A stretch of 64,000 nucleotides of DNA from Bradyrhizobium sp. sBnM-33 (GTDB taxonomy: Bacteria > Pseudomonadota > Alphaproteobacteria > Rhizobiales > Xanthobacteraceae). Position numbers and translations under genes: made by a program. The stretch's first letter is position 1. Each line of letters begins with the position of its first letter. Below are positions 1 through 64,000 of this stretch, in pieces. A model generated the notes under the pieces. It saw nothing but the letters and a program-made list of their open reading frames with translations. It made no database searches and had not been told where the DNA came from. Where the stretch lies: positions 7,750,001 to 7,814,000 of the forward strand of contig NZ_CP136624.1 of assembly GCF_032917945.1 (NCBI RefSeq), given 5' to 3'.

Positions 1-409
1 CCGCCGTCGGTCCGCCGTGCCCCATCCGCATGTCGAGCGGGCCGCCGAGCCGGAACGAGAAACCGCGCTCGGCTTGATCAAGCTGCATCGATGAAACGCC
101 GACGTCCATCACGACGCCGTCCACCGCGGCTGCGCCTTGCGCCGCGCAGATTTCCGCCAGGTTGGAGAATCGGTCCTCGACCAAGGTCAGCCGGCCGTGG
201 GACTGCTCGACCAGATCGAATCCGCCGGCAACAGCCGATCGGTCGCGGTCGATGCCGATGACCTGCGTTCCCGGAACATCGAGAATGGCGCGGCTGTAGC
301 CGCCAGCGCCGAAGGTGGCGTCGACATAGATGCCGCCGTTCCTGGGATTGAGCATCTCGACCGCCTCGCGGCCGAGCACCGAGATGTGGCGCGGCGCAGC
401 AGGGCTCAT
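1..409 (-). CDS. rsmH: 16S rRNA (cytosine(1402)-N(4))-methyltransferase RsmH, 5' part only
   Basis: RsmH (MraW) uses S-adenosylmethionine to N4-methylate C1402 in the decoding centre of 16S rRNA. Only the N-terminal ~136 residues lie in the window; the gene runs off the left edge. The start [20 protein letters not shown] is followed by the SAM-binding loop [14 protein letters not shown], the acidic IGIDRD strand, and [12 protein letters not shown] with [14 protein letters not shown], all characteristic of the family. In most bacteria the gene follows mraZ and opens the dcw cell-wall cluster. Here no mraZ-like frame exists upstream, and the next gene is a divergent amidase. Identification is secure; the C-terminal half cannot be judged. 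Confidence 0.95.
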
Positions 410-955
410 GCGCCGTCCTCTGGCGTTTTCCAGTCTGTGATACGAAAACTGGATGCGAACGGGCCCATTGCGCCTCAAATCTCTGCGCTTTGCCGGGCTT
501 TTCCGGCCAAGTGGCCGGGAACAGGCAGGATTGCCGCCTCTCGCCCGGCCCCGCGACCCCTCATTTCCAGACGGAATTTGCTGGGTTGCCATGGCATTTT
601 CGAGCGTAAAAGAGGGCCTCGGCCGTCCCCAACCGGTTCGGCTCTTCACCACTTAGTAACGGCACTTAGCGTTAAGAAAGCGTTGATGGTCGGCTAAGGG
701 TTTTGCGCGCTTTCTAGACACTGAAGCCGGTGATGCGCCCCGCACACACCCGATCAAAATTGCAGGGTGGAACTCGGCCGCCGCATTGCGCGGGAACGCA
801 GTAAATGAATAGTAAACGATATTGCCGCCCTGAACACGATGTTGCCGCTCTGCTGCCCCGTTTGGGTTTAAAAAATGGCTTCTGGTTCGTTCACCTCTGC
901 TGGTATTGATTCGAGGCGTCAACGCGCCCTCCCCGTTCCCAGGGCCAACGCCGAC
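410..955. other. Divergent intergenic region, no mraZ
   Basis: About 545 bases separate the divergent rsmH and amidase starts. Open frames here are short and have no recognisable product. The right half is AT-richer, with TTAAGAAAG and TAAATGAATAGTAAACG stretches that could hold promoters for both genes, but no clear -35/-10 pair stands out. If the amidase starts at 875 the region is shorter. No mraZ-like coding sequence was found on either strand. Confidence 0.5.
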
Positions 956-1741
956 ATGCAGACCTTTACCCCGGATTCCTCGATCGCATCCGACGTCATC
1001 CCGTCGCCGAACCATGGCGACCGCAACAACGGCCGCGTCGCCGACATGATCTTGCTGCACTACACCGGCATGCCGGATGTGGAAGGTGCGATCGCCCAGC
1101 TCTGCACCCCCGGCACCGACGTTTCAGCCCATTACATCGTGCTGGAGGACGGCCGCATCGTGCAGTGCGTGCCGGAAGCCAAGCGCGCCTGGCACGCTGG
1201 CGTATCCTTTTGGGCCGGCGAGGAAGACATCAATTCCTGCTCGATCGGCGTCGAGATCATCAATCGCGGCCACGACTGGGGCTATCCGGATTTCCCGTCG
1301 CGCCAGATCGCCGCCGTGATCGCGCTGTGCCGCGGCATCATCCTCCGCCGCAAGATATCCGCGCATCGCGTGCTCGCGCATTCCGATGTTGCGCCGGCGC
1401 GCAAGAAGGACCCGGGCGAAAAATTCCCGTGGCACTTGCTGGCGAATTCCGGCGTCGGTCATTGGGTGCAGCCGGCGCCGATCGTGCGCGGCGAAACGCT
1501 CAAGCTCGGCAGCATCTCAGACGACGTCGCCAACATGCAGGCGGCACTGGCCAAATACGGCTACAAGATCCCGACCCACGGCAAGTTCGACGGTCCGACC
1601 ATGGAAGTGGTCACCGCGTTCCAGCGCCACTTCCGCCCCGCGCGCGTCGACGGCATCGCCGATCACTCGACCATGAGCACGCTGCACGCGCTGTTAGCCA
1701 GCCTGCCGGCGGAGGCGACGACGGTGGCTGCAGCCAAGTAA
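956..1741 (+). CDS. N-acetylmuramoyl-L-alanine amidase (AmpD/AmiD type) with peptidoglycan-binding domain
   Basis: A zinc amidase that cuts the bond between N-acetylmuramic acid and the stem peptide, in wall turnover or muropeptide recycling. The Amidase_2 fold fills the first ~170 residues. Its likely zinc ligands are the His of ILLHYTG, the His of VLAHSDVAP and the Asp of KKDPGEKF. A C-terminal peptidoglycan-binding domain (PG_binding_1) follows, with the typical NMQAALAKYGY...DGPTMEVVTAFQRHF helices. No signal peptide is visible, so it may be cytosolic like AmpD, although the PG-binding domain argues for the envelope. I chose the ATG at 956 because family homology begins right after it; an in-frame ATG at 875 would add 27 unremarkable residues. 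Divergent from rsmH. Confidence 0.9.
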   Translation: MQTFTPDSSIASDVIPSPNHGDRNNGRVADMILLHYTGMPDVEGAIAQLCTPGTDVSAHYIVLEDGRIVQCVPEAKRAWHAGVSFWAGEEDINSCSIGVEIINRGHDWGYPDFPSRQIAAVIALCRGIILRRKISAHRVLAHSDVAPARKKDPGEKFPWHLLANSGVGHWVQPAPIVRGETLKLGSISDDVANMQAALAKYGYKIPTHGKFDGPTMEVVTAFQRHFRPARVDGIADHSTMSTLHALLASLPAEATTVAAAK

Positions 1742-1761
1742 TTTCAATCTCGGCCGTTGTC

Positions 1762-1847
1762 CTGCCGTCATGGCCGGGCTTGTCCCGGCCATCCACGTCT
1801 CAACATAAGGGAAGACGTGGATGCCCGGGACAAGCCCGGGCATGACG
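1762..1847. repeat. Two facing copies of a CGTCATGGCCGGGCTTG palindromic repeat
   Basis: CGTCATGGCCGGGCTTGTCC ... CCACGTCT is followed after a short spacer by AGACGTGG ... GGGCATGACGG, so the two copies form one long inverted repeat. It lies between the convergent amidase and sigma-factor genes and may act as a bidirectional terminator. Further copies lie at 30908-30943 and, diverged, at 50835-50870. Confidence 0.85.
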
Positions 1848-1848
1848 G

Positions 1849-3087
1849 CTAGGAATCCATCTCCGCAATTCTTCGCGCATACAGCCTTCGCAGCGGCTCC
1901 AACTGCGTCGTAGCCGTCGCCTCCTGATACGCCTCCCGCGCCGCGTCCTGCCGCCCAAGCCGGCGCAACAAATCAGCGCGGACGGCCGGCAGCAGCTCAT
2001 AACTCTTCAGTTCACCGCGCGCCTCCAGCGCATCAACCAGATCGAGCGCCCGCGCCGGCCCATCGACCATCGACACCGCAGCGGCGTGGTTGAGTTCGAT
2101 AACCGGCGACGGGCTGATCCGAAGCAGCACTTCGTAGAGCCCGGCGATCTGCCGCCAATCGGTGTCTTCGTAACTGGGCGCACGGGCATGCAGCGCCGCG
2201 ATCGCCGCCTGCACGGCATAGGATTGCGGCCGCCCCGACATCCGCAGCGCCTCTTCCACGAGATGCAATCCTTCCGAGATCTGTGCACGATCCCATAATT
2301 TGCGGTCCTGTTCTTCCAGCAGCACGATGTCGCCGCCTGCGGTCTCGCGGCCGGCGCGCCGCGCATCATGCAGCAGCATCAGGGCGAGCAAACCCTTGAT
2401 CTCGCCGCGTCCGGGCATCAACGCATCGAGCAGCCGCGCCAGCCGAATCGCTTCACGCGCGAGATCCGGCCGCATCAGGCCTTGCCCTGAAGTGGCCGCG
2501 TATCCCTCGGTGAAGACGAGATAGACCACCGCGAGGACGCCGCGCAGCCGCGGCTCCAGTTCTTCGCGCTCCGGCACCTCATAGGGAATGCCGGCAAGAC
2601 GGATTTTTTGCTTGGCCCGCAGCAGGCGTTGCGCCATCGCGTCTTCGCTGGCGAGAAAGGCACGCGCGACCTGCGCGGTCGTGAGCCCGCATACGGTGCG
2701 CAGCGTCAGCGCGACCTGCACCTCGGCGGCAAAGGAGGGGTGACAGCACGTGAAAATCAGCCGCAGCATGTCATCGTCAAGCGCGCTGTCGGCGTCCTCG
2801 CATGGTTCGGACGCATTCAGCAGCAGTTGGTGCGCCAGCTCCTGCTGCTTGCCGCGAAATGCAATGTTGCGTCTGATACGATCGACCGCCTTGTTGCGGC
2901 CGACATTGATCAGCCAGGCGCGCGGATTTGACGGCAGGCCCGCGGCCGGCCAGCGTTCCAGTGCTACCGCGAACGCATCCTGCAAGGCATCCTCGGCCAG
3001 ATCGAAATCGCGGACGAGACGGATCAGCGTGGCAAGCGCCCGCCCCGTCTCGTCGCGGAATGTTTTTTCGATCTCGCGTGGTGTCAT
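1849..3087 (-). CDS. ECF42-type RNA polymerase sigma factor with long C-terminal TPR-like domain
   Basis: A 412-residue extracytoplasmic-function sigma factor. Residues ~1-80 form sigma region 2 (RLVRDFDLAEDALQDAFAVA, then NPRAWLINVGRNKAVDRIRR). Residues ~110-170 form sigma region 4 (TLRTVCGLTTAQVARAFL, AMAQRLLRAKQKIR). The remaining ~230 residues are an alpha-helical extension rich in Ala, Leu and Arg, as in the ECF42 group, where it carries tetratricopeptide-like repeats. ECF42 factors are known to lie beside genes for DGPF (YCII-related) proteins, and one follows here at 3168-3518, upstream on the same strand. No anti-sigma factor is visible; the extension is thought to take over that control. 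Family assignment is strong; target genes are unknown. Confidence 0.92.
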   Translation of the reverse strand: MTPREIEKTFRDETGRALATLIRLVRDFDLAEDALQDAFAVALERWPAAGLPSNPRAWLINVGRNKAVDRIRRNIAFRGKQQELAHQLLLNASEPCEDADSALDDDMLRLIFTCCHPSFAAEVQVALTLRTVCGLTTAQVARAFLASEDAMAQRLLRAKQKIRLAGIPYEVPEREELEPRLRGVLAVVYLVFTEGYAATSGQGLMRPDLAREAIRLARLLDALMPGRGEIKGLLALMLLHDARRAGRETAGGDIVLLEEQDRKLWDRAQISEGLHLVEEALRMSGRPQSYAVQAAIAALHARAPSYEDTDWRQIAGLYEVLLRISPSPVIELNHAAAVSMVDGPARALDLVDALEARGELKSYELLPAVRADLLRRLGRQDAAREAYQEATATTQLEPLRRLYARRIAEMDS

Positions 3088-3107
3088 GCGATTGCGATGT
3101 TTGCTCC

Positions 3108-3165
3108 GTCATTCCGGGGTGCGAAGCGAACTATGGTGCGCATCGCCCCGGAATGACGGCTTCGC
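3108..3165. repeat. CGTCATTCCGGGG palindromic repeat
   Basis: TCATTCCGGGGTGCGAAGCG ... CATCGCCCCGGAATGACGG forms an imperfect inverted repeat of about 55 bases between the YCII gene and the sigma-factor gene. A second copy lies at 7581-7675. As these two genes probably form one transcription unit, the hairpin would lie inside the message. Confidence 0.8.
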
Positions 3166-3167
3166 CG

Positions 3168-3518
3168 TCAATCATAAACCATGATCGGCCTGACCTCGAT
3201 CGAACCAACCTTGGCGGTGGGAATTCTGGCGGCAATGCCCAACGCCTCATTGAGATCCTTGGCCTCGACCAGATAATAGCCGCCGAGCTGCTCGCGGGTC
3301 TCCGCAAACGGACCGTCCGTCGTCAACATCTTGCCGTCGCGAACGCGCACTGTCGTGGCGGTCGCCGTCATTTGCAGAGCGTCGCCGGCCTTGAAGTTGC
3401 CGCTCTGGATGATGGATTGGGTGAATGCGCGGTATTCCGCCGTCATCTTCTGGAGCTCGGAAGCGTCCATCTTTGCCTGCTCGGCTTCGTTTCGATAGAT
3501 CAACAACAGATACTGCAT
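3168..3518 (-). CDS. YCII-related (DGPF-domain) protein
   Basis: A 116-residue alpha/beta ferredoxin-like protein of the YCII family. It begins MQYLLLIYRNEAEQ and contains the diagnostic TDGPFAETREQLGGYYLVEA segment (residues ~68-87), the DGPF motif that names the family. It lies just upstream of the ECF42 sigma gene, the standard pairing for this sigma group, and is probably cotranscribed with it. In other bacteria DGPF genes are often ECF42 targets. Molecular function is not established; an enzymatic or stress-sensing role is conjecture. Confidence 0.9.
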   Translation of the reverse strand: MQYLLLIYRNEAEQAKMDASELQKMTAEYRAFTQSIIQSGNFKAGDALQMTATATTVRVRDGKMLTTDGPFAETREQLGGYYLVEAKDLNEALGIAARIPTAKVGSIEVRPIMVYD

Positions 3519-3646
3519 TTTTTAAACTCCTTCTGACCGGCTGGATCGCCGACACCCAGTCGAATGGGCTTCCCGCAAAACGACATCGTCACGGAAATTA
3601 ATTTTTAGGCGGCAGGGCGGCCCTCCCGGAAAGCGGAACTTCATAT

Positions 3647-4132
3647 TCAAGACTTCCCGCCGGCCTCCGCAAGCCTACGCTTCAGCTCCCTGACTTCCTC
3701 GAACCGCTTCGTCACGTCACGCATGACGGCCACGGTGCCCGCGACCTCCTGCGACGCGTCTCGCAGCAACACGATGGTGAACTCGACCGAGATCCGCCGG
3801 CCGTCCTAGGTCAGGCCGGGCACCGACAACAGATCGCCGTGCCCGTAGCGGCTAGTTCCCGTCTCCACGGTGTGCCTAAAGCCCGCCCAGTGCCGCGCTC
3901 GCAAATTTTCAGGGATGATCAGGTCGAGCGACTGGCCAGTGGCTTCCGCAGCCGTGAAGCCGAATATCCGCTCCGCGCCGGGATTCCAGAACGTGATGCG
4001 CCCATCGCGATCGGTCGCAATGATGGCGTCAGAAGCGCTGTGCAGCAGAGCTTCGCCAAGGCCGGCAGGAATGTTCATCGCGCGCATCCAGAAATCGAAC
4101 CGACTGGCATCAAATGCCGCGGTGTCGCGCAT
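3647..4132 (-). pseudogene. PAS-domain sensor protein interrupted by an in-frame TAG
   Basis: Reading from 4132 gives MRDTAAFDASRF, then a PAS domain (ALLHSASDAIIATDRDGRIT, NPGAERIFGFTAAEATGQSL, NLRARHWAGF) up to LLSVPGLT. There a TAG stop at 3806-3808 is followed in the same frame by DGRRISVEFTIVLLRDASQE and a normal C-terminal helix ending at the TGA at 3647. PAS relatives usually have a Lys before the DGRR-type segment, so an AAG-to-TAG change would explain the stop. The intact protein would be ~161 residues. It is divergent from rnpB. It is either a recent pseudogene or a read-through product; a sequencing error at one base is also possible. Confidence 0.8.
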
Positions 4133-4210
4133 GTCAAAATCACGCTGACGGAACCGGATTAACCATCGCCATCCCTTGACGGCGCGCCCCCGAGCCCCCA
4201 TTCGTAGGGC

Positions 4211-4632
4211 ATCAGTCGGCCGGACGGCCGCTCCCGCTACGGTCGAAAGGCTGCGGGGGAGGAAAGTCCGGGCTCCATCGACATACGGTGCCGGATAACG
4301 CCCGGCGGGGGCAACCCCAGGGAAAGTGCCACAGAGAACGAACCGCCCTCCTTCGCCTTCGGGCTTCGGAGGGTAAGGGTGAAAAGGTGCGGTAAGAGCG
4401 CACCGCGTTTCCGGCAACGGAAACGGCATGGCAAACCCCACCGGGAGCAAAACCGAATAGGGACGGCAACGCGGGGCTGTTCGCGAAAGCGATAACGCCG
4501 CAGAGCGATGTCAGGCTCGCCGTCCGGGTAGGTTGCTCGAGGCCATGTGCGAACATGGTCCCAGAGGAATGGCCGTCACGTACCATTCGAAAGAATGGTG
4601 CCCTACAGAACCCGGCTTACAGGCTGGCTGAT
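4211..4632 (+). ncRNA. rnpB: RNase P RNA, bacterial class A
   Basis: The catalytic RNA of ribonuclease P, which removes 5' leaders from tRNA precursors. The 5' P1 strand ATCAGTCGGCC (4211-4221) pairs with GGCTGGCTGAT (4622-4632), allowing G-U pairs. Hallmarks in order are GAGGAAAGTCCGGGCTCC (conserved region I), GGGCAACCCCAGGGAAAGTG, the CCACAGAGAACGAACCGCC segment, GGTAAGGGTGAAAAGGTGCG, and the 3' block CCCTACAGAACCCGGCTTAC. A TTGACG at 4176-4181 could be the -35 element, with a poor -10. The neighbouring PAS gene is divergent. The ends are set by P1 pairing and may be off by a few bases. Confidence 0.97.
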
Positions 4633-4643
4633 GTCTTGAGAAT

Positions 4644-4674
4644 GAGGGGTTCGGCGTAACGCGCCGGACCCCTC
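4644..4674 (+). terminator. Stem-loop downstream of rnpB
   Basis: GAGGGGTTCGGCG, loop TAAC region, then CGCCGGACCCCTC: a 13-bp stem with one G-U pair, starting 12 bases after the RNase P RNA. The following tract (GCCATTTTC) is only weakly T-rich. Probable rnpB terminator. Confidence 0.7.
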
Positions 4675-4699
4675 GCCATTTTCGGTTTCATTCAGAACT

Positions 4700-4763
4700 G
4701 TAGCCCGGATGGAGCCAACGGGGCGCGCATTCGCGCGACCCGTTGGCTCCATCCGGGCTACGC
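4700..4763. repeat. CCCGGAT...ATCCGGG palindrome carrying mini-element copy 1
   Basis: Host arms GTAGCCCGGAT and ATCCGGGCTACG flank a 40-base insert (4711-4750). The insert begins GGAGCCAACGG and ends CCGTTGGCTCC around a GCGCGCATTCGCGC core. Here the insert itself is a nearly perfect palindrome. Confidence 0.85.
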
Positions 4764-4766
4764 ATC

Positions 4767-5495
4767 TCAATCGCGCCCCGCCTCCCCGATCGCCTGTGCC
4801 AGCCGCGCCGGGTTGCTGAAGAACATCTCATGACTGCCGTCGCATTCGATCAGCCGGAAAAGGCCGAGCCGCTCCGACAAGCGCGGATGCCATGGCAGGC
4901 CGTGCGGCAGGGCGATGTCCTGCCTGCAATTGACATAGGACTTGCCAACCGGCAGCTCTGCCAGGGGACGCGCCAGCGCGATCTTGTCGGTGAACGTCTT
5001 ATACGGATGCAGATTGAGTTTGGCGTAGGCGGATTTCGCCAGTTCGAGATCGGCGTCGTTGATGAAGGCATCGCGCCAGATTTCGAACGGCAGCATCACG
5101 GCGTTGTTGTTGGCAGCGGCCACGGCATCGAACAGGCCGACATAGTGCGGCGGCACCATGTCGTTGAGGCACTGCCCATCCAGCGGGACAAAGGCGTTGA
5201 CGTAGACGAGGCGCTTGATCCTGTCAGTCAGACAGTCGGCGACGCCCGAGATCACCATCCCGCCGTAGGAGTGGCCGACCAGCCTGATGTCGCGGAGATT
5301 GTTCGCCTCGATGTAAGCGACGACGGACGAGATCGCCTGCTCGAGTCCTGTTTTCTCGCGATCGTCATCCTTGTTGTTGCCGGCGACTGTCGGGCAATGC
5401 ACGACGTGGCCGCTTTTGCGAAGATGTCCGGCCACCGCTTCCATTTCGGCGCCGGTGTGCCACGCGCCGTGAACAAGAACATAGATGTCTGACAT
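4767..5495 (-). CDS. Alpha/beta hydrolase (esterase family)
   Basis: A 242-residue single-domain alpha/beta hydrolase. It opens with YVLVHGAWHTGAEM, whose HG supplies the oxyanion hole. The nucleophile elbow is GHSYGG (Ser ~83), and the likely catalytic His is in DGSHEMFF near the C terminus. The arrangement resembles plant methylesterase and bacterial salicylate-esterase-like proteins. No signal peptide, so cytosolic. A paralogue at 6775-7488 shares the HGAW and GHSYGGMV blocks and the YVNAFVP/YIDAFVP strand. The AraC gene between them may regulate one or both, but that is inference. Substrate unknown. Confidence 0.87.
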   Translation of the reverse strand: MSDIYVLVHGAWHTGAEMEAVAGHLRKSGHVVHCPTVAGNNKDDDREKTGLEQAISSVVAYIEANNLRDIRLVGHSYGGMVISGVADCLTDRIKRLVYVNAFVPLDGQCLNDMVPPHYVGLFDAVAAANNNAVMLPFEIWRDAFINDADLELAKSAYAKLNLHPYKTFTDKIALARPLAELPVGKSYVNCRQDIALPHGLPWHPRLSERLGLFRLIECDGSHEMFFSNPARLAQAIGEAGRD

Positions 5496-5595
5496 TCCGT
5501 CTCCCCCTGATTTTCTGAAAGTCAGACATTGATGGGGACGATTATTCCCGGATGGCCGGATTCGGCCACCGCCATCGCCGGATTGTGCCAGGCCT

Positions 5596-6561
5596 TTAGC
5601 GCAGCTGCCGGAAGGCGCCCGGCGTCATGCCGAGGTATCTCCGGCATTGGCGGATGAAGTGAGATGGATCGGAAAAACCGACCCGCAGCCCGATCCCGCC
5701 GACGCCGATGCGATCGAACCGCGGCTCGCTCAGCATCCGGCGCGCCGCCGCCATGCGGCAATCGTTGAGCAGCCCGCTGAACGTCAGGCCTGCCTTGTTG
5801 AGACAGCGATGCAGGGTTCGTTCCGAGACACGCAGATGTGCGGCGATGGTCGCAGCCGTCAATCCCGGTTCGGCGTAGCGCAGCCGGATGGCCCGACCGA
5901 TCTGGTCCAACAGCTTCGCCGCATCGCGCTGCTCGGAGGGCGCGGCCGGAATCTCGCTTCCGAACCCAAGCGCCAGAAGCGCTCCGAGCTGATCGGTCAA
6001 AACCTGCGCAGGCAGCGGCCGCTCGATCGCCAGTTGCGGCATCAACTGGCGCGCGAATGTGCTGAGCGCCGCGCCCCAACCGGCGCGCCCGTCAATACGC
6101 TGCCCGACGCGCCGCTCCGGATCGGTGACCCAGGATTCGACCCACGCGATCGGCAGTTCCAGTGACAGCGTGTTTGAAGTTACCGGAAAGTTGAACTCGT
6201 AGCAGCGCCGGGAATCCAGCAGCACGAGATCACCGGGCTGCAGGCGCGACGCGTGGCCGTCCTGCATGGCGGTCCAGTCATTGTCAGTCTTGCACAGCAG
6301 GTAATAGTAGTTCGATGCACTGCGCGCGAGGCTGCCTTTCCTGCGGTAGACGTGCTGCGCCGAGCCCTCGACGCGGTTGATGCCGATCGTGTCGAGTTGC
6401 CCGCGCTGAACGGAGCAGTCGAAGCCCGACCGCACCGGCGTCGTGATATCCATTTCGAGAAAACATTCGCAGACGGCGCCGATCCAATAGTCCAGGCGCC
6501 GTTCCGGCTCGACCAAGGCGGTCGACCATGTCTCGATGACAGAAGTCGTTCTGGACGCCAT
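5596..6561 (-). CDS. AraC family transcriptional regulator
   Basis: A 321-residue regulator. The N-terminal ~200 residues are an AraC-binding-like sensor domain (YYYLLCKTDNDW, LQPGDLVLLDSRRCYEF). The C-terminal ~105 residues hold the two helix-turn-helix units (TAATIAAHLRVSERTLHRCL and GGIGLRVGFSDPSHFIRQCR), ending RRYLGMTPGAFRQLR. The start at 6561 (MASRTTSVIETW) is preceded by GGAGGGCAGGCT, a good ribosome site. A longer frame reaching 6762 would read through a palindromic repeat and is unlikely. It lies between two paralogous alpha/beta hydrolase genes on the same strand, the obvious candidate targets. Inducer unknown. Confidence 0.92.
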   Translation of the reverse strand: MASRTTSVIETWSTALVEPERRLDYWIGAVCECFLEMDITTPVRSGFDCSVQRGQLDTIGINRVEGSAQHVYRRKGSLARSASNYYYLLCKTDNDWTAMQDGHASRLQPGDLVLLDSRRCYEFNFPVTSNTLSLELPIAWVESWVTDPERRVGQRIDGRAGWGAALSTFARQLMPQLAIERPLPAQVLTDQLGALLALGFGSEIPAAPSEQRDAAKLLDQIGRAIRLRYAEPGLTAATIAAHLRVSERTLHRCLNKAGLTFSGLLNDCRMAAARRMLSEPRFDRIGVGGIGLRVGFSDPSHFIRQCRRYLGMTPGAFRQLR

Positions 6562-6649
6562 AGCCTGCCCTCCGCGATCGGTTTCGACCACCGGATTGCC
6601 AGCTTGTTGGGCGCGTGGCGGAGAGTCAATCCGTTGGAGACTACATCCC

Positions 6650-6772
6650 ATAGCCCGGATGGAGCCAACGGGTCGCGCGAACGCGCGCCCGATGACAGGC
6701 TCCGCGCAATCCGGGACTATCGAGCCCATGGCGCGGAGAGCCCGGGTTGCGCTGCGCTCCACCCGGGCTTCG
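6650..6772. repeat. CCCGGAT palindrome with mini-element copy 2, plus a second CCCGGG palindrome
   Basis: TAGCCCGGAT (6651-6660) is followed by a 43-base insert at 6661-6703 (GGAGCCAACGGGTCGCGCG ... CCCGATGACAGGCTCC), then GCGCAATCCGGGACT. A separate inverted repeat, GCCCGGGTTGCGC ... GCTCCACCCGGGC, follows at 6738-6768. The region separates the AraC gene from the second hydrolase. Confidence 0.8.
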
Positions 6773-6774
6773 GA

Positions 6775-7488
6775 CTACGCAACGATCTTCTGCAGCAGCG
6801 CCATCAGCGCTTCCGGCGCGGTGACATTCGGCGAATGGCTGGCGTCGATCTCGTAATAGCTCCAGGCGGGATCACCCTTTGTCATCCTGGCGAACGGCCC
6901 AAAAGTGTCGGCCGGCGTGATGCGGGTGGCGTAGATATAGCTGCGCGGCAGGGTCAGCGCGCCGCCCTGCAGCTTGAGCCTGGTCTCGAAACACTTGATC
7001 GGCATGTTGACGCGGCGCGCGCTGAGCCATTCGACGTCCGCAGGCGATGTATCCGGCGGCGTCGGGTTTGGCGGCACGCGCCAGCCATCGCCGGTCTTGG
7101 CCAACTCCTCCATCCGCGCCCGCCCCGCTTCGTTCAGATCGAGCAGCGACTGCCCGTCCTGCGGCACGAAGGCGTCGATATAGATGAGCTGCTTGACCTT
7201 GTCGCGGGCGCGGTCGGCGACGCCGGTCGCGACCATGCCGCCATAGCTGTGGCCGATCAGCACGAATTCGCGCAGGTCTTCATACTCGATGACGTGCAAA
7301 ACGTCTTCGATATGCGAATTGAGATCGATCCCCGGATGCGCCAGATGCGCGCGCTCGCCGAGACCGGTGTAGGTCGGCGTGATCAGGCGATGCCCGGCGG
7401 CCTGCATCAGCGGATGCATTTTCTTCCAGGCCCAACCCGCGGACCACGCGCCGTGACAGACGAGGAGGGTTTTCGAAGTTGCGCCCAT
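6775..7488 (-). CDS. Alpha/beta hydrolase, paralogue of the 4767-5495 gene
   Basis: A 237-residue alpha/beta hydrolase. The oxyanion-hole motif LLVCHGAWSAGWAW leads the fold, GHSYGGMV is the nucleophile elbow (Ser ~84), and the C-terminal EIDASHSPNV supplies the probable catalytic His. It is close in length and layout to the first hydrolase, but the middle lid region differs (WRVPPNPTPPDTSPADVEW), so the substrates probably differ. The start at 7488 (MGATSKTLLVCHG) puts the first strand near the N terminus; the frame opens at 7506. It lies upstream of the AraC gene on the same strand. Substrate unknown. Confidence 0.85.
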   Translation of the reverse strand: MGATSKTLLVCHGAWSAGWAWKKMHPLMQAAGHRLITPTYTGLGERAHLAHPGIDLNSHIEDVLHVIEYEDLREFVLIGHSYGGMVATGVADRARDKVKQLIYIDAFVPQDGQSLLDLNEAGRARMEELAKTGDGWRVPPNPTPPDTSPADVEWLSARRVNMPIKCFETRLKLQGGALTLPRSYIYATRITPADTFGPFARMTKGDPAWSYYEIDASHSPNVTAPEALMALLQKIVA

Positions 7489-7580
7489 CGGCCCGTTTCC
7501 CACCAAGTTATTGTTGAAGACTTGGATTGCGATAGTACCTGTCCATCGCGTCGTGTAAACGTCACCGCAACATTCAACGT

Positions 7581-7675
7581 CATTCCGGGGCGCATCGAAG
7601 ATGCGAACCCGGAATCTCGAGATTCTCAGGTGCGCAATTGCGCACCATAGTTCGCTTCGCGCCCCGGAATGACGG
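7581..7675. repeat. CGTCATTCCGGGG palindromic repeat, long form
   Basis: GTCATTCCGGGGCGCATCGA ... TTCGCGCCCCGGAATGACGG forms an inverted repeat with a ~60-base central section that contains its own small palindromes (TCTCGAGA, GCGCAATTGCGC). The right arm ends inside the ATG at 7669, which argues against that codon as the start of the next gene. Confidence 0.8.
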
Positions 7676-7689
7676 AGGGAATATTAAGA

Positions 7690-8433
7690 GTGGACTTCGC
7701 CACCTACGCCATCCTGCTCGCCGGCGCGCTCGCGGGCGGCTTTGTCTCCGGACTTTCCGGTTTCGGCACGGCGCTGATGGCGCTGGGGATCTGGCTTTAC
7801 ATCTTGCCGCCGGCCATTGCGGTGCCGCTGGTCCTGATCTGCTCGGTGAGTTCGCAGATCTCGACGCTGCCATCGATGTGGAAAGTTCTCGACTTCAAGC
7901 TGGCGTGGCCGTTCGTGGCCGGCGGTCTTGCCGGCATGCCGATCGGGGCGCTGCTGGTCGCGCGCGCCGACCCGCAAAACTTCAAGCTCAGCGTCGGCAT
8001 GATGCTGCTGGTATTTCCTACCGCACTCTATTTCATCCGCAAGCCGATGGCCTTCCGCTTCGGCGGCCGGCCGGCAGACGCAGCCGTCGGATTTGCCGGC
8101 GGCATCCTCGGCGGCCTCGCCGGCCTGTCGGGCCCGCTGCCGACCCTGTGGGCCAGCATCCGCGGCTGGACCAAGGACCAGCGCCGCGGCCTCTTCCAGA
8201 TCTTCAACGGCAGCGTGCTCGGCGCCGCGCTCATCCTGCAGATCGCCAGCGGCTTCGTTAAATGGGATGTGTTCTGGCTGGCGATGCTGGCGCTGCCCGG
8301 CACGCTGATCGGCGCCCGTCTTGGCATGCGCACCTATCAAGCCCTGAATGACCGAAACTTCTACGACGTCGTGCTGGCTCTGCTATTTCTGTCGGGAGTT
8401 GGATTGGTGTGGAGCAGCATTGCTCCGAGCTGA
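7690..8433 (+). CDS. TauE/SafE family sulfite/organosulfonate exporter-like membrane protein
   Basis: A hydrophobic ~247-residue protein with about eight membrane helices and the two-fold internal layout of the TauE/SafE family (FVSGLSGFGTALMALGIW in the first half, FAGGILGGLAGLSGPLPTLW in the second). Members are proposed to move sulfite, sulfoacetate or other sulfur or carbon anions across the inner membrane. I prefer the GTG at 7690 because GGAGGG (7673-7678) is well placed for it. The ATG at 7669 lies in a palindromic repeat and has no ribosome site of its own. No sulfur gene is adjacent, so the substrate is unknown. Confidence 0.85.
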   Translation: MDFATYAILLAGALAGGFVSGLSGFGTALMALGIWLYILPPAIAVPLVLICSVSSQISTLPSMWKVLDFKLAWPFVAGGLAGMPIGALLVARADPQNFKLSVGMMLLVFPTALYFIRKPMAFRFGGRPADAAVGFAGGILGGLAGLSGPLPTLWASIRGWTKDQRRGLFQIFNGSVLGAALILQIASGFVKWDVFWLAMLALPGTLIGARLGMRTYQALNDRNFYDVVLALLFLSGVGLVWSSIAPS

Positions 8434-8506
8434 ACGGCGCATAGCCGCCATGTGCTCCGAGTAGATTGCTGTACGCTGACCGGCAAAGCGGCTAACCAAT
8501 CGCGTC

Positions 8507-9439
8507 ATGAGCTCCCCTGCTTCGCGCGAGCGCCTCGGCCTGTTGCTGGGCTTCATCGGCATGGTGATCTTCGGCGGCACGCTGCCGGCGACGCGGATCG
8601 CAGTCGCGGAAATTGATCCGATTGCACTGACCGCGCTGCGCACCGCTATCGCAGGGCTTTGCTCGCTGGCGCTCCTTCTCGTGTTGCGCCGGCCGCTGCC
8701 GCCCCGCGCGCTATGGCTGCAACTCGTGATCGCCATGCTTTGCGTCGCGATCCTGTTTCCACTGTTGATGTCGATGGGCATGCAGAGGGTCGACGCCTCG
8801 CATGGCGGCGTGGTGCTGGGCGTACTGCCGATCGCCACCGCGCTCGTCGCCGTTGCCATTACTCATGAGCGGCCGCGGCCGCTGTTCTGGATTGCTTCCG
8901 TGGCCGGCGCCGCGTTGGTGATCGCATTCGCATTGCGGCAAGGCGGCGGCGCGCTGGTCGCCGGTGATTTATTCCTGTTCGCATCGGTCGCCGTCGCCGC
9001 GATCGGCTACGCATTCTCCGGCCGGCTCACCTCGCAAATGCCGGGCTGGGAGGTCATAAGCTGGATCCTGGTTATTGCGCTGCCGCTGTCGATTCCGGCA
9101 GCCGTGCTGACCATGCCCGCCGATATCACCCACATCGCCCTGAAACCCTGGCTCGGGCTGCTTTACGTCGCGCTGTTCTCGCAATGGATCGGGTTCTTCG
9201 CGTGGAATGCAGGGCTGGCGATGGGCGGCATCGCGCGGGTCTCGCAGATCCAGTTGCTGCAACCCTTCGTCACCTTTGCGCTGGCCGCCTTCTTCAACGA
9301 CGAGACCATCACGCTGCAGATCCTGCTGTTCGCTGCCGCCGTCGTAGTGACGGTCGCCATTTCGACGCGCACCCGGGCCAGAACGGCTCCCTCGCCGCCG
9401 CAGCAAAATCGCGAGCCGTCTCAATTGGCGGCGTCCTGA
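8507..9439 (+). CDS. EamA-family (DMT superfamily) transporter
   Basis: A 310-residue inner-membrane protein with ten expected helices in two EamA repeats. The first repeat begins LGLLLGFIGMVIFGGTLPAT and the second AGDLFLFASVAVAAIGYAFS. The C terminus (RTRARTAPSPPQQNREP) is short and basic. DMT proteins export or import small metabolites, often amino acids; nothing here shows which. The 3' end overlaps the convergent gene at 9421-9816 by 19 bases. Confidence 0.88.
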   Translation: MSSPASRERLGLLLGFIGMVIFGGTLPATRIAVAEIDPIALTALRTAIAGLCSLALLLVLRRPLPPRALWLQLVIAMLCVAILFPLLMSMGMQRVDASHGGVVLGVLPIATALVAVAITHERPRPLFWIASVAGAALVIAFALRQGGGALVAGDLFLFASVAVAAIGYAFSGRLTSQMPGWEVISWILVIALPLSIPAAVLTMPADITHIALKPWLGLLYVALFSQWIGFFAWNAGLAMGGIARVSQIQLLQPFVTFALAAFFNDETITLQILLFAAAVVVTVAISTRTRARTAPSPPQQNREPSQLAAS

Positions 9440-9816
9440 TCGTTCAGCACCGGATGATCCGCCATCAGTTCCGCCCTGGTCTTTTCCGAATTGATGGCCC
9501 TAAGTAGCACGCGCGCGGTTTTCAGATGATCGACCTTCACGCATAACCTGATGATCTGGCTCACCGAGACGTCACGCATGGCGTCGTCGGAGATCTTCAT
9601 GGCGACTTCGAGCGCGCATTTGATCGCTGCCTGATATCGCGTGGCGTCAATGGCCTGGTCTTTCTCGGCATGGCGGCCGCCGGCTGCCATCTTTTCCGCG
9701 ATGGCCTCGGCCGAGACGCAAATCTCGCGAATCCTTTGCGCCGCCTCGATATCGCCTGCGGGCTGAACGTCGATTTCCCAGACCTCCGGCGGCCGATCCT
9801 TTCGAAACCAGCGCAT
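9421..9816 (-). CDS. Hypothetical cytosolic helical protein
   Basis: A 131-residue protein of unknown function starting MRWFRKDRPPEVWEIDVQPA. It is mostly amphipathic helix (AAQRIREICVSAEAIAEKMA, YQAAIKCALEVAMKISDDAM), with no signal peptide or membrane segment. The start at 9816 is favoured; the frame reaches 9846. Its end overlaps the convergent EamA gene by 19 bases, and codon use is normal for the region. No family was recognised. Confidence 0.65.
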   Translation of the reverse strand: MRWFRKDRPPEVWEIDVQPAGDIEAAQRIREICVSAEAIAEKMAAGGRHAEKDQAIDATRYQAAIKCALEVAMKISDDAMRDVSVSQIIRLCVKVDHLKTARVLLRAINSEKTRAELMADHPVLNDQDAAN

Positions 9817-9882
9817 CGTGCAAGCCCTCTCGATGCCGGAAAACATATTCCGACATCGATCGGGTTCGCAACAATACGGCTC

Positions 9883-11685
9883 TCACTCCGCCGCCGAAAT
9901 GCGGCTGAACTCGGTGGCCTGCAGCTCGAACAGCCCGCGATAGATGCCGCCGGGCCTGGCGGTCAGCGCCGCGTGCGTTCCCTGCTCGACGATCTCGCCG
10001 CGGTCGAAAACCAGGATGCGGTCGAGGCTGCGCACCGTCGACAGCCGGTGCGCGATTACGATCGAGGTCCGCCCTTTCATCAGCCGCTCCATGGCCTGCT
10101 GGATCAGGCCCTCTGACTCCGAATCAAGGCTCGAGGTTGCCTCGTCCAGGATCAGCACCGGTGCGTCCGCCAGGAACGCGCGCGCCAGCGCGACGCGCTG
10201 CCGCTCGCCGCCCGACAGCTTGACGCCGCGCTCGCCGACCAGCGTGCCGTAGCCTTTCGGCAGCCGCAGGATGAAATCGTGCGCATTGGCGAGCCGCGCC
10301 GCCTGCTCGATCGCCGCCATGCTGGCGCCCGGCCGGCCATAGGCGATGTTCTCGGCCAGCGTGCGGTGAAACAGGATCGGCTCCTGCTGCACGATCGCGA
10401 TCTGGCTGCGCAGCGATTGCTGCGTGGCTTTCGCGATATCCTGACCGTCGATCAGGACCTTTCCGCCGCTGATATCGTAGAGCCGCTGCACCAGTTTGAC
10501 GAAAGTGGTTTTGCCGGAACCGGAGCGGCCGACCAGGCCGACCCGCTCGCCGGCGCGGATCTCGACCGACAATCCGTCATACAGCGGCGCGCGGTGGCCG
10601 CCGTAATGGAACGTCACGTCGTCGAACACAATGCGGCCGCCCTGGATGTCGATCGGCTTTGCATCCGGCGCATCGGCGATGCCGATCGGCTCGTCATGGA
10701 TCGCGACCAGCTCCTCCATGTCGTTGACCGAACGCTGCAGGTTGTTGATGTGCATGCCGACGTCACGCAGATAGGCATGAATGATGTAGTAACTGGTCAG
10801 CACGTAGGTGACGTCGCCCGGCGTGGCGCGGCCGGCGATCCACAACAGGATCGCCCCGCCGATCACCGATCCGCGGAAGCACAACAACACCGCGAGTTGC
10901 GCCGTCGAAGTGTAGTTGTAACGGTACCAGGTCCGCCGCACGCGCGTGCGCCAGCGTCCGACGACACCGGCCAGCCGCGCATCCTCGCGCGCTTCCGCGC
11001 CGAAGGACTTTACCACCGCGTTGCAGGTCAAGGCATCCGCCAGCGTGCCGCCGACTTTGGTGTCCCAGGCGTTGGAGACGCGCGCGGCGGGTGCGATGTA
11101 GTTCACCGAGAACGCCATCGTCATCGAGACATAGATCACGGTGCCGACCGCGATGACCGCGCCGAGCACCGGCCAGTGCAGCCCGAGCAGGATCATCGAG
11201 CCGACCAGCACCAGTAGCGACGGCAGCAGCGCCATCAAGATGGTATCGTTGAGCAGATCGAGCGCCCACATCCCGCGCGTGATCTTGCGTACGGTGGAGC
11301 CGGCAAACGAGTTGGCGTGCCAGTCGGTCGAAAAGCGCTGTACGCGCGCGAAAGCGTCGCGCGATACGTCGGACATGGTCTTCAGCGTGAACGGCACGAT
11401 GGCCTGCAGCCCGGCCAGGCGCAGGACCATCGATATGAGTCCGAGCGCGACGATCCCGCCGAAGGCTGTGAACGCAGCCTGTCGCGCGCCCGGGTCGGAA
11501 GTGCCCAGCGTCAGCGCATCGACCAGCCGGCCGGAGAAGATCGGCATGAACAGGTCGGCCGCGGTTGCTCCCAGCAGGCCGCCGGTCACGACGGCGGCGC
11601 GGCCGGGCTGCTGCAGCCAGTGGCGGAACACGAACGGGATCACCACGCGTATCGCCGCGGGACGTTTGTCTCTTGGAACGGTCAT
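9883..11685 (-). CDS. ABC exporter, fused permease and ATPase (MsbA/multidrug type)
   Basis: A 600-residue half-transporter. Residues ~1-330 form the six-helix exporter membrane domain and ~345-600 the nucleotide-binding domain. The ATPase has Walker A GRSGSGKTT, Q-loop IVQQEPILF, signature LSGGERQR, Walker B VLILDEATSSLD and H-loop IAHRLSTV, all canonical, so it should work as a homodimer. Family members export lipids, drugs or peptides. I start at 11685 (MTVPRDKRPAAIRVV); the upstream extension is Arg/Pro-rich and atypical. A 23-residue reading frame and a plausible promoter lie upstream on the same strand. Substrate unknown. Confidence 0.9.
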   Translation of the reverse strand: MTVPRDKRPAAIRVVIPFVFRHWLQQPGRAAVVTGGLLGATAADLFMPIFSGRLVDALTLGTSDPGARQAAFTAFGGIVALGLISMVLRLAGLQAIVPFTLKTMSDVSRDAFARVQRFSTDWHANSFAGSTVRKITRGMWALDLLNDTILMALLPSLLVLVGSMILLGLHWPVLGAVIAVGTVIYVSMTMAFSVNYIAPAARVSNAWDTKVGGTLADALTCNAVVKSFGAEAREDARLAGVVGRWRTRVRRTWYRYNYTSTAQLAVLLCFRGSVIGGAILLWIAGRATPGDVTYVLTSYYIIHAYLRDVGMHINNLQRSVNDMEELVAIHDEPIGIADAPDAKPIDIQGGRIVFDDVTFHYGGHRAPLYDGLSVEIRAGERVGLVGRSGSGKTTFVKLVQRLYDISGGKVLIDGQDIAKATQQSLRSQIAIVQQEPILFHRTLAENIAYGRPGASMAAIEQAARLANAHDFILRLPKGYGTLVGERGVKLSGGERQRVALARAFLADAPVLILDEATSSLDSESEGLIQQAMERLMKGRTSIVIAHRLSTVRSLDRILVFDRGEIVEQGTHAALTARPGGIYRGLFELQATEFSRISAAE

Positions 11686-11847
11686 GGCATCATCCGGCTG
11701 CGCGAAAGGCGCATGCCGGCTCCATCTGGGTTTGACGCGTGGGCCGCCTCGGGCCGAACGCATGCGTCGTTGAAAACTGTCGTTAAGTCGTTGGGAAGTT
11801 TGGAAAGATCGGGCGTGAGGCCCGATCAGGGCCGGCGGAGATCGCGC

Positions 11848-11919
11848 TCAGCGACGCGACCGAAAAACCAGCACGAGCATCGGACACGAGGGCGCGATCT
11901 GCGAATACATCGATATCAT
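11848..11919 (-). CDS. Candidate 23-residue leader or small protein
   Basis: The frame reads MISMYSQIAPSCPMLV, then LVFRSRR and stop. GGGGAG lies seven bases before the ATG, a strong ribosome site, and a promoter-like pair lies just upstream. It ends about 160 bases before the ABC exporter start, on the same strand, so it could be a leader peptide or an independent small protein with a short hydrophobic stretch. Too short for homology by eye; support is position, ribosome site and promoter only. Confidence 0.45.
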   Translation of the reverse strand: MISMYSQIAPSCPMLVLVFRSRR

Positions 11920-11953
11920 GCAAATCTCCCCGGTTCGAGCGACAATGCGCACC

Positions 11954-11981
11954 TTATAAATGCATCGCGGGTGATTTGCAA
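11954..11981 (-). promoter_or_regulatory. Probable sigma-70 promoter for the small ORF and ABC exporter
   Basis: On the minus strand TTGCAA (11976-11981) and TTATAA (11954-11959) are separated by 16 bases. Initiation would fall near 11946, giving a leader of about 27 bases before the ATG at 11919. Confidence 0.45.
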
Positions 11982-12017
11982 CATGACAAGGACGTGAACA
12001 GCGTTGTCACATCGCTT

Positions 12018-13607
12018 TTAATGCGCGTCGCCGCCAAGCACCGCCGCGGACGGCTTTTTCAGAACCATCACCAGCAGGCTCAGGACGAGATAGAACACGG
12101 CCAGCATGAAGAAGACGTCGCCATAACCCATGACCACCGCCTGGCGGTGCACGATCTGCGACAATTGTTTCATCGCCATCAGCGCGGCATCGCCCATGCC
12201 CTGCATGCGCTGGGTGAGCATGTTGAGTGTCTCGACCGCGGTGGCGTTGCCCCAGGTAACGCTGTCATGCAGGCGTGAGATGTGCAGGTCGGTACGCTCG
12301 TTCAGCGCCTGGTTGATGACGGCGAGCCCCACCGCACCGCCGAGGTTGCGCGTCAGGTTGAACAGGCCGGAGGCGTTCTTCACGCGCTCGGGCGCCAGCG
12401 TTCCGAGCGCGGTGGTGTTGGTCGGCACTATCACCAGCATCATGCCGACCCCGCGCAGGATCTGCGGAATCAGCAATTCGTAGAAATCATAATCCTTGGT
12501 GATCCAGGTCATCTGGTAGGAGCCGAGCGCGAACAGGACGAGGCCGATCGCGATCAGGTAGCGCACGTCGTACTTCACCATCAGCCGCCCGACGATCGGC
12601 GCGGTGAGGAACATGGCAAGGCCCGAGATGAACATGGTCTCGCCGATCATCAGCGCGCTGTAGCCGCGCACTTCGGCCAGATAGCGCGGATACAGGTAGG
12701 TCAGGCCGTAAAGACCGATGCCGACGCAGAATGAGATCAGGCAGCCTATCGCGAAATTGCGGTCGCTGAAGGTCCTGATGTCGACGATCGGCTCCTTGAC
12801 GCTGAGCACGCGCCAGAAAAAGGCAATCGCCGAAACCGCACAGATCGCTGCACAGATCGCCACCGAGGTGTCTTCCAGCCATTGCGATTGCGGGCCCTCT
12901 TCCAGCACGTATTCGAGCGTGCCGAGAAAGCTCGCCATAAACAACAGTCCCCACCAGTCGAAATGTTCCAGCAGCGCGAAGTCCGGCTTGTCGAAATCGA
13001 CCAGCGCGAGCACACCGACGGTGATACCGATGCCGGGAACGATGTTGATGAAGAACAGCCAGTGCCAGGACATCATGCCGGTAATGTAGCCGCCGACTGT
13101 CGGCCCGATGGTCGGCGCCAGCGTCGCGACCAGCCCGATGATCGGGCCGACGATGTGGAATTTCGAACGCGGAAAGACCGTGTAGGCGGATGCGAACACG
13201 GTGGGGATCATGCCGGCGCCGAGAAACCCCTGGATCGCGCGCCAGATGATCATCTGCTCGATGGTCGAGGCAAAGCCGCAGAAGAAGCTCGCGATGGTGA
13301 AGCCGGCGGCGGAGATCGCAAACAGCAGGCGGGTGCCGAGCGCGCGCGACAGGAATCCGGACAGCGGAATCGCGATCACCTCGGCGATTAGGTACGAGGT
13401 CTGCACCCACGACACTTCGCTTGAGCTTGCCGAAAGTCCGGCCTGGATCTCCGCCAGCGACGCCGAGACGACTTGGATATCCAGGATCGACATGAACATC
13501 CCGAACACCATGATCAGAAACGCAAACATCCGTCGCGGCGGAATGCGCTCGGACGCGTCGGTCGCGGCCTTCATCATCGAGGGCGATGCGGTGGTGGCGT
13601 CAGCCAT
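12018..13607 (-). CDS. DHA2-family MFS drug efflux transporter (EmrB-like)
   Basis: A 529-residue inner-membrane antiporter with about fourteen helices. It carries the MFS motif-C-like AGMIPTVFASAYTVFPRSKF region and the DHA2 N-terminal helix FGMFMSILDIQVVSASLAEI, with its conserved Asp. EmrB proteins pump hydrophobic drugs or acids using the proton gradient. The HlyD-like adaptor lies directly upstream on the same strand (stop at 13656, 48 bases before this start), so the two form an EmrAB-type operon. It needs a TolC-like outer-membrane partner, which is not in the window. Probably repressed by the divergent TetR protein. Confidence 0.93.
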   Translation of the reverse strand: MADATTASPSMMKAATDASERIPPRRMFAFLIMVFGMFMSILDIQVVSASLAEIQAGLSASSSEVSWVQTSYLIAEVIAIPLSGFLSRALGTRLLFAISAAGFTIASFFCGFASTIEQMIIWRAIQGFLGAGMIPTVFASAYTVFPRSKFHIVGPIIGLVATLAPTIGPTVGGYITGMMSWHWLFFINIVPGIGITVGVLALVDFDKPDFALLEHFDWWGLLFMASFLGTLEYVLEEGPQSQWLEDTSVAICAAICAVSAIAFFWRVLSVKEPIVDIRTFSDRNFAIGCLISFCVGIGLYGLTYLYPRYLAEVRGYSALMIGETMFISGLAMFLTAPIVGRLMVKYDVRYLIAIGLVLFALGSYQMTWITKDYDFYELLIPQILRGVGMMLVIVPTNTTALGTLAPERVKNASGLFNLTRNLGGAVGLAVINQALNERTDLHISRLHDSVTWGNATAVETLNMLTQRMQGMGDAALMAMKQLSQIVHRQAVVMGYGDVFFMLAVFYLVLSLLVMVLKKPSAAVLGGDAH

Positions 13608-13655
13608 GATCAGCTCGGAACCGGCGCGGGGCTTTCGCCCCGGGCACTAAAGAAA

Positions 13656-14951
13656 TCACTGCGGTTGAACCATGGCAGGCGCATCGAGGTCGGCCTCGCT
13701 GTCGGCGTCGGCCGCGCCCTCGCGGGTGTCGACGGTCGCATAGACCGACATGCCGGCGCGCAGAAAATGCTGCTTCGCCACGTCCTTCGGCACGCGAATG
13801 CGAACCGGCAGCCGCTGCACGACCTTGGTGAAATTGCCGGTGGCGTTGTCCGGCGGCAGCAAGGTGAACACCGAGCCCGCCGCGGGCGAAATGCTGTCGA
13901 CAACGCCGGCGAATTTGCGATGGCCGTAGGCGTCGACCGAGATCTTCACGGGCTGGCCGGGACGGATGCGCTTGAGCTGGGTTTCCTTGAAATTGGCGTC
14001 GATGAAGACGTCATTAAGCGGCACCAGATTGGCGAGCCGCTGCCCGGCCTGGATGAAGTCGCCGGTATTGACGAGACGGTTGGAAAACGTGCCATCGACC
14101 GGCGCACGCACCGAAGTGAATCCAAGGTCGCGTTCCGCCTTGGCTAGCTGGGTTTGCAATTCCACAAGCTGCGCGCGGGCCTCGGCCTGCTGAGCTTTGG
14201 TCACCTCGACATTGTCGCGCGCGGCGTCATAAGCCGCCTGCGCCGACTTCACCGCAGCAAGGCTCTGGTCGCGCGCGGCTTCGGAGACCTCGAAGGCGGC
14301 GCGCGAGGCAAAGCCCTTGGTGCTCAGCGACTGCTGGCGATCGAAGTCGAGGCCGGCGCGCTTCATCGCCGCCTCCGAGGAAGCGAGCTGCGCCCTGGTC
14401 TGCTCGACAGCGCTTTCCAGCGCCGTGACCTGACGGCCGATGCGATCGATCGTCGCCTGCTGGGTCGCGATCTTGCTGCGCGCGGCTTCGACAGCAATAC
14501 GGTAGTCACCGTCATCGATCCTGAAGATCACATCGCCAGTGCGAACGATCGAATTGTCGGCGGGCAGGATTGCCGCGACATGACCCGAGACCCGGGCGCC
14601 AAGCGTAGTATTGTTGGCGCGCACATAGGCGTTGTCGGTCGAGACATAGAACCGTCCGACGAAAACGAAATAGACGCCGTAGCCGATGGCGGCGAGCGCC
14701 AGCAAGCCGAGCACGCCCATCATCACGAATTTGCGCTTGCCCGGTTTCGCCGCGGCGGTATCGGCAGCGTTGGCGACAGGCCCATCGGGCTTTTCGATCT
14801 CCACAGCGCCGGGGGTTTCGGCGGGGCGACGCCGGGTTTCCTCCGCGACCTGGGTGCGCAGTTGATCCGCTGCCTCCTGCGCAGCTTCGTCGCCGGCCGT
14901 TTCCGGCCCGGCGCGAACGACGCGTGCGACCTGGTCTCTCGCTCCGGCCAT
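13656..14951 (-). CDS. HlyD/EmrA-type membrane-fusion adaptor
   Basis: A 431-residue periplasmic adaptor. A cytosolic N terminus of ~70 residues (charged, PAETPGAVEIEKPDG) precedes one membrane anchor (FVMMGVLGLLALAAIGYGVY). Next come a biotinyl-lipoyl-like half-motif (VSTDNAYVRANNTTLGARVS), a long coiled-coil hairpin (~residues 155-270, heptad-like Ala/Gln/Glu) and the second lipoyl half with beta-barrel (FTSVRAPVDGTFSNRLVNTG). The family joins an inner-membrane pump to an outer-membrane channel. First gene of the efflux operon, with the TetR-type operator at 15030-15056 directly upstream. Confidence 0.92.
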   Translation of the reverse strand: MAGARDQVARVVRAGPETAGDEAAQEAADQLRTQVAEETRRRPAETPGAVEIEKPDGPVANAADTAAAKPGKRKFVMMGVLGLLALAAIGYGVYFVFVGRFYVSTDNAYVRANNTTLGARVSGHVAAILPADNSIVRTGDVIFRIDDGDYRIAVEAARSKIATQQATIDRIGRQVTALESAVEQTRAQLASSEAAMKRAGLDFDRQQSLSTKGFASRAAFEVSEAARDQSLAAVKSAQAAYDAARDNVEVTKAQQAEARAQLVELQTQLAKAERDLGFTSVRAPVDGTFSNRLVNTGDFIQAGQRLANLVPLNDVFIDANFKETQLKRIRPGQPVKISVDAYGHRKFAGVVDSISPAAGSVFTLLPPDNATGNFTKVVQRLPVRIRVPKDVAKQHFLRAGMSVYATVDTREGAADADSEADLDAPAMVQPQ

Positions 14952-15029
14952 TACCCGGCCTCCCCATTCCCAATGTCGCGATGCATGAGGCCACGGAAAC
15001 CGGCCGCATTGGTGCCTTTAACTCAAAAT

Positions 15030-15056
15030 ACATTGACCGAACGGTTCGGTCAATGT
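15030..15056. promoter_or_regulatory. Perfect 13-1-13 inverted repeat, TetR-type operator
   Basis: ACATTGACCGAAC, one central G, then GTTCGGTCAATGT. The arms match perfectly. The site lies in the divergent gap between the efflux operon (start 14951) and the TetR gene (start 15140), where autorepression and operon repression would both act. Confidence 0.85.
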
Positions 15057-15139
15057 AGATTGCCATTATACCGACCATAAAGCGAGAAATGACTTCCCTC
15101 TGTATCGAGGGTTGAATTCTTGCGCGAGAAGATAAACCA

Positions 15140-15781
15140 ATGGTTGCATCCAGAGCAAACACGATTCATCCCTTAGGCGAGGAGGACAGTTCGAAGCGCC
15201 GCCAGATTTTGGACGGTGCGCGAAAGGTGTTCATGGATCTGGGCTTTGATGGCGCCAGCATGAGCGAGATCGCGCGGTCGGCCGGCGTCTCCAAAGGCAC
15301 GCTTTACGTTTACTTCGCCGACAAGAGCCGGCTGTTCGAGGCCATTGTCGAGGACGAAGCGTTCGAAAAAAGCAAGATCGCATACAATCTCGATCCCAAG
15401 CGGGATGTCGAAGCCACGCTACGCGAATTCGGCCGAACCTATATCGGTTCGATCTGCCGGCCGGGCGGCGGTTCGTCGATCCGCACGGTAATGGCAATCG
15501 CCGAACGGATGCCGGAGGTCGGACGCCAGTTCTACGAGAACGTGCTGGCAAAGACGATCAACCGCCTGGCCGAGTATCTGCAGGCGCATGTCCGGTCGAA
15601 TGATCTTGCGATCGACGATTGCGGCCTCGCCGCCGCGCTGTTCCTGCAGATGTGCCAGGCGACGCTGTTTCTGCCGTTCGTGTTTCAGGCCGAGCCGGCG
15701 CCATCGGCAGAGCGCATCGCGCGGGTGGTTGACAGCGCAACGCGGATGTTTCTGCGGACATATCGGCCGAAGCCGGTGTAG
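15140..15781 (+). CDS. TetR/AcrR family repressor of the efflux operon
   Basis: A 213-residue repressor. The TetR helix-turn-helix is at residues ~20-66 (RRQILDGARKVFMDLGF, MSEIARSAGVSKGTLYVYFA). The C-terminal ligand domain is helical and of the AefR/RutR-like type (YIGSICRPGGGSSIRTVMAI). It is divergent from the EmrAB-like operon, with a perfect 27-base operator between them. The usual reading is that a pump substrate binds and releases the repressor from DNA. Ligand unknown. Confidence 0.92.
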   Translation: MVASRANTIHPLGEEDSSKRRQILDGARKVFMDLGFDGASMSEIARSAGVSKGTLYVYFADKSRLFEAIVEDEAFEKSKIAYNLDPKRDVEATLREFGRTYIGSICRPGGGSSIRTVMAIAERMPEVGRQFYENVLAKTINRLAEYLQAHVRSNDLAIDDCGLAAALFLQMCQATLFLPFVFQAEPAPSAERIARVVDSATRMFLRTYRPKPV

Positions 15782-16018
15782 GTTCCTGCTCCACCTTTCT
15801 TGGTCACGCGCTAATTCTACTGCGTCCTAACTGCTCAAACCCGCGCCCTTTTGCGCGAATACGCAGACGCGTCGTTGTTGCCGCCATCGCATGAAACAAC
15901 GAGTGAGCCGCCCCATCATGCTGTGGCGCAGCAGCAGTTGGCAGGGAACCGGCCAAGGGATCAGGAACAAAATGATGTCGTCCCGCGTCAGGAATCCCAT
16001 CAACCTAAGGAGGTTCAA

Positions 16019-16528
16019 ATGGGACTTTTCACGAAAGACATCAAAACCATGGAAGATATGTTCGTGCATGGCCTGCAGGACATCTATTATGCCGAGCGCC
16101 AGATCACCAAGGCGTTGCCGAAGATGATCGAGAAAGCCACCAACCGTGACCTGTCGGCCGGCCTCAAATCGCACCTCGAAGAAACCAACACCCAGATCGA
16201 ACGCCTTGAGAAGGTGTTTCAGAAGCTCGGTAAGGAACCCAAGGCGGCAGATTGTCCGGCGATCGATGGCCTGATCAAGGAGGCCGACACGATCACGGCG
16301 GAAATCGACGACAACGCCGTGCTTGACGCCGCCATCGTGGCAGGCGCGCAGGCGGTCGAGCATTACGAGATCGCACGGTACGGCACGCTGATCGCATGGG
16401 CCGAGGAACTCGGCCATGACGACGTCGTTCGCTTCCTGACGACCAATCTCAACGAAGAGAAGGCCGCCAACACCAAGCTCAACACGGTCGCGCTTCGCAA
16501 GGGCGTCAACAAGAAGGCCGTGGCCTAG
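16019..16528 (+). CDS. YciE/DUF892 ferritin-like protein
   Basis: A 169-residue four-helix protein of the DUF892 (YciE/YciF) family. It contains the diagnostic start TMEDMFVHGLQDIYYAERQI and the metal-ligand-type helices HLEETNTQIERLEKVF and AGAQAVEHYEIARYGTLIAW. The Glu and His positions match a ferritin-like di-metal fold. Members are induced by stress (osmotic, stationary phase) in enteric bacteria and are common in Rhizobiales; the reaction, if any, is unknown. The ATG at 16019 follows AAGGAGG by five bases. It appears to be transcribed alone or with the small ORF downstream. Confidence 0.93.
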   Translation: MGLFTKDIKTMEDMFVHGLQDIYYAERQITKALPKMIEKATNRDLSAGLKSHLEETNTQIERLEKVFQKLGKEPKAADCPAIDGLIKEADTITAEIDDNAVLDAAIVAGAQAVEHYEIARYGTLIAWAEELGHDDVVRFLTTNLNEEKAANTKLNTVALRKGVNKKAVA

Positions 16529-16567
16529 GAACCAAAGTTCCGCTGGACGGTTGTCTCCGCTTGGGGG

Positions 16568-16657
16568 ATGATGTCTGTAAAGAGCGCGCTTCTTTGGCTG
16601 GTCGGAATTCCGCTGCCGATTATTCTCCTGCTCGCACTTTTCCTGCACCCCGGCTGA
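16568..16657 (+). CDS. Candidate 29-residue single-helix membrane peptide
   Basis: Begins MMSVKSALLWLVGIPLPI, continues with a Leu/Ile run and ends FLHPG. One hydrophobic helix with a basic N-terminal side is apparent. GGGGG immediately precedes the first of two ATGs (16568, 16571), so the second may be used. It lies 39 bases downstream of the DUF892 gene, on the same strand. Small hydrophobic proteins of this type are common in Rhizobiales; function unknown. Confidence 0.5.
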   Translation: MMSVKSALLWLVGIPLPIILLLALFLHPG

Positions 16658-16736
16658 CGCATTCGTTCGCGAACGCGTCAGGCGCCGGGGCTCCCCGCGC
16701 GGTGTGCCGTGTGCCCATTGAAGGAGGGAACTGCAC

Positions 16737-17870
16737 TCATCTCACTGCAAACCGCGTCAATGCATCCCGGTTGATCTCGATGCCGAGCCCAGGCCCGTCG
16801 GGCACGGCCACGAGACCGCCTGTGTGTTCGATCGGCTGGGTGAGGATCGCCTGGCGAATTGGATGCTCGGTCCGGTCGAACTCCAGGATCGGCTCGAGTG
16901 GCGCGAGCGAGCGCGGGGTGTGCGACGGCAGCACGGCAAGGAGTTGCAGCGATGCGGCGATCGCAATCCCGGTACCCCAGACATGCGGGTTGTACCTGAC
17001 GCCGAACGCCTCCGCCATGTCGGCGATTTTCTTGCATTCGGAAAGGCCGCCCGCCGCACAGGTATCGGGCTGGATGATGTCCATCGCGCGTGAAACCAGC
17101 ACATCGCGAAAGCCGAACCGCGTGAATTCGCATTCGCCGCCCGCGAGCGGAATCGAAATCGCCGCTTTCACCTCGCGGTACCCCGCAATGTCCTCCGGCG
17201 GCACCGGCTCCTCGAACCATCCAATGTCGTAACCCTCGATCATCCTGCCCAGACGGATCGCCGCCGTCGCATCGTAGGCGTGGTTGGCATCGACCATCAC
17301 CGCTATGCCGGGGCCGATCGCCTCGCGCACCGCGCCCGTCACGGTGGCATCTTCTTCCACGCCGAAGCCGACTTTCAGCTTCACCGCCTTGAACCCGTCG
17401 GCGACGTAGCCCGCCGCCTCATCCGGTAGATAGTGCAACGGATCGCCGGATTTGCGCCGATAGAGTCCCGTCGCATAGGCCTGCACCTGGCTGCGGCTGG
17501 CACCGCCGAGCAATTGATGGACGGGAACGCCGAAACGTTTTCCCTTGATGTCCCAGAGCGCGATGTCGATGCCGCTCAGGGCCTCGATGACGACGCCTTT
17601 CTGCCCGTGATCGCGCAGCGCGGAATAGACCTTTTGCCATAGAAAATCCGTCCGCAACGGGTCCTCGCCGACAAGCAGGGGCGCCACGCTCCCGACTGCC
17701 GCTGCGGTGATCCGCGCCGGACCGTAGCACTCGCCCCAGCCGGTCAGGCCGTCCTCGGTCTCGACCTCGACCACCATGGCAGTGCGCGTGTCGTACCAGG
17801 CGCGGGAGTAGGCAAAGGGCTGCGAGAGCTTCGCCTCAAGGAGGTGGGCCCGAACGCTCCTGATTTTCAT
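16737..17870 (-). CDS. Mandelate racemase/muconate lactonizing enzyme family protein
   Basis: A 377-residue enolase-superfamily enzyme. These form an enolate from a carboxylate substrate using Mg2+. The N-terminal capping domain (~1-125) is followed by a barrel with the KxK acid/base motif (AVKLKVGFG), then metal ligands Asp in MVDANHAYD, Glu in GWFEEPVPP and Glu in LAGGECEF, and the opposing His in NPHVWGTGI. The layout fits racemases, dehydratases or cycloisomerases, and the residues do not decide which. The last metal ligand is followed by the MR-type RFGFRDVLVSRAMDIIQPD strand. It stands alone, divergent from the PilZ gene. Confidence 0.88.
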   Translation of the reverse strand: MKIRSVRAHLLEAKLSQPFAYSRAWYDTRTAMVVEVETEDGLTGWGECYGPARITAAAVGSVAPLLVGEDPLRTDFLWQKVYSALRDHGQKGVVIEALSGIDIALWDIKGKRFGVPVHQLLGGASRSQVQAYATGLYRRKSGDPLHYLPDEAAGYVADGFKAVKLKVGFGVEEDATVTGAVREAIGPGIAVMVDANHAYDATAAIRLGRMIEGYDIGWFEEPVPPEDIAGYREVKAAISIPLAGGECEFTRFGFRDVLVSRAMDIIQPDTCAAGGLSECKKIADMAEAFGVRYNPHVWGTGIAIAASLQLLAVLPSHTPRSLAPLEPILEFDRTEHPIRQAILTQPIEHTGGLVAVPDGPGLGIEINRDALTRFAVR

Positions 17871-18081
17871 GATGCGGCTCTCCAGCGCGAGACTTCGGAT
17901 GCAGCCCGCTTGGACGCAACCATATGCGCTAAGGCCGAAAGCGAAAACCCCGTTGGTACAGCGGTCTCGTTGGCGCGCCTGTGCGTGGCCGAGATCGCGA
18001 TTGCGCCATCAGTTCGTTTCAAATTCTTCCTATCTGCAACGACTGTCCTGCCGACGCGTTGGCCTTGTGGAGGTACTCGCC

Positions 18082-18321
18082 ATGTCGATATTCGGTAGAA
18101 AACCTCGCCCCTCGCGCCGGCGAACCAACCAACCCGCATGGATGACGGTCGACGGCGGCTTCGCGGCGCGTCAGTGCACCGTCCTCGACATCTCGGAAGG
18201 CGGCGCTCGGCTGAGGTTAGAGGATCCGCAATTCGTCAGGCCGCAGTTTCAATTGAAATTCGACCGGGCCTGCAAGGTCGCCTGGAGAAAGGGCGACGTG
18301 ATCGAGATCAAGTTCGTGTAA
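18082..18321 (+). CDS. PilZ-domain protein
   Basis: A 79-residue protein consisting of little more than a PilZ-like barrel: RRTNQPAWMTVDGGFAARQC, then TVLDISEGGARLRLEDP. The DxSxxGxR-type motif (DISEGGARL) is present. The first motif of true c-di-GMP binders (RxxxR) appears as the basic SRRRTN segment but is not a clear match, so dinucleotide binding is uncertain. The start at 18082 follows GGAGG (18069-18073). Such single-domain PilZ proteins are numerous in Bradyrhizobium. Confidence 0.8.
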   Translation: MSIFGRKPRPSRRRTNQPAWMTVDGGFAARQCTVLDISEGGARLRLEDPQFVRPQFQLKFDRACKVAWRKGDVIEIKFV

Positions 18322-18412
18322 GCTGCGACCGGTCAACCCTCGCACCATAGAGCGGCCGGCGGGCGACCTGCTAGAACGGCGGGAACACCAACACCACACG
18401 CGCGGGGTATTG

Positions 18413-18766
18413 ATGACGACGGGCTGCCCATCCCTGATCGGTCTCTATCACAAACTGCGCGACGCCTGGTCGGCGGAGACGAGCAGCCAATGGCAGCCCG
18501 ACAATCCCGCGGCGGGGCAATGCTCGGTGACGGCGCTGGTGGTGCAAGCCCAACTGGGCGGCGAAATTCTGAAAACCGACGTCAACGGCGCCTGGCACTT
18601 CTACAATCAGATCGACGGGCGGCGCGTCGATTTCACGATGAGCCAGTTCGACAGCCCAATTGGGTATGATGACCTGCCAAGCAACAGGCAGGAGGCGCTC
18701 GATGACACGTCCATGAAGCAATACGAACTGCTTCTCGGACGGATTCGATCGGGGCGACTGCTTTGA
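18413..18766 (+). CDS. YunG-like protein of unknown function
   Basis: A 117-residue soluble protein beginning MTTGCPSLIGLYHKLRDAWS. The block WSAETSSQWQPDNPAAGQCS followed by TALVVQAQLGGEI, and the later HFYNQIDGRRVDFTMSQF, resembles the YunG-like family (a papain-like or transglutaminase-like small fold with conserved Cys, His and Asp: QCS...WHFYN...DFT). That fold reading is inference. A TTG three bases upstream could also start it. Reaction and substrate unknown. Confidence 0.7.
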   Translation: MTTGCPSLIGLYHKLRDAWSAETSSQWQPDNPAAGQCSVTALVVQAQLGGEILKTDVNGAWHFYNQIDGRRVDFTMSQFDSPIGYDDLPSNRQEALDDTSMKQYELLLGRIRSGRLL

Positions 18767-18774
18767 GAACCTGT

Positions 18775-18868
18775 CGCGCCTGTCCCGGGCGCGATGCAAC
18801 GCGCCAGCAATGCATCGCAGAACCGGGACTGATCATCGCGCGGCAGGTAGTGGGCCCCGGCTCTGCGG
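18775..18868. repeat. GGGCGCGATGCA...AGAACCGGGAC repeat
   Basis: GTCCCGGGCGCGATGCAACG ... GCAGAACCGGGACTGATCA ... GGGCCCCGGCTCTGCGG: an imperfect palindromic intergenic repeat. Related copies lie at 27466-27590 and 41021-41155. Confidence 0.7.
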
Positions 18869-18878
18869 CCGCCTCGAC

Positions 18879-18903
18879 TTGACATTTCTTTCCGTTTTGT
18901 CAA
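18879..18903. promoter_or_regulatory. TTGACA...TGTCAA inverted repeat upstream of the TetR gene
   Basis: TTGACA (18879-18884) and TGTCAA (18898-18903) are separated by 13 bases and end ten bases before the ATG at 18913. It could be the TetR autoregulatory site, or TTGACA could be a -35 element of a near-leaderless message. Confidence 0.35.
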
Positions 18904-18912
18904 AATCGTCAA

Positions 18913-19596
18913 ATGAGCCCGCGCACGCGCATTCTCGATGCCGCAATGCTGGTGTTTCGCCGGCACGGTTTTCGACGCTCGTCGATCGAGCAGGCGGCGG
19001 AGGCGGCCGGGCTGACGCGGCAGGCGCTCTATCATCATTTCAAATCCAAGGAAGCGCTGTTTCGCGCCGTCATTGAACGGCTGCATGAGGAGGCGCTCGC
19101 CGCCGAAATCGCCGCGGCCGGCGCTGCCGAGAAGCAAGGCGGCAGCCTCGCCGATATTCTCGTTGCGTCCGTCTCCGCCAAGCTCGGACAACTGGCCGCT
19201 TCGCTCGACGGCTCGCCGCATGTGGAGGAACTGTTCTCCGAACATCTCCTGCAGGCGCGCGACCTCTATCAGAAATATGCCACCGCCTATGCGGATCAGC
19301 TTGCCGCGACGATCACGCGCGTTTGCCGGAAGCAGAGCCTTGTTCTCAACAGTGGCATGACGCCGCGCGAGCTTGCGCGATGCGTCGAGATGGCGGTCAA
19401 CGGCACCAAATCCGCCTATCCCGCGATGCAGCCGGCCGATGCCTTCCTGAAGGATCTGGAAATCATGCTGCGCACGCTGATCGCAGGGGCTATCGACCCG
19501 GTGAAGCAGCCGCGCGCGGCCAAGCCGAACCCGGCCAAGAAGCCGGCCAAGAAATCCGACAAGGCATCCGCTCGCAAACCTGGAGATCGCAGATGA
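18913..19596 (+). CDS. TetR family regulator coupled to the molybdenum hydroxylase genes
   Basis: A 227-residue regulator. The helix-turn-helix occupies residues ~3-48 (RILDAAMLVFRRHGF, SSIEQAAEAAGLTRQALYHH). A helical ligand domain follows, then an unusual Lys/Pro/Ala-rich tail (PNPAKKPAKKSDKASARKPG) that looks flexible and basic. Its TGA overlaps the ATG of the next gene in ATGA, so regulator and enzyme are translationally coupled. It probably controls its own operon. Inducer unknown. Confidence 0.88.
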   Translation: MSPRTRILDAAMLVFRRHGFRRSSIEQAAEAAGLTRQALYHHFKSKEALFRAVIERLHEEALAAEIAAAGAAEKQGGSLADILVASVSAKLGQLAASLDGSPHVEELFSEHLLQARDLYQKYATAYADQLAATITRVCRKQSLVLNSGMTPRELARCVEMAVNGTKSAYPAMQPADAFLKDLEIMLRTLIAGAIDPVKQPRAAKPNPAKKPAKKSDKASARKPGDRR

Positions 19597-22283
19597 GCAC
19601 CATGACGATCAACGGCAAGCTCGCTCCCCTCCCCGACGATCCCGATGCGCTGCTGGTCGACGTCGTGCGCGACGCGCTCGACCTCACCGGCACCAAGCTC
19701 GTCTGCGGGGCCGGCGTCTGCGGCGCCTGCACCGTGCTGGTCGACGGCGAGCCCGCCGTGAGCTGCCTGATGCCGGCGCGCGCAGCCGCGGACAGGAACG
19801 TGACCACAGTCGAAGGCATCGGCGCCGCGCGACTTCACCCGGTGCAGAAAGCCTTCATGGCGCACGACGCTCTGCAATGCGGCTTCTGCACGCCGGGCTT
19901 CATCGTCGAGACCGCGGCGTTTCACGATTCCTGGCGCGCAGCCAAGGGAACGGCGGTGCCGTCGCGCGAGGAAATCGGGGCGGCGCTGTCGGGGCATCTC
20001 TGCCGCTGCGGCGCCTATGACGGAATCTTCCGTGCCGTGGCGGATGCCTGCGCCGGCCGCTTCGACGGCGAGGAGTTCGCTCCGCCGCGCATGGAAGCGC
20101 GCGACAAGGTGACGGGGTCGGCGAAGTATACCGTCGATATCAATCATGAAGGCCAGCTCGAAGGCGTGATCCTGCGCTCGCCGTTCGCGCATGCGCGCAT
20201 CGGTGAGCTCGATCTCACCGCCGCGCGCGCCATGCCGGGCGTGCGCGCTGCGATCTCGCTACTCGGCGACGACCGCATCGTCCGCTATGTCGGCGAACCG
20301 ATCGCGGCGGTTGCGGCCAGGGATCGCAAGACGGCGCTCGCCGCCATCGCCACCATCAAGCTCGTGAGCGAACGGCTGCCGTCGGTGATCGGGCTCGATG
20401 AAGCGCGCAGGACCGATGCGCCCGTGGTGTTCGAAAAATCCGCGCGCAAGAAGGCCGGTGACGTCTCCGAAGGCGGCGGTTCGCCGGCTTCCTGGAAAGG
20501 CAATATCCGCGGACCCTCGGCGGTGTTCTCCAAGAAGCCGAAGAAGGTGCGAAGCTGGATCGACGGCGCGCGCGCGGCGAACAATCCGCTGCTGGTGGAG
20601 GGCACCTTCCGCACCGGCACGCAACAGCATGCCTGTCTCGAGCCGCATGCGGCGGTCGCCCGTTTTGACGGCGATCGGCTCACCGTGCATGTCTCGACGC
20701 AAGCCGTGTTCCATCTGATGGAGCTGATCGCGAAGCGCTACAAGCTCGACCACGACAAGGTGCGCGTGATTGCCGATCATGTCGGCGGCGGTTTTGGTTC
20801 GAAGGCAGCCCTTGGCGTGGAAACGACCACCGCAATCGAACTGGCGCGCGAAGCCAAGGCGCCAGTGCGCGTCGCCTACGATCGGCACGAGGAGCTGTCG
20901 GTGACGGGCTATCGGCCGGCGGCGGAGATGAAGATCGCGCTGCTGCCGTCCGAGCAAGGCGAACTGAAAGCGCTTTCGCTGACCGCTTATGCTGATACAG
21001 GAGCTGCGACCAATTCAACCATCGCGGCACTTGCCCGCCTGATCTATCCCGCAGAAGGCAAGGAGCTGGCCGATTTCGACGTCATCAGCAATTTGCCGGC
21101 CGGTGCCCCCTTCCGCGGCCCCGGCGGCCCGCCAATGGCATTTGCGCTGGAGCAGGCGATCGACGAAGCGGCGCTGCGGATGAACATCGATCCGATTGCG
21201 CTACGCAAGCGCTGGGACCCTGATCCCAACCGCCAGCGGCTCTACGATTGGGCTTCGAGCCTCGAGGTCTGGCGCAACCGGAAACCGGTCGCCGCGCATA
21301 GCGGCCGTTATCGCCGCGGCGTCGGCGTCGCCACCGGCTACTGGTTCTATCTGTGGCAGCCCGGCTCCAAGGTCGAGGTCGCCGTGAAAGGCGGACGGCT
21401 GGTCGCGAGCACGGCGACGCAGGATATCGGCACCGGCACCCGCACCGTGATCGCCAGTACGCTCGCGCGCGAATTCGGACTTGAGCCGCACGAGGTCGAG
21501 GTCAGGATCGGTGATTCAAAACTGCCGGAAGGACCGGGCTCGGGCGGCAGTCGGGTGACGGCGTCGGTGATCCCACCGATGCTGCTCGCCATCGGGAAGT
21601 TGAAAGCCGCGATCCAGCAGAACGCAAAGCGGCAACCAGTCCCCGGCTCCAACGCGCCATGGCGCGAAATGCTCGCAGCATCGCCCGACCTCGCCGTATC
21701 AGGTGTGCGGCCGGAAGACTCCAGGCAGACGGCGCCGGGTGTCCAGTCGCCGCTCAAGCAGGCCGGCTTCATGGGCATGATTTTCGGCTGGATGATGCGG
21801 CGCTTTTCCAATCTTGCGATCGGTGCCGGCGTGCCGAGCTCGGTGCAAGTTGTCGAAGTCGAGATCGATACCTGGCTCGGCCACGTGCGTGTCATCAACG
21901 TGCACACCGGCATCGCGGTCGGCAGGATCGTGGCGCCGGCGCTGGCGCGAAGCCAGGCCACCGGCGCGGTCATTCAAGGCATCGGCTACGCGCTCTATGA
22001 AGCACGCGAAGTTGATTCCCGCACCGGCGACGTGCTCAGCTGCGGCATGGAGGACTACCGCATTCCCGGAATCGCCGACACGCCTGTGATCGACGTGCAT
22101 TTCGACCAGCGCGGATTCGATCACGTGCTCGGCGGCAGCGTCGGCATCGGCGAGGTCGCAACCGTGCCGACCTCGCCCGCGATCGCCAACGCCATTCACC
22201 ACGCGACCGGCGTTCGGCTGACCGAACTGCCGATCCGCCCCGACCGTCTCGTCGCCGCGCTCAAAGGGAGGGCCGCCGCATGA
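19593..22283 (+). CDS. Fused [2Fe-2S] and molybdopterin subunits of a xanthine-oxidase-family aldehyde oxidoreductase
   Basis: An 896-residue chain. Residues 1-155 are the iron-sulfur subunit: plant-type [2Fe-2S] cysteines C38, C43, C46 and C58, then the helical cluster C95, C98, C136 and C138. From ~165 to the end is the molybdenum subunit: hammerhead domain (PRMEARDKVTGSAKYTVDIN), HVGGGFGSK cofactor loop, FRGPGGPP, and the C-terminal GIGE containing the likely catalytic Glu. The family hydroxylates aldehydes or N-heterocycles using Mo, FeS and FAD. PaoA- and PaoC-type chains are normally separate; here they are one polypeptide. No twin-arginine signal was seen, so it is probably cytosolic. 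Both ends overlap neighbours in ATGA. Confidence 0.9.
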   Translation: MSTMTINGKLAPLPDDPDALLVDVVRDALDLTGTKLVCGAGVCGACTVLVDGEPAVSCLMPARAAADRNVTTVEGIGAARLHPVQKAFMAHDALQCGFCTPGFIVETAAFHDSWRAAKGTAVPSREEIGAALSGHLCRCGAYDGIFRAVADACAGRFDGEEFAPPRMEARDKVTGSAKYTVDINHEGQLEGVILRSPFAHARIGELDLTAARAMPGVRAAISLLGDDRIVRYVGEPIAAVAARDRKTALAAIATIKLVSERLPSVIGLDEARRTDAPVVFEKSARKKAGDVSEGGGSPASWKGNIRGPSAVFSKKPKKVRSWIDGARAANNPLLVEGTFRTGTQQHACLEPHAAVARFDGDRLTVHVSTQAVFHLMELIAKRYKLDHDKVRVIADHVGGGFGSKAALGVETTTAIELAREAKAPVRVAYDRHEELSVTGYRPAAEMKIALLPSEQGELKALSLTAYADTGAATNSTIAALARLIYPAEGKELADFDVISNLPAGAPFRGPGGPPMAFALEQAIDEAALRMNIDPIALRKRWDPDPNRQRLYDWASSLEVWRNRKPVAAHSGRYRRGVGVATGYWFYLWQPGSKVEVAVKGGRLVASTATQDIGTGTRTVIASTLAREFGLEPHEVEVRIGDSKLPEGPGSGGSRVTASVIPPMLLAIGKLKAAIQQNAKRQPVPGSNAPWREMLAASPDLAVSGVRPEDSRQTAPGVQSPLKQAGFMGMIFGWMMRRFSNLAIGAGVPSSVQVVEVEIDTWLGHVRVINVHTGIAVGRIVAPALARSQATGAVIQGIGYALYEAREVDSRTGDVLSCGMEDYRIPGIADTPVIDVHFDQRGFDHVLGGSVGIGEVATVPTSPAIANAIHHATGVRLTELPIRPDRLVAALKGRAAA

Positions 22284-23203
22284 CACTGACAGCCATGACC
22301 GCCACACAAGCAGCCGAATTCCGCGCCGCCGGCACCGACCTCTCCGAGCGGCGCCGCAGCGGCGTCTCATCGGGGCCGCTGATCGATATATCAGCCGCAC
22401 CCGACATGATCGGGATGCATTGGGGCACTGATGGCTCTCTGCGCCTCGGCGCCTTCACCACCATTGCCGCCATCGCTGCCGATGCACGCCTCGCGGCGGC
22501 CTATCCGGGCATCGCCGCTTCTGCGCAAGGCTTGGCGACGCCGCAGGTCCGTCATCTCGCGACCCTCGGCGGCAATCTCGCGCAACGTTCGCGCTGCTGG
22601 TATTATCGAAATCCGCACATCGCCTGTCTGAAGAAGGGCGGACCAGATTGCCCCGCGCGGTCCGGCAATCATCTCTACCACGTCGCGTTCGACCTCGGCC
22701 CCTGCGTGGCACCGCATCCCTCGACGATGGCGGCAGCGCTGCTGGCCTACGACGCGAAAGTAACGACCGACCGCAGGAGTTCGCTGACGATAGGCGATCT
22801 CCTCGGCGACGGCTCCAACGGTGCAGCCGACAACGCGCTGCAGCCGGGCGAGATCATCAAGAGCGTCACACTTCCCTCACCGCTGCAAGACGAGCGTGCG
22901 CTCTACAAGCGCGCGATCAGCCGCACCCGTGCCGAATGGCCGCTGGTCGAAGTCTGCGCCCGCGCCCTGGTGAAGGACGGCACGTTCCAGTTCATCCGCC
23001 TCGCCTCTGGCGGCATCGCCCCGGTGCCGCTGCGGCTGGCGGCTGCGGAAGCGGCGTTGCAGGGGAAGGCAGCATTCGCATCCGCCATTGCCGAGGCTGC
23101 GCAGCAGGCGAGTTCCGGTGCAAAGCCGCTGCCAATGACGGGCTATAAGCTCGATCTCTTAACGGGCGTCGTGCAGGACTTGCTGGAGCGGCTGGCGCGG
23201 TAG
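22280..23203 (+). CDS. FAD-binding subunit of the molybdenum hydroxylase, PaoB-like
   Basis: A 307-residue flavoprotein of the CoxM/PaoB type. LGAFTTIAAIAAD and ATLGGNLAQRS are the two FAD-diphosphate motifs. The segment after the second motif carries C106, C116 and C124, with C142 in GPCVAPHPS. In PaoB (YagS) an insertion at this place holds a [4Fe-4S] cluster, so this subunit may also bind one; that is inference from position. The start overlaps the previous gene in ATGA. It passes electrons from the fused FeS/Mo chain to an unknown acceptor. No XdhC/PaoD-type maturation gene follows. Confidence 0.88.
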   Translation: MTLTAMTATQAAEFRAAGTDLSERRRSGVSSGPLIDISAAPDMIGMHWGTDGSLRLGAFTTIAAIAADARLAAAYPGIAASAQGLATPQVRHLATLGGNLAQRSRCWYYRNPHIACLKKGGPDCPARSGNHLYHVAFDLGPCVAPHPSTMAAALLAYDAKVTTDRRSSLTIGDLLGDGSNGAADNALQPGEIIKSVTLPSPLQDERALYKRAISRTRAEWPLVEVCARALVKDGTFQFIRLASGGIAPVPLRLAAAEAALQGKAAFASAIAEAAQQASSGAKPLPMTGYKLDLLTGVVQDLLERLAR

Positions 23204-23223
23204 ATTTCACGCTCTTGCGTTGA

Positions 23224-23250
23224 TGGTAGATATTCCATATATTTCTACCA
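23224..23250. promoter_or_regulatory. TGGTAGA...TCTACCA operator upstream of vapBC
   Basis: TGGTAGA (23224-23230) and TCTACCA (23244-23250) flank an AT-rich 13-base centre 16 bases before vapB. The position and symmetry fit VapBC autorepression. Confidence 0.65.
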
Positions 23251-23266
23251 TGGATATGAGACGGCT

Positions 23267-23518
23267 ATGCACCTGAATATCAAGAATGATGAAGCACATA
23301 AGTTGGCAACCGAATTGGCCCAGCTCACTGGCGAGAACCTGACATCGGCGGTAACCGTGGCGCTGCGCGAACGTCTGGCTCGCGAGCGCCGACGACGCAA
23401 CACCGACAATGTCGCTGCAAGGCTGATGAAGATAGGCAGCCGATATGCAGCCTTACCCGACAACGGACGAAGTCCTGAAGAGATTCTTGGATACGACGAA
23501 AACGGCCTGCCAACGTGA
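23267..23518 (+). CDS. vapB: VapB-type antitoxin
   Basis: An 83-residue antitoxin. Residues ~1-40 resemble a PSK-type ribbon-helix-helix DNA-binding domain (MHLNIKNDEAHKLATELAQL, then SAVTVALRERLARERRRR). The C-terminal half (ARLMKIGSRYAALP, EEILGYDENGLP) would wrap the toxin; the ILGYDENGLP ending is typical of this antitoxin class. It overlaps vapC in GTGA. Autorepression at the upstream palindrome is expected. Confidence 0.9.
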   Translation: MHLNIKNDEAHKLATELAQLTGENLTSAVTVALRERLARERRRRNTDNVAARLMKIGSRYAALPDNGRSPEEILGYDENGLPT

Positions 23519-23916
23519 TCGTAATCGATAGTTCGGCAATCGTTGCGATTTTCCGCCAGGAAGATGATGCTGCGCACTATGCCCAGCTCATCGCCACCGA
23601 CGATGATCCAATCATGTCGACCGCCAACGTCGTCGAGACTTCGATCGTCCTGCGCGGGTTGAAGAAGGTCGCTCCGGACAAAGCGGAGCGATGGCTGGAT
23701 GACTTCATTGAAGCGGCGGGAATCCGGATCGAGTCGGTAACGCAGGAAATAGCGCGTGTGGCCCGATCAGCCCACGTACGATTCGGAAAAGGCACCGGCC
23801 ATGCTGCAGCATTGAACTACGGAGACTGCTTCTCATACGCCTTGGCAAAGGAAATGAACGTTCCCTTGCTTTGCAAGGGAAACGATTTTCGACTGACTGA
23901 TATTCGTATCGTCTAG
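23515..23916 (+). CDS. vapC: VapC-type PIN-domain ribonuclease toxin
   Basis: A 133-residue PIN-domain protein. The acidic active site is seen as the Asp of MIVIDSSAIVAIF, the Glu of STANVVETSIVL and the Asp of ALNYGDCFSYALAKE, with LLCKGNDF following. VapC toxins cut tRNA or rRNA when released from the antitoxin. The GTG start lies within the stop region of vapB (GTGA), giving translational coupling. GC content is lower than in the flanking metabolic genes, compatible with horizontal transfer. Target RNA unknown. Confidence 0.92.
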   Translation: MIVIDSSAIVAIFRQEDDAAHYAQLIATDDDPIMSTANVVETSIVLRGLKKVAPDKAERWLDDFIEAAGIRIESVTQEIARVARSAHVRFGKGTGHAAALNYGDCFSYALAKEMNVPLLCKGNDFRLTDIRIV

Positions 23917-23941
23917 CCGCTTCCGTCTGCACGCGCCGAGT

Positions 23942-25228
23942 TCAATGATCCTCGAACTCGTCTTCCTCGTTGACCTTGCTGTTGCCCCTGAACCAGCGCG
24001 ATATCGATTTCTTGGCTCCGAGCGATCCCGTCGAATAAGGATCGCGTGAGGCATACGGGTTGTTGCGCTGCCCGGCACGCGCGGCGACCTGCTCGCCCGG
24101 TACCGCGGCGGGCTGACAGATGGTGCGGCGGGACGGGCGGCGCATCAGGTCGACGTGGATGTGATCCTCATGATGGGAGTTGGAGCCCGGCGCCAGCACG
24201 GTGTTGAACTGCTGGCAGGCGGCTGCGTGCACATCGCGCAGAAAGCCCTGCTCTTCCGGCACGCCGCGCCAACCGCTCCTGACCGTGATGCGCCTGCCGT
24301 CGGCGAGCGTGAAGGCTGCGATGTCGAGCGCGTTGCCGAAGGCGTGCTCGGAAATATGCGCGTGCGGATTGCCATTCATGCCGCGGCAGGAATAGGCGGA
24401 GATCTGCTTGATCTCGACGACGCGCACGCCGAACCAGCGCATCGCCGCCGGCTGCACGGAATCGGCGAGCCAGCGGTCGAGCGCGGAGACGATCGGACAT
24501 GCCAGCGTCGCGGCAGGTTTCATCGAGACCTGCCCGAAGGCGCTGACGGAATTGCCTTGCGCGGGACCGAGCCGCGGCGCGGCCGGCGATGGCGAATAGG
24601 ATGGCGGCGAATAGGGCGCAGAAGACGGCGCGGTATAACGATCGCGCGGCGGATAGGATGGTGGCGCCGCATAACCGCCGCCGTGCGATGTCGGCGCGCC
24701 TTCGGACGGCAGATCGATGTCATCGTGCTGCGAGGCGACACCCGGCGCGGAGAGCGAGATCGGACCGTTCGACGGCGCGGCATAGTTCGGCTGGCGCGGC
24801 GCCGGATTCGGATAGTTTCCTGAATGGCTCCCAGGATAGTTTCCTGAAGAGTTCCCAGAATAGTTCCCTTCGGGCGGAGCCGCCGCCGGGGCGCGCGCGA
24901 TCGGCCAGCGCGGCTGATTGCCGATATTGCCGGGCGGCCGCAGGCTTTCGTCGGCAAAGCCGAAAGAGGCGATGTTTTCGCCGAGCGCCGCCACTTTCAG
25001 CGGATATTCCGCGCCGCACACGCCGGGACCGGAGATCGGATCGATCCGGACCAATTCCGGGCTCTCCTTGACCGCGCCGGACTTCAGGCAAGCAACTTCA
25101 GCCTCGGTACGCCACGGTTCGCGCTCGGCGGACTGAAAAAATCCGCGGCCACAACCCGCTAGCGAGACGAGGACGAAGGAGCCGACGAGATACAAACGAA
25201 CTCCGCGCGTCATCGCCCGCACGTTCAA
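23942..25228 (-). CDS. Extensin-like C-terminal domain lipoprotein, probable peptidoglycan peptidase
   Basis: A 428-residue protein with a lipoprotein signal (FVLVSLAGC). Residues ~45-80 are a small folded segment. A long Pro/Ser/Tyr/Asn-rich linker follows (~95-230), with repeated GNYPG/GNSSG units encoded by near-repeats at 24815-24870. The C-terminal domain of ~180 residues is the extensin-like family. It carries SEHAFGNALDIAAF and HHEDHIHVDL, which match the zinc-ligand pattern of LAS/M15-type D,D- or L,D-peptidases. It probably trims cell wall outside the inner membrane. The linker would span the periplasm or wall. An alternative ATG lies at 25213. Confidence 0.88.
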   Translation of the reverse strand: MNVRAMTRGVRLYLVGSFVLVSLAGCGRGFFQSAEREPWRTEAEVACLKSGAVKESPELVRIDPISGPGVCGAEYPLKVAALGENIASFGFADESLRPPGNIGNQPRWPIARAPAAAPPEGNYSGNSSGNYPGSHSGNYPNPAPRQPNYAAPSNGPISLSAPGVASQHDDIDLPSEGAPTSHGGGYAAPPSYPPRDRYTAPSSAPYSPPSYSPSPAAPRLGPAQGNSVSAFGQVSMKPAATLACPIVSALDRWLADSVQPAAMRWFGVRVVEIKQISAYSCRGMNGNPHAHISEHAFGNALDIAAFTLADGRRITVRSGWRGVPEEQGFLRDVHAAACQQFNTVLAPGSNSHHEDHIHVDLMRRPSRRTICQPAAVPGEQVAARAGQRNNPYASRDPYSTGSLGAKKSISRWFRGNSKVNEEDEFEDH

Positions 25229-25406
25229 CTAATTTATTTAAAGACTCTTCAACATGTTGATTTTACGATTTTTTTACCATGTTGCCGGGGCTGCCGCCTG
25301 TGGAGAGCGCGTGGATGGGCAGCAACGCTGACTTTTGGGGCCGGGAACGCTTTGCTAACCTCAAGTGTTATGTGCGGGCACGACGTGAACCCAGGGAGCC
25401 TTCCCA

Positions 25407-25502
25407 ATGGATTTCGTAAGTCCTCTCGTTAGCAGACTTGGCATTGTAACCGCGTATGTTGCATTAGCCTTCGTCGGCGCGATTGTGCTTGGCGTGTTCT
25501 AG
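25407..25502 (+). CDS. Candidate 31-residue hydrophobic small protein
   Basis: The frame starts MDFVSPLVSRLGIVTAYVAL, continues with an Ala/Val/Ile-rich helix and ends LGVF. GGGAG lies eight bases before the ATG, and a good terminator hairpin follows at 25528-25561, so it looks like a complete monocistronic unit with one membrane helix. Function unknown. Confidence 0.6.
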   Translation: MDFVSPLVSRLGIVTAYVALAFVGAIVLGVF

Positions 25503-25527
25503 ACTTCCGCGTCCAGACAATGGACCT

Positions 25528-25561
25528 AAACGCCCGGTGGCCACGTCACCGGGCGTTTTCG
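25528..25561. terminator. Rho-independent terminator, possibly bidirectional
   Basis: AACGCCCGGTG, loop GCCAC, CACCGGGCGTT followed by TTCG. The stem has about 11 pairs. It lies after the 31-residue ORF and at the 3' end of the convergent DUF2147 gene. Confidence 0.8.
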
Positions 25562-25569
25562 CGAGCCAT

Positions 25570-26403
25570 TCATGAGCGCGGCTCGGCGGACATCATCACT
25601 AGGCTGTCGGCGCGGCGCGTGATACGGCTCCAATTGTTGCCAGAGCAATAGAAGCGGAGAAGCACGCAGGCCTCGACGCGAAGCGTGTTGATCCCCTTCA
25701 TCGATATCGTGCCATAATACGTCGCGCCGCTGTCCTGGCTGTAGACGCCGCCGGCCCACTGCCTTTCCGTCTTCAGCTTCATGTTGATCAGAATCGCCTC
25801 ACCCTTCTCGTTCGACGATGAAGTGAGCGCATAGCCGCACAGCGCGTTGCCGCATTTTGCGATCCGCACCCTTCCCTTGCCTTCGGTCTGCCAGTCGCCG
25901 ATCGGCGAATCCGATGGCTCTTCCTCGGCCTGATGCGAGACGCGTTCAACCTGTCGCGCAGGCTGCACAGTTTCGACCGGTTTCGCGGGCGGTGGCGGTG
26001 GCGGCAGTGGAATCGAGACCTGCTGGGCCGGCGGGGGCGCAGGCGCCGGAGCTGGCGGAGACGGTGGCGCCGTGACGATTTGCGTCATCGATGCCGCCGG
26101 GGTGTAGAGGGCCGGCGGCGGCGCGGCGGTGATGGTCTTGGGCGGCGGCGCTGGCGGCGCGGGCGGCGAAACCGTCTGTGGTGCAGGCTTCGCCAACATG
26201 GCTCCATCGCGATCATCGTCATGGCGGTCGCGTTTGTGGCGCCAGTTGAGGCTTCTGGAGACCGACGTCGAGGCACAGGACGTCGAACGGCAATGCCTGG
26301 AGGATTCGATGTGCACCCGATGGCCGGTGATCTTGAATGAAATGCCGGCATGGGCCGAAGAACCAAGCAGCATCAGCACGGCGAGAAAACAAAGCTGTTT
26401 CAT
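25570..26403 (-). CDS. Secreted DUF2147 protein with Pro-rich linker
   Basis: A 277-residue exported protein. The signal peptide is MKQLCFLAVLMLLGSSAHA. A short N-terminal segment with a Cys pair (SSRHCRSTSCAS) is followed by a long Pro/Ala-rich linker (~60-160). The C-terminal DUF2147 domain (~170-275) begins SPIGDWQTEGKGRVRIAKCG and has the family's NALCGYAL and LRVEACVLLRFYCSG segments. The start at 26403 follows GGGAGG; the longer frame to 26472 lacks a ribosome site. It is divergent from a paralogue at 26694-27440 with the same three-part design. Function unknown; presumed periplasmic or surface. Confidence 0.85.
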   Translation of the reverse strand: MKQLCFLAVLMLLGSSAHAGISFKITGHRVHIESSRHCRSTSCASTSVSRSLNWRHKRDRHDDDRDGAMLAKPAPQTVSPPAPPAPPPKTITAAPPPALYTPAASMTQIVTAPPSPPAPAPAPPPAQQVSIPLPPPPPPAKPVETVQPARQVERVSHQAEEEPSDSPIGDWQTEGKGRVRIAKCGNALCGYALTSSSNEKGEAILINMKLKTERQWAGGVYSQDSGATYYGTISMKGINTLRVEACVLLRFYCSGNNWSRITRRADSLVMMSAEPRS

Positions 26404-26490
26404 CGAAGCCTCCCGCGGGTGATCGCAGAAAATTAGTCGCGGGGAACTTCGGCTGGATGTGATTTGAATCACCGAGCCACTTCGGCGCTG

Positions 26491-26598
26491 CCTAGAGCGT
26501 TTTCAAGCGAAGTGGACACCGGTTCGCGTCAAGAAAACGCGGCAAAACAAGAATCTAGAGCCCGGTTCTGATTCAATCAGAACCGAAAAGGCTCTAGC
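26491..26598. repeat. AGAGCGTTTTCAAGCGAAGTG intergenic repeat
   Basis: GCGTTTTCAAGCGAAGTGG ... CCGGTTCGCGTCAAGAAAAC ... TCTAGAGCCCGGTTCTGATT ... ATCAGAACCGAAAAGGCTCT. It contains two inverted repeats (GGTTCTGAT/ATCAGAACC inside TAGAGCC/GGCTCTA). I recognise this type from memory as a frequent intergenic element of Bradyrhizobium and relatives. It lies between the two DUF2147 genes. A partial GCGTTTTCAAGCGAA match recurs near 55904. Confidence 0.7.
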
Positions 26599-26693
26599 GC
26601 TTCGTGACCTGCATCACAGAGCGCATCCCCGCGCCCGCGTAGGGTCTGCCCACATTCGCCGCCACCCGCTCACAGGCCGCTCAGGAGGCTCTC

Positions 26694-27440
26694 ATGAAGA
26701 AGCTGTACATCCTCGCCGCATTGTTGATGGCCACCACCTCGGCACATGCGGGCGGCATTACCCTCCAGATCAACGGCGAGCGCATTCGTGTCGAATCGCC
26801 GCGCAACTGCAACGCCATCTCCTGCATCAAGATCACCGCGCCCGGCTATAACGGCACGCTCGGCAATATCGACCTCAAAGGGCTGGGCTCCAAGAGCAAG
26901 GACGACGACGTCGCCGACACCGCACCGGCGAAACCGTCTGCTCCCGCTTCCGCCCCGGTCCAGGTCGCCGCGCCGCAGCCTGCGGCTCCCACGGCAACAA
27001 CCGCAACGCCTGCACCCGCTCAAACTACCGTCGCGGCCGCAACACCGGCACAAACCGAAGTCGCACCGCCCGCTCCGCCTCCGCCGCCCGCCCCGGTCGC
27101 CGCTGCACCTGCACCGCAGCCGGTGACGGCCGCAGCCGCAGCGCCCGCTGCCGATCCGAATTCGCCGATCGGCGTCTGGGCGACGGAAGAGAACAAGGGC
27201 AATGTGCGCATCGAGCAATGCGGCGCCAACCTGTGCGGCTATTCCGTCAACACCGGGGAAAGGATCCTGATCAACATGAAGCCGCAGGGCAGCAAATGGA
27301 TCGGCCGGATCCATGATCCCGACAGCGGCCGCAACTACGACTCGACGATCGCGCTGAAGGGCACCGGTTCACTGCGCGTCCAGGGCTGCGCCTTCGGCGG
27401 CATGTTCTGCGGCGGCCAGACCTGGAAGCGCGTGAGCTGA
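26694..27440 (+). CDS. Secreted DUF2147 protein, paralogue of the divergent gene
   Basis: A 248-residue exported protein with signal peptide MKKLYILAALLMATTSAHAG. An N-terminal Cys-containing segment (SPRNCNAISCIKITAPGYNG) precedes a very Ala/Pro/Thr-rich linker (~80-155). DUF2147 follows (SPIGVWATEENKGNVRIEQC, NLCGYSV, IHDPDSGRNYDSTIALKGTG). The start follows AGGAGG. Both paralogues share the motif order and even the HRVHIES/ERIRVES beginning, so they arose by duplication and inversion around the intergenic repeat. Function unknown. Confidence 0.87.
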   Translation: MKKLYILAALLMATTSAHAGGITLQINGERIRVESPRNCNAISCIKITAPGYNGTLGNIDLKGLGSKSKDDDVADTAPAKPSAPASAPVQVAAPQPAAPTATTATPAPAQTTVAAATPAQTEVAPPAPPPPPAPVAAAPAPQPVTAAAAAPAADPNSPIGVWATEENKGNVRIEQCGANLCGYSVNTGERILINMKPQGSKWIGRIHDPDSGRNYDSTIALKGTGSLRVQGCAFGGMFCGGQTWKRVS

Positions 27441-27465
27441 TACCAATCGTTAACCACGCTCGTCA

Positions 27466-27586
27466 TTCCCGGACGCGGTGCGACACAAAGTGGTGCACCG
27501 CAGAGCCGGGGTCCACTATCTGCCGAGGCTTGGGTGCCGGTTCTGCGAAGCAGCGCTAGTGCGCTGCATCGCGCCCGGGACAAGAG
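27466..27586. repeat. Copy of the GGGCGCGATGCA-type repeat
   Basis: CGGACGCGGTGCGACACAAA ... CCGGTTCTGCGAAGCAGCGC ... TGCGCTGCATCGCGCCCGGG. It lies between the convergent DUF2147 and NUDIX genes and continues into the extreme 3' end of the NUDIX gene. Confidence 0.7.
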
Positions 27587-28099
27587 TTAGCGGAATAGTC
27601 GAAGCAGGTTTTGAAGAAAGCCTACGCGCCCAGCCTTGGGCACTTCAACAGGCTGCACCGCTACCGGCAACGCCACGCCTTCCCCACCATTCGCCGCCGC
27701 CAGCGCGATCGGCCCGACATTCTCCAGGAACGCGCGCTCGTAGTCGCGCGACAGCCGTTCGACGGCTTCGGCGAGCGGCAGCCAGTCCACCGCCTTCACG
27801 TCGCGCATCGGTTCGCGCGTGGGCAGATCACCCGCCTCCATGCGCCAGTAATGCACCACCTTGGCGCCGCCGCGAGATTCATAAGCTAGCGTGCCCAGGA
27901 ATTCGTGCACGGCAACGTCGTGCCCGGTTTCTTCCATCACCTCGCGCTCGGCGGCGGCGCGCGGCGTCTCGCCGTCGTCAAGTTTGCCCTTCGGCAAGAC
28001 CCATTCATTGCGCTTGCGCAGGCGCACCACAGCGACCAGCGGCGGCTCCGCCTGCCGCAGCACAATGCCTCCTGCCGCCATGACAGGCGCTCTCGCCAT
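27587..28099 (-). CDS. NUDIX hydrolase
   Basis: A 170-residue pyrophosphohydrolase of the NUDIX fold. The Nudix box is complete: G39 in GKLDDGETPRAAAE, then REVMEETG with the metal-binding Glu residues (GX5EX7REUXEEXGU). The preceding VVRLRKRNEWVLPKG is typical of proteins related to diadenosine-polyphosphate or 8-oxo-GTP hydrolases. The C-terminal ~40 residues are basic and hydrophobic (GRVGFLQNLLRLFR) and may associate with the membrane. Its substrate cannot be told from sequence. It is transcribed in the same direction as psd downstream of it, but with its own start. Confidence 0.92.
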   Translation of the reverse strand: MARAPVMAAGGIVLRQAEPPLVAVVRLRKRNEWVLPKGKLDDGETPRAAAEREVMEETGHDVAVHEFLGTLAYESRGGAKVVHYWRMEAGDLPTREPMRDVKAVDWLPLAEAVERLSRDYERAFLENVGPIALAAANGGEGVALPVAVQPVEVPKAGRVGFLQNLLRLFR

Positions 28100-28167
28100 C
28101 TATCTCTTCCCGCGTTTTCGCGACTGCGACCGCGAGCATATAGAGACAATACCCCCGAGAATCGAGA

Positions 28168-29073
28168 TTAAACCTGCGGCTTTCGCAACAGTCGTTCGCC
28201 GGCGCGGATGCGCACGCCTTCCGCGACGTTGTCGCAAAATTCGAAATCCTCCGGCGCAAGCACAATGATGGTCGAGCCGTGCTCGAACCAGCCGAGTTCG
28301 TCGCCCTTGCGTACCTTCGCATCGCAAGGAAACACCGTCGATCCCCTGCTCTGCGCATTGAGCGTGCGATCCAGGAAATGCAGCCGGATGCTGGCGACCA
28401 GAATGGCCGCGACCGGCACCAGCGTCAGTGCCTCGCCGGACGGCAGGCGTGCCTGCAGTACCGCCCGCTCGTTCTTGCAGAACAAACGCTCGACCCGCTT
28501 CAGCGCAATCGGATTGACGTTCCAGACGTCGCCATGGATGAAGGTCACCTTCTCGATCCGGCAATCATACGGCGCATGAAAACGGTGATACATGCTGGAC
28601 GTCAGCCTGAGCGTCAGGAAGCGGCCGTTGCGGTGGCTCTCCACCAGCGCGGGATCGCCGAGCAAATCCAGCAGCGAATAAGGCGCGCCTTTGATCTGGA
28701 ATAGCTCGGTATCGGCGATCTTGCCGAACGCGCCGATGATGCCATCGGAAGGACTGGCCACGACCGATGGATCGGGATCCGCCGGCCGCAGCCCCGGGCG
28801 CAGCTCGCGCGTGAAACAATCGTGCAGGCTCTTGAAGTCGGCTTTCTTCGCCTCCGACAAATCGAGATCGGAAAACAGCCGCCAGCAGCCAATCGAAAAA
28901 TCGCGCACGAGCGGGTTCTCGAGCTTGCTGAACCAGCCCATGAAGCGCGTCAGCGCCGCCCGCGGGATGCGGTTGGTCAAAAGGAAATTGAGATCTTCCT
29001 GCTGGGTGAACCGGGCGATCAGGCGCCGGACTGTCATCAATCTGTCAGCAGGATTGGCTAGCGCTTCAGGCAT
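28168..29073 (-). CDS. psd: Phosphatidylserine decarboxylase proenzyme
   Basis: Converts phosphatidylserine to phosphatidylethanolamine at the inner membrane, using a pyruvoyl group made by self-cleavage. The 301-residue proenzyme shows the family blocks SPSDGIIGAFGKI, LTSSMYHRFHAPYDCRI (catalytic His region), VLVASIRL-type strand and the cleavage site EHGSTIIVL near the C terminus (cut between Gly and Ser). It matches the E. coli-length enzyme rather than the shorter archaeal-like type. The start at 29073 is preceded by AAGGGA seven bases upstream. Its ATG shares the tetranucleotide CATG with the start of the divergent aminotransferase gene. Confidence 0.92.
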   Translation of the reverse strand: MPEALANPADRLMTVRRLIARFTQQEDLNFLLTNRIPRAALTRFMGWFSKLENPLVRDFSIGCWRLFSDLDLSEAKKADFKSLHDCFTRELRPGLRPADPDPSVVASPSDGIIGAFGKIADTELFQIKGAPYSLLDLLGDPALVESHRNGRFLTLRLTSSMYHRFHAPYDCRIEKVTFIHGDVWNVNPIALKRVERLFCKNERAVLQARLPSGEALTLVPVAAILVASIRLHFLDRTLNAQSRGSTVFPCDAKVRKGDELGWFEHGSTIIVLAPEDFEFCDNVAEGVRIRAGERLLRKPQV

Positions 29074-30745
29074 GGATTCGTCCCTTCCGATTCTTTCCCT
29101 GTCCGCCGCTGCGGTCGCTAGTGCCGCGGCAGTGTTCCCCAAATTGCAGGCGCGGCTGGCGCTGTCGCGCGCAAAACACCGCTCGCTGACTGGACATTCC
29201 AAAATGTCCAAAATGGTCGCGCGGCTGGTGCCGCATTACGAATTCGACATCGACGATTTCTTCGCTTCCGACGGCGCGCCCAGCGATGTCGCCATGCAGC
29301 GGCAGGACGCCTTCTTCCGACTCGCCTGCCTCTACGAGGAGCGCTACGCCAAGGGTCGGCAGATGACAGCCGGGGCCGCGACGCACATCTCCGACCTGCA
29401 GTTCACGGAAACCTACCGCGTGCCGTTCCAGTACAGCCGGCTGGTGCGCGAAAATCTCGGCACCGGCGCCTTCATGCAGTCTTCCGCCGGCGTCACCGTC
29501 ACCGATGTCGACGGCAACATCTTCTACGACCTGACCGGCTCCTACGGCGTCAACATTTTCGGCAACGATTTTTACAAGGAGTGCATCACGGAAGCCGAAA
29601 AGCGCGCCCGCGCACTGGGCCCCGTGCTCGGCCCCTATCATCCCGTCATCACCGACAATGTGCGCCGGCTGTGCGAGACTTCCGGCCTCGACGAAGTTTC
29701 GTTCCACATGTCCGGCACCGAAGCCGTCATGCAGGCAGTGCGGCTGGCGCGCTATCACACCAGGCGCACGCACCTCGTTCGTTTCGCCGGCGCCTATCAC
29801 GGCTGGTGGGGCGACGTACAGCCCGGCGTCGGCAATCCGGTATCGCCGCACGAGACCTACACGCTGGCCGACATGTCGGAGCGCACCCTGCATGTGCTGC
29901 GAACGCGCAAGGACATCGCCTGCGTGCTGGTCAATCCGCTGCAGGCGCTGCATCCGAACGCCAACGCGCCCGGCGATTCCGCGCTGGTCGACAGCTCGCG
30001 AAAAGGCACATTCGACCGTGCGGCCTATACTGACTGGCTGAAGAAATTGCGCGAGGTTTGCACCCAACGCGGCATCGTCTTGATCTTCGACGAAGTCTTC
30101 GTCGGCTTCCGCCTCGCTGCCGGCGGCGCGCAGGAATACTTCGGCGTCCGCGCCGACATGGTGACTTACGGCAAGAGCCTCGCCGGCGGCTTGCCGGTCG
30201 GCGTGGTCTGCGGCCGCAAGGACTTGATGCGGCGCTTCCGCGATGATCGCCCCGCCGACGTCTGCTTTGCCCGCGGCACCTTCAATTCGCATCCCTACGT
30301 GATGACGGCGATGGATGAGTTCCTCAGCCGCCTCGCCAGCCCAAATTTCAACGCCGTCTACCAAGGGCTCGACGAGACCTGGAACGGACGCGCCAAAGCG
30401 TTGAACGAGCGGCTGGCCGCGCAGGATCTGCCCGTCCGCGTCAGCAATCTCTCCTCGATCTGGATGGTGCAATATACCGAGCCCTCCCGCTACAACTGGA
30501 TGCTGCAATATTACCTGCGCGCCGAAGGGCTGGCGCTGAGCTGGGTCGGCACCGGCCGGCTGATCTTCAGTCTCAACTACACGGATGCGGATTTCACCGA
30601 AGTGACCGACCGGTTTGTCGCGGCGGCCGAGAAGATGAAGCGCGATGGCTGGTGGTGGCATGACGTTTCGCTGACCAACAAGACGATCAAGCGGCGGATT
30701 CTGAAAGAGATGATCCGCAAGCGGTTGGGTAAAGCCGACCATTAG
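29072..30745 (+). CDS. Class III PLP-dependent aminotransferase (glutamate-1-semialdehyde aminomutase-like)
   Basis: A ~557-residue fold-type I PLP enzyme. The N-terminal ~100 residues (KLQARLALSRAKHRSLTGHS) precede the aminotransferase core. The core has HMSGTEAVMQAVRLAR, FAGAYHGWWGD, LIFDEVFVGFR (PLP-pyridine Asp) and TYGKSLAGGLPVG with the Schiff-base Lys. It is longer than HemL (~430), has a distinct N-terminal region, and its C terminus is basic (KRRILKEMIRKRLGKADH). The divergent pairing with psd suggests a role in lipid or amino-lipid metabolism, which is inference. Later ATGs at 29204 and 29213 are possible starts; an upstream extension to 28691 would run antisense through psd and is rejected. 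Confidence 0.87.
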   Translation: MDSSLPILSLSAAAVASAAAVFPKLQARLALSRAKHRSLTGHSKMSKMVARLVPHYEFDIDDFFASDGAPSDVAMQRQDAFFRLACLYEERYAKGRQMTAGAATHISDLQFTETYRVPFQYSRLVRENLGTGAFMQSSAGVTVTDVDGNIFYDLTGSYGVNIFGNDFYKECITEAEKRARALGPVLGPYHPVITDNVRRLCETSGLDEVSFHMSGTEAVMQAVRLARYHTRRTHLVRFAGAYHGWWGDVQPGVGNPVSPHETYTLADMSERTLHVLRTRKDIACVLVNPLQALHPNANAPGDSALVDSSRKGTFDRAAYTDWLKKLREVCTQRGIVLIFDEVFVGFRLAAGGAQEYFGVRADMVTYGKSLAGGLPVGVVCGRKDLMRRFRDDRPADVCFARGTFNSHPYVMTAMDEFLSRLASPNFNAVYQGLDETWNGRAKALNERLAAQDLPVRVSNLSSIWMVQYTEPSRYNWMLQYYLRAEGLALSWVGTGRLIFSLNYTDADFTEVTDRFVAAAEKMKRDGWWWHDVSLTNKTIKRRILKEMIRKRLGKADH

Positions 30746-30787
30746 CGGCATAGTCGCGCTACCTCCGTCATCTTCGAACGTCTCCCC

Positions 30788-30945
30788 GTCATTGCGAGGA
30801 GCGACAGCGACGAAGCAATCCATCTATCCCCGTGCGGAGAGGTGGATTGCTTCGCTTCGCTCGCAATGACGGCTTCACAACTGCTGTCTTAGTTCGTCTG
30901 ACGTTCAAGACGTGGATGGCCGGGACAAGCCCGGCCATGACGCTT
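30788..30945. repeat. CGTCATTGCGAG palindrome followed by a CGTCATGGCCGGG-type copy
   Basis: CGTCATTGCGAGGAGCGACA ... GAAGCAATCCATC ... GGTGGATTGCTTCGCTTCGC ... CTCGCAATGACGG (30788-30872) is a long inverted repeat. AAGACGTGGATGGCCGGGAC ... GGCCATGACG (30908-30943) is a second family. The right arm of the first is an empty reference for the mini-element copy at 50742-50781. Confidence 0.85.
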
Positions 30946-30966
30946 TGCTAGATTCGAGCCCGACAA

Positions 30967-31596
30967 TCACGCGTGCTTGACGTGCTTCTCCAGACCCGGA
31001 TCGATCAGCTCGCCCTTCATGAGAGCCAGCGGCGCCTTGTAGTACAGCTTCAGGTCGCTGAAGGGGTCAGTGAGGATCTTGGTCATCCAGACCAAGCCGG
31101 TCTCGACGTCGCGGATGAAGAACAGGTGCACGGTGCGGAACAACAGCCCGCCGATGCCAACCGCAAGCCAGATCTTGGCGACCTGCCGCATGAAGTCCGC
31201 CGACGACGTCCAGGGCGTGAACAGGCCGAACAAGGTCGGGTCGAGATACAAGACCAGCGGCGACAGCGCCCAGATCGTCATCAGCACGACTTTACGCTGC
31301 AGATTATAGCCGACCTTGATCTCTTCCTTGTGCTCGTGGGTGGCCTGGTTGACGTGGTCATAGCCCTTCGGCTCGAAGAAGAAATGACCGGCCTGCCGCG
31401 TCGTCATCGACACCAGCCAGCCGACCAGCGCCGACACCACCGGATCGAAGAACAGCATCGCGTAAGCGAACAGGAAGCTCGCCGCGCTGACGAAGTGCAG
31501 CGACTGGTTGATGCGGCTGTGGTGGTAGTAGCGATGGTCATCCCAGCGCTGGGTTCGCAGTTCCTGCAGAAAGTTCTTGATCATGTTCTCCCCCAA
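30967..31596 (-). CDS. Multi-pass membrane protein, Mpo1-like
   Basis: A 209-residue inner-membrane protein with about four hydrophobic segments. The conserved polar pattern YYHHSRINQSLHFVSAASF ... RQAGHFFFEPKGYDH ... ATHEHKEEIKVGYNLQRK places His residues at membrane borders, as in the Mpo1/DUF962 family, where yeast Mpo1 is an iron-dependent dioxygenase acting on 2-hydroxy fatty acids. The match is to the H..N..H and GH..FE pattern only. It lies in the lipid block upstream of psd and the aminotransferase. A role in fatty-acid oxidation is plausible but unproven. Confidence 0.65.
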   Translation of the reverse strand: MGENMIKNFLQELRTQRWDDHRYYHHSRINQSLHFVSAASFLFAYAMLFFDPVVSALVGWLVSMTTRQAGHFFFEPKGYDHVNQATHEHKEEIKVGYNLQRKVVLMTIWALSPLVLYLDPTLFGLFTPWTSSADFMRQVAKIWLAVGIGGLLFRTVHLFFIRDVETGLVWMTKILTDPFSDLKLYYKAPLALMKGELIDPGLEKHVKHA

Positions 31597-31635
31597 ATTG
31601 CGATGGGATCGGGTCTACTGAGATTCGATGTCCGG

Positions 31636-31664
31636 CATGTGACATCATGATAATGACATGTGAC
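31636..31664. promoter_or_regulatory. Direct repeat CATGTGAC spaced 21 bases
   Basis: CATGTGAC at 31636-31643 and again at 31657-31664, 40-68 bases upstream of the Mpo1-like gene. The 21-base period is two helical turns, as expected for a dimeric activator or response regulator. The regulator is unknown. Confidence 0.35.
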
Positions 31665-31705
31665 TGTTCGCAGTGGCGCGATGACGCAACAGCGATCAGG
31701 ACGCG

Positions 31706-32395
31706 TCAGGCAGCCGCGGCGACGTCGATTTTCCGAAAGCGCACCAGCGAGAAATGGCCGAGCGGCGGCACCAGGCGGCGCTCCGCCAGCTCCATGCCGC
31801 GCGCGCCCGCCAGCCATTGCGCATAGCGCGACCAGGCGAACTCGGCGGTACGGAAGCCGAGCGGACGAACCACCGGCTGCAGCCGCTGCTCGATGAAGCG
31901 GCGCATCCCGGCATCGGCGCTGACGCGGGTGAGGATGATGAGCTCGCCGCCAGGCCGCAGCACGCGGGCGAATTCGTCGAGCGCCTTTTCGGGATTCGGC
32001 ACGGCGGTGACGACATACTGCGCCATCACCACGTCGAAGGAATTGTCCGGGAATTCGAGATTCTCGGCGTCCATGACAGCAAGGCCCTCGACGTTCTTCA
32101 GGCCGAGCTCATTGACGCGCTTCTTCGCCTTCTGCAGCATTGCTTCGGAAATATCGGTGCCGAAGATGCGCAGATGCGGCGCGTATAGCGGCAGCGAAAT
32201 GCCGGTGCCGACGCCGACCTCCAGTACGCGGCCGCCGATCTTGTTGGTAGCGGCAATCGCCGCCCTGCGGCCCTTGCTGAACACGCCGCCGAATACGAGG
32301 TCATAGACCGGCGCCCAGCGATCGTAGGCCTGCTCGACCATTTCGCGGTCGAAATCGAGCGGCCTGGTGCCGTCAAGCTTGATAATGTCTGCCAT
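31706..32395 (-). CDS. SAM-dependent methyltransferase, probable phosphatidylethanolamine N-methyltransferase (Rhodobacter type)
   Basis: A 229-residue class I methyltransferase. Motif I is VLEVGVGTGISLPLY, the acidic loop FGTDISEAML, then MDAENLEFPDNSFDVVMAQ and VLRPGGELIILTRV. The N-terminal YDRWAPVYDLVFGGVFSKGR and the absence of a signal peptide resemble the Rhodobacter-type PmtA/PmtX enzymes that methylate phosphatidylethanolamine toward phosphatidylcholine in Bradyrhizobium. A ubiquinone/menaquinone methyltransferase is the main alternative. It lies beside a GT4 glycosyltransferase and near psd. The start at 32395 (MADIIKLDGTRPLDFD) is favoured over the longer frame, which overlaps the glycosyltransferase 3' end. 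Confidence 0.8.
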   Translation of the reverse strand: MADIIKLDGTRPLDFDREMVEQAYDRWAPVYDLVFGGVFSKGRRAAIAATNKIGGRVLEVGVGTGISLPLYAPHLRIFGTDISEAMLQKAKKRVNELGLKNVEGLAVMDAENLEFPDNSFDVVMAQYVVTAVPNPEKALDEFARVLRPGGELIILTRVSADAGMRRFIEQRLQPVVRPLGFRTAEFAWSRYAQWLAGARGMELAERRLVPPLGHFSLVRFRKIDVAAAA

Positions 32396-32454
32396 GGTTG
32401 GTTTGCCTTTTCGTCTCACGCGTATGACTTGAGTTGATAGTCGAACTTTTCGGT

Positions 32455-33510
32455 TCAGCCCTGCACGGCGCTCGCGGCGGGCGCCCGGCGCACCGGCCGC
32501 AGCGCGCGACTCGGCTGCAGCGCGGTCAGATTGCCGATGAACTGCCGCGCGCTGTTGTCCCAGGAGCGCGCCAGCGCAAAGTTTCGGCAGGCCTCGCGCG
32601 ACATCGTCAGCGCGCGCAAGCACGCGCTGCGCAGATCGGTGTCGAGCGCGCCGATCGGATGATCGGCAATGACGTCCTTCGGGCCGGTGACCGGGAATGC
32701 CGCGACCGGCGTGCCGCAGGCCAATGCCTCGAGCTGCACGACGCCGAACGTATCGGTAAGGCTCGGAAACACGAAGACGTCGGCAGCGGCGAGATGCGCG
32801 GTCAACTCCGCGCCCTTCTTCTCGCCGAGGAAAATTGCGTCAGGGTATTTTTGCGCGAGCTGCGCCTTCTGCGGTCCGTCGCCGACCACAACTTTCGATC
32901 CCGGCAGGTCGAGCGACAGAAAGGCATCGAGGTTCTTTTCCACGGCGACGCGGCCCATTGTCATGAAGATCGGCCGCGGCAGATCAAGCGTCGCAGGCGT
33001 ATGCGGGTTAAATAGTTCGGTATCGACGCCGCGCGTCCAGAAGCCGAGTTTGCGGAAACTCCGCGCGGAAAGTTCCTGACGAAGAGAATCGGTTGCGACC
33101 ATGACCGTGGACGACGCGGCATGAAAGTGCCGCAGCACCGCATAGCCGACGGCGGCCGGCAGTCCGGTGCGGACGGCGATATATTCGGGAAAGCGCGTCG
33201 TGTAGGACGTGGTGAACGAAAGCTTGCGGCGGCAGCAATAGGCGCGCACCATCCAGCCGATCGGCCCCTCGGTTGCGATGTGGATGGCGTCGGGCGCCGC
33301 CTCTTCGATTCGTCGCGCGATCTCGCGCCGGTTTGGCAGCGCGACGCGCAAGCCAGGATAGGTCGGCACGCCGAGGGAAGGAAATCCGTCCGGGGTCAGG
33401 AAGCTGATATCTGCATCGAGCGCCGAGGCGCTGCGCGCCAGCGACGTCAGCGTGCGGACGACACCGTTCACCTGCGGATGCCACGCATCGGTCGCAATCA
33501 ATATCTTCAT
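32455..33510 (-). CDS. GT4 glycosyltransferase (glycolipid or mannosyltransferase type)
   Basis: A 351-residue retaining glycosyltransferase. The N-terminal Rossmann domain starts MKILIATDAWHPQVNGVVRT, typical of the MgtA/SqdX-like GT4 subgroup. The C-terminal donor domain has FMTMGRVAVEKNLDAFL, KVVVGDGPQ and FVFPSLTDTFGVVQLEALAC with the EX7E motif. SqdX-type enzymes add sugar to diacylglycerol and MgtA-type enzymes transfer mannose from GDP-mannose; the sequence alone does not decide. It lies upstream of the PE-methyltransferase-like gene on the same strand (60-base gap), so both are probably cotranscribed. A Pho-box-like site 119 bases upstream hints at phosphate control. Confidence 0.87.
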   Translation of the reverse strand: MKILIATDAWHPQVNGVVRTLTSLARSASALDADISFLTPDGFPSLGVPTYPGLRVALPNRREIARRIEEAAPDAIHIATEGPIGWMVRAYCCRRKLSFTTSYTTRFPEYIAVRTGLPAAVGYAVLRHFHAASSTVMVATDSLRQELSARSFRKLGFWTRGVDTELFNPHTPATLDLPRPIFMTMGRVAVEKNLDAFLSLDLPGSKVVVGDGPQKAQLAQKYPDAIFLGEKKGAELTAHLAAADVFVFPSLTDTFGVVQLEALACGTPVAAFPVTGPKDVIADHPIGALDTDLRSACLRALTMSREACRNFALARSWDNSARQFIGNLTALQPSRALRPVRRAPAASAVQG

Positions 33511-33628
33511 GTCCGGACCCGAGGTTAATGATTCTCAAATCCGACGTTCAGCCATGGATATTTCAAGCGTATGACGTCATCGATATGTAAGGATGTTTTT
33601 AGGTCCCCTCCACGCATTTTCGTGTAAC

Positions 33629-33646
33629 GTGACAGCGAGATGACAA
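33629..33646 (-). promoter_or_regulatory. Pho-box-like site facing the glycosyltransferase
   Basis: On the minus strand the site reads TTGTCAT, four bases, CTGTCAC. The PhoB consensus is two CTGTCAT/C repeats with a 4-base spacer; 13 of 14 repeat positions match, although the spacer is not AT-rich. It begins 119 bases upstream of the glycosyltransferase ATG and overlaps the start codon of the divergent TAXI gene at 33640. Confidence 0.45.
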
Positions 33647-35037
33647 ACCATAACGACAATCCTACGCGATCCCGCCGCCGGCGAAAGCGGAAGAGCTATG
33701 CGCTTCTGATCCTTGCCGCCGGCCTGCTCGCGTTCGGCGTCGCCGCGGGCACGCTGTATTACGTGTTGCGACCGACGACGCTGCGGATTGCGGTCGGCCC
33801 TGCCGGCAGCGACGACCAGAAACTGGTCCAGTTGATGGCGCAGACCTTTGCGCGCGAGGGCAGCTCGGTACGGCTGGCGCCGATCACGACGGAAGGAACG
33901 GCGGAGAGCATTGCGTTGTTCACCGACGGTAAGGCCGATCTCGCGGTGGCGCGCGGCGATCTGAACCTGCCGGCGAATGCCGAGTCGGTTGCCATCCTGC
34001 GCAAGAATGTCGTGGTACTGTGGGCGCCTTCCGGCCTTCCCGCCAGGGGCTCGAAGAAGCAGCCTACGCCGAAGATCAAGGGCATTGATGATCTGGCCGG
34101 CCACCGCGTCGGCGTGATCGGGCGGACGCAGGCCAATGTCACGCTTCTGCGCGGGATCCTGAAGGAGTCCGGCATCAATCCCGACAAGGTCACGATCAGC
34201 CAGTTCGCCACGAATCAGATCGGCGAAATGGCGAAAGATCAGTCGATCGACGCCTTCATGGCGGTCGGCCCGCTCAAGAGCAAGATCACCGTGGACGCGA
34301 TCGCTGCAACGGCGGCCGCGCGCGGCGAGCCGAAATTCCTGCCGATCGATGTCGCCGACGCCATTGCGAAGAAAAACCCGATCTATGAATCCGAAGAAAT
34401 TCCCGCCAGCATCTTCGGCTCGTCGCCGCAACGACCGGAAGACAAGGTCGACACCGTGGCCGTCAATCACCTGATCATCGCGCCGAAGTCATTGTCTGAC
34501 ACGGCGGTCGCCGCCTTCGCCCGCCAGCTCTTCACCAACCGCCAGCAGCTCGCACGTGAATTGCCGACCGCCTCGCAGATCGAGAAGCCCGACACTGAGA
34601 AGGATGCCGCACTGCCGGCGCATGCGGGAGCGGCGGCCTATATCGACGGCAACGAGCGAACGTTCCTCGAAAAATACACCGACTACATCTGGTTCGCGAT
34701 CCTGATCCTGTCGGGCCTGGGCTCGGCCGGCGCCTGGTTCAAGCATTACTGGAACAGGGACGAGCACGAGCAATACATCGCCCATCGCGATCATCTGCTT
34801 GAGTTGATTTCCAGGGCGAGGAAGGCCGAAACGGCGGAAGAGCTGGCCGAGATGCAGGCTGCGGCCGACGGCATGTTGCGTGAGGCGTTCGATTGCTATG
34901 ACGACGGCACCGTCGAAGAAGGCGACCTGTCGGTGATTGCTCTCGCGCTCGAACAATTCCACCACGCCGTCGCCGACCGCCGCGCGGTGCTCGCTGGCGC
35001 CGGCGCGGCCGACGCGCCGCGGATGCGCGCCGGTTAG
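33640..35037 (+). CDS. TAXI-family TRAP solute-binding protein with membrane anchors
   Basis: A 465-residue protein. A basic N terminus (RSRRRRKRK) and signal anchor (YALLILAAGLLAFGVAAGTL) precede a periplasmic TAXI-type binding domain (~45-330: LRIAVGPAGSDDQKLVQLMA, LAVARGDL, DDLAGHRVGVI). A second membrane helix (YIWFAILILSGLGSAGAWF) and a ~100-residue cytosolic helical tail (HRDHLLELISRARKAETAEE) follow. Ordinary TAXI proteins are free periplasmic receptors of ~320 residues for TRAP transporters. Here no TRAP permease is adjacent and the protein crosses the membrane twice, so it may signal rather than feed a transporter. Divergent from the glycosyltransferase. Confidence 0.85.
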   Translation: MTNHNDNPTRSRRRRKRKSYALLILAAGLLAFGVAAGTLYYVLRPTTLRIAVGPAGSDDQKLVQLMAQTFAREGSSVRLAPITTEGTAESIALFTDGKADLAVARGDLNLPANAESVAILRKNVVVLWAPSGLPARGSKKQPTPKIKGIDDLAGHRVGVIGRTQANVTLLRGILKESGINPDKVTISQFATNQIGEMAKDQSIDAFMAVGPLKSKITVDAIAATAAARGEPKFLPIDVADAIAKKNPIYESEEIPASIFGSSPQRPEDKVDTVAVNHLIIAPKSLSDTAVAAFARQLFTNRQQLARELPTASQIEKPDTEKDAALPAHAGAAAYIDGNERTFLEKYTDYIWFAILILSGLGSAGAWFKHYWNRDEHEQYIAHRDHLLELISRARKAETAEELAEMQAAADGMLREAFDCYDDGTVEEGDLSVIALALEQFHHAVADRRAVLAGAGAADAPRMRAG

Positions 35038-35110
35038 AGCTGATTCCAGCCAGTCTTTCCTTCCTTCGATTGGATTTACCCGCGCCGGGCGTTCTTCCCG
35101 CTGGTTGGCG

Positions 35111-35344
35111 TCAGCGCCAGTGGCGGCGATGATGACGATGGCCCCAATAGTGACGATGTCCCGCTCGTCGCCAGCCATAGCTCGTGTAGGGATTACCCGG
35201 CCCATAGTTCTGGCAGTTTGCGTTCGGATAAAACTGGGCGCACCAGCCCGGATTAGTAATTACGTGCTGCGCCGACGCCGGATTGGCAGGAACGGACAGG
35301 AGTAACAACGCAACGGCGCCAACTAAAAGCGTTGGTCTCGTCAT
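35111..35344 (-). CDS. Small secreted His/Arg-rich protein
   Basis: A 77-residue protein with a clear signal peptide (LLVGAVALLLLSVPANPASA). The mature part is short: QHVITNPGWCAQFYPNANC, then YGPGNPYTSYGW and a basic His-rich tail (HRHYWGHRHHRRHW). Two Cys residues may form a disulfide, and the tail could bind metal or nucleic acid. Many such small secreted proteins occur in Bradyrhizobium. No family name is certain. Confidence 0.7.
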   Translation of the reverse strand: MTRPTLLVGAVALLLLSVPANPASAQHVITNPGWCAQFYPNANCQNYGPGNPYTSYGWRRAGHRHYWGHRHHRRHWR

Positions 35345-35601
35345 GGCGGTCTCGCTTATCTCTAGACCGTAACTCCAACGGCGCCAGACCCAAAGGGTTC
35401 CTATTTGAACCCATTGAAGCTCGGCCTACGCGAGCAGATTGCGCGCGGCACACCCACCGCCCATCAACGAAACCTTAACGAAACAATTCCCTAACGCGAC
35501 GAAACCATTTTGGCGATTTCGTGCAAATGTCCTGAAACGGTTCATCGGTACAGGTTTCCCCAACGACGCGCCGAACTGGTGCGACCAACAGGGGGACGAC
35601 C

Positions 35602-36276
35602 ATGTCCAATTTATCGATACTGAGCCGCTTCGCGGCCGCCGCTTTCGGCGCGCTGGCGATCGGCGCAACCGCATTTTCCGCACCCGCCGCCGCGGCCCCG
35701 CTGCCGCTGTTTCCGTTTTTCCTGCCGCAGATCGAAGCGGCCCCGCCGCCGGTTGCGGCTGCGCCCCAGGAGGAAGAGCGCTTCGAGTTGCCGGCACGCC
35801 TGCGCCGCCAGGTCGTGAACTACTATACCCGCGAGGCGCCGGGCACGATCATCATCGACACGCCCAACACCTATCTCTACCTCGTGCTCGGCAACGGCCA
35901 GGCAATGCGCTACGGCATCGGCATCGGCCGCGACGGCTTCACCTGGTCGGGCACCCAGACCATCACCCGCAAGGCCGAATGGCCGGCGTGGACCCCGCCC
36001 CCGCAAATGATCGCCCGCCAGCCCTATTTGCCGCGCCACATGACCGGCGGCCCGGGTAATCCGCTCGGCGCCCGCGCGATGTATCTCGGCGGCACCATCT
36101 ATCGCATCCACGGTACCAACGCGCCGGAGACGATCGGCACCCGTGTTTCCTCAGGCTGCCTCCGCCTCACCAACGAAGACGTCATTGATCTGTATTCCCG
36201 GGTCAGCGTCGGAACCAAGGTGATCGTGCTGCCGATGACGGATCGCCGCGCCGATCTCGGCCGGACCATCCGTTGA
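35602..36276 (+). CDS. L,D-transpeptidase (YkuD domain)
   Basis: A 224-residue exported enzyme with a signal peptide (FAAAAFGALAIGATAFSAPA). The YkuD domain (~75-215) starts IIIDTPNTYLYLVLGNGQAM and holds the catalytic motif: His in YRIHGTNAPETIG, then SSGCLRLTNEDVIDLY with the nucleophilic Cys. L,D-transpeptidases make 3-3 peptidoglycan crosslinks or attach proteins to the wall and are abundant in Rhizobiales. It appears monocistronic, with a TTAAGCATTTCTTAATG sequence after the stop. Start at 35602, after GGGGGACGACC. Confidence 0.93.
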   Translation: MSNLSILSRFAAAAFGALAIGATAFSAPAAAAPLPLFPFFLPQIEAAPPPVAAAPQEEERFELPARLRRQVVNYYTREAPGTIIIDTPNTYLYLVLGNGQAMRYGIGIGRDGFTWSGTQTITRKAEWPAWTPPPQMIARQPYLPRHMTGGPGNPLGARAMYLGGTIYRIHGTNAPETIGTRVSSGCLRLTNEDVIDLYSRVSVGTKVIVLPMTDRRADLGRTIR

Positions 36277-36423
36277 GATATTAAGCATTTCTTAATGCGA
36301 GAAGCGGCCCGGCGCTTGCCAGGGCCGTTTTGCGTTGACCTAAGGTCGCGGCAATGTGCAGTGGCGTCCCCCTCGCCACCCCTGTAAAACGTTGTGGGGC
36401 GATTCATTGGGGTCCGGGGGACG

Positions 36424-37992
36424 ATGCGTCTGCCGATGCGGGTCAAGACGATTGCAATCGCGCTTGCGGTCATCGTCATCTCGTTTGCCGTCAGCCTGAA
36501 GGTGATGGACTTCGTCGCGCCTCGCGCCACGAACAGCGCGCCCACGCTCGCCGAATTGCCGCCGCTGCCGCCGGCGGCGCGCGCATCCACGGTGATGGCG
36601 CCGATTGCGGTTGCGCTCTCGGCGATCCGCGATGCCGCCGATCGCGGCGCGCCGCGCAATTTTGCCGGCAAAGCCGATAATCCAATTTCGCAGATCCTGC
36701 AGAATGCCGACATCGGCTGGACTGCCTCGCGCGGGCCGATCGTAGCTACCGGCGCGCAGGATGTGCTGTCGCTGGCGACGCCGTTGACGGGCACACTGAG
36801 CGTAACCGGCTCGCTGTCGGCCAAGGCGACGGGTGCGGTCGGCGAAGCGCTCGGAGGCCTGCTCGGCGGCAACGTCGCCAAGCAGATCGGCAGCGTGAAC
36901 ATCAAGAACCTCAACGCCAGCGCCGAGATCAAGGGCAACGTTGTCATATCGGCGCGACCACAGATCGCCGCGAACTGGCGCATCGAGCCTAATCTCGCAG
37001 CGCAGGTCAATCTCGGCGACACCAGCCTCAGCGTGGCCGGCGCGCGCGTCAACGTGCCCGCGCAGGTGAAGCCATTGATTGACCAGAACGTCGCCGAGCA
37101 GATCGCGCTGGTGCAGGCGCGCATGCGCAACGATCCGACCTTCGAACGGAATGCGCGGATGCAGTGGGCCAGGGCCTGCCGTTCGATTCCGCTGCAGGGC
37201 ACGACAGCCGGTTCGACGATGCCGGCGCTGTGGCTGGAATTGCGTCCCACCCGGGCGATTGCCGCGCAGCCGCGTGTCGATGCTTCGAACCTGACGCTGA
37301 CGCTGGGCATCGAGGCGGAAACCAAGGTCACACCGAGCGAAACCAAGCCGTCCTGCCCGTTCCCCGCCACGATCGCCATGGTGCCGCCCACGCCGGGACG
37401 GGTCGCGATCGGCGTGCCGATCGACATGCCGTTTACCGAGATCAACAAGATCGTGGAGGCGCAGTTCGCCGGGAAGACTTTTCCTGAAGACGGTTCGGGC
37501 GCGGTCGACGTCACCGTCAAGCGCGCCAGCGTGGCCGCTTCCAGCAACGGCTTGCTGATCTCGCTTCTGGTCAGCGCCAGGGAAAAGAAGAGCTTCCTGG
37601 GCCTCGGCGGCGAGGCCAATGTGCATATCTGGGGCAAGCCGGTGCTCGATCAGGCAGAGCAGACGCTGCGGCTGACCGACATCGAGCTCGCCGTCGAGTC
37701 GGAGGCTGCCTTCGGGCTGTTGGGCACTGCTGCGCGCGCGGCCATCCCGCATCTGCAGAAGACGCTGGCGGAGAAGGCTGTTGTCGACCTCAAGCCGTTC
37801 GCCGGCAATGCGCAGAAGAAGATTGCAGCAGCGATCGCCGATCTTCAGAAGAACGAGAACGGCGTGCGGGTCTCGGCCGAGATCAGCAAGCTGCGGCTCG
37901 CCGGCATCGCGTTCGATTCCAAAACGCTGCGCGTGATCGCAGAAGCGGAAGGCTCGATCAATGTCTACGTCAGCGCGCTGCCGGCGTTGTGA
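36424..37992 (+). CDS. DUF4403 family protein, membrane-anchored
   Basis: A 522-residue protein. One N-terminal membrane anchor (TIAIALAVIVISFAVSLKVM) precedes a long beta-rich periplasmic part with repeated barrel-like units (VLSLATPLTGTLSVTGSLSA, VNLGDTSLSVAGARVNVPAQ, TVKRASVAASSNGLLISLLV). The family has TULIP/BPI-like features, suggesting lipid binding, but no function is established. I use the ATG at 36424; the frame can be extended by ten residues to 36394. Not obviously in an operon. Confidence 0.8.
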   Translation: MRLPMRVKTIAIALAVIVISFAVSLKVMDFVAPRATNSAPTLAELPPLPPAARASTVMAPIAVALSAIRDAADRGAPRNFAGKADNPISQILQNADIGWTASRGPIVATGAQDVLSLATPLTGTLSVTGSLSAKATGAVGEALGGLLGGNVAKQIGSVNIKNLNASAEIKGNVVISARPQIAANWRIEPNLAAQVNLGDTSLSVAGARVNVPAQVKPLIDQNVAEQIALVQARMRNDPTFERNARMQWARACRSIPLQGTTAGSTMPALWLELRPTRAIAAQPRVDASNLTLTLGIEAETKVTPSETKPSCPFPATIAMVPPTPGRVAIGVPIDMPFTEINKIVEAQFAGKTFPEDGSGAVDVTVKRASVAASSNGLLISLLVSAREKKSFLGLGGEANVHIWGKPVLDQAEQTLRLTDIELAVESEAAFGLLGTAARAAIPHLQKTLAEKAVVDLKPFAGNAQKKIAAAIADLQKNENGVRVSAEISKLRLAGIAFDSKTLRVIAEAEGSINVYVSALPAL

Positions 37993-38019
37993 TGCAACGA
38001 GCAGATTGCAGCAACTGTT

Positions 38020-38130
38020 AACCCTCATGGTGAGGAGGCGCGCAGCGCCGTCTCGAACCACGAGGCCCGGCTAGTGCCATTCATCCTTCGAGACGCCGCT
38101 TGCGCGGCTCCTCAGGATGAGGTCTGACAG
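38020..38130. repeat. CCTCATGGTGAGGAGG...CCTCAGGATGAGG repeat
   Basis: ACCCTCATGGTGAGGAGGCG ... CATCCTTCGAGACGCCGCTT ... GGCTCCTCAGGATGAGG forms an imperfect inverted repeat. The type is familiar from memory as a frequent Bradyrhizobium intergenic sequence. Confidence 0.75.
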
Positions 38131-38140
38131 AAGTGTAGGT

Positions 38141-38266
38141 CCGTAGGGTGGGCAAAGCGATAGCGTGCCCACCATTCACGTTGCGATCCGTTCATGGATG
38201 GTGGGCACGCGGAGCCTGTCATCGGGCGCGCATTCGCGCGACCCGGTGGCTTTGCCCACCCTACGC
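38141..38266. repeat. Inverted pair of GGTGGGCA repeats; the right one holds mini-element copy 3
   Basis: The left copy reads CGTAGGGTGGGCAAAGCGAT then AGCGTGCCCACCAT. The right copy is its reverse complement except that a 40-base insert (38211-38250: GGAGCCTGTCATCGGGCG ... CGACCCGGTGGC) replaces the few central bases. The pair thus shows an empty and a filled host site side by side. Confidence 0.88.
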
Positions 38267-38279
38267 ATCATGCCGGCTG

Positions 38280-38495
38280 CTACGACCCCTCGAACTTGAA
38301 CGAGAGGTTCAGCTTGGCGCGGTAGGCTTCGACCTTGCCACTGGCGTCCAGTTGCAGATCCAACTTCACGACCTCGGCGACACGCAGATCGCGCAGCGAC
38401 TCTCCAGCGCGGCTGACCGCGCTTGCAGCGGCCTTCTCCCAGGATTCCGTGCTGGTGCCGATCAACTCGATGACCTTGTAGACGCTATCAGCCAT
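38280..38495 (-). CDS. Dodecin, flavin-binding storage protein
   Basis: A 71-residue protein of the dodecin family. It forms hollow dodecamers that bind riboflavin, FMN or FAD and buffer free flavin. The whole chain fits the fold: MADSVYKVIELIGTSTESWE, AASAVSRAGESLRDLRVAEV, and the closing beta strand VEAYRAKLNLSFKFEGS. The start at 38495 follows GGGAGGACGAC; the longer frame to 38639 has no support. It stands alone after the repeats. Confidence 0.95.
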   Translation of the reverse strand: MADSVYKVIELIGTSTESWEKAAASAVSRAGESLRDLRVAEVVKLDLQLDASGKVEAYRAKLNLSFKFEGS

Positions 38496-38705
38496 GTCGT
38501 CCTCCCGTTGATGCAAGAGTCTGTGCAAGGCAGGAGGCAGGTGCTCCTGCCGGGACACACAAACTAACATCGGGGAGCGCGCGCTGATAGGATGCGCTGC
38601 ACCATGACCGGCGTTTACCCATCTGCGCGCTCCATACACACAAATGGCCGGGCGGCATCACGCCGTCCGGCCATTTTGAGGAAGCCTGGTGTTGGGACCG
38701 CGGCC

Positions 38706-39248
38706 TTATTCGGTCGAGTACTTGAACTCCGGCATCGCCTTGAGCTGATCCTTCGTCGCGCTGAACACGGCGTGATCCGGGTACCACGGATTCTTCTTCG
38801 GCGCGGCAGGCGCTGTCGCAGCACCCGTCGTCGTTCCTGTGCCGCCTGTGCCTGTCGTAGGCCGTGCGCCGCCTGTCGCGGGCGCACCAGCGGTGCCCGT
38901 ATAGGCAATCGGTTCATCGACGAACTTCACCTTGTCGATGGGCACCGCAACCAGATGCTCGCCGACGCCGAGGAAGCCACCGACGCCAATCACCACGCCT
39001 TTGATATCGCCGCTCTTGTCGGTCAGGAGATCGTTGATCGATCCGAGGCTTTCGTTGCTATCGTTGTACACGTTCAGGCCGACCAGCTTCGAAGCCCGCC
39101 AGGTACCCTTGAACGACGAGGTATCGGATGCAGCCGCTGGCGCGGCGGTCTTTGCGGTGTCAGTCGTTGCCGGAGGATTTTGCGCAAACGCGACACTCGC
39201 CAGCAACGCGGACGCCGCGAGGCCGGCAACGGCAGTTTTCGTTAACAT
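38706..39248 (-). CDS. Secreted PRC-barrel domain protein
   Basis: A 180-residue exported protein with a signal peptide (VAGLAASALLASVAFAQ). A Thr/Ala-rich linker is followed by a PRC barrel (~45-115: WRASKLVGLNVYNDSNESLG, DIKGVVIGVGGFLGVGEHLV), then a Gly/Thr-rich stretch (~120-150) and a C-terminal NPWYPDHAVFSATKDQLKAM segment. PRC barrels bind proteins or RNA; exported ones are common in Rhizobiales and of unknown role. A second PRC-barrel gene lies upstream on the same strand. Confidence 0.88.
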   Translation of the reverse strand: MLTKTAVAGLAASALLASVAFAQNPPATTDTAKTAAPAAASDTSSFKGTWRASKLVGLNVYNDSNESLGSINDLLTDKSGDIKGVVIGVGGFLGVGEHLVAVPIDKVKFVDEPIAYTGTAGAPATGGARPTTGTGGTGTTTGAATAPAAPKKNPWYPDHAVFSATKDQLKAMPEFKYSTE

Positions 39249-39345
39249 ATTGGTTCTCCTCAGTTCAGAAACGCTTTGAGAAAACCCGGCACTTCAACAA
39301 GAGTTCCACCCGTTTTCGTATGAAACACGTCGATTCGACGCTGCA

Positions 39346-39723
39346 TCAGAAGCCGCCCCAGTAAGGCGGCATGCCGTAATAGCGATGCAGCTCGGCTTCT
39401 TTTGCGCGATCGCCCCAGTCGAAATCCTTGTCCGCACGGAATGACGGCGCGCGCCTCAACTCTTCATCGTCGATGTCGAGTTCGTAGGCTTCGAATTTCG
39501 TGTTGTAGCTAAGCCGTCCCCAGGGCAGCGGAATCAGGTTGGCTCCGACGCCCAGAAACCCGCCGAAACTCAGGATTGCATACGATACTTTACCAGTGAT
39601 CTTGTCGATCATCAGCCGTTCGATATGGCCGATCATGTCCCCGTTCGGCCGGCGCACCGCGGTCCCCTCGACGCGGTCGCTCGCGATCAGCGGATGTGGC
39701 TTGGCCATCACCTCACTTGCCAT
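39346..39723 (-). CDS. PRC-barrel domain protein, cytosolic
   Basis: A 125-residue protein whose body is one PRC barrel: HPLIASDRVEGTAVRRPNGD, HIERLMIDKITGKVSYAILS, FGGFLGVGANLIPLPWGRLS. The C terminus (FDWGDRAKEAELHRYYGMPP) is a common extension of this subgroup in Rhizobiales. No signal peptide. I use the ATG at 39723; the frame opens at 39753. Role unknown. Confidence 0.87.
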   Translation of the reverse strand: MASEVMAKPHPLIASDRVEGTAVRRPNGDMIGHIERLMIDKITGKVSYAILSFGGFLGVGANLIPLPWGRLSYNTKFEAYELDIDDEELRRAPSFRADKDFDWGDRAKEAELHRYYGMPPYWGGF

Positions 39724-39884
39724 CGGACCCTCCACGTATGAGTGAGGAATCAACGTGGCTGCGTCCGGCTGGTTCCGCTCTACGGCAGCCGGCCTGCCCT
39801 ATTCGGAAATGGCGAAACGCACGAGGCTTGGGCAGCGCCTGTCTGGCGATGCCGATATCGTACCGTCGAATGAAGCGTGCGCTG

Positions 39885-40079
39885 TCAGGCCGCGAGCGCG
39901 TCGGGATCCGTTTCCTCGTAAATCGCGATCGCCTCGAAGCGATAGTCGCAGGCGCGGCAGAACCAGAGGAAGGAGGTGCGACCCGGGCTGCTTTCGACCC
40001 AGTCGGGTCTCGGAATCGGCTTGCCGCATTGGGCGCAGGGATTTCCGCGGGGCAAGTAGCCGGAATCGAGTCGAGCCAT
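39885..40079 (-). CDS. Small zinc-ribbon protein
   Basis: A 64-residue protein with two Cys pairs, PCAQCGKPI and FCRACDYRFE, spaced as a zinc ribbon around a WVESSPGRTSFLW segment. The C terminus is acidic. Similar small zinc-ribbon proteins of unknown role occur across Rhizobiales. The start at 40079 (MARLDSGYLPRGN) follows GGGAGATGCGCC on the minus strand. Confidence 0.75.
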   Translation of the reverse strand: MARLDSGYLPRGNPCAQCGKPIPRPDWVESSPGRTSFLWFCRACDYRFEAIAIYEETDPDALAA

Positions 40080-40465
40080 GGCGCATCTCCCTTAGACTTC
40101 GGACGTCGTGCGACGTCTCGCTGCTTGCTTATGTCAAATTGCTTATGTCGTTGAATGAGACAGGTTTGCTGTCGGAATGAAATGAAGTGGTTTTTATCGC
40201 GGAATTCTCTTTACACCTTGACTGCATCATTTGCACGACATTCGTGCGCGTCCGCGTGACGCAGATTCGCGTCGCTCAACGCGATGCATTGCACGCACAA
40301 CGTTAGCGTCACGCTGGAAGCGTTCGTTCACACGTGCATGAGCCAACACGTGCATGAGCCGCAAACATCTCGCCGCGATGTCGTCCGTTTTCCGCCACAT
40401 CTTGGCCGGGCGGCCACAATAATCGAGAACGCGAAAATCGTTAATGTGCCCGCCGAGATTGTTTT
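40080..40465. other. AT-rich intergenic region with a 16-base tandem repeat
   Basis: No gene is visible. ACACGTGCATGAGCC is repeated in tandem at 40330-40345 and 40346-40361, about 105 bases upstream of the lytic transglycosylase start. It contains CACGTG and GTGCATGA palindromic pieces and may be a regulator-binding site. Several GCGTGACGC-type short inverted repeats lie between 40250 and 40315. Confidence 0.45.
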
Positions 40466-40993
40466 ATGAAAAATCTATCAAAGTTCATCTGGCTCGCCGC
40501 CGTAGCCACGCTCATGGGCTCGCCCTCAGCAATGGCGCAGAGCCGCGCGCACTATGAAAGCATGGTCGCCTCCCATGCCGCCGCCAACAACGTGCCGGAA
40601 GCGCTGGTGCACCGGGTCATCGTGCGCGAGAGCAAGTATCATCCGAACCTGGTCGGACGCGGCGGCACCATCGGGTTGATGCAGATCAAGCTCCCGACCG
40701 CACGCGGCCTCGGCTACACCGGCGACGCCGCGGGCCTGCGCAATCCCGACACCAATCTCGCCTGGGGCATCAAATATCTCGCCGGCGCCTATCGCGCTGC
40801 CAATGGCGATCATGGCCGCGCCGTGCGTTACTATGCGAGCGGCTATTATTACGCCGCAAAGCGCCAGCGGCCGGAGAAGCCGCTGCAGATCGCGCCGGTG
40901 CTGGCGAGCGGTGCGACGCCGAAAATCGTCGCCGCGCCGGTTGCGACAACGAGAACGCCGGCCGAGGCGAACGCGCTGCAGACCGCCAAATAG
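40466..40993 (+). CDS. Lytic transglycosylase (SLT domain)
   Basis: A 175-residue exported muramidase-like enzyme that cuts the glycan strand to a 1,6-anhydro end. The signal peptide (FIWLAAVATLMGSPSAMAQ) precedes an SLT domain with the catalytic Glu in HRVIVRESKYHPNL, then GTIGLMQIKLPTARGLGYTG and NLAWGIKYLAGAYRAANGD. The C-terminal ~45 residues are a low-complexity Ala/Thr/Pro tail. Small single-domain enzymes like this often serve secretion or flagellar assembly, but no such genes are nearby. Confidence 0.92.
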   Translation: MKNLSKFIWLAAVATLMGSPSAMAQSRAHYESMVASHAAANNVPEALVHRVIVRESKYHPNLVGRGGTIGLMQIKLPTARGLGYTGDAAGLRNPDTNLAWGIKYLAGAYRAANGDHGRAVRYYASGYYYAAKRQRPEKPLQIAPVLASGATPKIVAAPVATTRTPAEANALQTAK

Positions 40994-41020
40994 CTAAGTC
41001 CAAACAGCGAAACTCGTGTC

Positions 41021-41155
41021 CCGGGCGCGGTGCAGCCTAGGCGATGCGAAGCATCGTCCGATTCTGCGCTGCTCCGCAGAACCGGGACCCATGCTGGCCG
41101 TCTGGGCCCCGGCTCAGCAGCGCACCGCTAACGCGCTGCGCTGCGTCCGGGGCAG
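41021..41155. repeat. Third copy of the GTCCCGGGCGCGGTGCA-type repeat
   Basis: GTGTCCCGGGCGCGGTGCAG ... GCTCCGCAGAACCGGGACC ... GGGCCCCGGCTCAGCAGCGC ... GCGCTGCGTCCGGGGC. Several nested inverted repeats. It sits directly upstream of the TPP riboswitch and could act as terminator for the transglycosylase gene. Confidence 0.7.
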
Positions 41156-41216
41156 GGCAGCATTGCAAGTTCCCGCAAAGCCGCGTTGACACCTCCGCCC
41201 AACCGCCTACATTAGT

Positions 41217-41344
41217 CCTGTTCCGAGGGGTGCTCCGACGAGGAGCTGAGATACCGCAAGCTTGGGCAGTCACCTCAAAAGGTGGAGTCCTGGGACCGCG
41301 GTGACCCTTTGAACCTGATCCGGGTCATGCCGGCGAAGGGACAG
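41217..41344 (+). promoter_or_regulatory. TPP (THI-box) riboswitch
   Basis: Conserved pieces in order: GAGGGGTGCTCC, GGAGCTGAGATACCGC (the CUGAGA pyrimidine sensor), a longer than usual P3 arm (to GGACCGCGG), then TGACCCTTTGAACCTGATCC and GGGTCATGCCGGCGAAGGGA. It senses thiamine pyrophosphate and switches off the operon. The element ends three to five bases before the thiO ATG, so the ribosome site (AGGGACAGGG) is part of its 3' strand; translational control is expected. Confidence 0.97.
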
Positions 41345-41346
41345 GG

Positions 41347-42360
41347 ATGTACCAGAAGTCAGATCTGCGGGGGGATTCTCCCGTTTCCATCATCGGCGCG
41401 GGCATTGCCGGCGCGTGGCAGGCGCTATTGTTCGCACAGGCCGGCCATGCCGTCACGTTGTACGAGCGCAGTGACGCCGATATGACGCTTTCCACCAGTC
41501 ACTGGGCCGGCGGCATGCTAGCCCCCTGGTGCGAGGCTGAGACCTCCGAGCCTGTGATCGGCCGGCTCGGCACCCGCTCGCTCGATTTGTGGCGCGAGCT
41601 CTTTCCCAACACCCCGTTCAACGGTTCGCTGGTGGTGGCGCATCCGCGCGACCGCGCCGATTTCGAGCGGTTTGCCAAACTCACCACCGGCCATATCAGG
41701 CTCGACGCAAGCGGCGTCGGCCGGCTCGAACCCTCGCTGGACGGCCGCTTTCGCGACGGCCTGTTCTATGCAGGCGAAGGCCATGTCGAGCCGCGGCGCG
41801 TGCTGCCGGAGCTGCATGCGCGCATCGAAGCCGCCGGCGGCACGATCAAGTTCGATTGCGACGTCAGTGCGGAAAATCTCGACGGCATCGTGATCGACTG
41901 CCGCGGGCTGTCGGCCCGCGACGAGCAGCGGGAGTTGCGCGGCGTCAAGGGCGAGATGATCATCATCGAGACATCGGAGGTCGAGTTCTCGCGCCCGGTG
42001 CGGCTGATCCATCCGCGCTGGCCGCTCTATGTCATCCCGCGCGGCGACAACAAATTCATGCTAGGCGCGACCACGATCGAGGCCGAGGACACCGGCGTCA
42101 GCGTGCGCTCGGCGCTGGAGCTGTTAGGTGCGGCCTATGCCGTGCATCCGGCTTTCGCCGAGGCGCGCATCGTCGAGTTCGGCTCTGGCTTGCGTCCCGC
42201 CTTCCCAAACAATCTGCCGCGGATCACGATCAGCAAGAGCAAGATCGCGGTCAACGGCCTTTACCGCCACGGTTTTCTGGTGGCGCCCGCGCTGGCCGAG
42301 CTGACGCTCGCCTACGTGCAGCGCGGCGCGATCGACAATGAGGTGATGCGATGCGTGTGA
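41347..42360 (+). CDS. thiO: Glycine oxidase ThiO
   Basis: A 337-residue FAD-dependent oxidase that turns glycine into the iminoacetate (dehydroglycine) needed for the thiazole half of thiamine. The N-terminal FAD motif is SIIGAGIAGAWQALLFAQAG. A D-amino-acid-oxidase-type core follows, with HWAGGMLAPWCEAE and the C-terminal LYRHGFLVAPALAELTLAYV. It is the first gene after the riboswitch and overlaps thiS by ten bases. Confidence 0.95.
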   Translation: MYQKSDLRGDSPVSIIGAGIAGAWQALLFAQAGHAVTLYERSDADMTLSTSHWAGGMLAPWCEAETSEPVIGRLGTRSLDLWRELFPNTPFNGSLVVAHPRDRADFERFAKLTTGHIRLDASGVGRLEPSLDGRFRDGLFYAGEGHVEPRRVLPELHARIEAAGGTIKFDCDVSAENLDGIVIDCRGLSARDEQRELRGVKGEMIIIETSEVEFSRPVRLIHPRWPLYVIPRGDNKFMLGATTIEAEDTGVSVRSALELLGAAYAVHPAFAEARIVEFGSGLRPAFPNNLPRITISKSKIAVNGLYRHGFLVAPALAELTLAYVQRGAIDNEVMRCV

Positions 42361-42548
42361 CCATCAACGGCGAACAGCGTGAGATCGCCTCGAAGCGCGT
42401 CGACGCGCTGCTCTCCGAGCTCGAATACGAAGGCACGCATTTCGCGATCGCCGTGAATTACGACGTGCTGCCGAAAAGCCGCTGGGCCGAGACCGCACTG
42501 AAAGCTGGCGACGAAATCGAGATCATCACCCCGCGGCAGGGAGGGTGA
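42351..42548 (+). CDS. thiS: Sulfur carrier protein ThiS
   Basis: A 65-residue ubiquitin-like protein. It ends in the required Gly-Gly (IITPRQGG), which is adenylated and turned into a thiocarboxylate that gives sulfur to ThiG. The start MRVTINGEQREIASKRVDAL is typical. It overlaps the end of thiO. The usual activating enzyme ThiF and sulfur source are not in the window. Confidence 0.95.
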   Translation: MRVTINGEQREIASKRVDALLSELEYEGTHFAIAVNYDVLPKSRWAETALKAGDEIEIITPRQGG

Positions 42549-42599
42549 GGAGGATGAACGCGCGCACTCTCCGCCCGTCGTCCCTGCGAAGCGCGCCTC

Positions 42600-42712
42600 G
42601 CACTCCGCTGTCATCGCCTGGCTTGACCGGGCGACCCAGTACGCCGCGGCCTGTCGGGTTGATCACAGCCGTCCCGGCGTACTGGATCCCCGCCTTCGCG
42701 GGGATGACAGGA
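42600..42712. repeat. GTACTGGATCCCCGCC palindromic repeat inside the thi operon
   Basis: CGCCTGGCTTGACCGGGCG with CCCAGTACGCCGCGG, then GGCGTACTGGATCCCCGCCT and GCGGGGATGACAG. CCCCGCCTTCGCGGGG is a strong hairpin. A copy lies at 48305-48345. It is located between thiS and thiG, so it is transcribed with the operon. Confidence 0.8.
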
Positions 42713-42729
42713 TCATTTGAGGAAACACC

Positions 42730-43518
42730 GTGAACATGCTGAACTTCTACGGCAAAACCTTCTCCTCCCGCCTCCTGATCGGCACGGCGCTCTATCCCTC
42801 GCCGGCGATCATGCAGGACGCGATCCGCGCCTCTGGCGCCAACATCGTGACCGTGTCGCTGCGGCGCGAGGCCGCCGGCGGCAAGACCGGCGATGCGTTC
42901 TGGTCGCTGATCCGCGAACTCGACGTCACGGTGCTGCCGAACACCGCCGGCTGCCGCAGCGTGCGCGAGGCGGTGACCACCGCAAAGCTGGCGCGTGAAC
43001 TGTTCGGTACGCCCTGGATCAAGCTCGAAGTGATCGCCGACAACGACACGCTGCAGCCCGACGTGGTCGGCCTGGTTGAAGCCGCCGCCATCCTGATCAA
43101 GGACGGCTTTGAAGTGTTCCCCTATTGCACCGAAGATCTTTCGGTGGCGATGCGGCTGGTCGAAACGGGGTGCAAGGTGGTGATGCCCTGGGCCGCGCCG
43201 ATCGGAAGTGCAAAAGGCATCACCAACCGCGATGCGCTAAAGCTGATGCGCGAGCGCCTGCCCGATATCACGCTGGTGGTCGACGCCGGCCTCGGCGCCC
43301 CCTCGCATGCTGCCCACGCCCTCGAGCTCGGCTACGACGCCGTGCTGCTCAACACCGCGGTGGCAAAAGCCGCCGATCCCGTCGCGATGGCCAACGCCTT
43401 CCGCCTCGGCGTCGAAGCCGGCCGCACCGCCTATGAAGCCGGCTTGATGGAAGCCCGCGACTTCGCCTCTCCCTCCACCCCTGTGATTGGGACCCCGTTC
43501 TGGCATGCCGTATCCTGA
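42730..43518 (+). CDS. thiG: Thiazole synthase ThiG
   Basis: A 262-residue TIM-barrel enzyme that joins deoxyxylulose-5-phosphate, dehydroglycine and ThiS-borne sulfur into the thiazole phosphate. Family blocks: [68 protein letters not shown] with the imine-forming Lys, and [20 protein letters not shown]. The GTG at 42730 has GAGGA well placed; the ATG at 42736 is an alternative. Overlaps thiE by 14 bases. Confidence 0.95.
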
Positions 43519-44113
43519 TCGATTCTACCCCGTGGTCGACAGCGTCGCCTGGGTGGCGCGGCTGGCGCTGCTCGGCGCCGGCACCATCCAGCTGCGCGCC
43601 AAGGATCTCGACGACGCCGAGGCGCTGCAGATCGTGACCGACGCCCTTGAAGTCATCAAGGGCACCGATGCCAAGCTCGTCGTCAACGATTACTGGCGCG
43701 CGGCGATCGTCGCCGGTGCAAAACACCTGCATCTCGGCCAGGAAGACCTCGTCGGCGCCGATCTCAACGAAATCCGCAAAGCCGGATTGACGCTCGGCAT
43801 CTCCACCCATGACGACGAAGAACTGGCGACTGCGCTCGCCGCCAGGCCCGACTACATCGCGCTCGGTCCGATCTTCCCGACCACGCTGAAATCGATGCGT
43901 TTTGCGCCGCAGGGCATTCCAAAGATCACCGAATGGAAAAAGCGCATCGGCAATATCCCGCTGGTCGCGATCGGCGGCATCAAGTTCGAACAATCAGCCG
44001 AGATCTACGCCGCCGGCGCCGACTCCATCGCCGTCGTCAGCGACGTCACCCAGAGCGCCGATCCCGACGCGCGGGTGCGGCAATGGCTGGGCCAGGGCGC
44101 GGAGACAGCGTGA
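43505..44113 (+). CDS. thiE: Thiamine-phosphate synthase ThiE
   Basis: A 202-residue TIM-barrel enzyme joining hydroxymethylpyrimidine diphosphate and thiazole phosphate to thiamine phosphate. It shows [72 protein letters not shown] and [12 protein letters not shown]. The start at 43505 ([14 protein letters not shown]) lies within the 3' end of thiG. ThiD, which makes the pyrimidine diphosphate, is not in the window. Confidence 0.94.
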
Positions 44114-44136
44114 TGGATTTGCGAAGCAACCACAGC

Positions 44137-44412
44137 CGTCATTGCGAGCGAAGCGAAGCAATCCATTGGCACTGCGCAATCGGTGACAATGGATTGCTTC
44201 GTCGCTTCGCTCCTCGCAATGACGGAGGAAACTCGCGATCGCGAAGGAGACATCAGCGCTCGCGGAGGCACCCCCACCCCCGACCCTCCCTCGCAAGCGG
44301 GAGAGGGGGCGCAGCGAGCGCTTGGTCAACCCGTCCCGTCTACGCAGGAAGGAGCGCAGCGCGCCCTTGTTACCCTCTCCCGCTTGCGGGGGAGGGTGGC
44401 GCGCGTCAGCGC
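44137..44412. repeat. CGTCATTGCGAG palindrome and a CCCTCTCCCGC palindrome between thiE and thiC
   Basis: CGTCATTGCGAGCGAAGCGA ... GAAGCAATCC ... GGATTGCTTCGTCGCTTCGC ... CTCGCAATGACGG spans 44137-44225. A second inverted repeat (CCTCCCTCGCAAGCGGGAGA ... CCCTCTCCCGCTTGCGGGGG) spans 44280-44400, with an inner GCAGCGAGCGC/GCAGCGCGC section. Together they put about 390 bases of hairpins between thiE and thiC. Confidence 0.82.
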
Positions 44413-44480
44413 GCGACGGGTGGGGCTCGCGCCACAAGTTTCGCTACCGGATGGATCCGCCGTGCGGCCGTCCGGAATGA

Positions 44481-46403
<1,923 letters not shown>

Positions 46404-46427
46404 GGCTGCGCACTCACCTAGACCGCA

Positions 46428-46826
46428 ATGACCAACAATCTGACCGGTGTCTGGGACGGCACCTATGTTCAGCCGCGCGTTGGAATGGTCACGTTTCTGG
46501 CGACGCTTATCGAGACTGGTGGCGCGCTCGGAGGAAACGTGACCGAACCCTGCATCACGCCCGGTTGCCCGTTGAGCATCCACAACGCTTCGATTGCGGG
46601 TCATCGATCCGGCAGCGCGGTTTCATTCGTCAAGCGTTACGAGCCGCCCGGCTACGGCTATGACAAGGTCACTTATGAAGGCGTGGTCAATGCTGACGCC
46701 ACGGAAATCGATGGGCGCTGGCGGCTGCCAGGCACTGGGTGGTCTGGAACATTTCTGATGGTTCGCTCGACCAAGCCTGCACAATCGACCGCAACCGAAG
46801 AACGGACCAAGGAGCCGACACGTTAG
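46428..46826 (+). CDS. Hypothetical beta-rich protein
   Basis: A 132-residue protein of unknown function starting MTNNLTGVWDGTYVQPRVGM. The NLTGVWDGTY opening, SIHNASIAGHRSGSAVSFVK and the later EIDGRWRLPGTGWSGTFLMV strands suggest a small lipocalin- or streptavidin-like barrel (alternating strands ending W-S-G-T-F). That is inference. Two Cys lie close together (EPCITPGCPLS). No signal peptide. It begins 24 bases after thiC but is probably unrelated to thiamine. Confidence 0.7.
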   Translation: MTNNLTGVWDGTYVQPRVGMVTFLATLIETGGALGGNVTEPCITPGCPLSIHNASIAGHRSGSAVSFVKRYEPPGYGYDKVTYEGVVNADATEIDGRWRLPGTGWSGTFLMVRSTKPAQSTATEERTKEPTR

Positions 46827-47220
46827 CATGCGTAGCCCGGATGAGGCGACATCCGGAGTTCAAACCATCCCGCATATCGCTACGCTCATGCGGGCTACGG
46901 CCCTGAGCTGGCTGCGTCGTTCCCCGCACATAAGCGAAACCTCGATACATGCCCGCTACGGATCCCACCAACAACGAAGAGCGGTGGCTGTCGACGTCCC
47001 TGCGTTAGAGAAACGAGAAACCACGAGGCCGCGCCGACGCGCCTATCTGCCTGCTGTTGAGCGTTTACTTCAGGATGTAACAAAGCGTCATCAAAACCTT
47101 TCAGTCCCCCATTAACCTTTCATTAACCATACGCGTCCACCCTTCTCTACGGCAGGGGGCCGTTGATTCCTGATGCTTCAGCTCCGCGTTTCGGAGCTAG
47201 CGTTGAGTCGGGAGGTGTTG
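46827..47220. other. Intergenic region with a GTAGCCCGGATGAGG repeat
   Basis: CGTAGCCCGGATGAGGCGAC, then ATCCGGAGTTC and CTCATGCGGGCTACG (46832-46905), is a compact palindromic repeat of the same family as the hosts at 4700 and 6650 but without the mini-element. The rest (46906-47220) has no convincing gene; ATTAACCTTTCATTAACC before 47130 could be promoter-like. Confidence 0.6.
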
Positions 47221-47505
47221 ATGCCCCGGGAGTACCTTGGTGACGTGTACATTGGCGCGGCGTGCGACCGCGCGAGCGAGATTCCGCTGCCGGATTCTCC
47301 GGCCCTTTCACCCCACCAGATCGTGCCGATGCTGATCGGCTCCACCGTCGAGGCGATCGAGCGCGAGCTCGTGCTGCAGACGCTGGCGCGCTGCCACGGC
47401 AATCGCACTCATGCCGCGCGCGTGCTCGGACTTTCGGTGCGCACGATGCGCAACAAGATCCGGCAGTATGCGACTGATGGGGCCGACATTCCCGCGCACA
47501 GCTAG
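47221..47505 (+). CDS. Orphan Fis-type HTH protein, like the C terminus of FlbD
   Basis: A 94-residue protein. The N-terminal ~40 residues are unlike any domain I know (MPREYLGDVYIGAACDRASE). Residues ~40-88 (STVEAIERELVLQTLARCHG, NRTHAARVLGLSVRTMRNKI) match the Fis-type DNA-binding domain found at the end of NtrC-class activators, closest by eye to flagellar FlbD. The receiver and AAA+ domains are absent. It may bind DNA as a nucleoid-type or anti-activator protein. GGGAGGT precedes the ATG at 47221; the frame extends to 47173. Confidence 0.85.
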   Translation: MPREYLGDVYIGAACDRASEIPLPDSPALSPHQIVPMLIGSTVEAIERELVLQTLARCHGNRTHAARVLGLSVRTMRNKIRQYATDGADIPAHS

Positions 47506-47804
47506 GTCGAACAGAGCGTAGCGTCAGCAAAGCGGACCTGTCTCGCCGCAGCTCGAAGAGCGAAGGCGGAAGCGGGCGCACCGTCATGAGCACGGCTGAA
47601 TTGGTGGGCACGGCGCTTTGCGCCTTTGCCCACCCTTGTATTGGGCTGCGGACTGATTTGTTTCGCGCGCAAGCGCAATCTCGCTTGCGCGCGTGCGACA
47701 AACTGGCACGACGGGCAAATCAGCAAAAACCTGTCCAGTCCCTCTCGCAAAAATATTCCGCTTAACTTCGAGAGCAAATCATCGGCATAACTCCGCCCGT
47801 CTCA

Positions 47805-48160
47805 CGGCGAATGAGGGGCGTCGGCCATCGTCACGAACGCGCGGTGAGATGCGATGGACGCGGAAGGCGCAAGACGTAGGCGCACAAAGCGTACGGCGAA
47901 GTCGTGTGGTTCGGGCGCCGCGGTGCTGGCGTTAAGCTCTTGAGAAGCAAACTTCTCAGGGGCGACGGAGGCAAGAAAGCCGTTCTCCGGGAAGAGCTCG
48001 AAGTAGCCGTAAAGCCATTGCGCAGGGAAGGCCGGGATGCTCCCGCTGTACCTGTATGCTCGTGTGCGCGCTTCCTATGCTCACCTGCACACGAGACCGC
48101 GGGTGCAGCAAGCACCCGGTCTTCCCTGCGCCCTCTGATTGGAGAGGGTGGGAGGTTGGT
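47805..48160. repeat. Strongly structured element, candidate multicopy or RNA element
   Basis: The 3' third holds nested hairpins: GCGCAGGGAAG (48020-48030) pairs with CTTCCCTGCGC (48121-48131). Inside it CTCGTGTGC (48059-48067) pairs with GCACACGAG (48087-48095), and CGGGTGC (48100-48106) with GCACCCG (48112-48118). The upstream part has GGACGCGGAAGGCGCAAGAC and CTTGAGAAGCAAACTTCTCA (a hairpin). From memory, similar sequence is frequent in Bradyrhizobium genomes and gives rise to spurious annotated proteins. Its nature is unknown. Confidence 0.5.
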
Positions 48161-48220
48161 AGCAAAGCTCGGGCACAGTGTGTCGCGAGAATGCCGCCTC
48201 ACATTCGCTTGTCATCGTCC

Positions 48221-48260
48221 GCCAACGGGTCGCGCGAATGCGCGCCCGATGACAGGCTCC
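48221..48260. repeat. Mini-element copy 4 inside an ATCGTCCGCC palindrome
   Basis: GCCAACGGGTCGCGCGAATG, then CGCGCCCGATGACAGGCTCC. Host arms ATCGTCCGCC and GGCGGACGAT flank it (48214-48270). Confidence 0.8.
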
Positions 48261-48606
48261 GGCGGACGATCCAGTATTCCAGAGACGCCAGCGATTGAAC
48301 CGAGAAGCCGCGGCGTACTGGATCCCCGCCTTCGCGGGGATGACAGTGGTGGGCGTCGCTATCTCCCCGTCATTGCGAGCGCAGCGAAGCAATCCATCTC
48401 GCGGCAAAACGGAAGCATGGATTGCTGCGCTTCGCTCGCAATGACGTGGATAGGCGCGGCGTACTGGTCGACCCGGCGATGACAGCGGAGGATTCAGGGA
48501 CGACGGGGCAAGACCAACGATCCGTCGTCATAATGCGCCGATCGGAAATCCAAATGACGGGGAAAGAGTCCGGCTTTGTCGATTTTTCATTCTACTTCAG
48601 ATAGCA

Positions 48607-49299
48607 ATGACTTATTTTCGACGCAGCGAAAGCCAAGAGAAGAACGGATATCGCGGTATCGCCAACGAGATAAAAACACGGCAGGGAAGGATAAAAGTGG
48701 GTGAACTTCTGGGCTCTATCGTTTTTTCTTTGATTGTAATCGCACTAATCGCCGGCGCATGGACCTGGATTTCGACGCTGTTCAGAAAAGGGGTCATGGC
48801 GCTGCTCGGCTTCGATGCGGTCTGCGTCCAGCAGTTCGAAACCGTGCTGCTCTACCGGAACGGGCGTTTTGAAAGAGCCCTGACACCCGGCCGGCACCGC
48901 ATCCGCGCCGGCAGCCGCCAACTGGCGCGGATCGATTTGCGGCCCGAGGTGTTACGGTTCACGCAAGGCGCAGTCTCCGCGGACCGCTTTGCGGTCAACC
49001 TCGTCTATGTCGCGCGCATCCAGATCGTCGACCCCCGGGCCGCTTTCGAAAGCACGCAGAATTACCGGGACGAGGTCTGCATACGCCTGCAGTCGGTCGT
49101 GAAGGCGGTGTGCAGCCGAAAGCCGCGCCTCGAAATTCAGATGGACCACCAGAGCTTTGGCAACAGCGTCCAGAAGGCCGCCAGCCAGGTGCTTCGCTCG
49201 ATCGGTTGCGAATGCCTGACGTTCGAGCTGCTGCAGGTCGATTCCGCGGGGCCGATCGCGGAATTGGAGAACAGGCGCATGGGATTTGCCGCGCATTAG
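48607..49299 (+). CDS. SPFH/band-7-like membrane protein
   Basis: A 230-residue protein. Residues ~1-40 are polar, followed by a single membrane helix (LGSIVFSLIVIALIAGAWTW). An SPFH-like domain follows (~70-225: VQQFETVLLYRNGRFERALT, PGRHRIRAGSRQLARIDLRP, VSADRFAVNLVYVARIQIVD). Slipin-type proteins scaffold membranes or proteases, and members often pair with NfeD, which is not present here. It is shorter than typical slipins (~260) and lacks the long C-terminal coiled coil. The first ~150 bases are AT-richer than the region, and no ribosome site precedes the ATG, so the start is uncertain. Confidence 0.7.
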   Translation: MTYFRRSESQEKNGYRGIANEIKTRQGRIKVGELLGSIVFSLIVIALIAGAWTWISTLFRKGVMALLGFDAVCVQQFETVLLYRNGRFERALTPGRHRIRAGSRQLARIDLRPEVLRFTQGAVSADRFAVNLVYVARIQIVDPRAAFESTQNYRDEVCIRLQSVVKAVCSRKPRLEIQMDHQSFGNSVQKAASQVLRSIGCECLTFELLQVDSAGPIAELENRRMGFAAH

Positions 49300-49553
49300 C
49301 TTGTCGCGGCTCGATCGCGCGCCGGCAGTGCCGTTCGGCCGCCAGGGCACCGGCCGGCAGATCGCCTATGCTGCGCCGCTGCCGATTTCGAATGAATCAT
49401 CCTACGCCGGCGCGCATTCGCTGTTGCGCGACGCCGGCCGTGCGGCCGGGACCGCGCGCAGCTCGTCTACGCAAGCCGAATGGCTCGGGGATTGCGAGAA
49501 TTGGCGGCAATGCCCAACTCTTCCCTATCATGATTGATCCGGACATCCCCGAC

Positions 49554-50654
49554 ATGAGCCAGACCAAACTGTTCGAGCCCCTCAAGCTTGGCCCGATTGC
49601 GCTGCCCAACCGCCTTGTGATGGCGCCGCTGACCCGCAACCGCGCGGTGCCTCCGGGCATGGTGCCGAGCCCGCTTGCGATCGACTATTATGGCCAGCGC
49701 GCCTCCGCCGGATTGCTCATCACCGAAGCCAGCCAGGTTTCGCAGCAGGGTCAGGGCTATCAGGATACGCCGGGCATCTATTCGAAAGAGCAGGTCGAGG
49801 GCTGGCGCAAGGTCACCGATCGCGTGCATGAAAAAGGCGGGCGCATCTTCATCCAGATCTGGCATGTCGGCCGTATCTCGCACACCACGCTGCAGCCCGG
49901 CGGCGGCAAGCCGGTGGCGCCGTCGGCGATCCGCGCCAAGGGCAAGACGTTTGTGGGCGGCACCTTCACCGAGATATCCGAACCGCGTGCGCTGGAGCTG
50001 TCGGAAATTCCAGGGATCATCGACGACTTCAAGCGCGGCACCGAGAACGCGCTGGCCGCCGGTTTTGACGGCGTCGAGATCCACGGCGCCAACGGTTACC
50101 TGCTCGATCAATTTGCAAAAGACGGCACCAACAAGCGCACCGATGCCTACGGCGGATCGATCGAGAACCGCGCAAAGCTGATGCTGGAAGTGTCGCAGGC
50201 GGTGGCCGCGATTGCCGGCCCCGAGCGCACCGGCATCCGCATTTCACCGGTGACGCCCGCCAACGATGTGTCCGATTCCAATCCACAGCCGCTGTTCGAT
50301 CACATCGTGGATGGACTCGACGCGCTGAAGCTGAGCTACATTCACGTCATCGAAGGCGCCACCGGCGGGCCGCGCGATATCGCGCCGTTCGATTACGCGT
50401 CCTTGCGTAAGCGCTTTGGCGGAGCCTATGTCGCCAACAACGGCTACGACTTCGACCTCGCGACAAAAGTGCTCGAGGCCGGCGCCGCCGACCTGATCGC
50501 GTTCGGCAAGCCATTCATCTCGAACCCCGATCTGGTCGAGCGATTGAAGAAGGGCGCGCCCTTGAATGAATGGGACAAGGCGACGTTCTATGGCGGCGGC
50601 GCGAAGGGATATACGGATTATCCGACGCTGGCGGCGGCGCAAGCGGCGGAGTGA
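49554..50654 (+). CDS. Old yellow enzyme family alkene reductase (NemA-like)
   Basis: A 366-residue FMN TIM-barrel reductase. It reduces activated C=C bonds, quinones or nitro compounds with NAD(P)H. Landmarks: FEPLKLGPIALPNRLVMAPL, GLLITEASQVSQQGQGY, FIQIWHVGRISHTTLQPGG, GFDGVEIHGANGYLLDQFAK with the His/Asn substrate pair (HGAN), YGGSIENRAKLMLEV and LIAFGKPFISNPDLVERL. I choose the ATG at 49554 (MSQTKLFEPLKLG); 49530 adds eight residues. Monocistronic. It may act in detoxification. Confidence 0.93.
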   Translation: MSQTKLFEPLKLGPIALPNRLVMAPLTRNRAVPPGMVPSPLAIDYYGQRASAGLLITEASQVSQQGQGYQDTPGIYSKEQVEGWRKVTDRVHEKGGRIFIQIWHVGRISHTTLQPGGGKPVAPSAIRAKGKTFVGGTFTEISEPRALELSEIPGIIDDFKRGTENALAAGFDGVEIHGANGYLLDQFAKDGTNKRTDAYGGSIENRAKLMLEVSQAVAAIAGPERTGIRISPVTPANDVSDSNPQPLFDHIVDGLDALKLSYIHVIEGATGGPRDIAPFDYASLRKRFGGAYVANNGYDFDLATKVLEAGAADLIAFGKPFISNPDLVERLKKGAPLNEWDKATFYGGGAKGYTDYPTLAAAQAAE

Positions 50655-50675
50655 GGCTGCTAAGCTTTCTCTCCG

Positions 50676-50870
50676 TCATTGCGAGGAGCGAAGCGACGAA
50701 GCAATCCATGCTTCAGCAAGCGGCGAGATGGATTGCTTCGCGGAGCCTGTCATCGGGCGGCGCTTCGCGCCGACCCGTTGGCTCGCAATGACAAAAGAAA
50801 AAGGCCGGGATCGCTCCCGGCCTTTGGTTTTGTTCGTGGATGCCCAGGTCAAGCCCGGCCATGACATCTA
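50676..50870. repeat. CGTCATTGCGAG palindrome containing mini-element copy 5, then GTGGATGCCCAGG copy
   Basis: CGTCATTGCGAGGAGCGAAG ... CAATCCATG ... ATGGATTGCTTCGC is interrupted at 50742-50781 by GGAGCCTGTCATCGGGCGGC ... CGACCCGTTGG and resumes CTCGCAATGAC. GGCCGGGATCGCTCCCGGCC and a GTGGATGCCC...GGCCATGACAT element follow, ending at the glpV stop; one of these hairpins is the likely glp operon terminator. Confidence 0.85.
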
Positions 50871-50875
50871 CGATG

Positions 50876-52672
50876 TCACTTCGCCTCGGCCCGCTTCGGC
50901 GGCGTAGCCGGCCACGACTTGATCAGCGCGTCGTAGTCGACCGTCTCGCCCTTCGGCTTCTCGTTCGCCAGCTTGCGCTGCGGCGCGATGGTCTTGTCTT
51001 TCTCGGCCTTGGCGAACCAGAACTCGGCGGTCTCTTTCTTGTTCAGCTTCGGCCCGCACTCTTTCTGCACGCCACTCTTTTCGAGACGTTCGAGCACCGA
51101 GTCCTGGGCTGCGGCCAGCGCATCCATCGCAGCTTGCGGCGTCTTTGCACCGGACGACGCATCGCCGATGTTCTGCCACCACAATTGCGCAAGCTTCGGA
51201 TAGTCAGGCACGTTGTTGCCGGTGGGCGTCCACTGCACGCGGGCGGGCGAGCGGTAGAACTCGATCAGGCCGCCGAGCTTCGGCGCGCGCTCGGTGAACG
51301 ACTTGTCCCAGATGTCGGATTCACGCACAAACGTGAGGCCGACATGGCTCTTCTTCAAGCTGACCGTCTTGGAGTTGATGAACTGCAGATAGAGCCAGGC
51401 CGCCTTGCGGCGATCGGGTGGGGTCGACTTCAGCAGCGTCGCCGAGCCGGCGTCCTGGTAGCCGAGCTTCATGCCGTCTTTCCAGTACGACCCGTGCGGC
51501 GACGGCGCCATGCGCCACTTCGGCGTGCCGTCCGCGTTCACGACCGGGATACCGGGCTTCACCATGTCGGCGGTGAAGGCGGTGTACCAGAAGATCTGCT
51601 GGGCGATGTTGCCCTGCGCCGGCACCGGACCTGCTTCGGAGAAGGTCATGCCTTGCGCCTGCGGCGGGGCATACTTCTTCATCCAGTCGAGATACTTGGT
51701 GATCGAATAGACCGCAGCCGGACCGTTGGTGTCGCCGCCGCGCTCGACCGACGAGCCGACCGGACGGCAGCCTTCCATGCGGATGCCCCATTCGTCGACC
51801 GGCAGGCCGTTCGGGATGCCCTTGTCGCCGTTGCCGGCCATCGACAGCCAGGCGTCGGTGAACCGCCAGCCGAGCGAGGGATCCTTCTTGCCGTAGTCCA
51901 TGTGGCCATAGACCTTGACGCCGTTGATCTCCTTGATGTCGTTGGTGAAGAACTCGGCGATGTCTTCATAGGCGGACCAGTTCACGGGAACGCCGAGCTC
52001 GTAGCCATACTTCGCCTTGAACTTGGCTTTGTATTCCGGATTGGAGAACCAGTCGTAACGGAACCAATAGAGGTTCGCGAACTGCTGGTCGGGCAACTGA
52101 TAGAGCTTGCCGTCCGGACCCGTGGTGAAGGATTTGCCGATGAAGTCGTTGACGTCGAGCTGCGGATTGGTGACGTCCTTGCCCTCGCCGGTCATGTAGT
52201 CCGACAGGATCACGGTTTGGCCGTAGCGGACGTGGGTGCCGATCAGGTCCGAATCGTTGATCCAGCCGTCATAGACGTTTTTGCCGGACTGCATCTGGGT
52301 CTGCAGCTTTTCGACGACATCGCCTTCCTGGATCAGGTCGTGCTTGACCTTGATGCCGGTGATCTCGGTGAAAGCTTTCGCCAGCGTCCGCGATTCATAT
52401 TCGTGCGTCGTGATCGTTTCCGACACGACGTTGATTTCCATGCCCTTGAAGGGCTCGGCGGCCTTGACGAACCACTGCAGCTCTTTCATCTGCTCCTCCT
52501 TCGACAGTGTCGAGGGCTGGAATTCGCTGTCGATCCACCTTTGATTGACGGCGTCATCGGCACGCACAGGTGCGGCAATGGTCACGGATGCGGCGATCAG
52601 CGCAGCCGCGCTGGTCATTGTCAGAAAGCTCTCCTTGGTCAAGGGACCGTTTCTTCCTCTCAAGCGTCGCAT
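50876..52672 (-). CDS. glpV: Glycerol ABC transporter substrate-binding protein
   Basis: A 598-residue periplasmic binding protein, larger than most (~400-430). The signal peptide is in LTKESFLTMTSAAALIAAS (to PVRA). Mature features include YESRTLAKAFTEITGIKVKH, IQEGDVVEKLQTQMQSGKNV, DGWINDSDLIGTHVRYGQTV and long insertions (WGIRMEGCRPVGSSVERGGD). Length and neighbours match GlpV of rhizobial glpSTPQUV, shown in Rhizobium leguminosarum to import glycerol. The start at 52672 follows GGAGGATCCAAC. Last gene of the operon. Confidence 0.93.
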   Translation of the reverse strand: MRRLRGRNGPLTKESFLTMTSAAALIAASVTIAAPVRADDAVNQRWIDSEFQPSTLSKEEQMKELQWFVKAAEPFKGMEINVVSETITTHEYESRTLAKAFTEITGIKVKHDLIQEGDVVEKLQTQMQSGKNVYDGWINDSDLIGTHVRYGQTVILSDYMTGEGKDVTNPQLDVNDFIGKSFTTGPDGKLYQLPDQQFANLYWFRYDWFSNPEYKAKFKAKYGYELGVPVNWSAYEDIAEFFTNDIKEINGVKVYGHMDYGKKDPSLGWRFTDAWLSMAGNGDKGIPNGLPVDEWGIRMEGCRPVGSSVERGGDTNGPAAVYSITKYLDWMKKYAPPQAQGMTFSEAGPVPAQGNIAQQIFWYTAFTADMVKPGIPVVNADGTPKWRMAPSPHGSYWKDGMKLGYQDAGSATLLKSTPPDRRKAAWLYLQFINSKTVSLKKSHVGLTFVRESDIWDKSFTERAPKLGGLIEFYRSPARVQWTPTGNNVPDYPKLAQLWWQNIGDASSGAKTPQAAMDALAAAQDSVLERLEKSGVQKECGPKLNKKETAEFWFAKAEKDKTIAPQRKLANEKPKGETVDYDALIKSWPATPPKRAEAK

Positions 52673-52747
52673 GTTGGATCCTCCGGTTGCAGCGATAAAC
52701 ACATATTCAGGCCCGGGTTGATCCCGGATCTGTCTTTTTCCGCCGTT

Positions 52748-53074
52748 TCAGACCGTGCGAAAGATCGCAACGGCCGAGACGAGCGAAATCAGGGTTGCGA
52801 GCCACAGGCTCGAAATCTCAACGCCCTCTCCGATCGGCAGAGTGGCGACCGGATCGGTGCCGACGAAGGCGATCCACAGCAAATGAATGACGGCGGCAAG
52901 CACCAGCGAAATGAACAGCCGGTCGCCGCGCGTGGTCGGAATGCGCAGGATGCCGACGCGCTCGGCTTCGGGATACGCGATTCCAAGCCATGTCATTACG
53001 CCGAGCGCCAGCGCCAGCATGACGAAGAAGATCGCGGTCGGCAGTGTCCAGGCCATCCATGCGATGTTCTCCAT
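52748..53074 (-). CDS. glpU: Small membrane protein of the glycerol importer (DUF2160)
   Basis: A 108-residue membrane protein with about three helices (WMAWTLPTAIFFVMLALALG, LFISLVLAAVIHLLWIAFVG, SLWLATLISLVSAVAIF). It is the DUF2160 family member always found between the permease and binding-protein genes of this operon; the role in transport is not known. It starts three bases after the upstream permease stop. Confidence 0.9.
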   Translation of the reverse strand: MENIAWMAWTLPTAIFFVMLALALGVMTWLGIAYPEAERVGILRIPTTRGDRLFISLVLAAVIHLLWIAFVGTDPVATLPIGEGVEISSLWLATLISLVSAVAIFRTV

Positions 53075-53076
53075 GG

Positions 53077-53883
53077 CTACACCCTGCCCAGCGCGAAACC
53101 GCGCGCGATGTAGTTTCGGACGAACCAGATCACCAGCGCACCGGGGATAATGGTGAGCACGCCGGCGGCAGCCAAGAGGCCCCAGTCCATGCCGGCGGCC
53201 GAGACGGTGCGTGTCATGATGGCAGAGATCGGCTTGGCATTGACTGAGGTCAATGTGCGGGCCAGCAGCAATTCGACCCAGGAGAACATGAAGCAGAAGA
53301 ACGCGGCGACGCCGATGCCGCTAGCGATCAGCGGCACCAGGATTTTGACGAAGAAGCGCGGGAACGAATAGCCGTCGAGGAATGCGGTCTCGTCGATCTC
53401 ACGCGGCACGCCCGAGACGAAGCCTTCGAGGATCCAGACCGCAAGCGGCACATTGAAGATGCAATGCGCCAACGCGACCGCCCACGGCGTATCGAACAGG
53501 TTGAGTGCCGAATAGAGGTTGAAGAACGGCAGCGCGAATACAGCGGCCGGCGCCATGCGATTCGACAACAGCCAGAAGAACAAATGTTTGTCGCCGAGGA
53601 AACGATAGCGCGAGAAGCCATAGGCGGCCGGCAACGCCACCGCGATCGAGATCACGGTGTTGATCAGCACATAGGTCAGTGAGTTGATGTAGCCGGAATA
53701 CCAGCTCTCGTCGGTGAAGATGCGCTTGTAGTTTTCCAGCGTCGGCTGGTGCGGCCACAGCGTCATCGTGGTTACGATCTCGGCATTGGTCTTGAAGCTC
53801 ATGTTGACGAGCCAGTAGATCGGCAACAGCAGGAAAATCAAAAACAGCGAGATGATGAGGCGGCGGCCGGGAATCGAATGCAT
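53077..53883 (-). CDS. glpQ: Glycerol ABC transporter permease, second subunit
   Basis: A 268-residue inner-membrane permease of the MalG type with six helices. It has the EAA-like loop that docks the ATPases (GVPREIDETAFLDGYSFPRF) and ends RNYIARGFALGRV. The ATG overlaps the stop of the previous permease gene by one base (TGATG), so translation is coupled. It pairs with the 53883-54785 product to form the channel. Confidence 0.92.
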   Translation of the reverse strand: MHSIPGRRLIISLFLIFLLLPIYWLVNMSFKTNAEIVTTMTLWPHQPTLENYKRIFTDESWYSGYINSLTYVLINTVISIAVALPAAYGFSRYRFLGDKHLFFWLLSNRMAPAAVFALPFFNLYSALNLFDTPWAVALAHCIFNVPLAVWILEGFVSGVPREIDETAFLDGYSFPRFFVKILVPLIASGIGVAAFFCFMFSWVELLLARTLTSVNAKPISAIMTRTVSAAGMDWGLLAAAGVLTIIPGALVIWFVRNYIARGFALGRV

Positions 53884-54785
53884 CAGGCACCTCCCTTCTT
53901 GGCGGGGCGTTCGGCCCCGGCGTTGGTCATGACGGTGTAGAACACCCAGCACACGATCAGGATGATCAAATTGTAGACGAGCGAGAGAGCGGCAGCCTTG
54001 CCGAGGTCGAATTGCCCGAGCGCGATCTTGACCAGTTCGATCGAAACGAAGGTGGTCGAGTTGCCGGGTCCGCCGCCGGTCACCACGAACGGCTCGGTAT
54101 AGATCATAAAACTGTCCATGAAGCGCAGCAGCACGGCGATCAGCAGCACGCGGTTCATCTTCGGCAATTGGATCGCCTTGAATACCGCCCAGCGCGAGGC
54201 GCCGTCGATCTGAGCCGCCTGGTAGTACGCGTCCGGGATCGACTTCAGTCCGGCGTAGCACAGCAGGGCCACGAGGCTGGTCCAGTGCCACACGTCCATC
54301 ACGATGACGGTGGCCCAGGCGTCGAACTCGTTGGAGACGTAGTTGTAGTCGAAGCCGAGGCTGTTGAGCGTATAGCCGAGCAGGCCGATATCGGGCCGGC
54401 CGAAAATCTGCCAGATCGTTCCGACCACGTTCCACGGAATAAGCAGCGGCAGCGCCAGGATGACGAGACAGACGGCAACCGTCCAGCCCTCGCGCGGCAT
54501 CGACAGCGCCACCACGATACCGAGCGGCACCTCGATCGCGAGGATGATGGCCGAGAACAACAAATTGCGGCCGAGCGAGGCCAGGAAGCGGCCGCCGAGA
54601 TCGGTCGAGGGATCGAGCAGCTCCTTGAACCAGCCGACGCCGTTCCAGAAGAACTGGTTGTTGCCGAACGTGTCCTGCATCGAATAGTTCACCACCGTCA
54701 TCAGCGGCAGAATCGCGGAGAACGCGACCACCGCGAATACCGGCAGCACCAGAAACCAGGCTTTTTGGTTGACGATCTTGTCCAT
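53883..54785 (-). CDS. glpP: Glycerol ABC transporter permease, first subunit
   Basis: A 300-residue permease of the MalF type. The six helices include AWFLVLPVFAVVAFSAILPL and AIILAIEVPLGIVVALSMP, with an EAA-type loop at KSIPDAYYQAAQIDGASRWA. The stop overlaps the next permease start, and the start region abuts the glpT stop. Together with GlpQ it should form the membrane channel for glycerol. Confidence 0.92.
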   Translation of the reverse strand: MDKIVNQKAWFLVLPVFAVVAFSAILPLMTVVNYSMQDTFGNNQFFWNGVGWFKELLDPSTDLGGRFLASLGRNLLFSAIILAIEVPLGIVVALSMPREGWTVAVCLVILALPLLIPWNVVGTIWQIFGRPDIGLLGYTLNSLGFDYNYVSNEFDAWATVIVMDVWHWTSLVALLCYAGLKSIPDAYYQAAQIDGASRWAVFKAIQLPKMNRVLLIAVLLRFMDSFMIYTEPFVVTGGGPGNSTTFVSIELVKIALGQFDLGKAAALSLVYNLIILIVCWVFYTVMTNAGAERPAKKGGA

Positions 54786-55870
54786 CAGGCAACCCCCTCG
54801 ACCAGACGGCTGTCGGCATAGACGTGAACATGCGCGGGATCGAACACCAGCCCGACCATGTTGTCGGGAACGGAGAATCCGGGCGGCACGCGCGCGGCAA
54901 ACTTGGCATCGCCGATACGAACGCGGGCGAAGCGGGCGCGACCGAGATCGTCGATCCGTTCGATCGTGGCCGATAAAAGGCCGGATGCGGGAGCTGCGAT
55001 ATTGACGAACTCCGGCCGCACGCCGATCTCGATCTTCGCATCCGCTGGCAGCACGCCGTAATTGCGGTGCAGGCCGATGATGTGACCGTCGATGCGCGCC
55101 TCATGCCCACTCACGACAGCCGGCACGATGTTCATGCCGGGCGAGCCGATGAAGTAACCCACGAACGTATGCGCGGGCTTGTCGAACAATTCGGCCGGCG
55201 TGCCGCTCTGCACCACGCGGCCGTCATGCATAACCACCACCGTGTCGGCAAAGGTCAGCGCCTCGGTCTGGTCGTGCGTAACGTAGATCATCGTGAGATC
55301 GAGCTCGCGGTGCAGCGCCTTCAACTTCGAGCGCAACTGCCATTTCAGCTCGGGGTCGATCACCGTCAGCGGCTCGTCGAACAACACGGCGGCGACGTCG
55401 GAGCGGACGAGGCCGCGACCGAGCGAAATCTTCTGCTTGGCGTCCGCGGTCAGGCGCGTCGCCTTGCGGTCAAGATAGAACGTCAGATCGAGGAGATCGG
55501 CGATCTGCCTCACCCGCGCCTCGACCTCGGCCTTCAGCACGCCGCGATTCCTGAGCGGGAATGCGAGGTTCTGCCCAACCGTCATCGTGTCGTAGATCAC
55601 CGGAAACTGGAACACCTGCGCGATATTGCGCTTCTGGGTTGACAGCGGCGTGATATCGGCGCCGTCGAACAGGATTTTTCCGCGCGACGGCGTGACGATG
55701 CCGGAGATCAGGTTGAGCAGCGTGGTCTTGCCGCAGCCGGAGGGGCCGAGCAGCGCGTAAGCCCCGCCCTGCCGCCAGGTCATGGTCACCGGCTTCAACG
55801 CAAAGGATTCGGGCGCAGCGTCATTGCCGCCGTAGGAATGCGCGAGATCGACGAGGTCAATGCGGGCCAT
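54785..55870 (-). CDS. glpT: Glycerol ABC transporter ATPase with degenerate signature motif
   Basis: A 361-residue ATPase. Walker A GPSGCGKTT (residues 42-50), Q-loop QVFQFPVIYD, Walker B AAVLFDEP and H-loop YVTHDQTEAL (His 199) are canonical. The ABC signature is not: where LSGGQxQR is expected the sequence is LTADAKQK (140-147). The C-terminal ~120 residues form the regulatory TOBE-type domain. GlpT therefore should complete only the partner's ATP site poorly while hosting a good site of its own. Cotranscribed with glpS upstream. Confidence 0.93.
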   Translation of the reverse strand: MARIDLVDLAHSYGGNDAAPESFALKPVTMTWRQGGAYALLGPSGCGKTTLLNLISGIVTPSRGKILFDGADITPLSTQKRNIAQVFQFPVIYDTMTVGQNLAFPLRNRGVLKAEVEARVRQIADLLDLTFYLDRKATRLTADAKQKISLGRGLVRSDVAAVLFDEPLTVIDPELKWQLRSKLKALHRELDLTMIYVTHDQTEALTFADTVVVMHDGRVVQSGTPAELFDKPAHTFVGYFIGSPGMNIVPAVVSGHEARIDGHIIGLHRNYGVLPADAKIEIGVRPEFVNIAAPASGLLSATIERIDDLGRARFARVRIGDAKFAARVPPGFSVPDNMVGLVFDPAHVHVYADSRLVEGVA

Positions 55871-55882
55871 ATCGCATCTCCC

Positions 55883-57019
55883 TCACATGCTTTTCTTTAT
55901 TGACGCGTTTTCAAGCGAACCACCACGCGCTTCGCCTGAAAACGCGACGGCTGGCGCTGCGACCAGGCGGTCGGCGGCGTCGAACACGAAGACGTTGTCG
56001 GGATCGAGCACGGCATCGAGCGTCTGGCCGGGCTCGTATTCATGCACGCCCGGCAACACGGCAACCCAGTTGGAAGCGTCGCGGCTGAGATGCACGAAAC
56101 TTTCCGAGCCGGTGATCTCGGTCACGGTGACGGTGGCGTGGAAGGCGTGGCGGCCAGCGATGCCGTTCGCCACTTCGAGCTGGTGGGCACGGAAGCCGAC
56201 GCGATAGGGGCCGTCGGAAAGCTGCGCATAGAGCCCAGTGGCCGGCGCCTGGATGCCGCCGGCATATTGCACCGACCCATTTTTCTTCTCAAGACCGACG
56301 ATGTTGAGCGGCGGATCTGAGAATACCTGTGCGACGCGCAGCGTGTCGGGACGGCGATAGACTTGCGATGTATTGCCGGCCTGAAGCACCTGGCCCTCCC
56401 ACATGCACACCGTGTTGCCGCCGAGCAGCAGCGCCTCCGAGGGCTCGGTGGTGGCGTAAACGAAGATCGCGCCCGACGCCTCGAAGATACGCGGCAGTTC
56501 GGTGCGCAGCTCCTCGCGCAGCTTGTAATCGAGATTGGCGAGTGGCTCATCGAGCAGCACGAGGTCGGCGCCCTTGACCAGCGCACGCGCGATCGCGGTG
56601 CGCTGCTGCTGGCCGCCGGAAAGCTGCAGCGGCGTGCGCTTCAGATAGGGCTCGAGCCGCAGCAGTTTCGCGGCGTCCTGCACGCGGTGGTCGATCTCCT
56701 CCCGCGGCCTGCCCTGCACGCGTAGCGGCGAGGCGATGTTCTCATAAACCGTCAGCGAGGGATAATTGATGAATTGCTGATAGACCATCGCAACCGAGCG
56801 CTGCCGCACGTCGGCGCCGGTGACGTCCTTGCCGTCGACCAGCACGCGGCCGGTCGTGGGCTTGTCGAGACCGGCGAGCAGCCGCATGATCGAGGTCTTG
56901 CCGGACAGCGTCGGTCCCAGCAGCACGCTCAGCGTGCCCCGCTCGAGCGTCAGCGAAACATCGCGGATAGTCGGGATGCCGTCCACGGTCCGCGTGACAT
57001 GCTCGAGTGTGACGCTCAT
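55883..57019 (-). CDS. glpS: Glycerol ABC transporter ATPase with altered Walker A and H-loop
   Basis: A 378-residue ATPase. Signature LSGGQQQR (133-140) and Walker B DLVLLDEP are canonical. Walker A reads GPTLSGKTS (G at position four replaced by Leu). The switch His is replaced by Thr in VYATTEPSEAL (Thr 191). A TOBE-type C-terminal domain follows. These departures complement those of GlpT (see findings). Its ATG overlaps the glpD stop (ATGA), so it is coupled to glycerol-3-phosphate dehydrogenase. Confidence 0.93.
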   Translation of the reverse strand: MSVTLEHVTRTVDGIPTIRDVSLTLERGTLSVLLGPTLSGKTSIMRLLAGLDKPTTGRVLVDGKDVTGADVRQRSVAMVYQQFINYPSLTVYENIASPLRVQGRPREEIDHRVQDAAKLLRLEPYLKRTPLQLSGGQQQRTAIARALVKGADLVLLDEPLANLDYKLREELRTELPRIFEASGAIFVYATTEPSEALLLGGNTVCMWEGQVLQAGNTSQVYRRPDTLRVAQVFSDPPLNIVGLEKKNGSVQYAGGIQAPATGLYAQLSDGPYRVGFRAHQLEVANGIAGRHAFHATVTVTEITGSESFVHLSRDASNWVAVLPGVHEYEPGQTLDAVLDPDNVFVFDAADRLVAAPAVAFSGEARGGSLENASIKKSM

Positions 57020-58560
57020 GACCGCCCTCCCGCCTCACGCAAGGGACGTTCACCGGAGCCGCTGTTGGCTTTGATCCATTCGTCGAGCACGGCAATTTCG
57101 TCTGCCGACAACCGTAATCCGAGCTTGGACCTGCGCCACACGACGTCTTCGGCGGTGCGGGCCCATTCGTTCGCAATCAGGTACCTGACCTCGCTTTCCG
57201 TCAACGTAGCGCCGAACGCCTGGCCGAGATCGGCAAAAGATTTCGCGTTGCCGAGCAACTTTGTCGCGCGCGTGCCGTAGGCATGCGCCAGCCGGTTGGC
57301 ATGCGCCGGGGTGAGGAACGGATATTTTTGCGTCAGTTCCGCGGCCAGCGCGCCGAGCGCCGAAACGTCGATGTCGCCACCGGGCAGCGGCGACTTGCCG
57401 GTCCAGCCTTCCTTTTCCTTTGCGCTGTGCAGATAGGACGCAAGCCGTTCCAGCGCTTCTTCGGCGAGCCGCCGGTAGGTCGTGATCTTGCCGCCATAGA
57501 TCGAGAGCAGCGGCGCGCCGCCGGGCGTATCGAGTTCGAACACGTAGTCGCGGGTCGCCGCTTTCGCTTCGCTGGCGCCATCGTCATAGAGCGGGCGAAC
57601 GCCGGAATAGGTCCAGACCACATCCGCAGGCAGCACAGTTTTTTTCAGGTACTCGCTGGCGGAGGCGCAGAGATACTGGATCTCCTCCGGCGAGGCCTTC
57701 ACCTTGGCGGGGTCGCCATCGTAATCGCGATCGGTGGTGCCGATCAGCGTGAAATCGTCCTGGTAGGGGATGACGAAGATGATGCGGCCGTCGGCATTCT
57801 GGAACATGTAGGCACGGTCGTGCTCATAGAGCTTGCGCACCACGATGTGGGAGCCTTGCACCAGCCGCACCTTTGCCCGCGCGTTGACGCCTGAGCCCGA
57901 CGACAGCACCTGCTCGACCCAGGGGCCGCCGGCATTGACCAGCGCGCGCGCCTGGATGGTAGTGCGCCCGCCGCTGATGGCCTTCTCGACGGTCACGTGC
58001 CAGATGCCGTCCACCTGCCGTATCTCGACCGCGCGCGAGCGGGTGTGAATTTCGGCGCCGCGATCGGCCGCGTCCCGCGCCGTGAGCACGACCAGGCGCG
58101 CGTCATCGACGAAGCAGTCGGAATATTCGAAGCCTTTTCGGTAGCGGTTGGCGATCAAGGGTTTGCCTACCTCGTCATGGAGGAGATTGACCGAGCGCGT
58201 CGGCGGCAGCAGATGCCGGCCACCGATATGGTCGTACAAGAACAACCCTAACCTGAGCAGCCAAGCCGGCCGCAAGCCGGCGTGGTGCGGCAAAACGAAA
58301 CGCAAAGGTCTGATAATGTGGGGCGCGATCTGCCAGAGGATTTCGCGCTCGATCAGCGCCTCGCGGACCAGGCGGAACTCGTAATATTCGAGATAGCGTA
58401 AGCCCCCGTGCACGAGCTTGGTCGACCAGGACGACGTTCCACTGGCCAAGTCGTTCATTTCACAAAGGAAAACGGAATTGCCCCGGCCCGCGGCATCGCG
58501 CGCGATGCCGCAGCCATTGATGCCGCCTCCGATAATGGCGAGGTCGAATATCCGATCCAA
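57016..58560 (-). CDS. glpD: Aerobic glycerol-3-phosphate dehydrogenase
   Basis: A 514-residue FAD enzyme that oxidises glycerol-3-phosphate to dihydroxyacetone phosphate at the inner membrane and passes electrons to quinone. The FAD motif DLAIIGGGINGCGIARDAAG opens the protein. SGTSSWSTKLVHGGLRYLEY, DARLVVLTARDAADRGAEI, LIGTTDRDYDGDPAKVKASP and APLLSIYGGKITTYRRLAEE are family blocks. The C-terminal helical domain starts near residue 390. First gene of the glp operon, with an operator-like inverted repeat upstream. No glycerol kinase (glpK) lies in the window. Confidence 0.96.
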   Translation of the reverse strand: MDRIFDLAIIGGGINGCGIARDAAGRGNSVFLCEMNDLASGTSSWSTKLVHGGLRYLEYYEFRLVREALIEREILWQIAPHIIRPLRFVLPHHAGLRPAWLLRLGLFLYDHIGGRHLLPPTRSVNLLHDEVGKPLIANRYRKGFEYSDCFVDDARLVVLTARDAADRGAEIHTRSRAVEIRQVDGIWHVTVEKAISGGRTTIQARALVNAGGPWVEQVLSSGSGVNARAKVRLVQGSHIVVRKLYEHDRAYMFQNADGRIIFVIPYQDDFTLIGTTDRDYDGDPAKVKASPEEIQYLCASASEYLKKTVLPADVVWTYSGVRPLYDDGASEAKAATRDYVFELDTPGGAPLLSIYGGKITTYRRLAEEALERLASYLHSAKEKEGWTGKSPLPGGDIDVSALGALAAELTQKYPFLTPAHANRLAHAYGTRATKLLGNAKSFADLGQAFGATLTESEVRYLIANEWARTAEDVVWRRSKLGLRLSADEIAVLDEWIKANSGSGERPLREAGGRS

Positions 58561-58602
58561 CGAAACGCTTCCCCCGGCAATCGCCTCTTCATTTCGGCGA
58601 TT

Positions 58603-58645
58603 TTGCTTTCGTATGGGAGTTAATCACAAAGAAAAACGAAAGCAA
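58603..58645. promoter_or_regulatory. TTGCTTTCGT...ACGAAAGCAA inverted repeat, candidate GlpR operator
   Basis: Perfect 10-bp arms at 58603-58612 and 58636-58645 with a 23-base spacer, 43-85 bases upstream of glpD. TTTCGT half-sites are typical of DeoR-family operators such as those of GlpR. AACGAAACG near 58562 may be another half-site. Confidence 0.6.
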
Positions 58646-58746
58646 GCTGAAAGCGGGGAACCGGGTCTCCTACTTGAGAGTAAGGCCAGACTTGACCGCA
58701 CAGGTCCGCGCCACCGGCGGCAGACCGCGGCGCATTGGTCTCGGCA

Positions 58747-59130
58747 TCAGCCCGCGGCCATGGCCTCGACTTCGAGAAGCCACGCTTCGTCGAAGATTCC
58801 AGCGATAACCACCGTCAGCGCTGTTTCCCGTCCACCAAGCACCTCGTTTCGCACGGAGCGATTGAGAAGGGCGTACCGCCGGTCGGCAAGGTAGGTTCGG
58901 TGCATGACCAGATTGTCGAGGGTCATGCCGGCTGCCTTGAGCTGAGCCTCGACATTTCGCCAGGCGAGCCTGCACTGCGCTTCAAACCCCTCAGGCACAG
59001 TGCCATCGATGCCGAGCGGGATCTGGCCACTTACAAAAAGCAGACGCGTGTGACCGCTGACCTCAAGCGCCTGGCTGTAGCCCGTCGTCGGAACGGTTAC
59101 TGTTTCGGCATTGATGCGGCGGATGTGCAT
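58747..59130 (-). CDS. RidA family protein
   Basis: A 127-residue RidA (YjgF/YER057c) family member. It has the SGQIPLGIDGTVPEGFEAQC segment and LKAAGMTLDNLVMHRTYLAD. The canonical Arg that binds substrate carboxylate in true RidA enamine deaminases is not in its usual place near the C terminus (AGIFDEAWLLEVEAMA), so it may be one of the Rid1-7 groups. Divergent from a LysR-type gene with a T-N11-A box between. Not part of the glp operon in other rhizobia. Confidence 0.82.
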   Translation of the reverse strand: MHIRRINAETVTVPTTGYSQALEVSGHTRLLFVSGQIPLGIDGTVPEGFEAQCRLAWRNVEAQLKAAGMTLDNLVMHRTYLADRRYALLNRSVRNEVLGGRETALTVVIAGIFDEAWLLEVEAMAAG

Positions 59131-59211
59131 TTGGTTTCTCCTGTCCTCGAAACATCACCTCGTGCACCGCTGCACCCGTCGCGCACAAACCATTTTTCCT
59201 AGACAGTTGAG

Positions 59212-59224
59212 TTAGATTTTCTAA
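59212..59224. promoter_or_regulatory. LysR-type T-N11-A box
   Basis: TTAGATTTTCTAA: TTAG/CTAA arms with the T-N11-A layout of LysR operators, midway between the divergent RidA and LysR starts. Supports LysR control of the RidA gene. Confidence 0.6.
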
Positions 59225-59258
59225 TCTGCGCGCGCCTAACGCCTATGGATGGATCCTA

Positions 59259-59852
59259 GTGAGCTACAGATTGCCTCCACTCAACGGACTGCGAGCCTTC
59301 GAGGCTGCCGGCCGCCATCTCAGCTTCAAACTGGCTGCGCAGGAGCTTTCGGTAACACCGGGCGCCGTCAGCCAGCAGATCAAGCATCTGGAGCAGATCT
59401 TGGGAGTTCCGCTGTTTCAGCGCATGCCGCGCGGCCTCACCCTCACCGGCCATGGGGAGGCAATGCTGCCCACCATCAGCGATGCCTTCGAACGAATGTC
59501 TGCGGCTGCGGATGCCGTCGCGCGCAAATTGCCGACAAAGGCGTTACGGCTTGGTGTCTCTCCGAACTTGACGGCCGACCCGCATGGTCTGTTGGCGAAA
59601 CTGGCGAACACAGAACAGGCGCCGGAGTATGTTCTGATAACCTCGACCGATGATGTAGCGAGCCTGTTAAGCGGCGCGCTGGATGCGATTCTGCGTCCGG
59701 GACCGGGCCCTTACCCGGGAATGCATGCGGAGGTGCTGAATTTGCACCAGGCATTCTCACCCCATGCGCAGGCTTCTCTTGTCGTTTGGCCTGGCCTCGC
59801 CAAGTGTCGGGAGTTCCTGAAAACGAGATCGCTGCTCGGCTCGCAGGGATGA
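59259..59852 (+). CDS. LysR-type regulator shortened in the effector domain
   Basis: A 197-residue protein; GcvA-type LysR regulators are ~300. The DNA-binding domain is intact (LNGLRAFEAAGRHLSFKLAA, SVTPGAVSQQIKHLEQIL, GVPLFQRMPRGLTLT). The effector part starts normally (LRLGVSPNL, DDVASLLSGALDAILRPG, GPYPGMHAEV), then jumps to a C-terminal-like end (SLVVWPGLAKCREFLKTRSL). About 90 central residues seem to be missing without loss of frame. It may be inactive, or act as a DNA-binding repressor without effector sensing. It ends eight bases before the degraded glpR copy. Confidence 0.72.
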   Translation: MSYRLPPLNGLRAFEAAGRHLSFKLAAQELSVTPGAVSQQIKHLEQILGVPLFQRMPRGLTLTGHGEAMLPTISDAFERMSAAADAVARKLPTKALRLGVSPNLTADPHGLLAKLANTEQAPEYVLITSTDDVASLLSGALDAILRPGPGPYPGMHAEVLNLHQAFSPHAQASLVVWPGLAKCREFLKTRSLLGSQG

Positions 59853-59859
59853 TCGCGAG

Positions 59860-60081
59860 CTACTTCAGCCGCACCACCGTCGCAGCCGTTTCGCCGCTGG
59901 GCTCGTCGATGTCCGCGGCCGGCTTTTCCATCGCCTCGACCACCTCGATGCCGCGGTGGCTGCAGATGCTGGCCAGACCCGCCGGCAACGGCGCGTCAGT
60001 CACACAGGTCTGGATCTGGTAAGCTGAGCGATACGCAGCGACGCATTGCGGCGGAGATTTGTAGAATCTGCGACCAGCATG
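59860..60081 (-). pseudogene. Frameshifted duplicate of the glpR 3' end
   Basis: Minus-strand sequence matches the last ~80 codons of the intact glpR (61740-61977) closely: VMLVADST.LRR, then after a one-base deletion QIQT.VTDAPLPAGLASICS and HRGIEVVEAMEKPAADIDEP, and a similar tail to a TAG. Similarity ends sharply near 60082. It lacks the DNA-binding and most of the sugar-phosphate domain, so it is not functional. The orientation is the same as glpR, making a direct repeat around the EamA and CGNR genes. Confidence 0.88.
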
Positions 60082-60119
60082 ACAATGAAAGCAAGACGAA
60101 AACGAGGAGCATACCGAAA

Positions 60120-61055
60120 TCATTTGGCCCGCGCAGAAGCCGAGTAGGCCCGTCGCGGCAGCGGCCCGCCGCTCACGACGTAAACACCGGCCGAGATCGA
60201 GACGATAGCAATCCAGTCCAACGTCACCGGCCATTCCCCGAGAATCGGAATAGCCATCACCGCCGTCATGACTGGGGATAGTGAGGCAAAGGCGGCCCCG
60301 CTTGAGGCGCCCAGCAGACTGACAGCGCGTCCATAAAAAACCAGTGAAACAATCGCCGTCAGAACACCTTGGACAAATGCCTGAAGAGCAACGTCACCCA
60401 AAGACACCCTGCCAAGGCTTGTGCCCTCCGCAAGAAAGTAGACGGGGACATAGAGCATCAAGGCGCCGACTGCGGCGATGCCTGCAGCATGCAATCCATC
60501 AAGCCGCGCCCGCCGCATTGCCACCGTGTAGCAGGCCCAGGCAAACGCGGACGCGAGGAACAGCGCGTGTCCCGTCGTCTGCCTCGGATCTATCGCCCCG
60601 GCCGTGCCCCATGCGATGCCGACGATGCCCATCATGATCAGCGCAAAACCGATCTTTTTCGCGCCCGTGAACGCCTCGTGCAGGAAGGCCGCAGCCAGAA
60701 CCGCGACCGCCAGCGGCATCACTCCGGGAAACAGGGCGCCGGCATGGGCTGCAGGGGCGAACAGCAGACCTGTGTTGGCGAGCAGCACGGGAGCGCCACC
60801 GCCAAGCACGATTGCCGTCAATCCGATCAAGCCCAAGCGTTCGAACGCGAGACCCTTCTGCAGGACATAAGGCAGCAGGAGCACGCCGGCCACGACGAAA
60901 CGAAGCGCAGCGATGTCCCACGGCGTAAGACTCGTCTTTAGCCCGAGCCGAGCCACAACGATCCAACCCGACCAGATACTTACGGCCGCGAGCCCGTAGA
61001 GAGCCCCGCGAACGTAATTCCCGGGCACGCGCCGATCGGCGGCCAACTCGAACAT
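60120..61055 (-). CDS. EamA-family (DMT) transporter
   Basis: A 311-residue membrane protein of ten helices with two EamA repeats (YGLAAVSIWSGWIVVARLGL; GHALFLASAFAWACYTVAMR). It is of the RhaT/YdcZ-like metabolite exporter group. It lies in the block inserted between glpD and glpR and is divergent from a CGNR-finger gene that could regulate it. Only weakly similar to the EamA protein at 8507. Substrate unknown. Confidence 0.87.
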   Translation of the reverse strand: MFELAADRRVPGNYVRGALYGLAAVSIWSGWIVVARLGLKTSLTPWDIAALRFVVAGVLLLPYVLQKGLAFERLGLIGLTAIVLGGGAPVLLANTGLLFAPAAHAGALFPGVMPLAVAVLAAAFLHEAFTGAKKIGFALIMMGIVGIAWGTAGAIDPRQTTGHALFLASAFAWACYTVAMRRARLDGLHAAGIAAVGALMLYVPVYFLAEGTSLGRVSLGDVALQAFVQGVLTAIVSLVFYGRAVSLLGASSGAAFASLSPVMTAVMAIPILGEWPVTLDWIAIVSISAGVYVVSGGPLPRRAYSASARAK

Positions 61056-61143
61056 GATCTACTTCCATTAAGGTCGCAGGAATGATAACCTGAATGTAGC
61101 ATTTTAACCGTTACGCCAAAGCGAACCACCGAACAAGGACGAG

Positions 61144-61743
61144 ATGAACAACCGCGGCGATGGTTTTGAATGGAGTGGTGGACATCCAGCCCTCGACTTC
61201 GTGAATACGCTGGATGAGCGGCCCTCTGACGAACCGATCGAAAATCTTGCGACTTACCATGACCTGGTACGGTTCGCTGAATTGGCTGGACTTATCGAGC
61301 CACCGATTGCTAAGCGGCTGCGGCGTGGTCCGGCGCTTGGTCGCATCGTGAAAGGCGCGCGCAGACTTCGCGAGCACCTTCACGATATCCTGGAAGCGAA
61401 AGTCTCTGGACGGCCGGGGCGGCAGCCAGACCTGGACGCCCTCTCTGCCGCGATCAAGGCCGCCCACGCAGCCCGGACGCTGGTCGCTTCGCGGTCCGGC
61501 GGGTTGGTCAGATACCGCTGGTGTTCGCCGTGGACACCCGAAATTCCGCTGCATGCCTGCGCGCTGGCGATCGAATCTCTACTGGTCGACGAGGAGTGCA
61601 CGAGAATCCGAAAATGCGCTGCCGCTGATTGCGATGTCTACTACCTCGACACGAGCAAGAGTCAGCGCCGGCAATGGTGCAGCATGAACGGGTGCGGCAA
61701 TCGCGAAAAACAGCGGCGACGCCGCGCCGTGGCCAGAAACTAG
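61144..61743 (+). CDS. CGNR zinc-finger (ABATE-domain) transcriptional regulator
   Basis: A 199-residue protein. The N-terminal ~130 residues are the ABATE-type stress-sensor domain (FEWSGGHPALDFVNTLDERP). The C-terminal CGNR finger is KCAAADCDVYYLDTS, then QWCSMNGCGNREKQRRRR, which binds zinc with four Cys and DNA with the basic tail. It is divergent from the EamA gene. It ends in the same CTAG as the convergent glpR gene, so the two stop codons overlap. Confidence 0.9.
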   Translation: MNNRGDGFEWSGGHPALDFVNTLDERPSDEPIENLATYHDLVRFAELAGLIEPPIAKRLRRGPALGRIVKGARRLREHLHDILEAKVSGRPGRQPDLDALSAAIKAAHAARTLVASRSGGLVRYRWCSPWTPEIPLHACALAIESLLVDEECTRIRKCAAADCDVYYLDTSKSQRRQWCSMNGCGNREKQRRRRAVARN

Positions 61744-62615
61744 CGCAAGCGGATAGGCGTTGCGGTCGTGGCCGCGGTAGGCTCGGTAGCAGGCTCGTCG
61801 ATATCCGCCGCCGGCTTTTCCATCGCCTCGACCACCTCGATGCCGCGGTGGCTGCAGATGCTAGCAAGACCCGCCGGCAACGGCGCGTCAGTCACAAATG
61901 TCTGGATCTGGCTGAGATGGGCGATGCGCACCGGTGCGCTGCGGCGGAGTTTTGTGGAATCCGCGACCAGCATGACGCTGCGCGCATTGGCGATGATCGC
62001 TTGCGCGGCCTGCACTTCCCGATAATCGAAGTCGAGCAATGCGCCCTCCTCGTCGATCGCCGACGCCCCGATGATGGCGTAATCGACCTTGAACTGGCCG
62101 ATCAGGCTGATCGCGGTCGAGCCGATCACGGCGCCGTCGGCGCGGCGCACGGCTCCTCCAGCCACGATCACCTCGATGCGCGGATGCCGGTACAACAGCA
62201 TCGCGACATTGAGATTGTTGGTGATGACCAGCAAATCTTCATGCGAGGTCAGCGCGCTCGCGACTTCTTCGGTCGTGGTACCGATGTTGATGAACAGCGA
62301 GCAGCCGTTCGGAATCCGCGACGCCGCGGCGATGCCGATCGCCCGCTTCTCCTCCGCCGCCACGAAGCGCCGCGCCTCGTAGGCGAGGTTTTCCACGCCG
62401 GAGGCGATGATGGCGCCGCCATGGATGCGGGTCAGCGAGCGCTGATCGCAGAGGTCATTGAGATCCTTGCGGATGGTCTGCGCCGAAACCTCGAACCGCT
62501 TGGCGAGGTCTTCCACCATCACCCGACCAAACGCGCGGGCGATGTTGAGGATTTCAGTCTGACGGTGGGACAGTCCGGCCACGGCTGGCTCCCTCGCGAT
62601 ATGGACTTGGGGCAC
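61740..62615 (-). CDS. glpR: DeoR-family glycerol regulon repressor
   Basis: A 291-residue repressor. The DeoR helix-turn-helix lies at ~15-70 (HRQTEILNIARAFGRVMVED, RFEVSAQTIRKDLNDLCDQR). The sugar-phosphate sensor domain (~90-255) has INIGTTTEEVASAL, VITNNLNVAMLLY and VMLVADSTKL. The C-terminal ~35 residues are Ala/Thr/Glu-rich. In related bacteria GlpR responds to glycerol-3-phosphate and represses glpD and the transporter. In Rhizobium it is next to glpD; here it is 3.2 kb away. A degraded copy of its 3' end lies at 59860-60081. Confidence 0.92.
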   Translation of the reverse strand: MPQVHIAREPAVAGLSHRQTEILNIARAFGRVMVEDLAKRFEVSAQTIRKDLNDLCDQRSLTRIHGGAIIASGVENLAYEARRFVAAEEKRAIGIAAASRIPNGCSLFINIGTTTEEVASALTSHEDLLVITNNLNVAMLLYRHPRIEVIVAGGAVRRADGAVIGSTAISLIGQFKVDYAIIGASAIDEEGALLDFDYREVQAAQAIIANARSVMLVADSTKLRRSAPVRIAHLSQIQTFVTDAPLPAGLASICSHRGIEVVEAMEKPAADIDEPATEPTAATTATPIRLR

Positions 62616-62810
62616 AAAGTTGCCGTTATGGTGCGGCTGATTGGGGTCGCGGTCAACGAGGTAGATAGGCTGCGGAGGCGTTTGGCAGAGCGAAACAACG
62701 AACCTGGTTAGGGCCCCGAAGCCATGCGAGCCACGTCATGCGCGACCGCTCGACAAAGCAATTTGTGGCTGCAACACTACTATCACAACTAAAAACGAAT
62801 GGAGGAAACC

Positions 62811-63257
62811 ATGAACATCGATCGCCGTCAGCTCGCTTTGCCTGTACTCGCACTGGGTCTCATGGGCGTGGTCCCCGCTTTTGCCGGCGCGGACGAGGAT
62901 GCCATCGCGAAGAATGTCGAAGCCTTCCGTGCAGCGCAGGCGGTCGGCGATGCCGAAGGGATCGCCCCGCTCTGCGCGGAAGAACTCAGCTACAGCCACT
63001 CCAGCGGAGCTGTCGACGATAAGGCGGCCCTGCTGGCGGGCGTCAAGAATGCGAAATACAAATGGACCTCGCTTGAATACAAGAACCCCACCATCCGTGT
63101 CGTCGGCCCGGCCGCCATCGTGCGCTTCAATTTTGTTGGCGAGCAGGAATTTGCGGCCGACGGCAAAAAGGTTCCGCAGAACCTGCACGTCCTGATGAAC
63201 TGGCAGAAACAGGGTTCGGACTGGAAGCTGCTGTCGCGGTCGGCCACCAAGCTCTGA
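62811..63257 (+). CDS. Exported SnoaL/DUF4440-like protein
   Basis: A 148-residue protein with an N-terminal signal (DRRQLALPVLALGLMGVVPA, with a twin-Arg start). The mature part is an NTF2-like cone fold: AIAKNVEAFRAAQAVGDAEG, LCAEELSYSHSSGAVDDKAA, RVVGPAAIVRFNFVG, LMNWQKQGSDWKLLSR. The family includes ketosteroid-isomerase-like enzymes and ligand binders; activity here is unknown. GGAGGA precedes the ATG at 62811; 62799 is an alternative. Confidence 0.85.
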   Translation: MNIDRRQLALPVLALGLMGVVPAFAGADEDAIAKNVEAFRAAQAVGDAEGIAPLCAEELSYSHSSGAVDDKAALLAGVKNAKYKWTSLEYKNPTIRVVGPAAIVRFNFVGEQEFAADGKKVPQNLHVLMNWQKQGSDWKLLSRSATKL

Positions 63258-63281
63258 CCGCCGGAAGACCGGCGCTGGCGG

Positions 63282-63470
63282 TTACGCCGCCAGCGTCATC
63301 CCGCTGACGAGACGGTAGGCTGCACGCTCGGCCTCGCGCGCGTTGCGAAATATCTGTCCTTCCAGCCGGTTGAAACGATGCGAGGCGGCGAAGAACCGAT
63401 AGCCGCCGGGAGCGCGCACGATGATCCCTGCCGGCTGCGAGCCGACTTCGATGATGTAGGTATCCGACAT
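63282..63470 (-). CDS. Small hypothetical protein
   Basis: A 62-residue cytosolic protein: MSDTYIIEVGSQPAGIIVRA, then PGGYRFFAASHRFNRLEGQI and a C-terminal helix RNAREAERAAYRLVSGM. Compact alpha/beta layout, no signal peptide. Similar short proteins are frequent in Bradyrhizobium; function unknown. Confidence 0.65.
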   Translation of the reverse strand: MSDTYIIEVGSQPAGIIVRAPGGYRFFAASHRFNRLEGQIFRNAREAERAAYRLVSGMTLAA

Positions 63471-63611
63471 GGCCCAGCCTCAGATTTATTCCGGGCCTAC
63501 AACGGGTTGCACCTGCAATTGTTCCTGCTGCCACCATTGCGCCGCGGGGCTGAGCTGTGCCAAAGCTGGTCCCGGAACAAAGCGAATCGTCCAAATGGCC
63601 GGAGAACTGAC

Positions 63612-64000
63612 ATGATGCCGAAATTCGCGCTCTCGATGCTGGTTGCCCTTGCGGCTTGCGCACCGCTCCAGGAGGCTGCGGCGCAGGAAAGCACGCTCGG
63701 CGGGGCGCTGTTCGGCGGCGCGGCGGGCGCCATCGTCGGCGGCGCGCTCGGCGGCGGCCGCGGTGCGGCGGTTGGCGCGATCGTCGGGGCGACCACGGGT
63801 GCTGCGATCGGCGCCCAGGGCGAGCCGCGGCCCGGCGGCTATCGCTGGTATCAGGGCGGTTGCTACATGGAACAGCCTGACGGCTGGGTCGCAGTTTCGC
63901 CGCGCTATTGCGGCGTCCAGGCGCAATACGCACCGCCGCCGCCCCGGTATTACGACGATACACCGCGCTGCATGCGCTCGCAGACTTATGACCCGCGCCG
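63612..64000 (+). CDS. Glycine-zipper protein, 3' end outside the window
   Basis: At least 129 residues. A signal peptide (KFALSMLVALAACAPLQEAA) is followed by a glycine-zipper segment (GGAAGAIVGGALGGGRGAAV, then GAIVGATTGAAIGA) able to pack in or on membranes. A Tyr/Pro/Cys-rich region comes next (GGYRWYQGGCYMEQPDGWVA, RYCGVQAQYAPPPPRYYDD). ATGs at 63612 and 63615; GGAG upstream. Probably periplasmic or outer-membrane associated; role unknown. Confidence 0.8.
   Translation, partial: MMPKFALSMLVALAACAPLQEAAAQESTLGGALFGGAAGAIVGGALGGGRGAAVGAIVGATTGAAIGAQGEPRPGGYRWYQGGCYMEQPDGWVAVSPRYCGVQAQYAPPPPRYYDDTPRCMRSQTYDPR

Follow-up and report, generated by a model that had tools for sequence, protein, structure and literature searches.

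REPINs are small hairpin repeats whose movement depends on a transposase that is encoded in single copy and acts in trans (RAYT/TnpA-REP). In the sections considered here of their survey of GTAG and CGTC REP families, Di Nocera et al. (2013, PMC3733652) describe palindromes of A. variabilis, T. roseum and H. neapolitanus into which GTAG-15 dimers, GTAG-23 elements and CGTC-1 dimers have inserted, and give TGTC as a variant of the CGTC tag. Passages of other papers describe short palindromes inserted in other palindromes and forming nested structures in Volvox carteri organelle DNA (PMC2670323), the GC clusters of yeast mitochondrial DNA, which are mobile hairpins of about 40 nt gained and lost between strains and whose palindromic members merge (PMC4478555), and elements of the IS3, IS110, IS4, IS256 and IS5 families, which insert at preferred points in REP palindromes (PMC1525189). 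Nesting of palindromes is thus already known, and the statement in the preliminary description of the present locus that no named family behaves in this way cannot be upheld in view of the cases from other bacteria and from Volvox organelles in the portions cited (PMC3733652, PMC2670323). The unit described here, X, is a variant of such nesting with fixed ends, tip replacement and many hosts.

X was recognised in a window of 64,000 nucleotides (positions 7,750,001 to 7,814,000 of contig NZ_CP136624.1) of the soil bacterium Bradyrhizobium sp. sBnM-33. It is a nested hairpin unit of about 38 nt (GGAGCCTGTCATCGGG...ACCCGTTG) without a gene, and it occupies the place of a host hairpin's tip of 3-4 nt, in agreement with the original proposal that the insert replaces a few central bases. 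It consists of a TGTC tag and a stem-loop, with GGAGCC ahead of the tag and no CCA tail. The shared ends had been given as GGAGCC and GGCTCC; the former stands, but of the latter, on the right, X contributes just the initial G, and the other bases are host. The unit is therefore asymmetric, with GGAGCC at one end and GTTG at the other.

All five window copies were confirmed. Copies 2 to 5 are located at 6666..6703 (reverse strand; family B host with halves starting at 6650 on the left and 6704 on the right), 38211..38248 (forward strand; family C host, GGTGGGCACGC / CTTTGCCCACCCTAC), 48223..48260 (reverse strand; family D host, TGTCATCGTCCGC / GGCGGACGATCCAGTA) and 50742..50780 (forward strand; apex variant GGCGC-TTC-GCGCC in a family A host, GGATTGCTTCGC / GCTCGCAATGAC). 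Each of the four has an empty neighbour hairpin of a like pair inside the window, all on the forward strand: a family B'' hairpin with a TGC tip at 6741..6769, a family C hairpin with a GATA tip at 38143..38173, a family D hairpin with a TTC tip at 48316..48345 and a family A' hairpin at 50675..50707. Empty hosts with a TTC tip are also found elsewhere in the window, for family A at 30844..30871 and for family D at 42680..42709 (both forward strand). Copy 1 (4711..4745, forward strand; covariance model E=3.1e-4), which lies in the GTAGCCCGGATG (family B) palindrome 4700-4763, is symmetrised: it lacks the TGTCATCGGG arm, carries AACGGG on both arms, and its palindrome has 39-nt arms that are 87% complementary. 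One of the two flanks earlier ascribed to all five copies does not extend to this one.

Exact-core copies number 67 in the 9.18 Mb genome (36 forward, 31 reverse), compared with none for a reversed-pattern control, and all of them are included among 145 matches to a covariance model. The latter number is a lower bound, because 150 candidates were scored out of 15,527 first-look candidates. Regional GC skew showed no clear replichores by eye. X was found in 111 of 146 Bradyrhizobium genomes and in 15 of 47 genera sampled from the family. Of 160 copies from other genomes, 147 have GGAG on the left and 141 have TTGGC or GTGGC on the right. Perfect pairing of the apex stem is seen in 214 of 227 copies, the stem sequences being of several kinds, and none of the 227 copies tested (67 own, 160 from other genomes) fitted in reverse. 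A search for unaltered left ends yielded 271 for examination; each had the right part of X close by (the right end being altered in two), and no longer, gene-bearing version that could represent an autonomous parent was found among them. The whole genome contains 111 such left ends, and among the 100 listed 99 are covariance-model matches; the remaining one belongs to the L471 copy, of which it forms the outer end. At locus L301 X lies inside X with identical boundaries, and the inner unit has GGCG instead of GGAG, matching its host arm.

All own copies except the symmetrised one were classified with a library of host half-sites. In 122 of the 144 copies X was enclosed by the two halves of a host repeat that could be identified as such, whereas 14 had one half or two mismatched halves and 8 were unclassified; in other genomes both halves were present in 134 of 160 copies. 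Both host halves were recognised at none of 6000 random positions (those scored out of 20,000 drawn, plus strand), a control that gives the false-positive rate of the library alone; the library was made by eye from copies already seen, and the classification is descriptive rather than blind. The earlier view that a distinct unit is nested at the tips of palindromes is supported. No clear case of a free-standing X was encountered among the 144 own and 160 other copies, and six of the 10 unclassified copies from other genomes are visibly palindromic or X-in-X. The nine host families recognised have little beyond C-TNC-G in common at the junction, their tips usually being TNC between C and G. In hosts D, F and the GAAAACGC repeat the shared bases of the left junction go down to a single C, and in the GAAAACGC repeat (4 copies in the classification) X is off-centre. 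Besides X, at least three other mini-hairpins appear to replace a like TTC or TC site.

In modelled hosts the tip is a triloop in families B and C and weakly so in A; a modelled empty family A host folded no better than shuffles (z 0.44, 136/200). Four generic hairpin tests were applied, two of which were positive. The median stem score was 3.5 at X sites and 3.0 in the background, with scores of at least 6 in 24/67 and 100/1526, respectively, and local palindromy was 51% versus 25%. The other two failed to set X sites apart from comparable background: duplex energy did not distinguish them from random or cross-family pairs, and at a cross-fold energy of -10 kcal X sites (52%) were on a par with GCTNCGC sites generally (47%; random, 32%). 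Structure-guided insertion, as originally suggested, is plausible in view of the scant sequence common to the junctions, the triloop tips in B and C and the two positive tests; the off-centre GAAAACGC host and the two non-separating tests count against it.

Three host pairs, those of copies 5 and 2 and one at C1:1025241 of the same genome, have counterparts in relatives without X or with X in the other hairpin. For copy 5, 26 of 30 loci were listed, own genome included. Four loci have the spacer of the window pair, and X is present in L143 and absent from L137, L142 and L150. A family A pair was seen in 8 of the 25 other listed loci, four of these pairs having a different spacer and thus perhaps being non-orthologous; the remainder have different repeats or none. 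At the copy 2 site, L179 holds an alignable pair without X. At C1:1025241, with anchors in 12 of 30 loci (own genome included), X occupies the left hairpin here, the right one in G120 and neither in G110, the spacers being alignable throughout. At 4711, 48223 and C1:1024229 of the same genome, anchored relatives mostly lack the entire host repeat or have other repeats. At the 4711 site L172 and L177 have X-free family B pairs whose spacer differs, and these were not counted as absence of X; at the 48223 site L146 has X within a family A hairpin instead, which likewise was not counted. No target duplication was detected at the sites compared in relatives, and X has no terminal inverted repeat other than its own palindrome. 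Of the two outcomes that the preliminary description had named as speaking against its proposal, no excess of copies at palindrome centres and no insert-free orthologous sites in related strains, neither was observed. By parsimony, and taking into account the X-in-X case, these sites suggest that X has been gained or lost.

The same description had named a REP/TnpA-Y1-like enzyme as a possible agent. RAYT homologues were searched for in 146 genomes with PF01797 and with the genome's own RAYT protein, the latter (a single query at E<=1e-8, some genomes being drafts) serving for the comparison with copy number. No relation was found (rho 0.03, P=0.73): the median was 4 copies in the 98 genomes with a homologue and 2 in the 48 without (Mann-Whitney P=0.24), and RAYT-less genomes reach up to 56 copies. 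RAYT is therefore not supported as the agent of X. The only PF01797 match of the genome, L001, lies between X-free family B repeats, not between copies of X as would be typical of a REP/REPIN. X further differs from REPINs in lacking a GTAG tag beside the stem and in not being a REP pair, and from REPs and REPINs in that their free intergenic single or dimer form was not clearly seen in the copies inspected.

As regards the GTAG/CGTC families, in the parts of the survey considered, X has a TGTC tag, preceded by GGAGCC, with a stem and a short loop, and its hosts resemble members (B GTAG-3, C GTAG-14, A and D CGTC, as assigned from text descriptions). Unlike these repeats, X has no clear free copy and no CCA tail, has fixed ends outside the stem, replaces the tip in nine host families, nests in itself and varies at the sites of relatives, traits that go unreported in section 7 and the first part of the Discussion (PMC3733652). 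The Volvox repeats are likewise palindromes within palindromes, but they belong to organelle DNA, and the passages cited mention neither a fixed junction nor empty orthologous sites (PMC2670323). Yeast GC clusters, as summarised there, resemble X in hairpin size and in gain and loss (PMC4478555). The REP-targeting IS elements also insert inside REP palindromes, but are full transposons with genes that are tied, as reported in the part cited, to the REPs of a given species, whereas X is geneless and has many hosts (PMC1525189); the scant common sequence of these hosts also differs from the target match of IS110-type elements. The terminal inverted repeats and target-site duplication of a larger transposon, by which MITEs are known, were not seen. 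As for the other mark of MITEs, a noncoding unit moved in trans, X has 38 nt and no gene, and its mobility is suggested by the relatives' sites. A literature search (titles and beginnings of abstracts, mostly outside subscription journals) gave no account of X or of tip-replacing nesting in Bradyrhizobium.

On balance, we lean towards regarding X as a mobile hairpin that is non-autonomous, has fixed ends and is aimed at the C-TNC-G hairpin tip. It would enter REP-type DNA hairpins that already exist, at their apex and in one orientation, and take over from the host tip of 3-4 nt, usually TNC between C and G. Insertion would act on extruded or single-stranded hairpins, e.g. on the lagging strand, and a putative enzyme supplied in trans would recognise the ends of X and cut on either side of the tip. 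Within one host family X may have spread partly by movement or conversion of complete host+X units. A broader version, which we hold to be possible rather than probable, is that the element recognises a DNA shape: the triloop of an extruded hairpin would serve as its target, with little regard to the sequence of the host. A single system may then serve several mini-hairpins, and hairpins would grow by repeated insertion, X into X included, because every insert supplies its own tip.

An arrangement of this kind could also arise without a transposase, if a polymerase stalled at a hairpin tip jumped to a similar GC-TTC-GC tip, copied X and returned, so that the tip would be rewritten rather than cut and pasted. 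The GCTNCGC-like tips common to the hosts, the pairing in folds of the left GGAGCC of X with G plus the right host arm in families A, B and C, the GGCG of the inner X at L301 and the symmetrised copy 1 are all in keeping with such template switching, as are the apex stems of X and Br-REP2, which vary but are still largely complementary, a mark of fold-back copying. Against it stands the recurrence of the same ends over nine host families, among them D, F and the GAAAACGC repeat, where the left junction shares as little as a single C, and we consider it unlikely. Less probable still is an ancient entry of X into each host family, on one or a few occasions, followed by the spread of host+X units through RAYT or gene conversion. 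Family B repeats do flank the RAYT gene, and in the own genome the interior variants correspond in part to the host: the GTTC apex is listed in B, C and one E/C chimera and in no A hosts; however, this apex is present in A hosts of other genomes, the state of X differs between pairs with alignable spacers, X occurs in X, copy number is unrelated to RAYT, and CGTC-type repeats have no transposase link in Table 1 of the survey as far as considered (PMC3733652).

It appears very improbable that X is immobile and simply one of the usual loop variants of REP hairpins, retained because of a function in RNA or DNA (terminator, mRNA stabiliser). REPs are mostly intergenic, and the long complementary loops of Bradyrhizobium GTAG-14 repeats are called loop variants in the sections considered of Di Nocera et al. 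(PMC3733652), but one unit with constant ends occurs in unlike hosts and within itself, and is present or absent at comparable sites. As a full explanation this is contradicted, although a function beside mobility could exist.

The origin, spread and diversification of REP-like repeats have been a long-standing open question. Because the unit, its exact ends, the sites with and without it and the order of nesting can be read in many genomes, the mechanism, cut-and-insert at the hairpin tip or template switching, is testable. A tip-specific insertion enzyme, if true, would serve as a probe for the formation of DNA hairpins in the cell.

All five copies of X, the nested mini-hairpin of about 38 nt, which the preliminary description had placed in the window were confirmed (4711-4745, 38211-38248 and 50742-50780 on the forward strand, 6666-6703 and 48223-48260 on the reverse strand). 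X reads GGAGCCTGTCATCGGGCGCGCATTCGCGCGACCCGTTG (38 nt), a string found exactly in 81 of the 227 pooled copies. Its start is GGAG in 147 of the 160 distinct copies from other genomes, and in 141 of these 160 it is directly followed by TTGGC or GTGGC; of GGCTCC, previously taken for the right end, just the first G is part of X. The exact core pattern occurs 67 times in the 9.18 Mb, single-contig genome of Bradyrhizobium sp. sBnM-33 (G000), in which the window spans C1:7750001-7814000, 36 times on one strand and 31 times on the other, and the reversed pattern, used as control, gave no matches in this genome. With a covariance model built on 30 variants and a threshold of E≤0.1, at least 145 matches were obtained (150 of 15,527 first-look candidates scored). 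They comprise all 67 exact copies, copy 1 and 77 further copies, each inspected, the weakest of which (L476, E=0.026) may be false. Copy 1 (window 4700-4763) is a symmetrised palindrome with arms that are 87% complementary, a form that would be expected if one arm had been copied by fold-back.

The surroundings of X were classified with a library of host half-sites (16 pairs representing nine hairpin families with subtypes; 80% identity required). Both host halves were recognized at 64 of the 67 exact copies, the others having the left half alone (2) or a chimera of two families (1). Of the 77 further copies, 58 had both halves, 11 a single half and 8 neither, and for the 160 copies from other genomes the corresponding numbers were 134, 16 and 10, whereas random positions gave both halves in 0 of 6000 cases and one half in 41. 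Six of the 10 unclassified copies from other genomes lie, as judged by eye, in palindromic hosts beyond the library or in another X (L118, L246, L269, L301, L327 and L347). The host families also occur without X: in an evenly spaced 800 kb sample of the sBnM-33 genome, 23 paired family A hosts had a short tip (18), an X-like insert (4) or another insert (1), and 12 family C hosts had a short tip (2), a small extra palindrome (7), X (2) or another insert (1). In the chimeric host at L048 (9893) of the same genome, X stands between a family E left half and a family C right half, which suggests recombination through X. An identical GATGGGGTGGACGGCCCCCGAACGGCATCGATG directly follows the X-bearing family A hosts at L042, L043 (5110) and L060; it might be the terminus of an insertion sequence targeting this repeat.

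The library orientation of host and insert fitted 64 of 67 exact and 134 of 160 other-genome copies, and the reversed host orientation was found in none of either set. If X is read as TGTCAT, the GTAG or GTCA-type end of the host is on the right. In empty counterpart hosts the tip is TTC, TGC, TAC, TCC, TTT or TATC, flanked by C and G. Fold prediction for modelled empty hosts places TTC in the triloop in families B and C; in the modelled empty A host it is a triloop in the minimum-energy fold, but this fold is no better than those of shuffled sequences (z 0.44), and the tip is open in the centroid fold. Four generic hairpin tests were split, stem score and local palindromy being in favour, duplex energy and cross-fold energy against. 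A strictly central position in the palindrome does not hold for one host family, the GAAAACGC repeat (L302, L314, L324, L333), which carries X off-centre. Five X-free forms of this repeat in the sBnM-33 genome read CCAC-TTC-GCTNGAAAACGC, and in our reading X adjoins the 3' side of a loop of 11 nt.

The preliminary description had suggested looking for orthologous sites without the insert, and comparable sites without X were seen at copy 2, copy 5 and C1:1025241; as the compared genomes represent one per species, the differences are between species rather than strains. At the copy 5 site eight loci of relatives have a family A pair inside the same anchors. L143 has X in its right hairpin and L135 in its left one; X is absent from L137, L142, L147, L150, L153 and L154, and in L142 and L153 the left hairpin bears an insert of another kind. 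The comparison is firm for L137, L142, L143 and L150, which share the window's spacer AGCAAG; the four remaining loci may represent separate repeats that occupy the same position. At C1:1025241, where the inter-hairpin spacer is alignable across the three genomes, X is in the left hairpin in sBnM-33, in the right hairpin in G120 (L218) and in neither in G110 (L215). X-free A pairs are also found at L229 (G024), L221 and L227, but with other spacers. At the copy 2 site an alignable pair without X is present in L179, and L172 has a B pair without X. At three further sites most relatives lack the entire host repeat. Within the genus, 111 of 146 genomes carry X, the copy number per genome ranging from 0 to 67; a family-wide draw that included the genus itself gave X in 68 of 296 genomes, with 15 of 47 genera represented. 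When named genomes were scanned, at least 119 stretches with X were obtained; the 80 listed belong to Bradyrhizobium (73), Rhodopseudomonas (three) and MAGs with wider names (four).

X can itself be a host. At L301 a second X occupies the tip of a first one carried by a family A hairpin, with the same ends bar one base, and at L471 (sBnM-33) X bears a further palindrome after TGTCATC. Other palindromic inserts occur in these host families: CC(A/T)GTGCGCAATTGCGCACAAG at the family D tip (L085, 8557; L005, 876), and a TTCCGCC...GGCGGACAAGTC type at the tips of C and D hosts, a TTCCGCCTTCGCTCGTTGAGCTACGGCGGACAAGTC-like mini-palindrome with one orientation at the five loci L063 (14212), L044 (10031), L039 (7640), L037 (9758) and L057 (19568). 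CTGCGACAAACGCGAAGCGTTTGCGCAAG and close variants are in a side bulge of the A' hairpin (L142, L153, L227; L094, 7608). A GGTGCGCAATTGCGCACC core also occurs between Br-REP1-like and Br-REP2-like palindromes. The Br-REP2 tips of own loci are variable and many are still self-complementary (e.g. ATGCTTCGCATC, ACACTTCGTGTC, GTGCTTCGCACC), as if rewritten.

A mobile unit put into hairpin tips by a trans-acting factor would fit the fixed ends in nine host families, the single orientation, the self-nesting and the fact that relatives differ in X. The main alternative is template switching between hairpins of similar tips, which accounts for apexes that are complementary yet variable. Of 227 copies, 214 have a perfectly paired apex stem, which occurs in several types (CGCGC, CGGCGC, CGCGCC, CGGCC, CGGGC, CGGTGC), and when arms were exchanged between stem types pairing remained in 25 of 134, although in this test variation was possible at the apex alone, since the search pattern held the outer bases constant. 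Among the model-found copies there are also changes on both sides of the outer stem (CATCCGG...CCGG, e.g. L429). Template switching also accounts for the GGAGCC of X, paired with the right arm of the host in predicted folds, but it leaves the constant ends unexplained.

For the mobile unit, a trans-acting enzyme would insert X into the tip of an extruded or single-stranded host hairpin. The REP-associated Y1 transposase (RAYT) had been proposed as a possible agent. The sole PF01797 match in the sBnM-33 genome is a RAYT-like gene (L001, 1435-1971) with family B repeats on both flanks; the neighbouring ORF (7-1017) presumably resembles an IS110-family transposase. The expected parallel between RAYT abundance and X copy number was not borne out, RAYT homologues having no relation to X across the 146 genomes, and a gene-carrying long version of X was not found among 271 X left ends in the sequences examined. 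Taking this evidence together, we lean slightly towards insertion by a putative enzyme acting on such hairpins.

Nesting of this type is not wholly new, since palindromes inside palindromes and REPs targeted by insertion sequences have been reported. Di Nocera et al. 2013 (PMC3733652) reported, for three species, REPs that had inserted into other palindromes, and noted that Bradyrhizobium GTAG-14 repeats have long complementary loops. Volvox organelle palindromes nested in each other (PMC2670323) and REPs as possible targets of IS elements (PMC1525189) have likewise been noted, and Br-REP1 and Br-REP2 were described in B. japonicum (Hahn et al. 2016, PMC5082802). Compared with the open-access literature searched, what is new in X is its fixed ends, its host range, the sites with and without it, and its nesting within itself.
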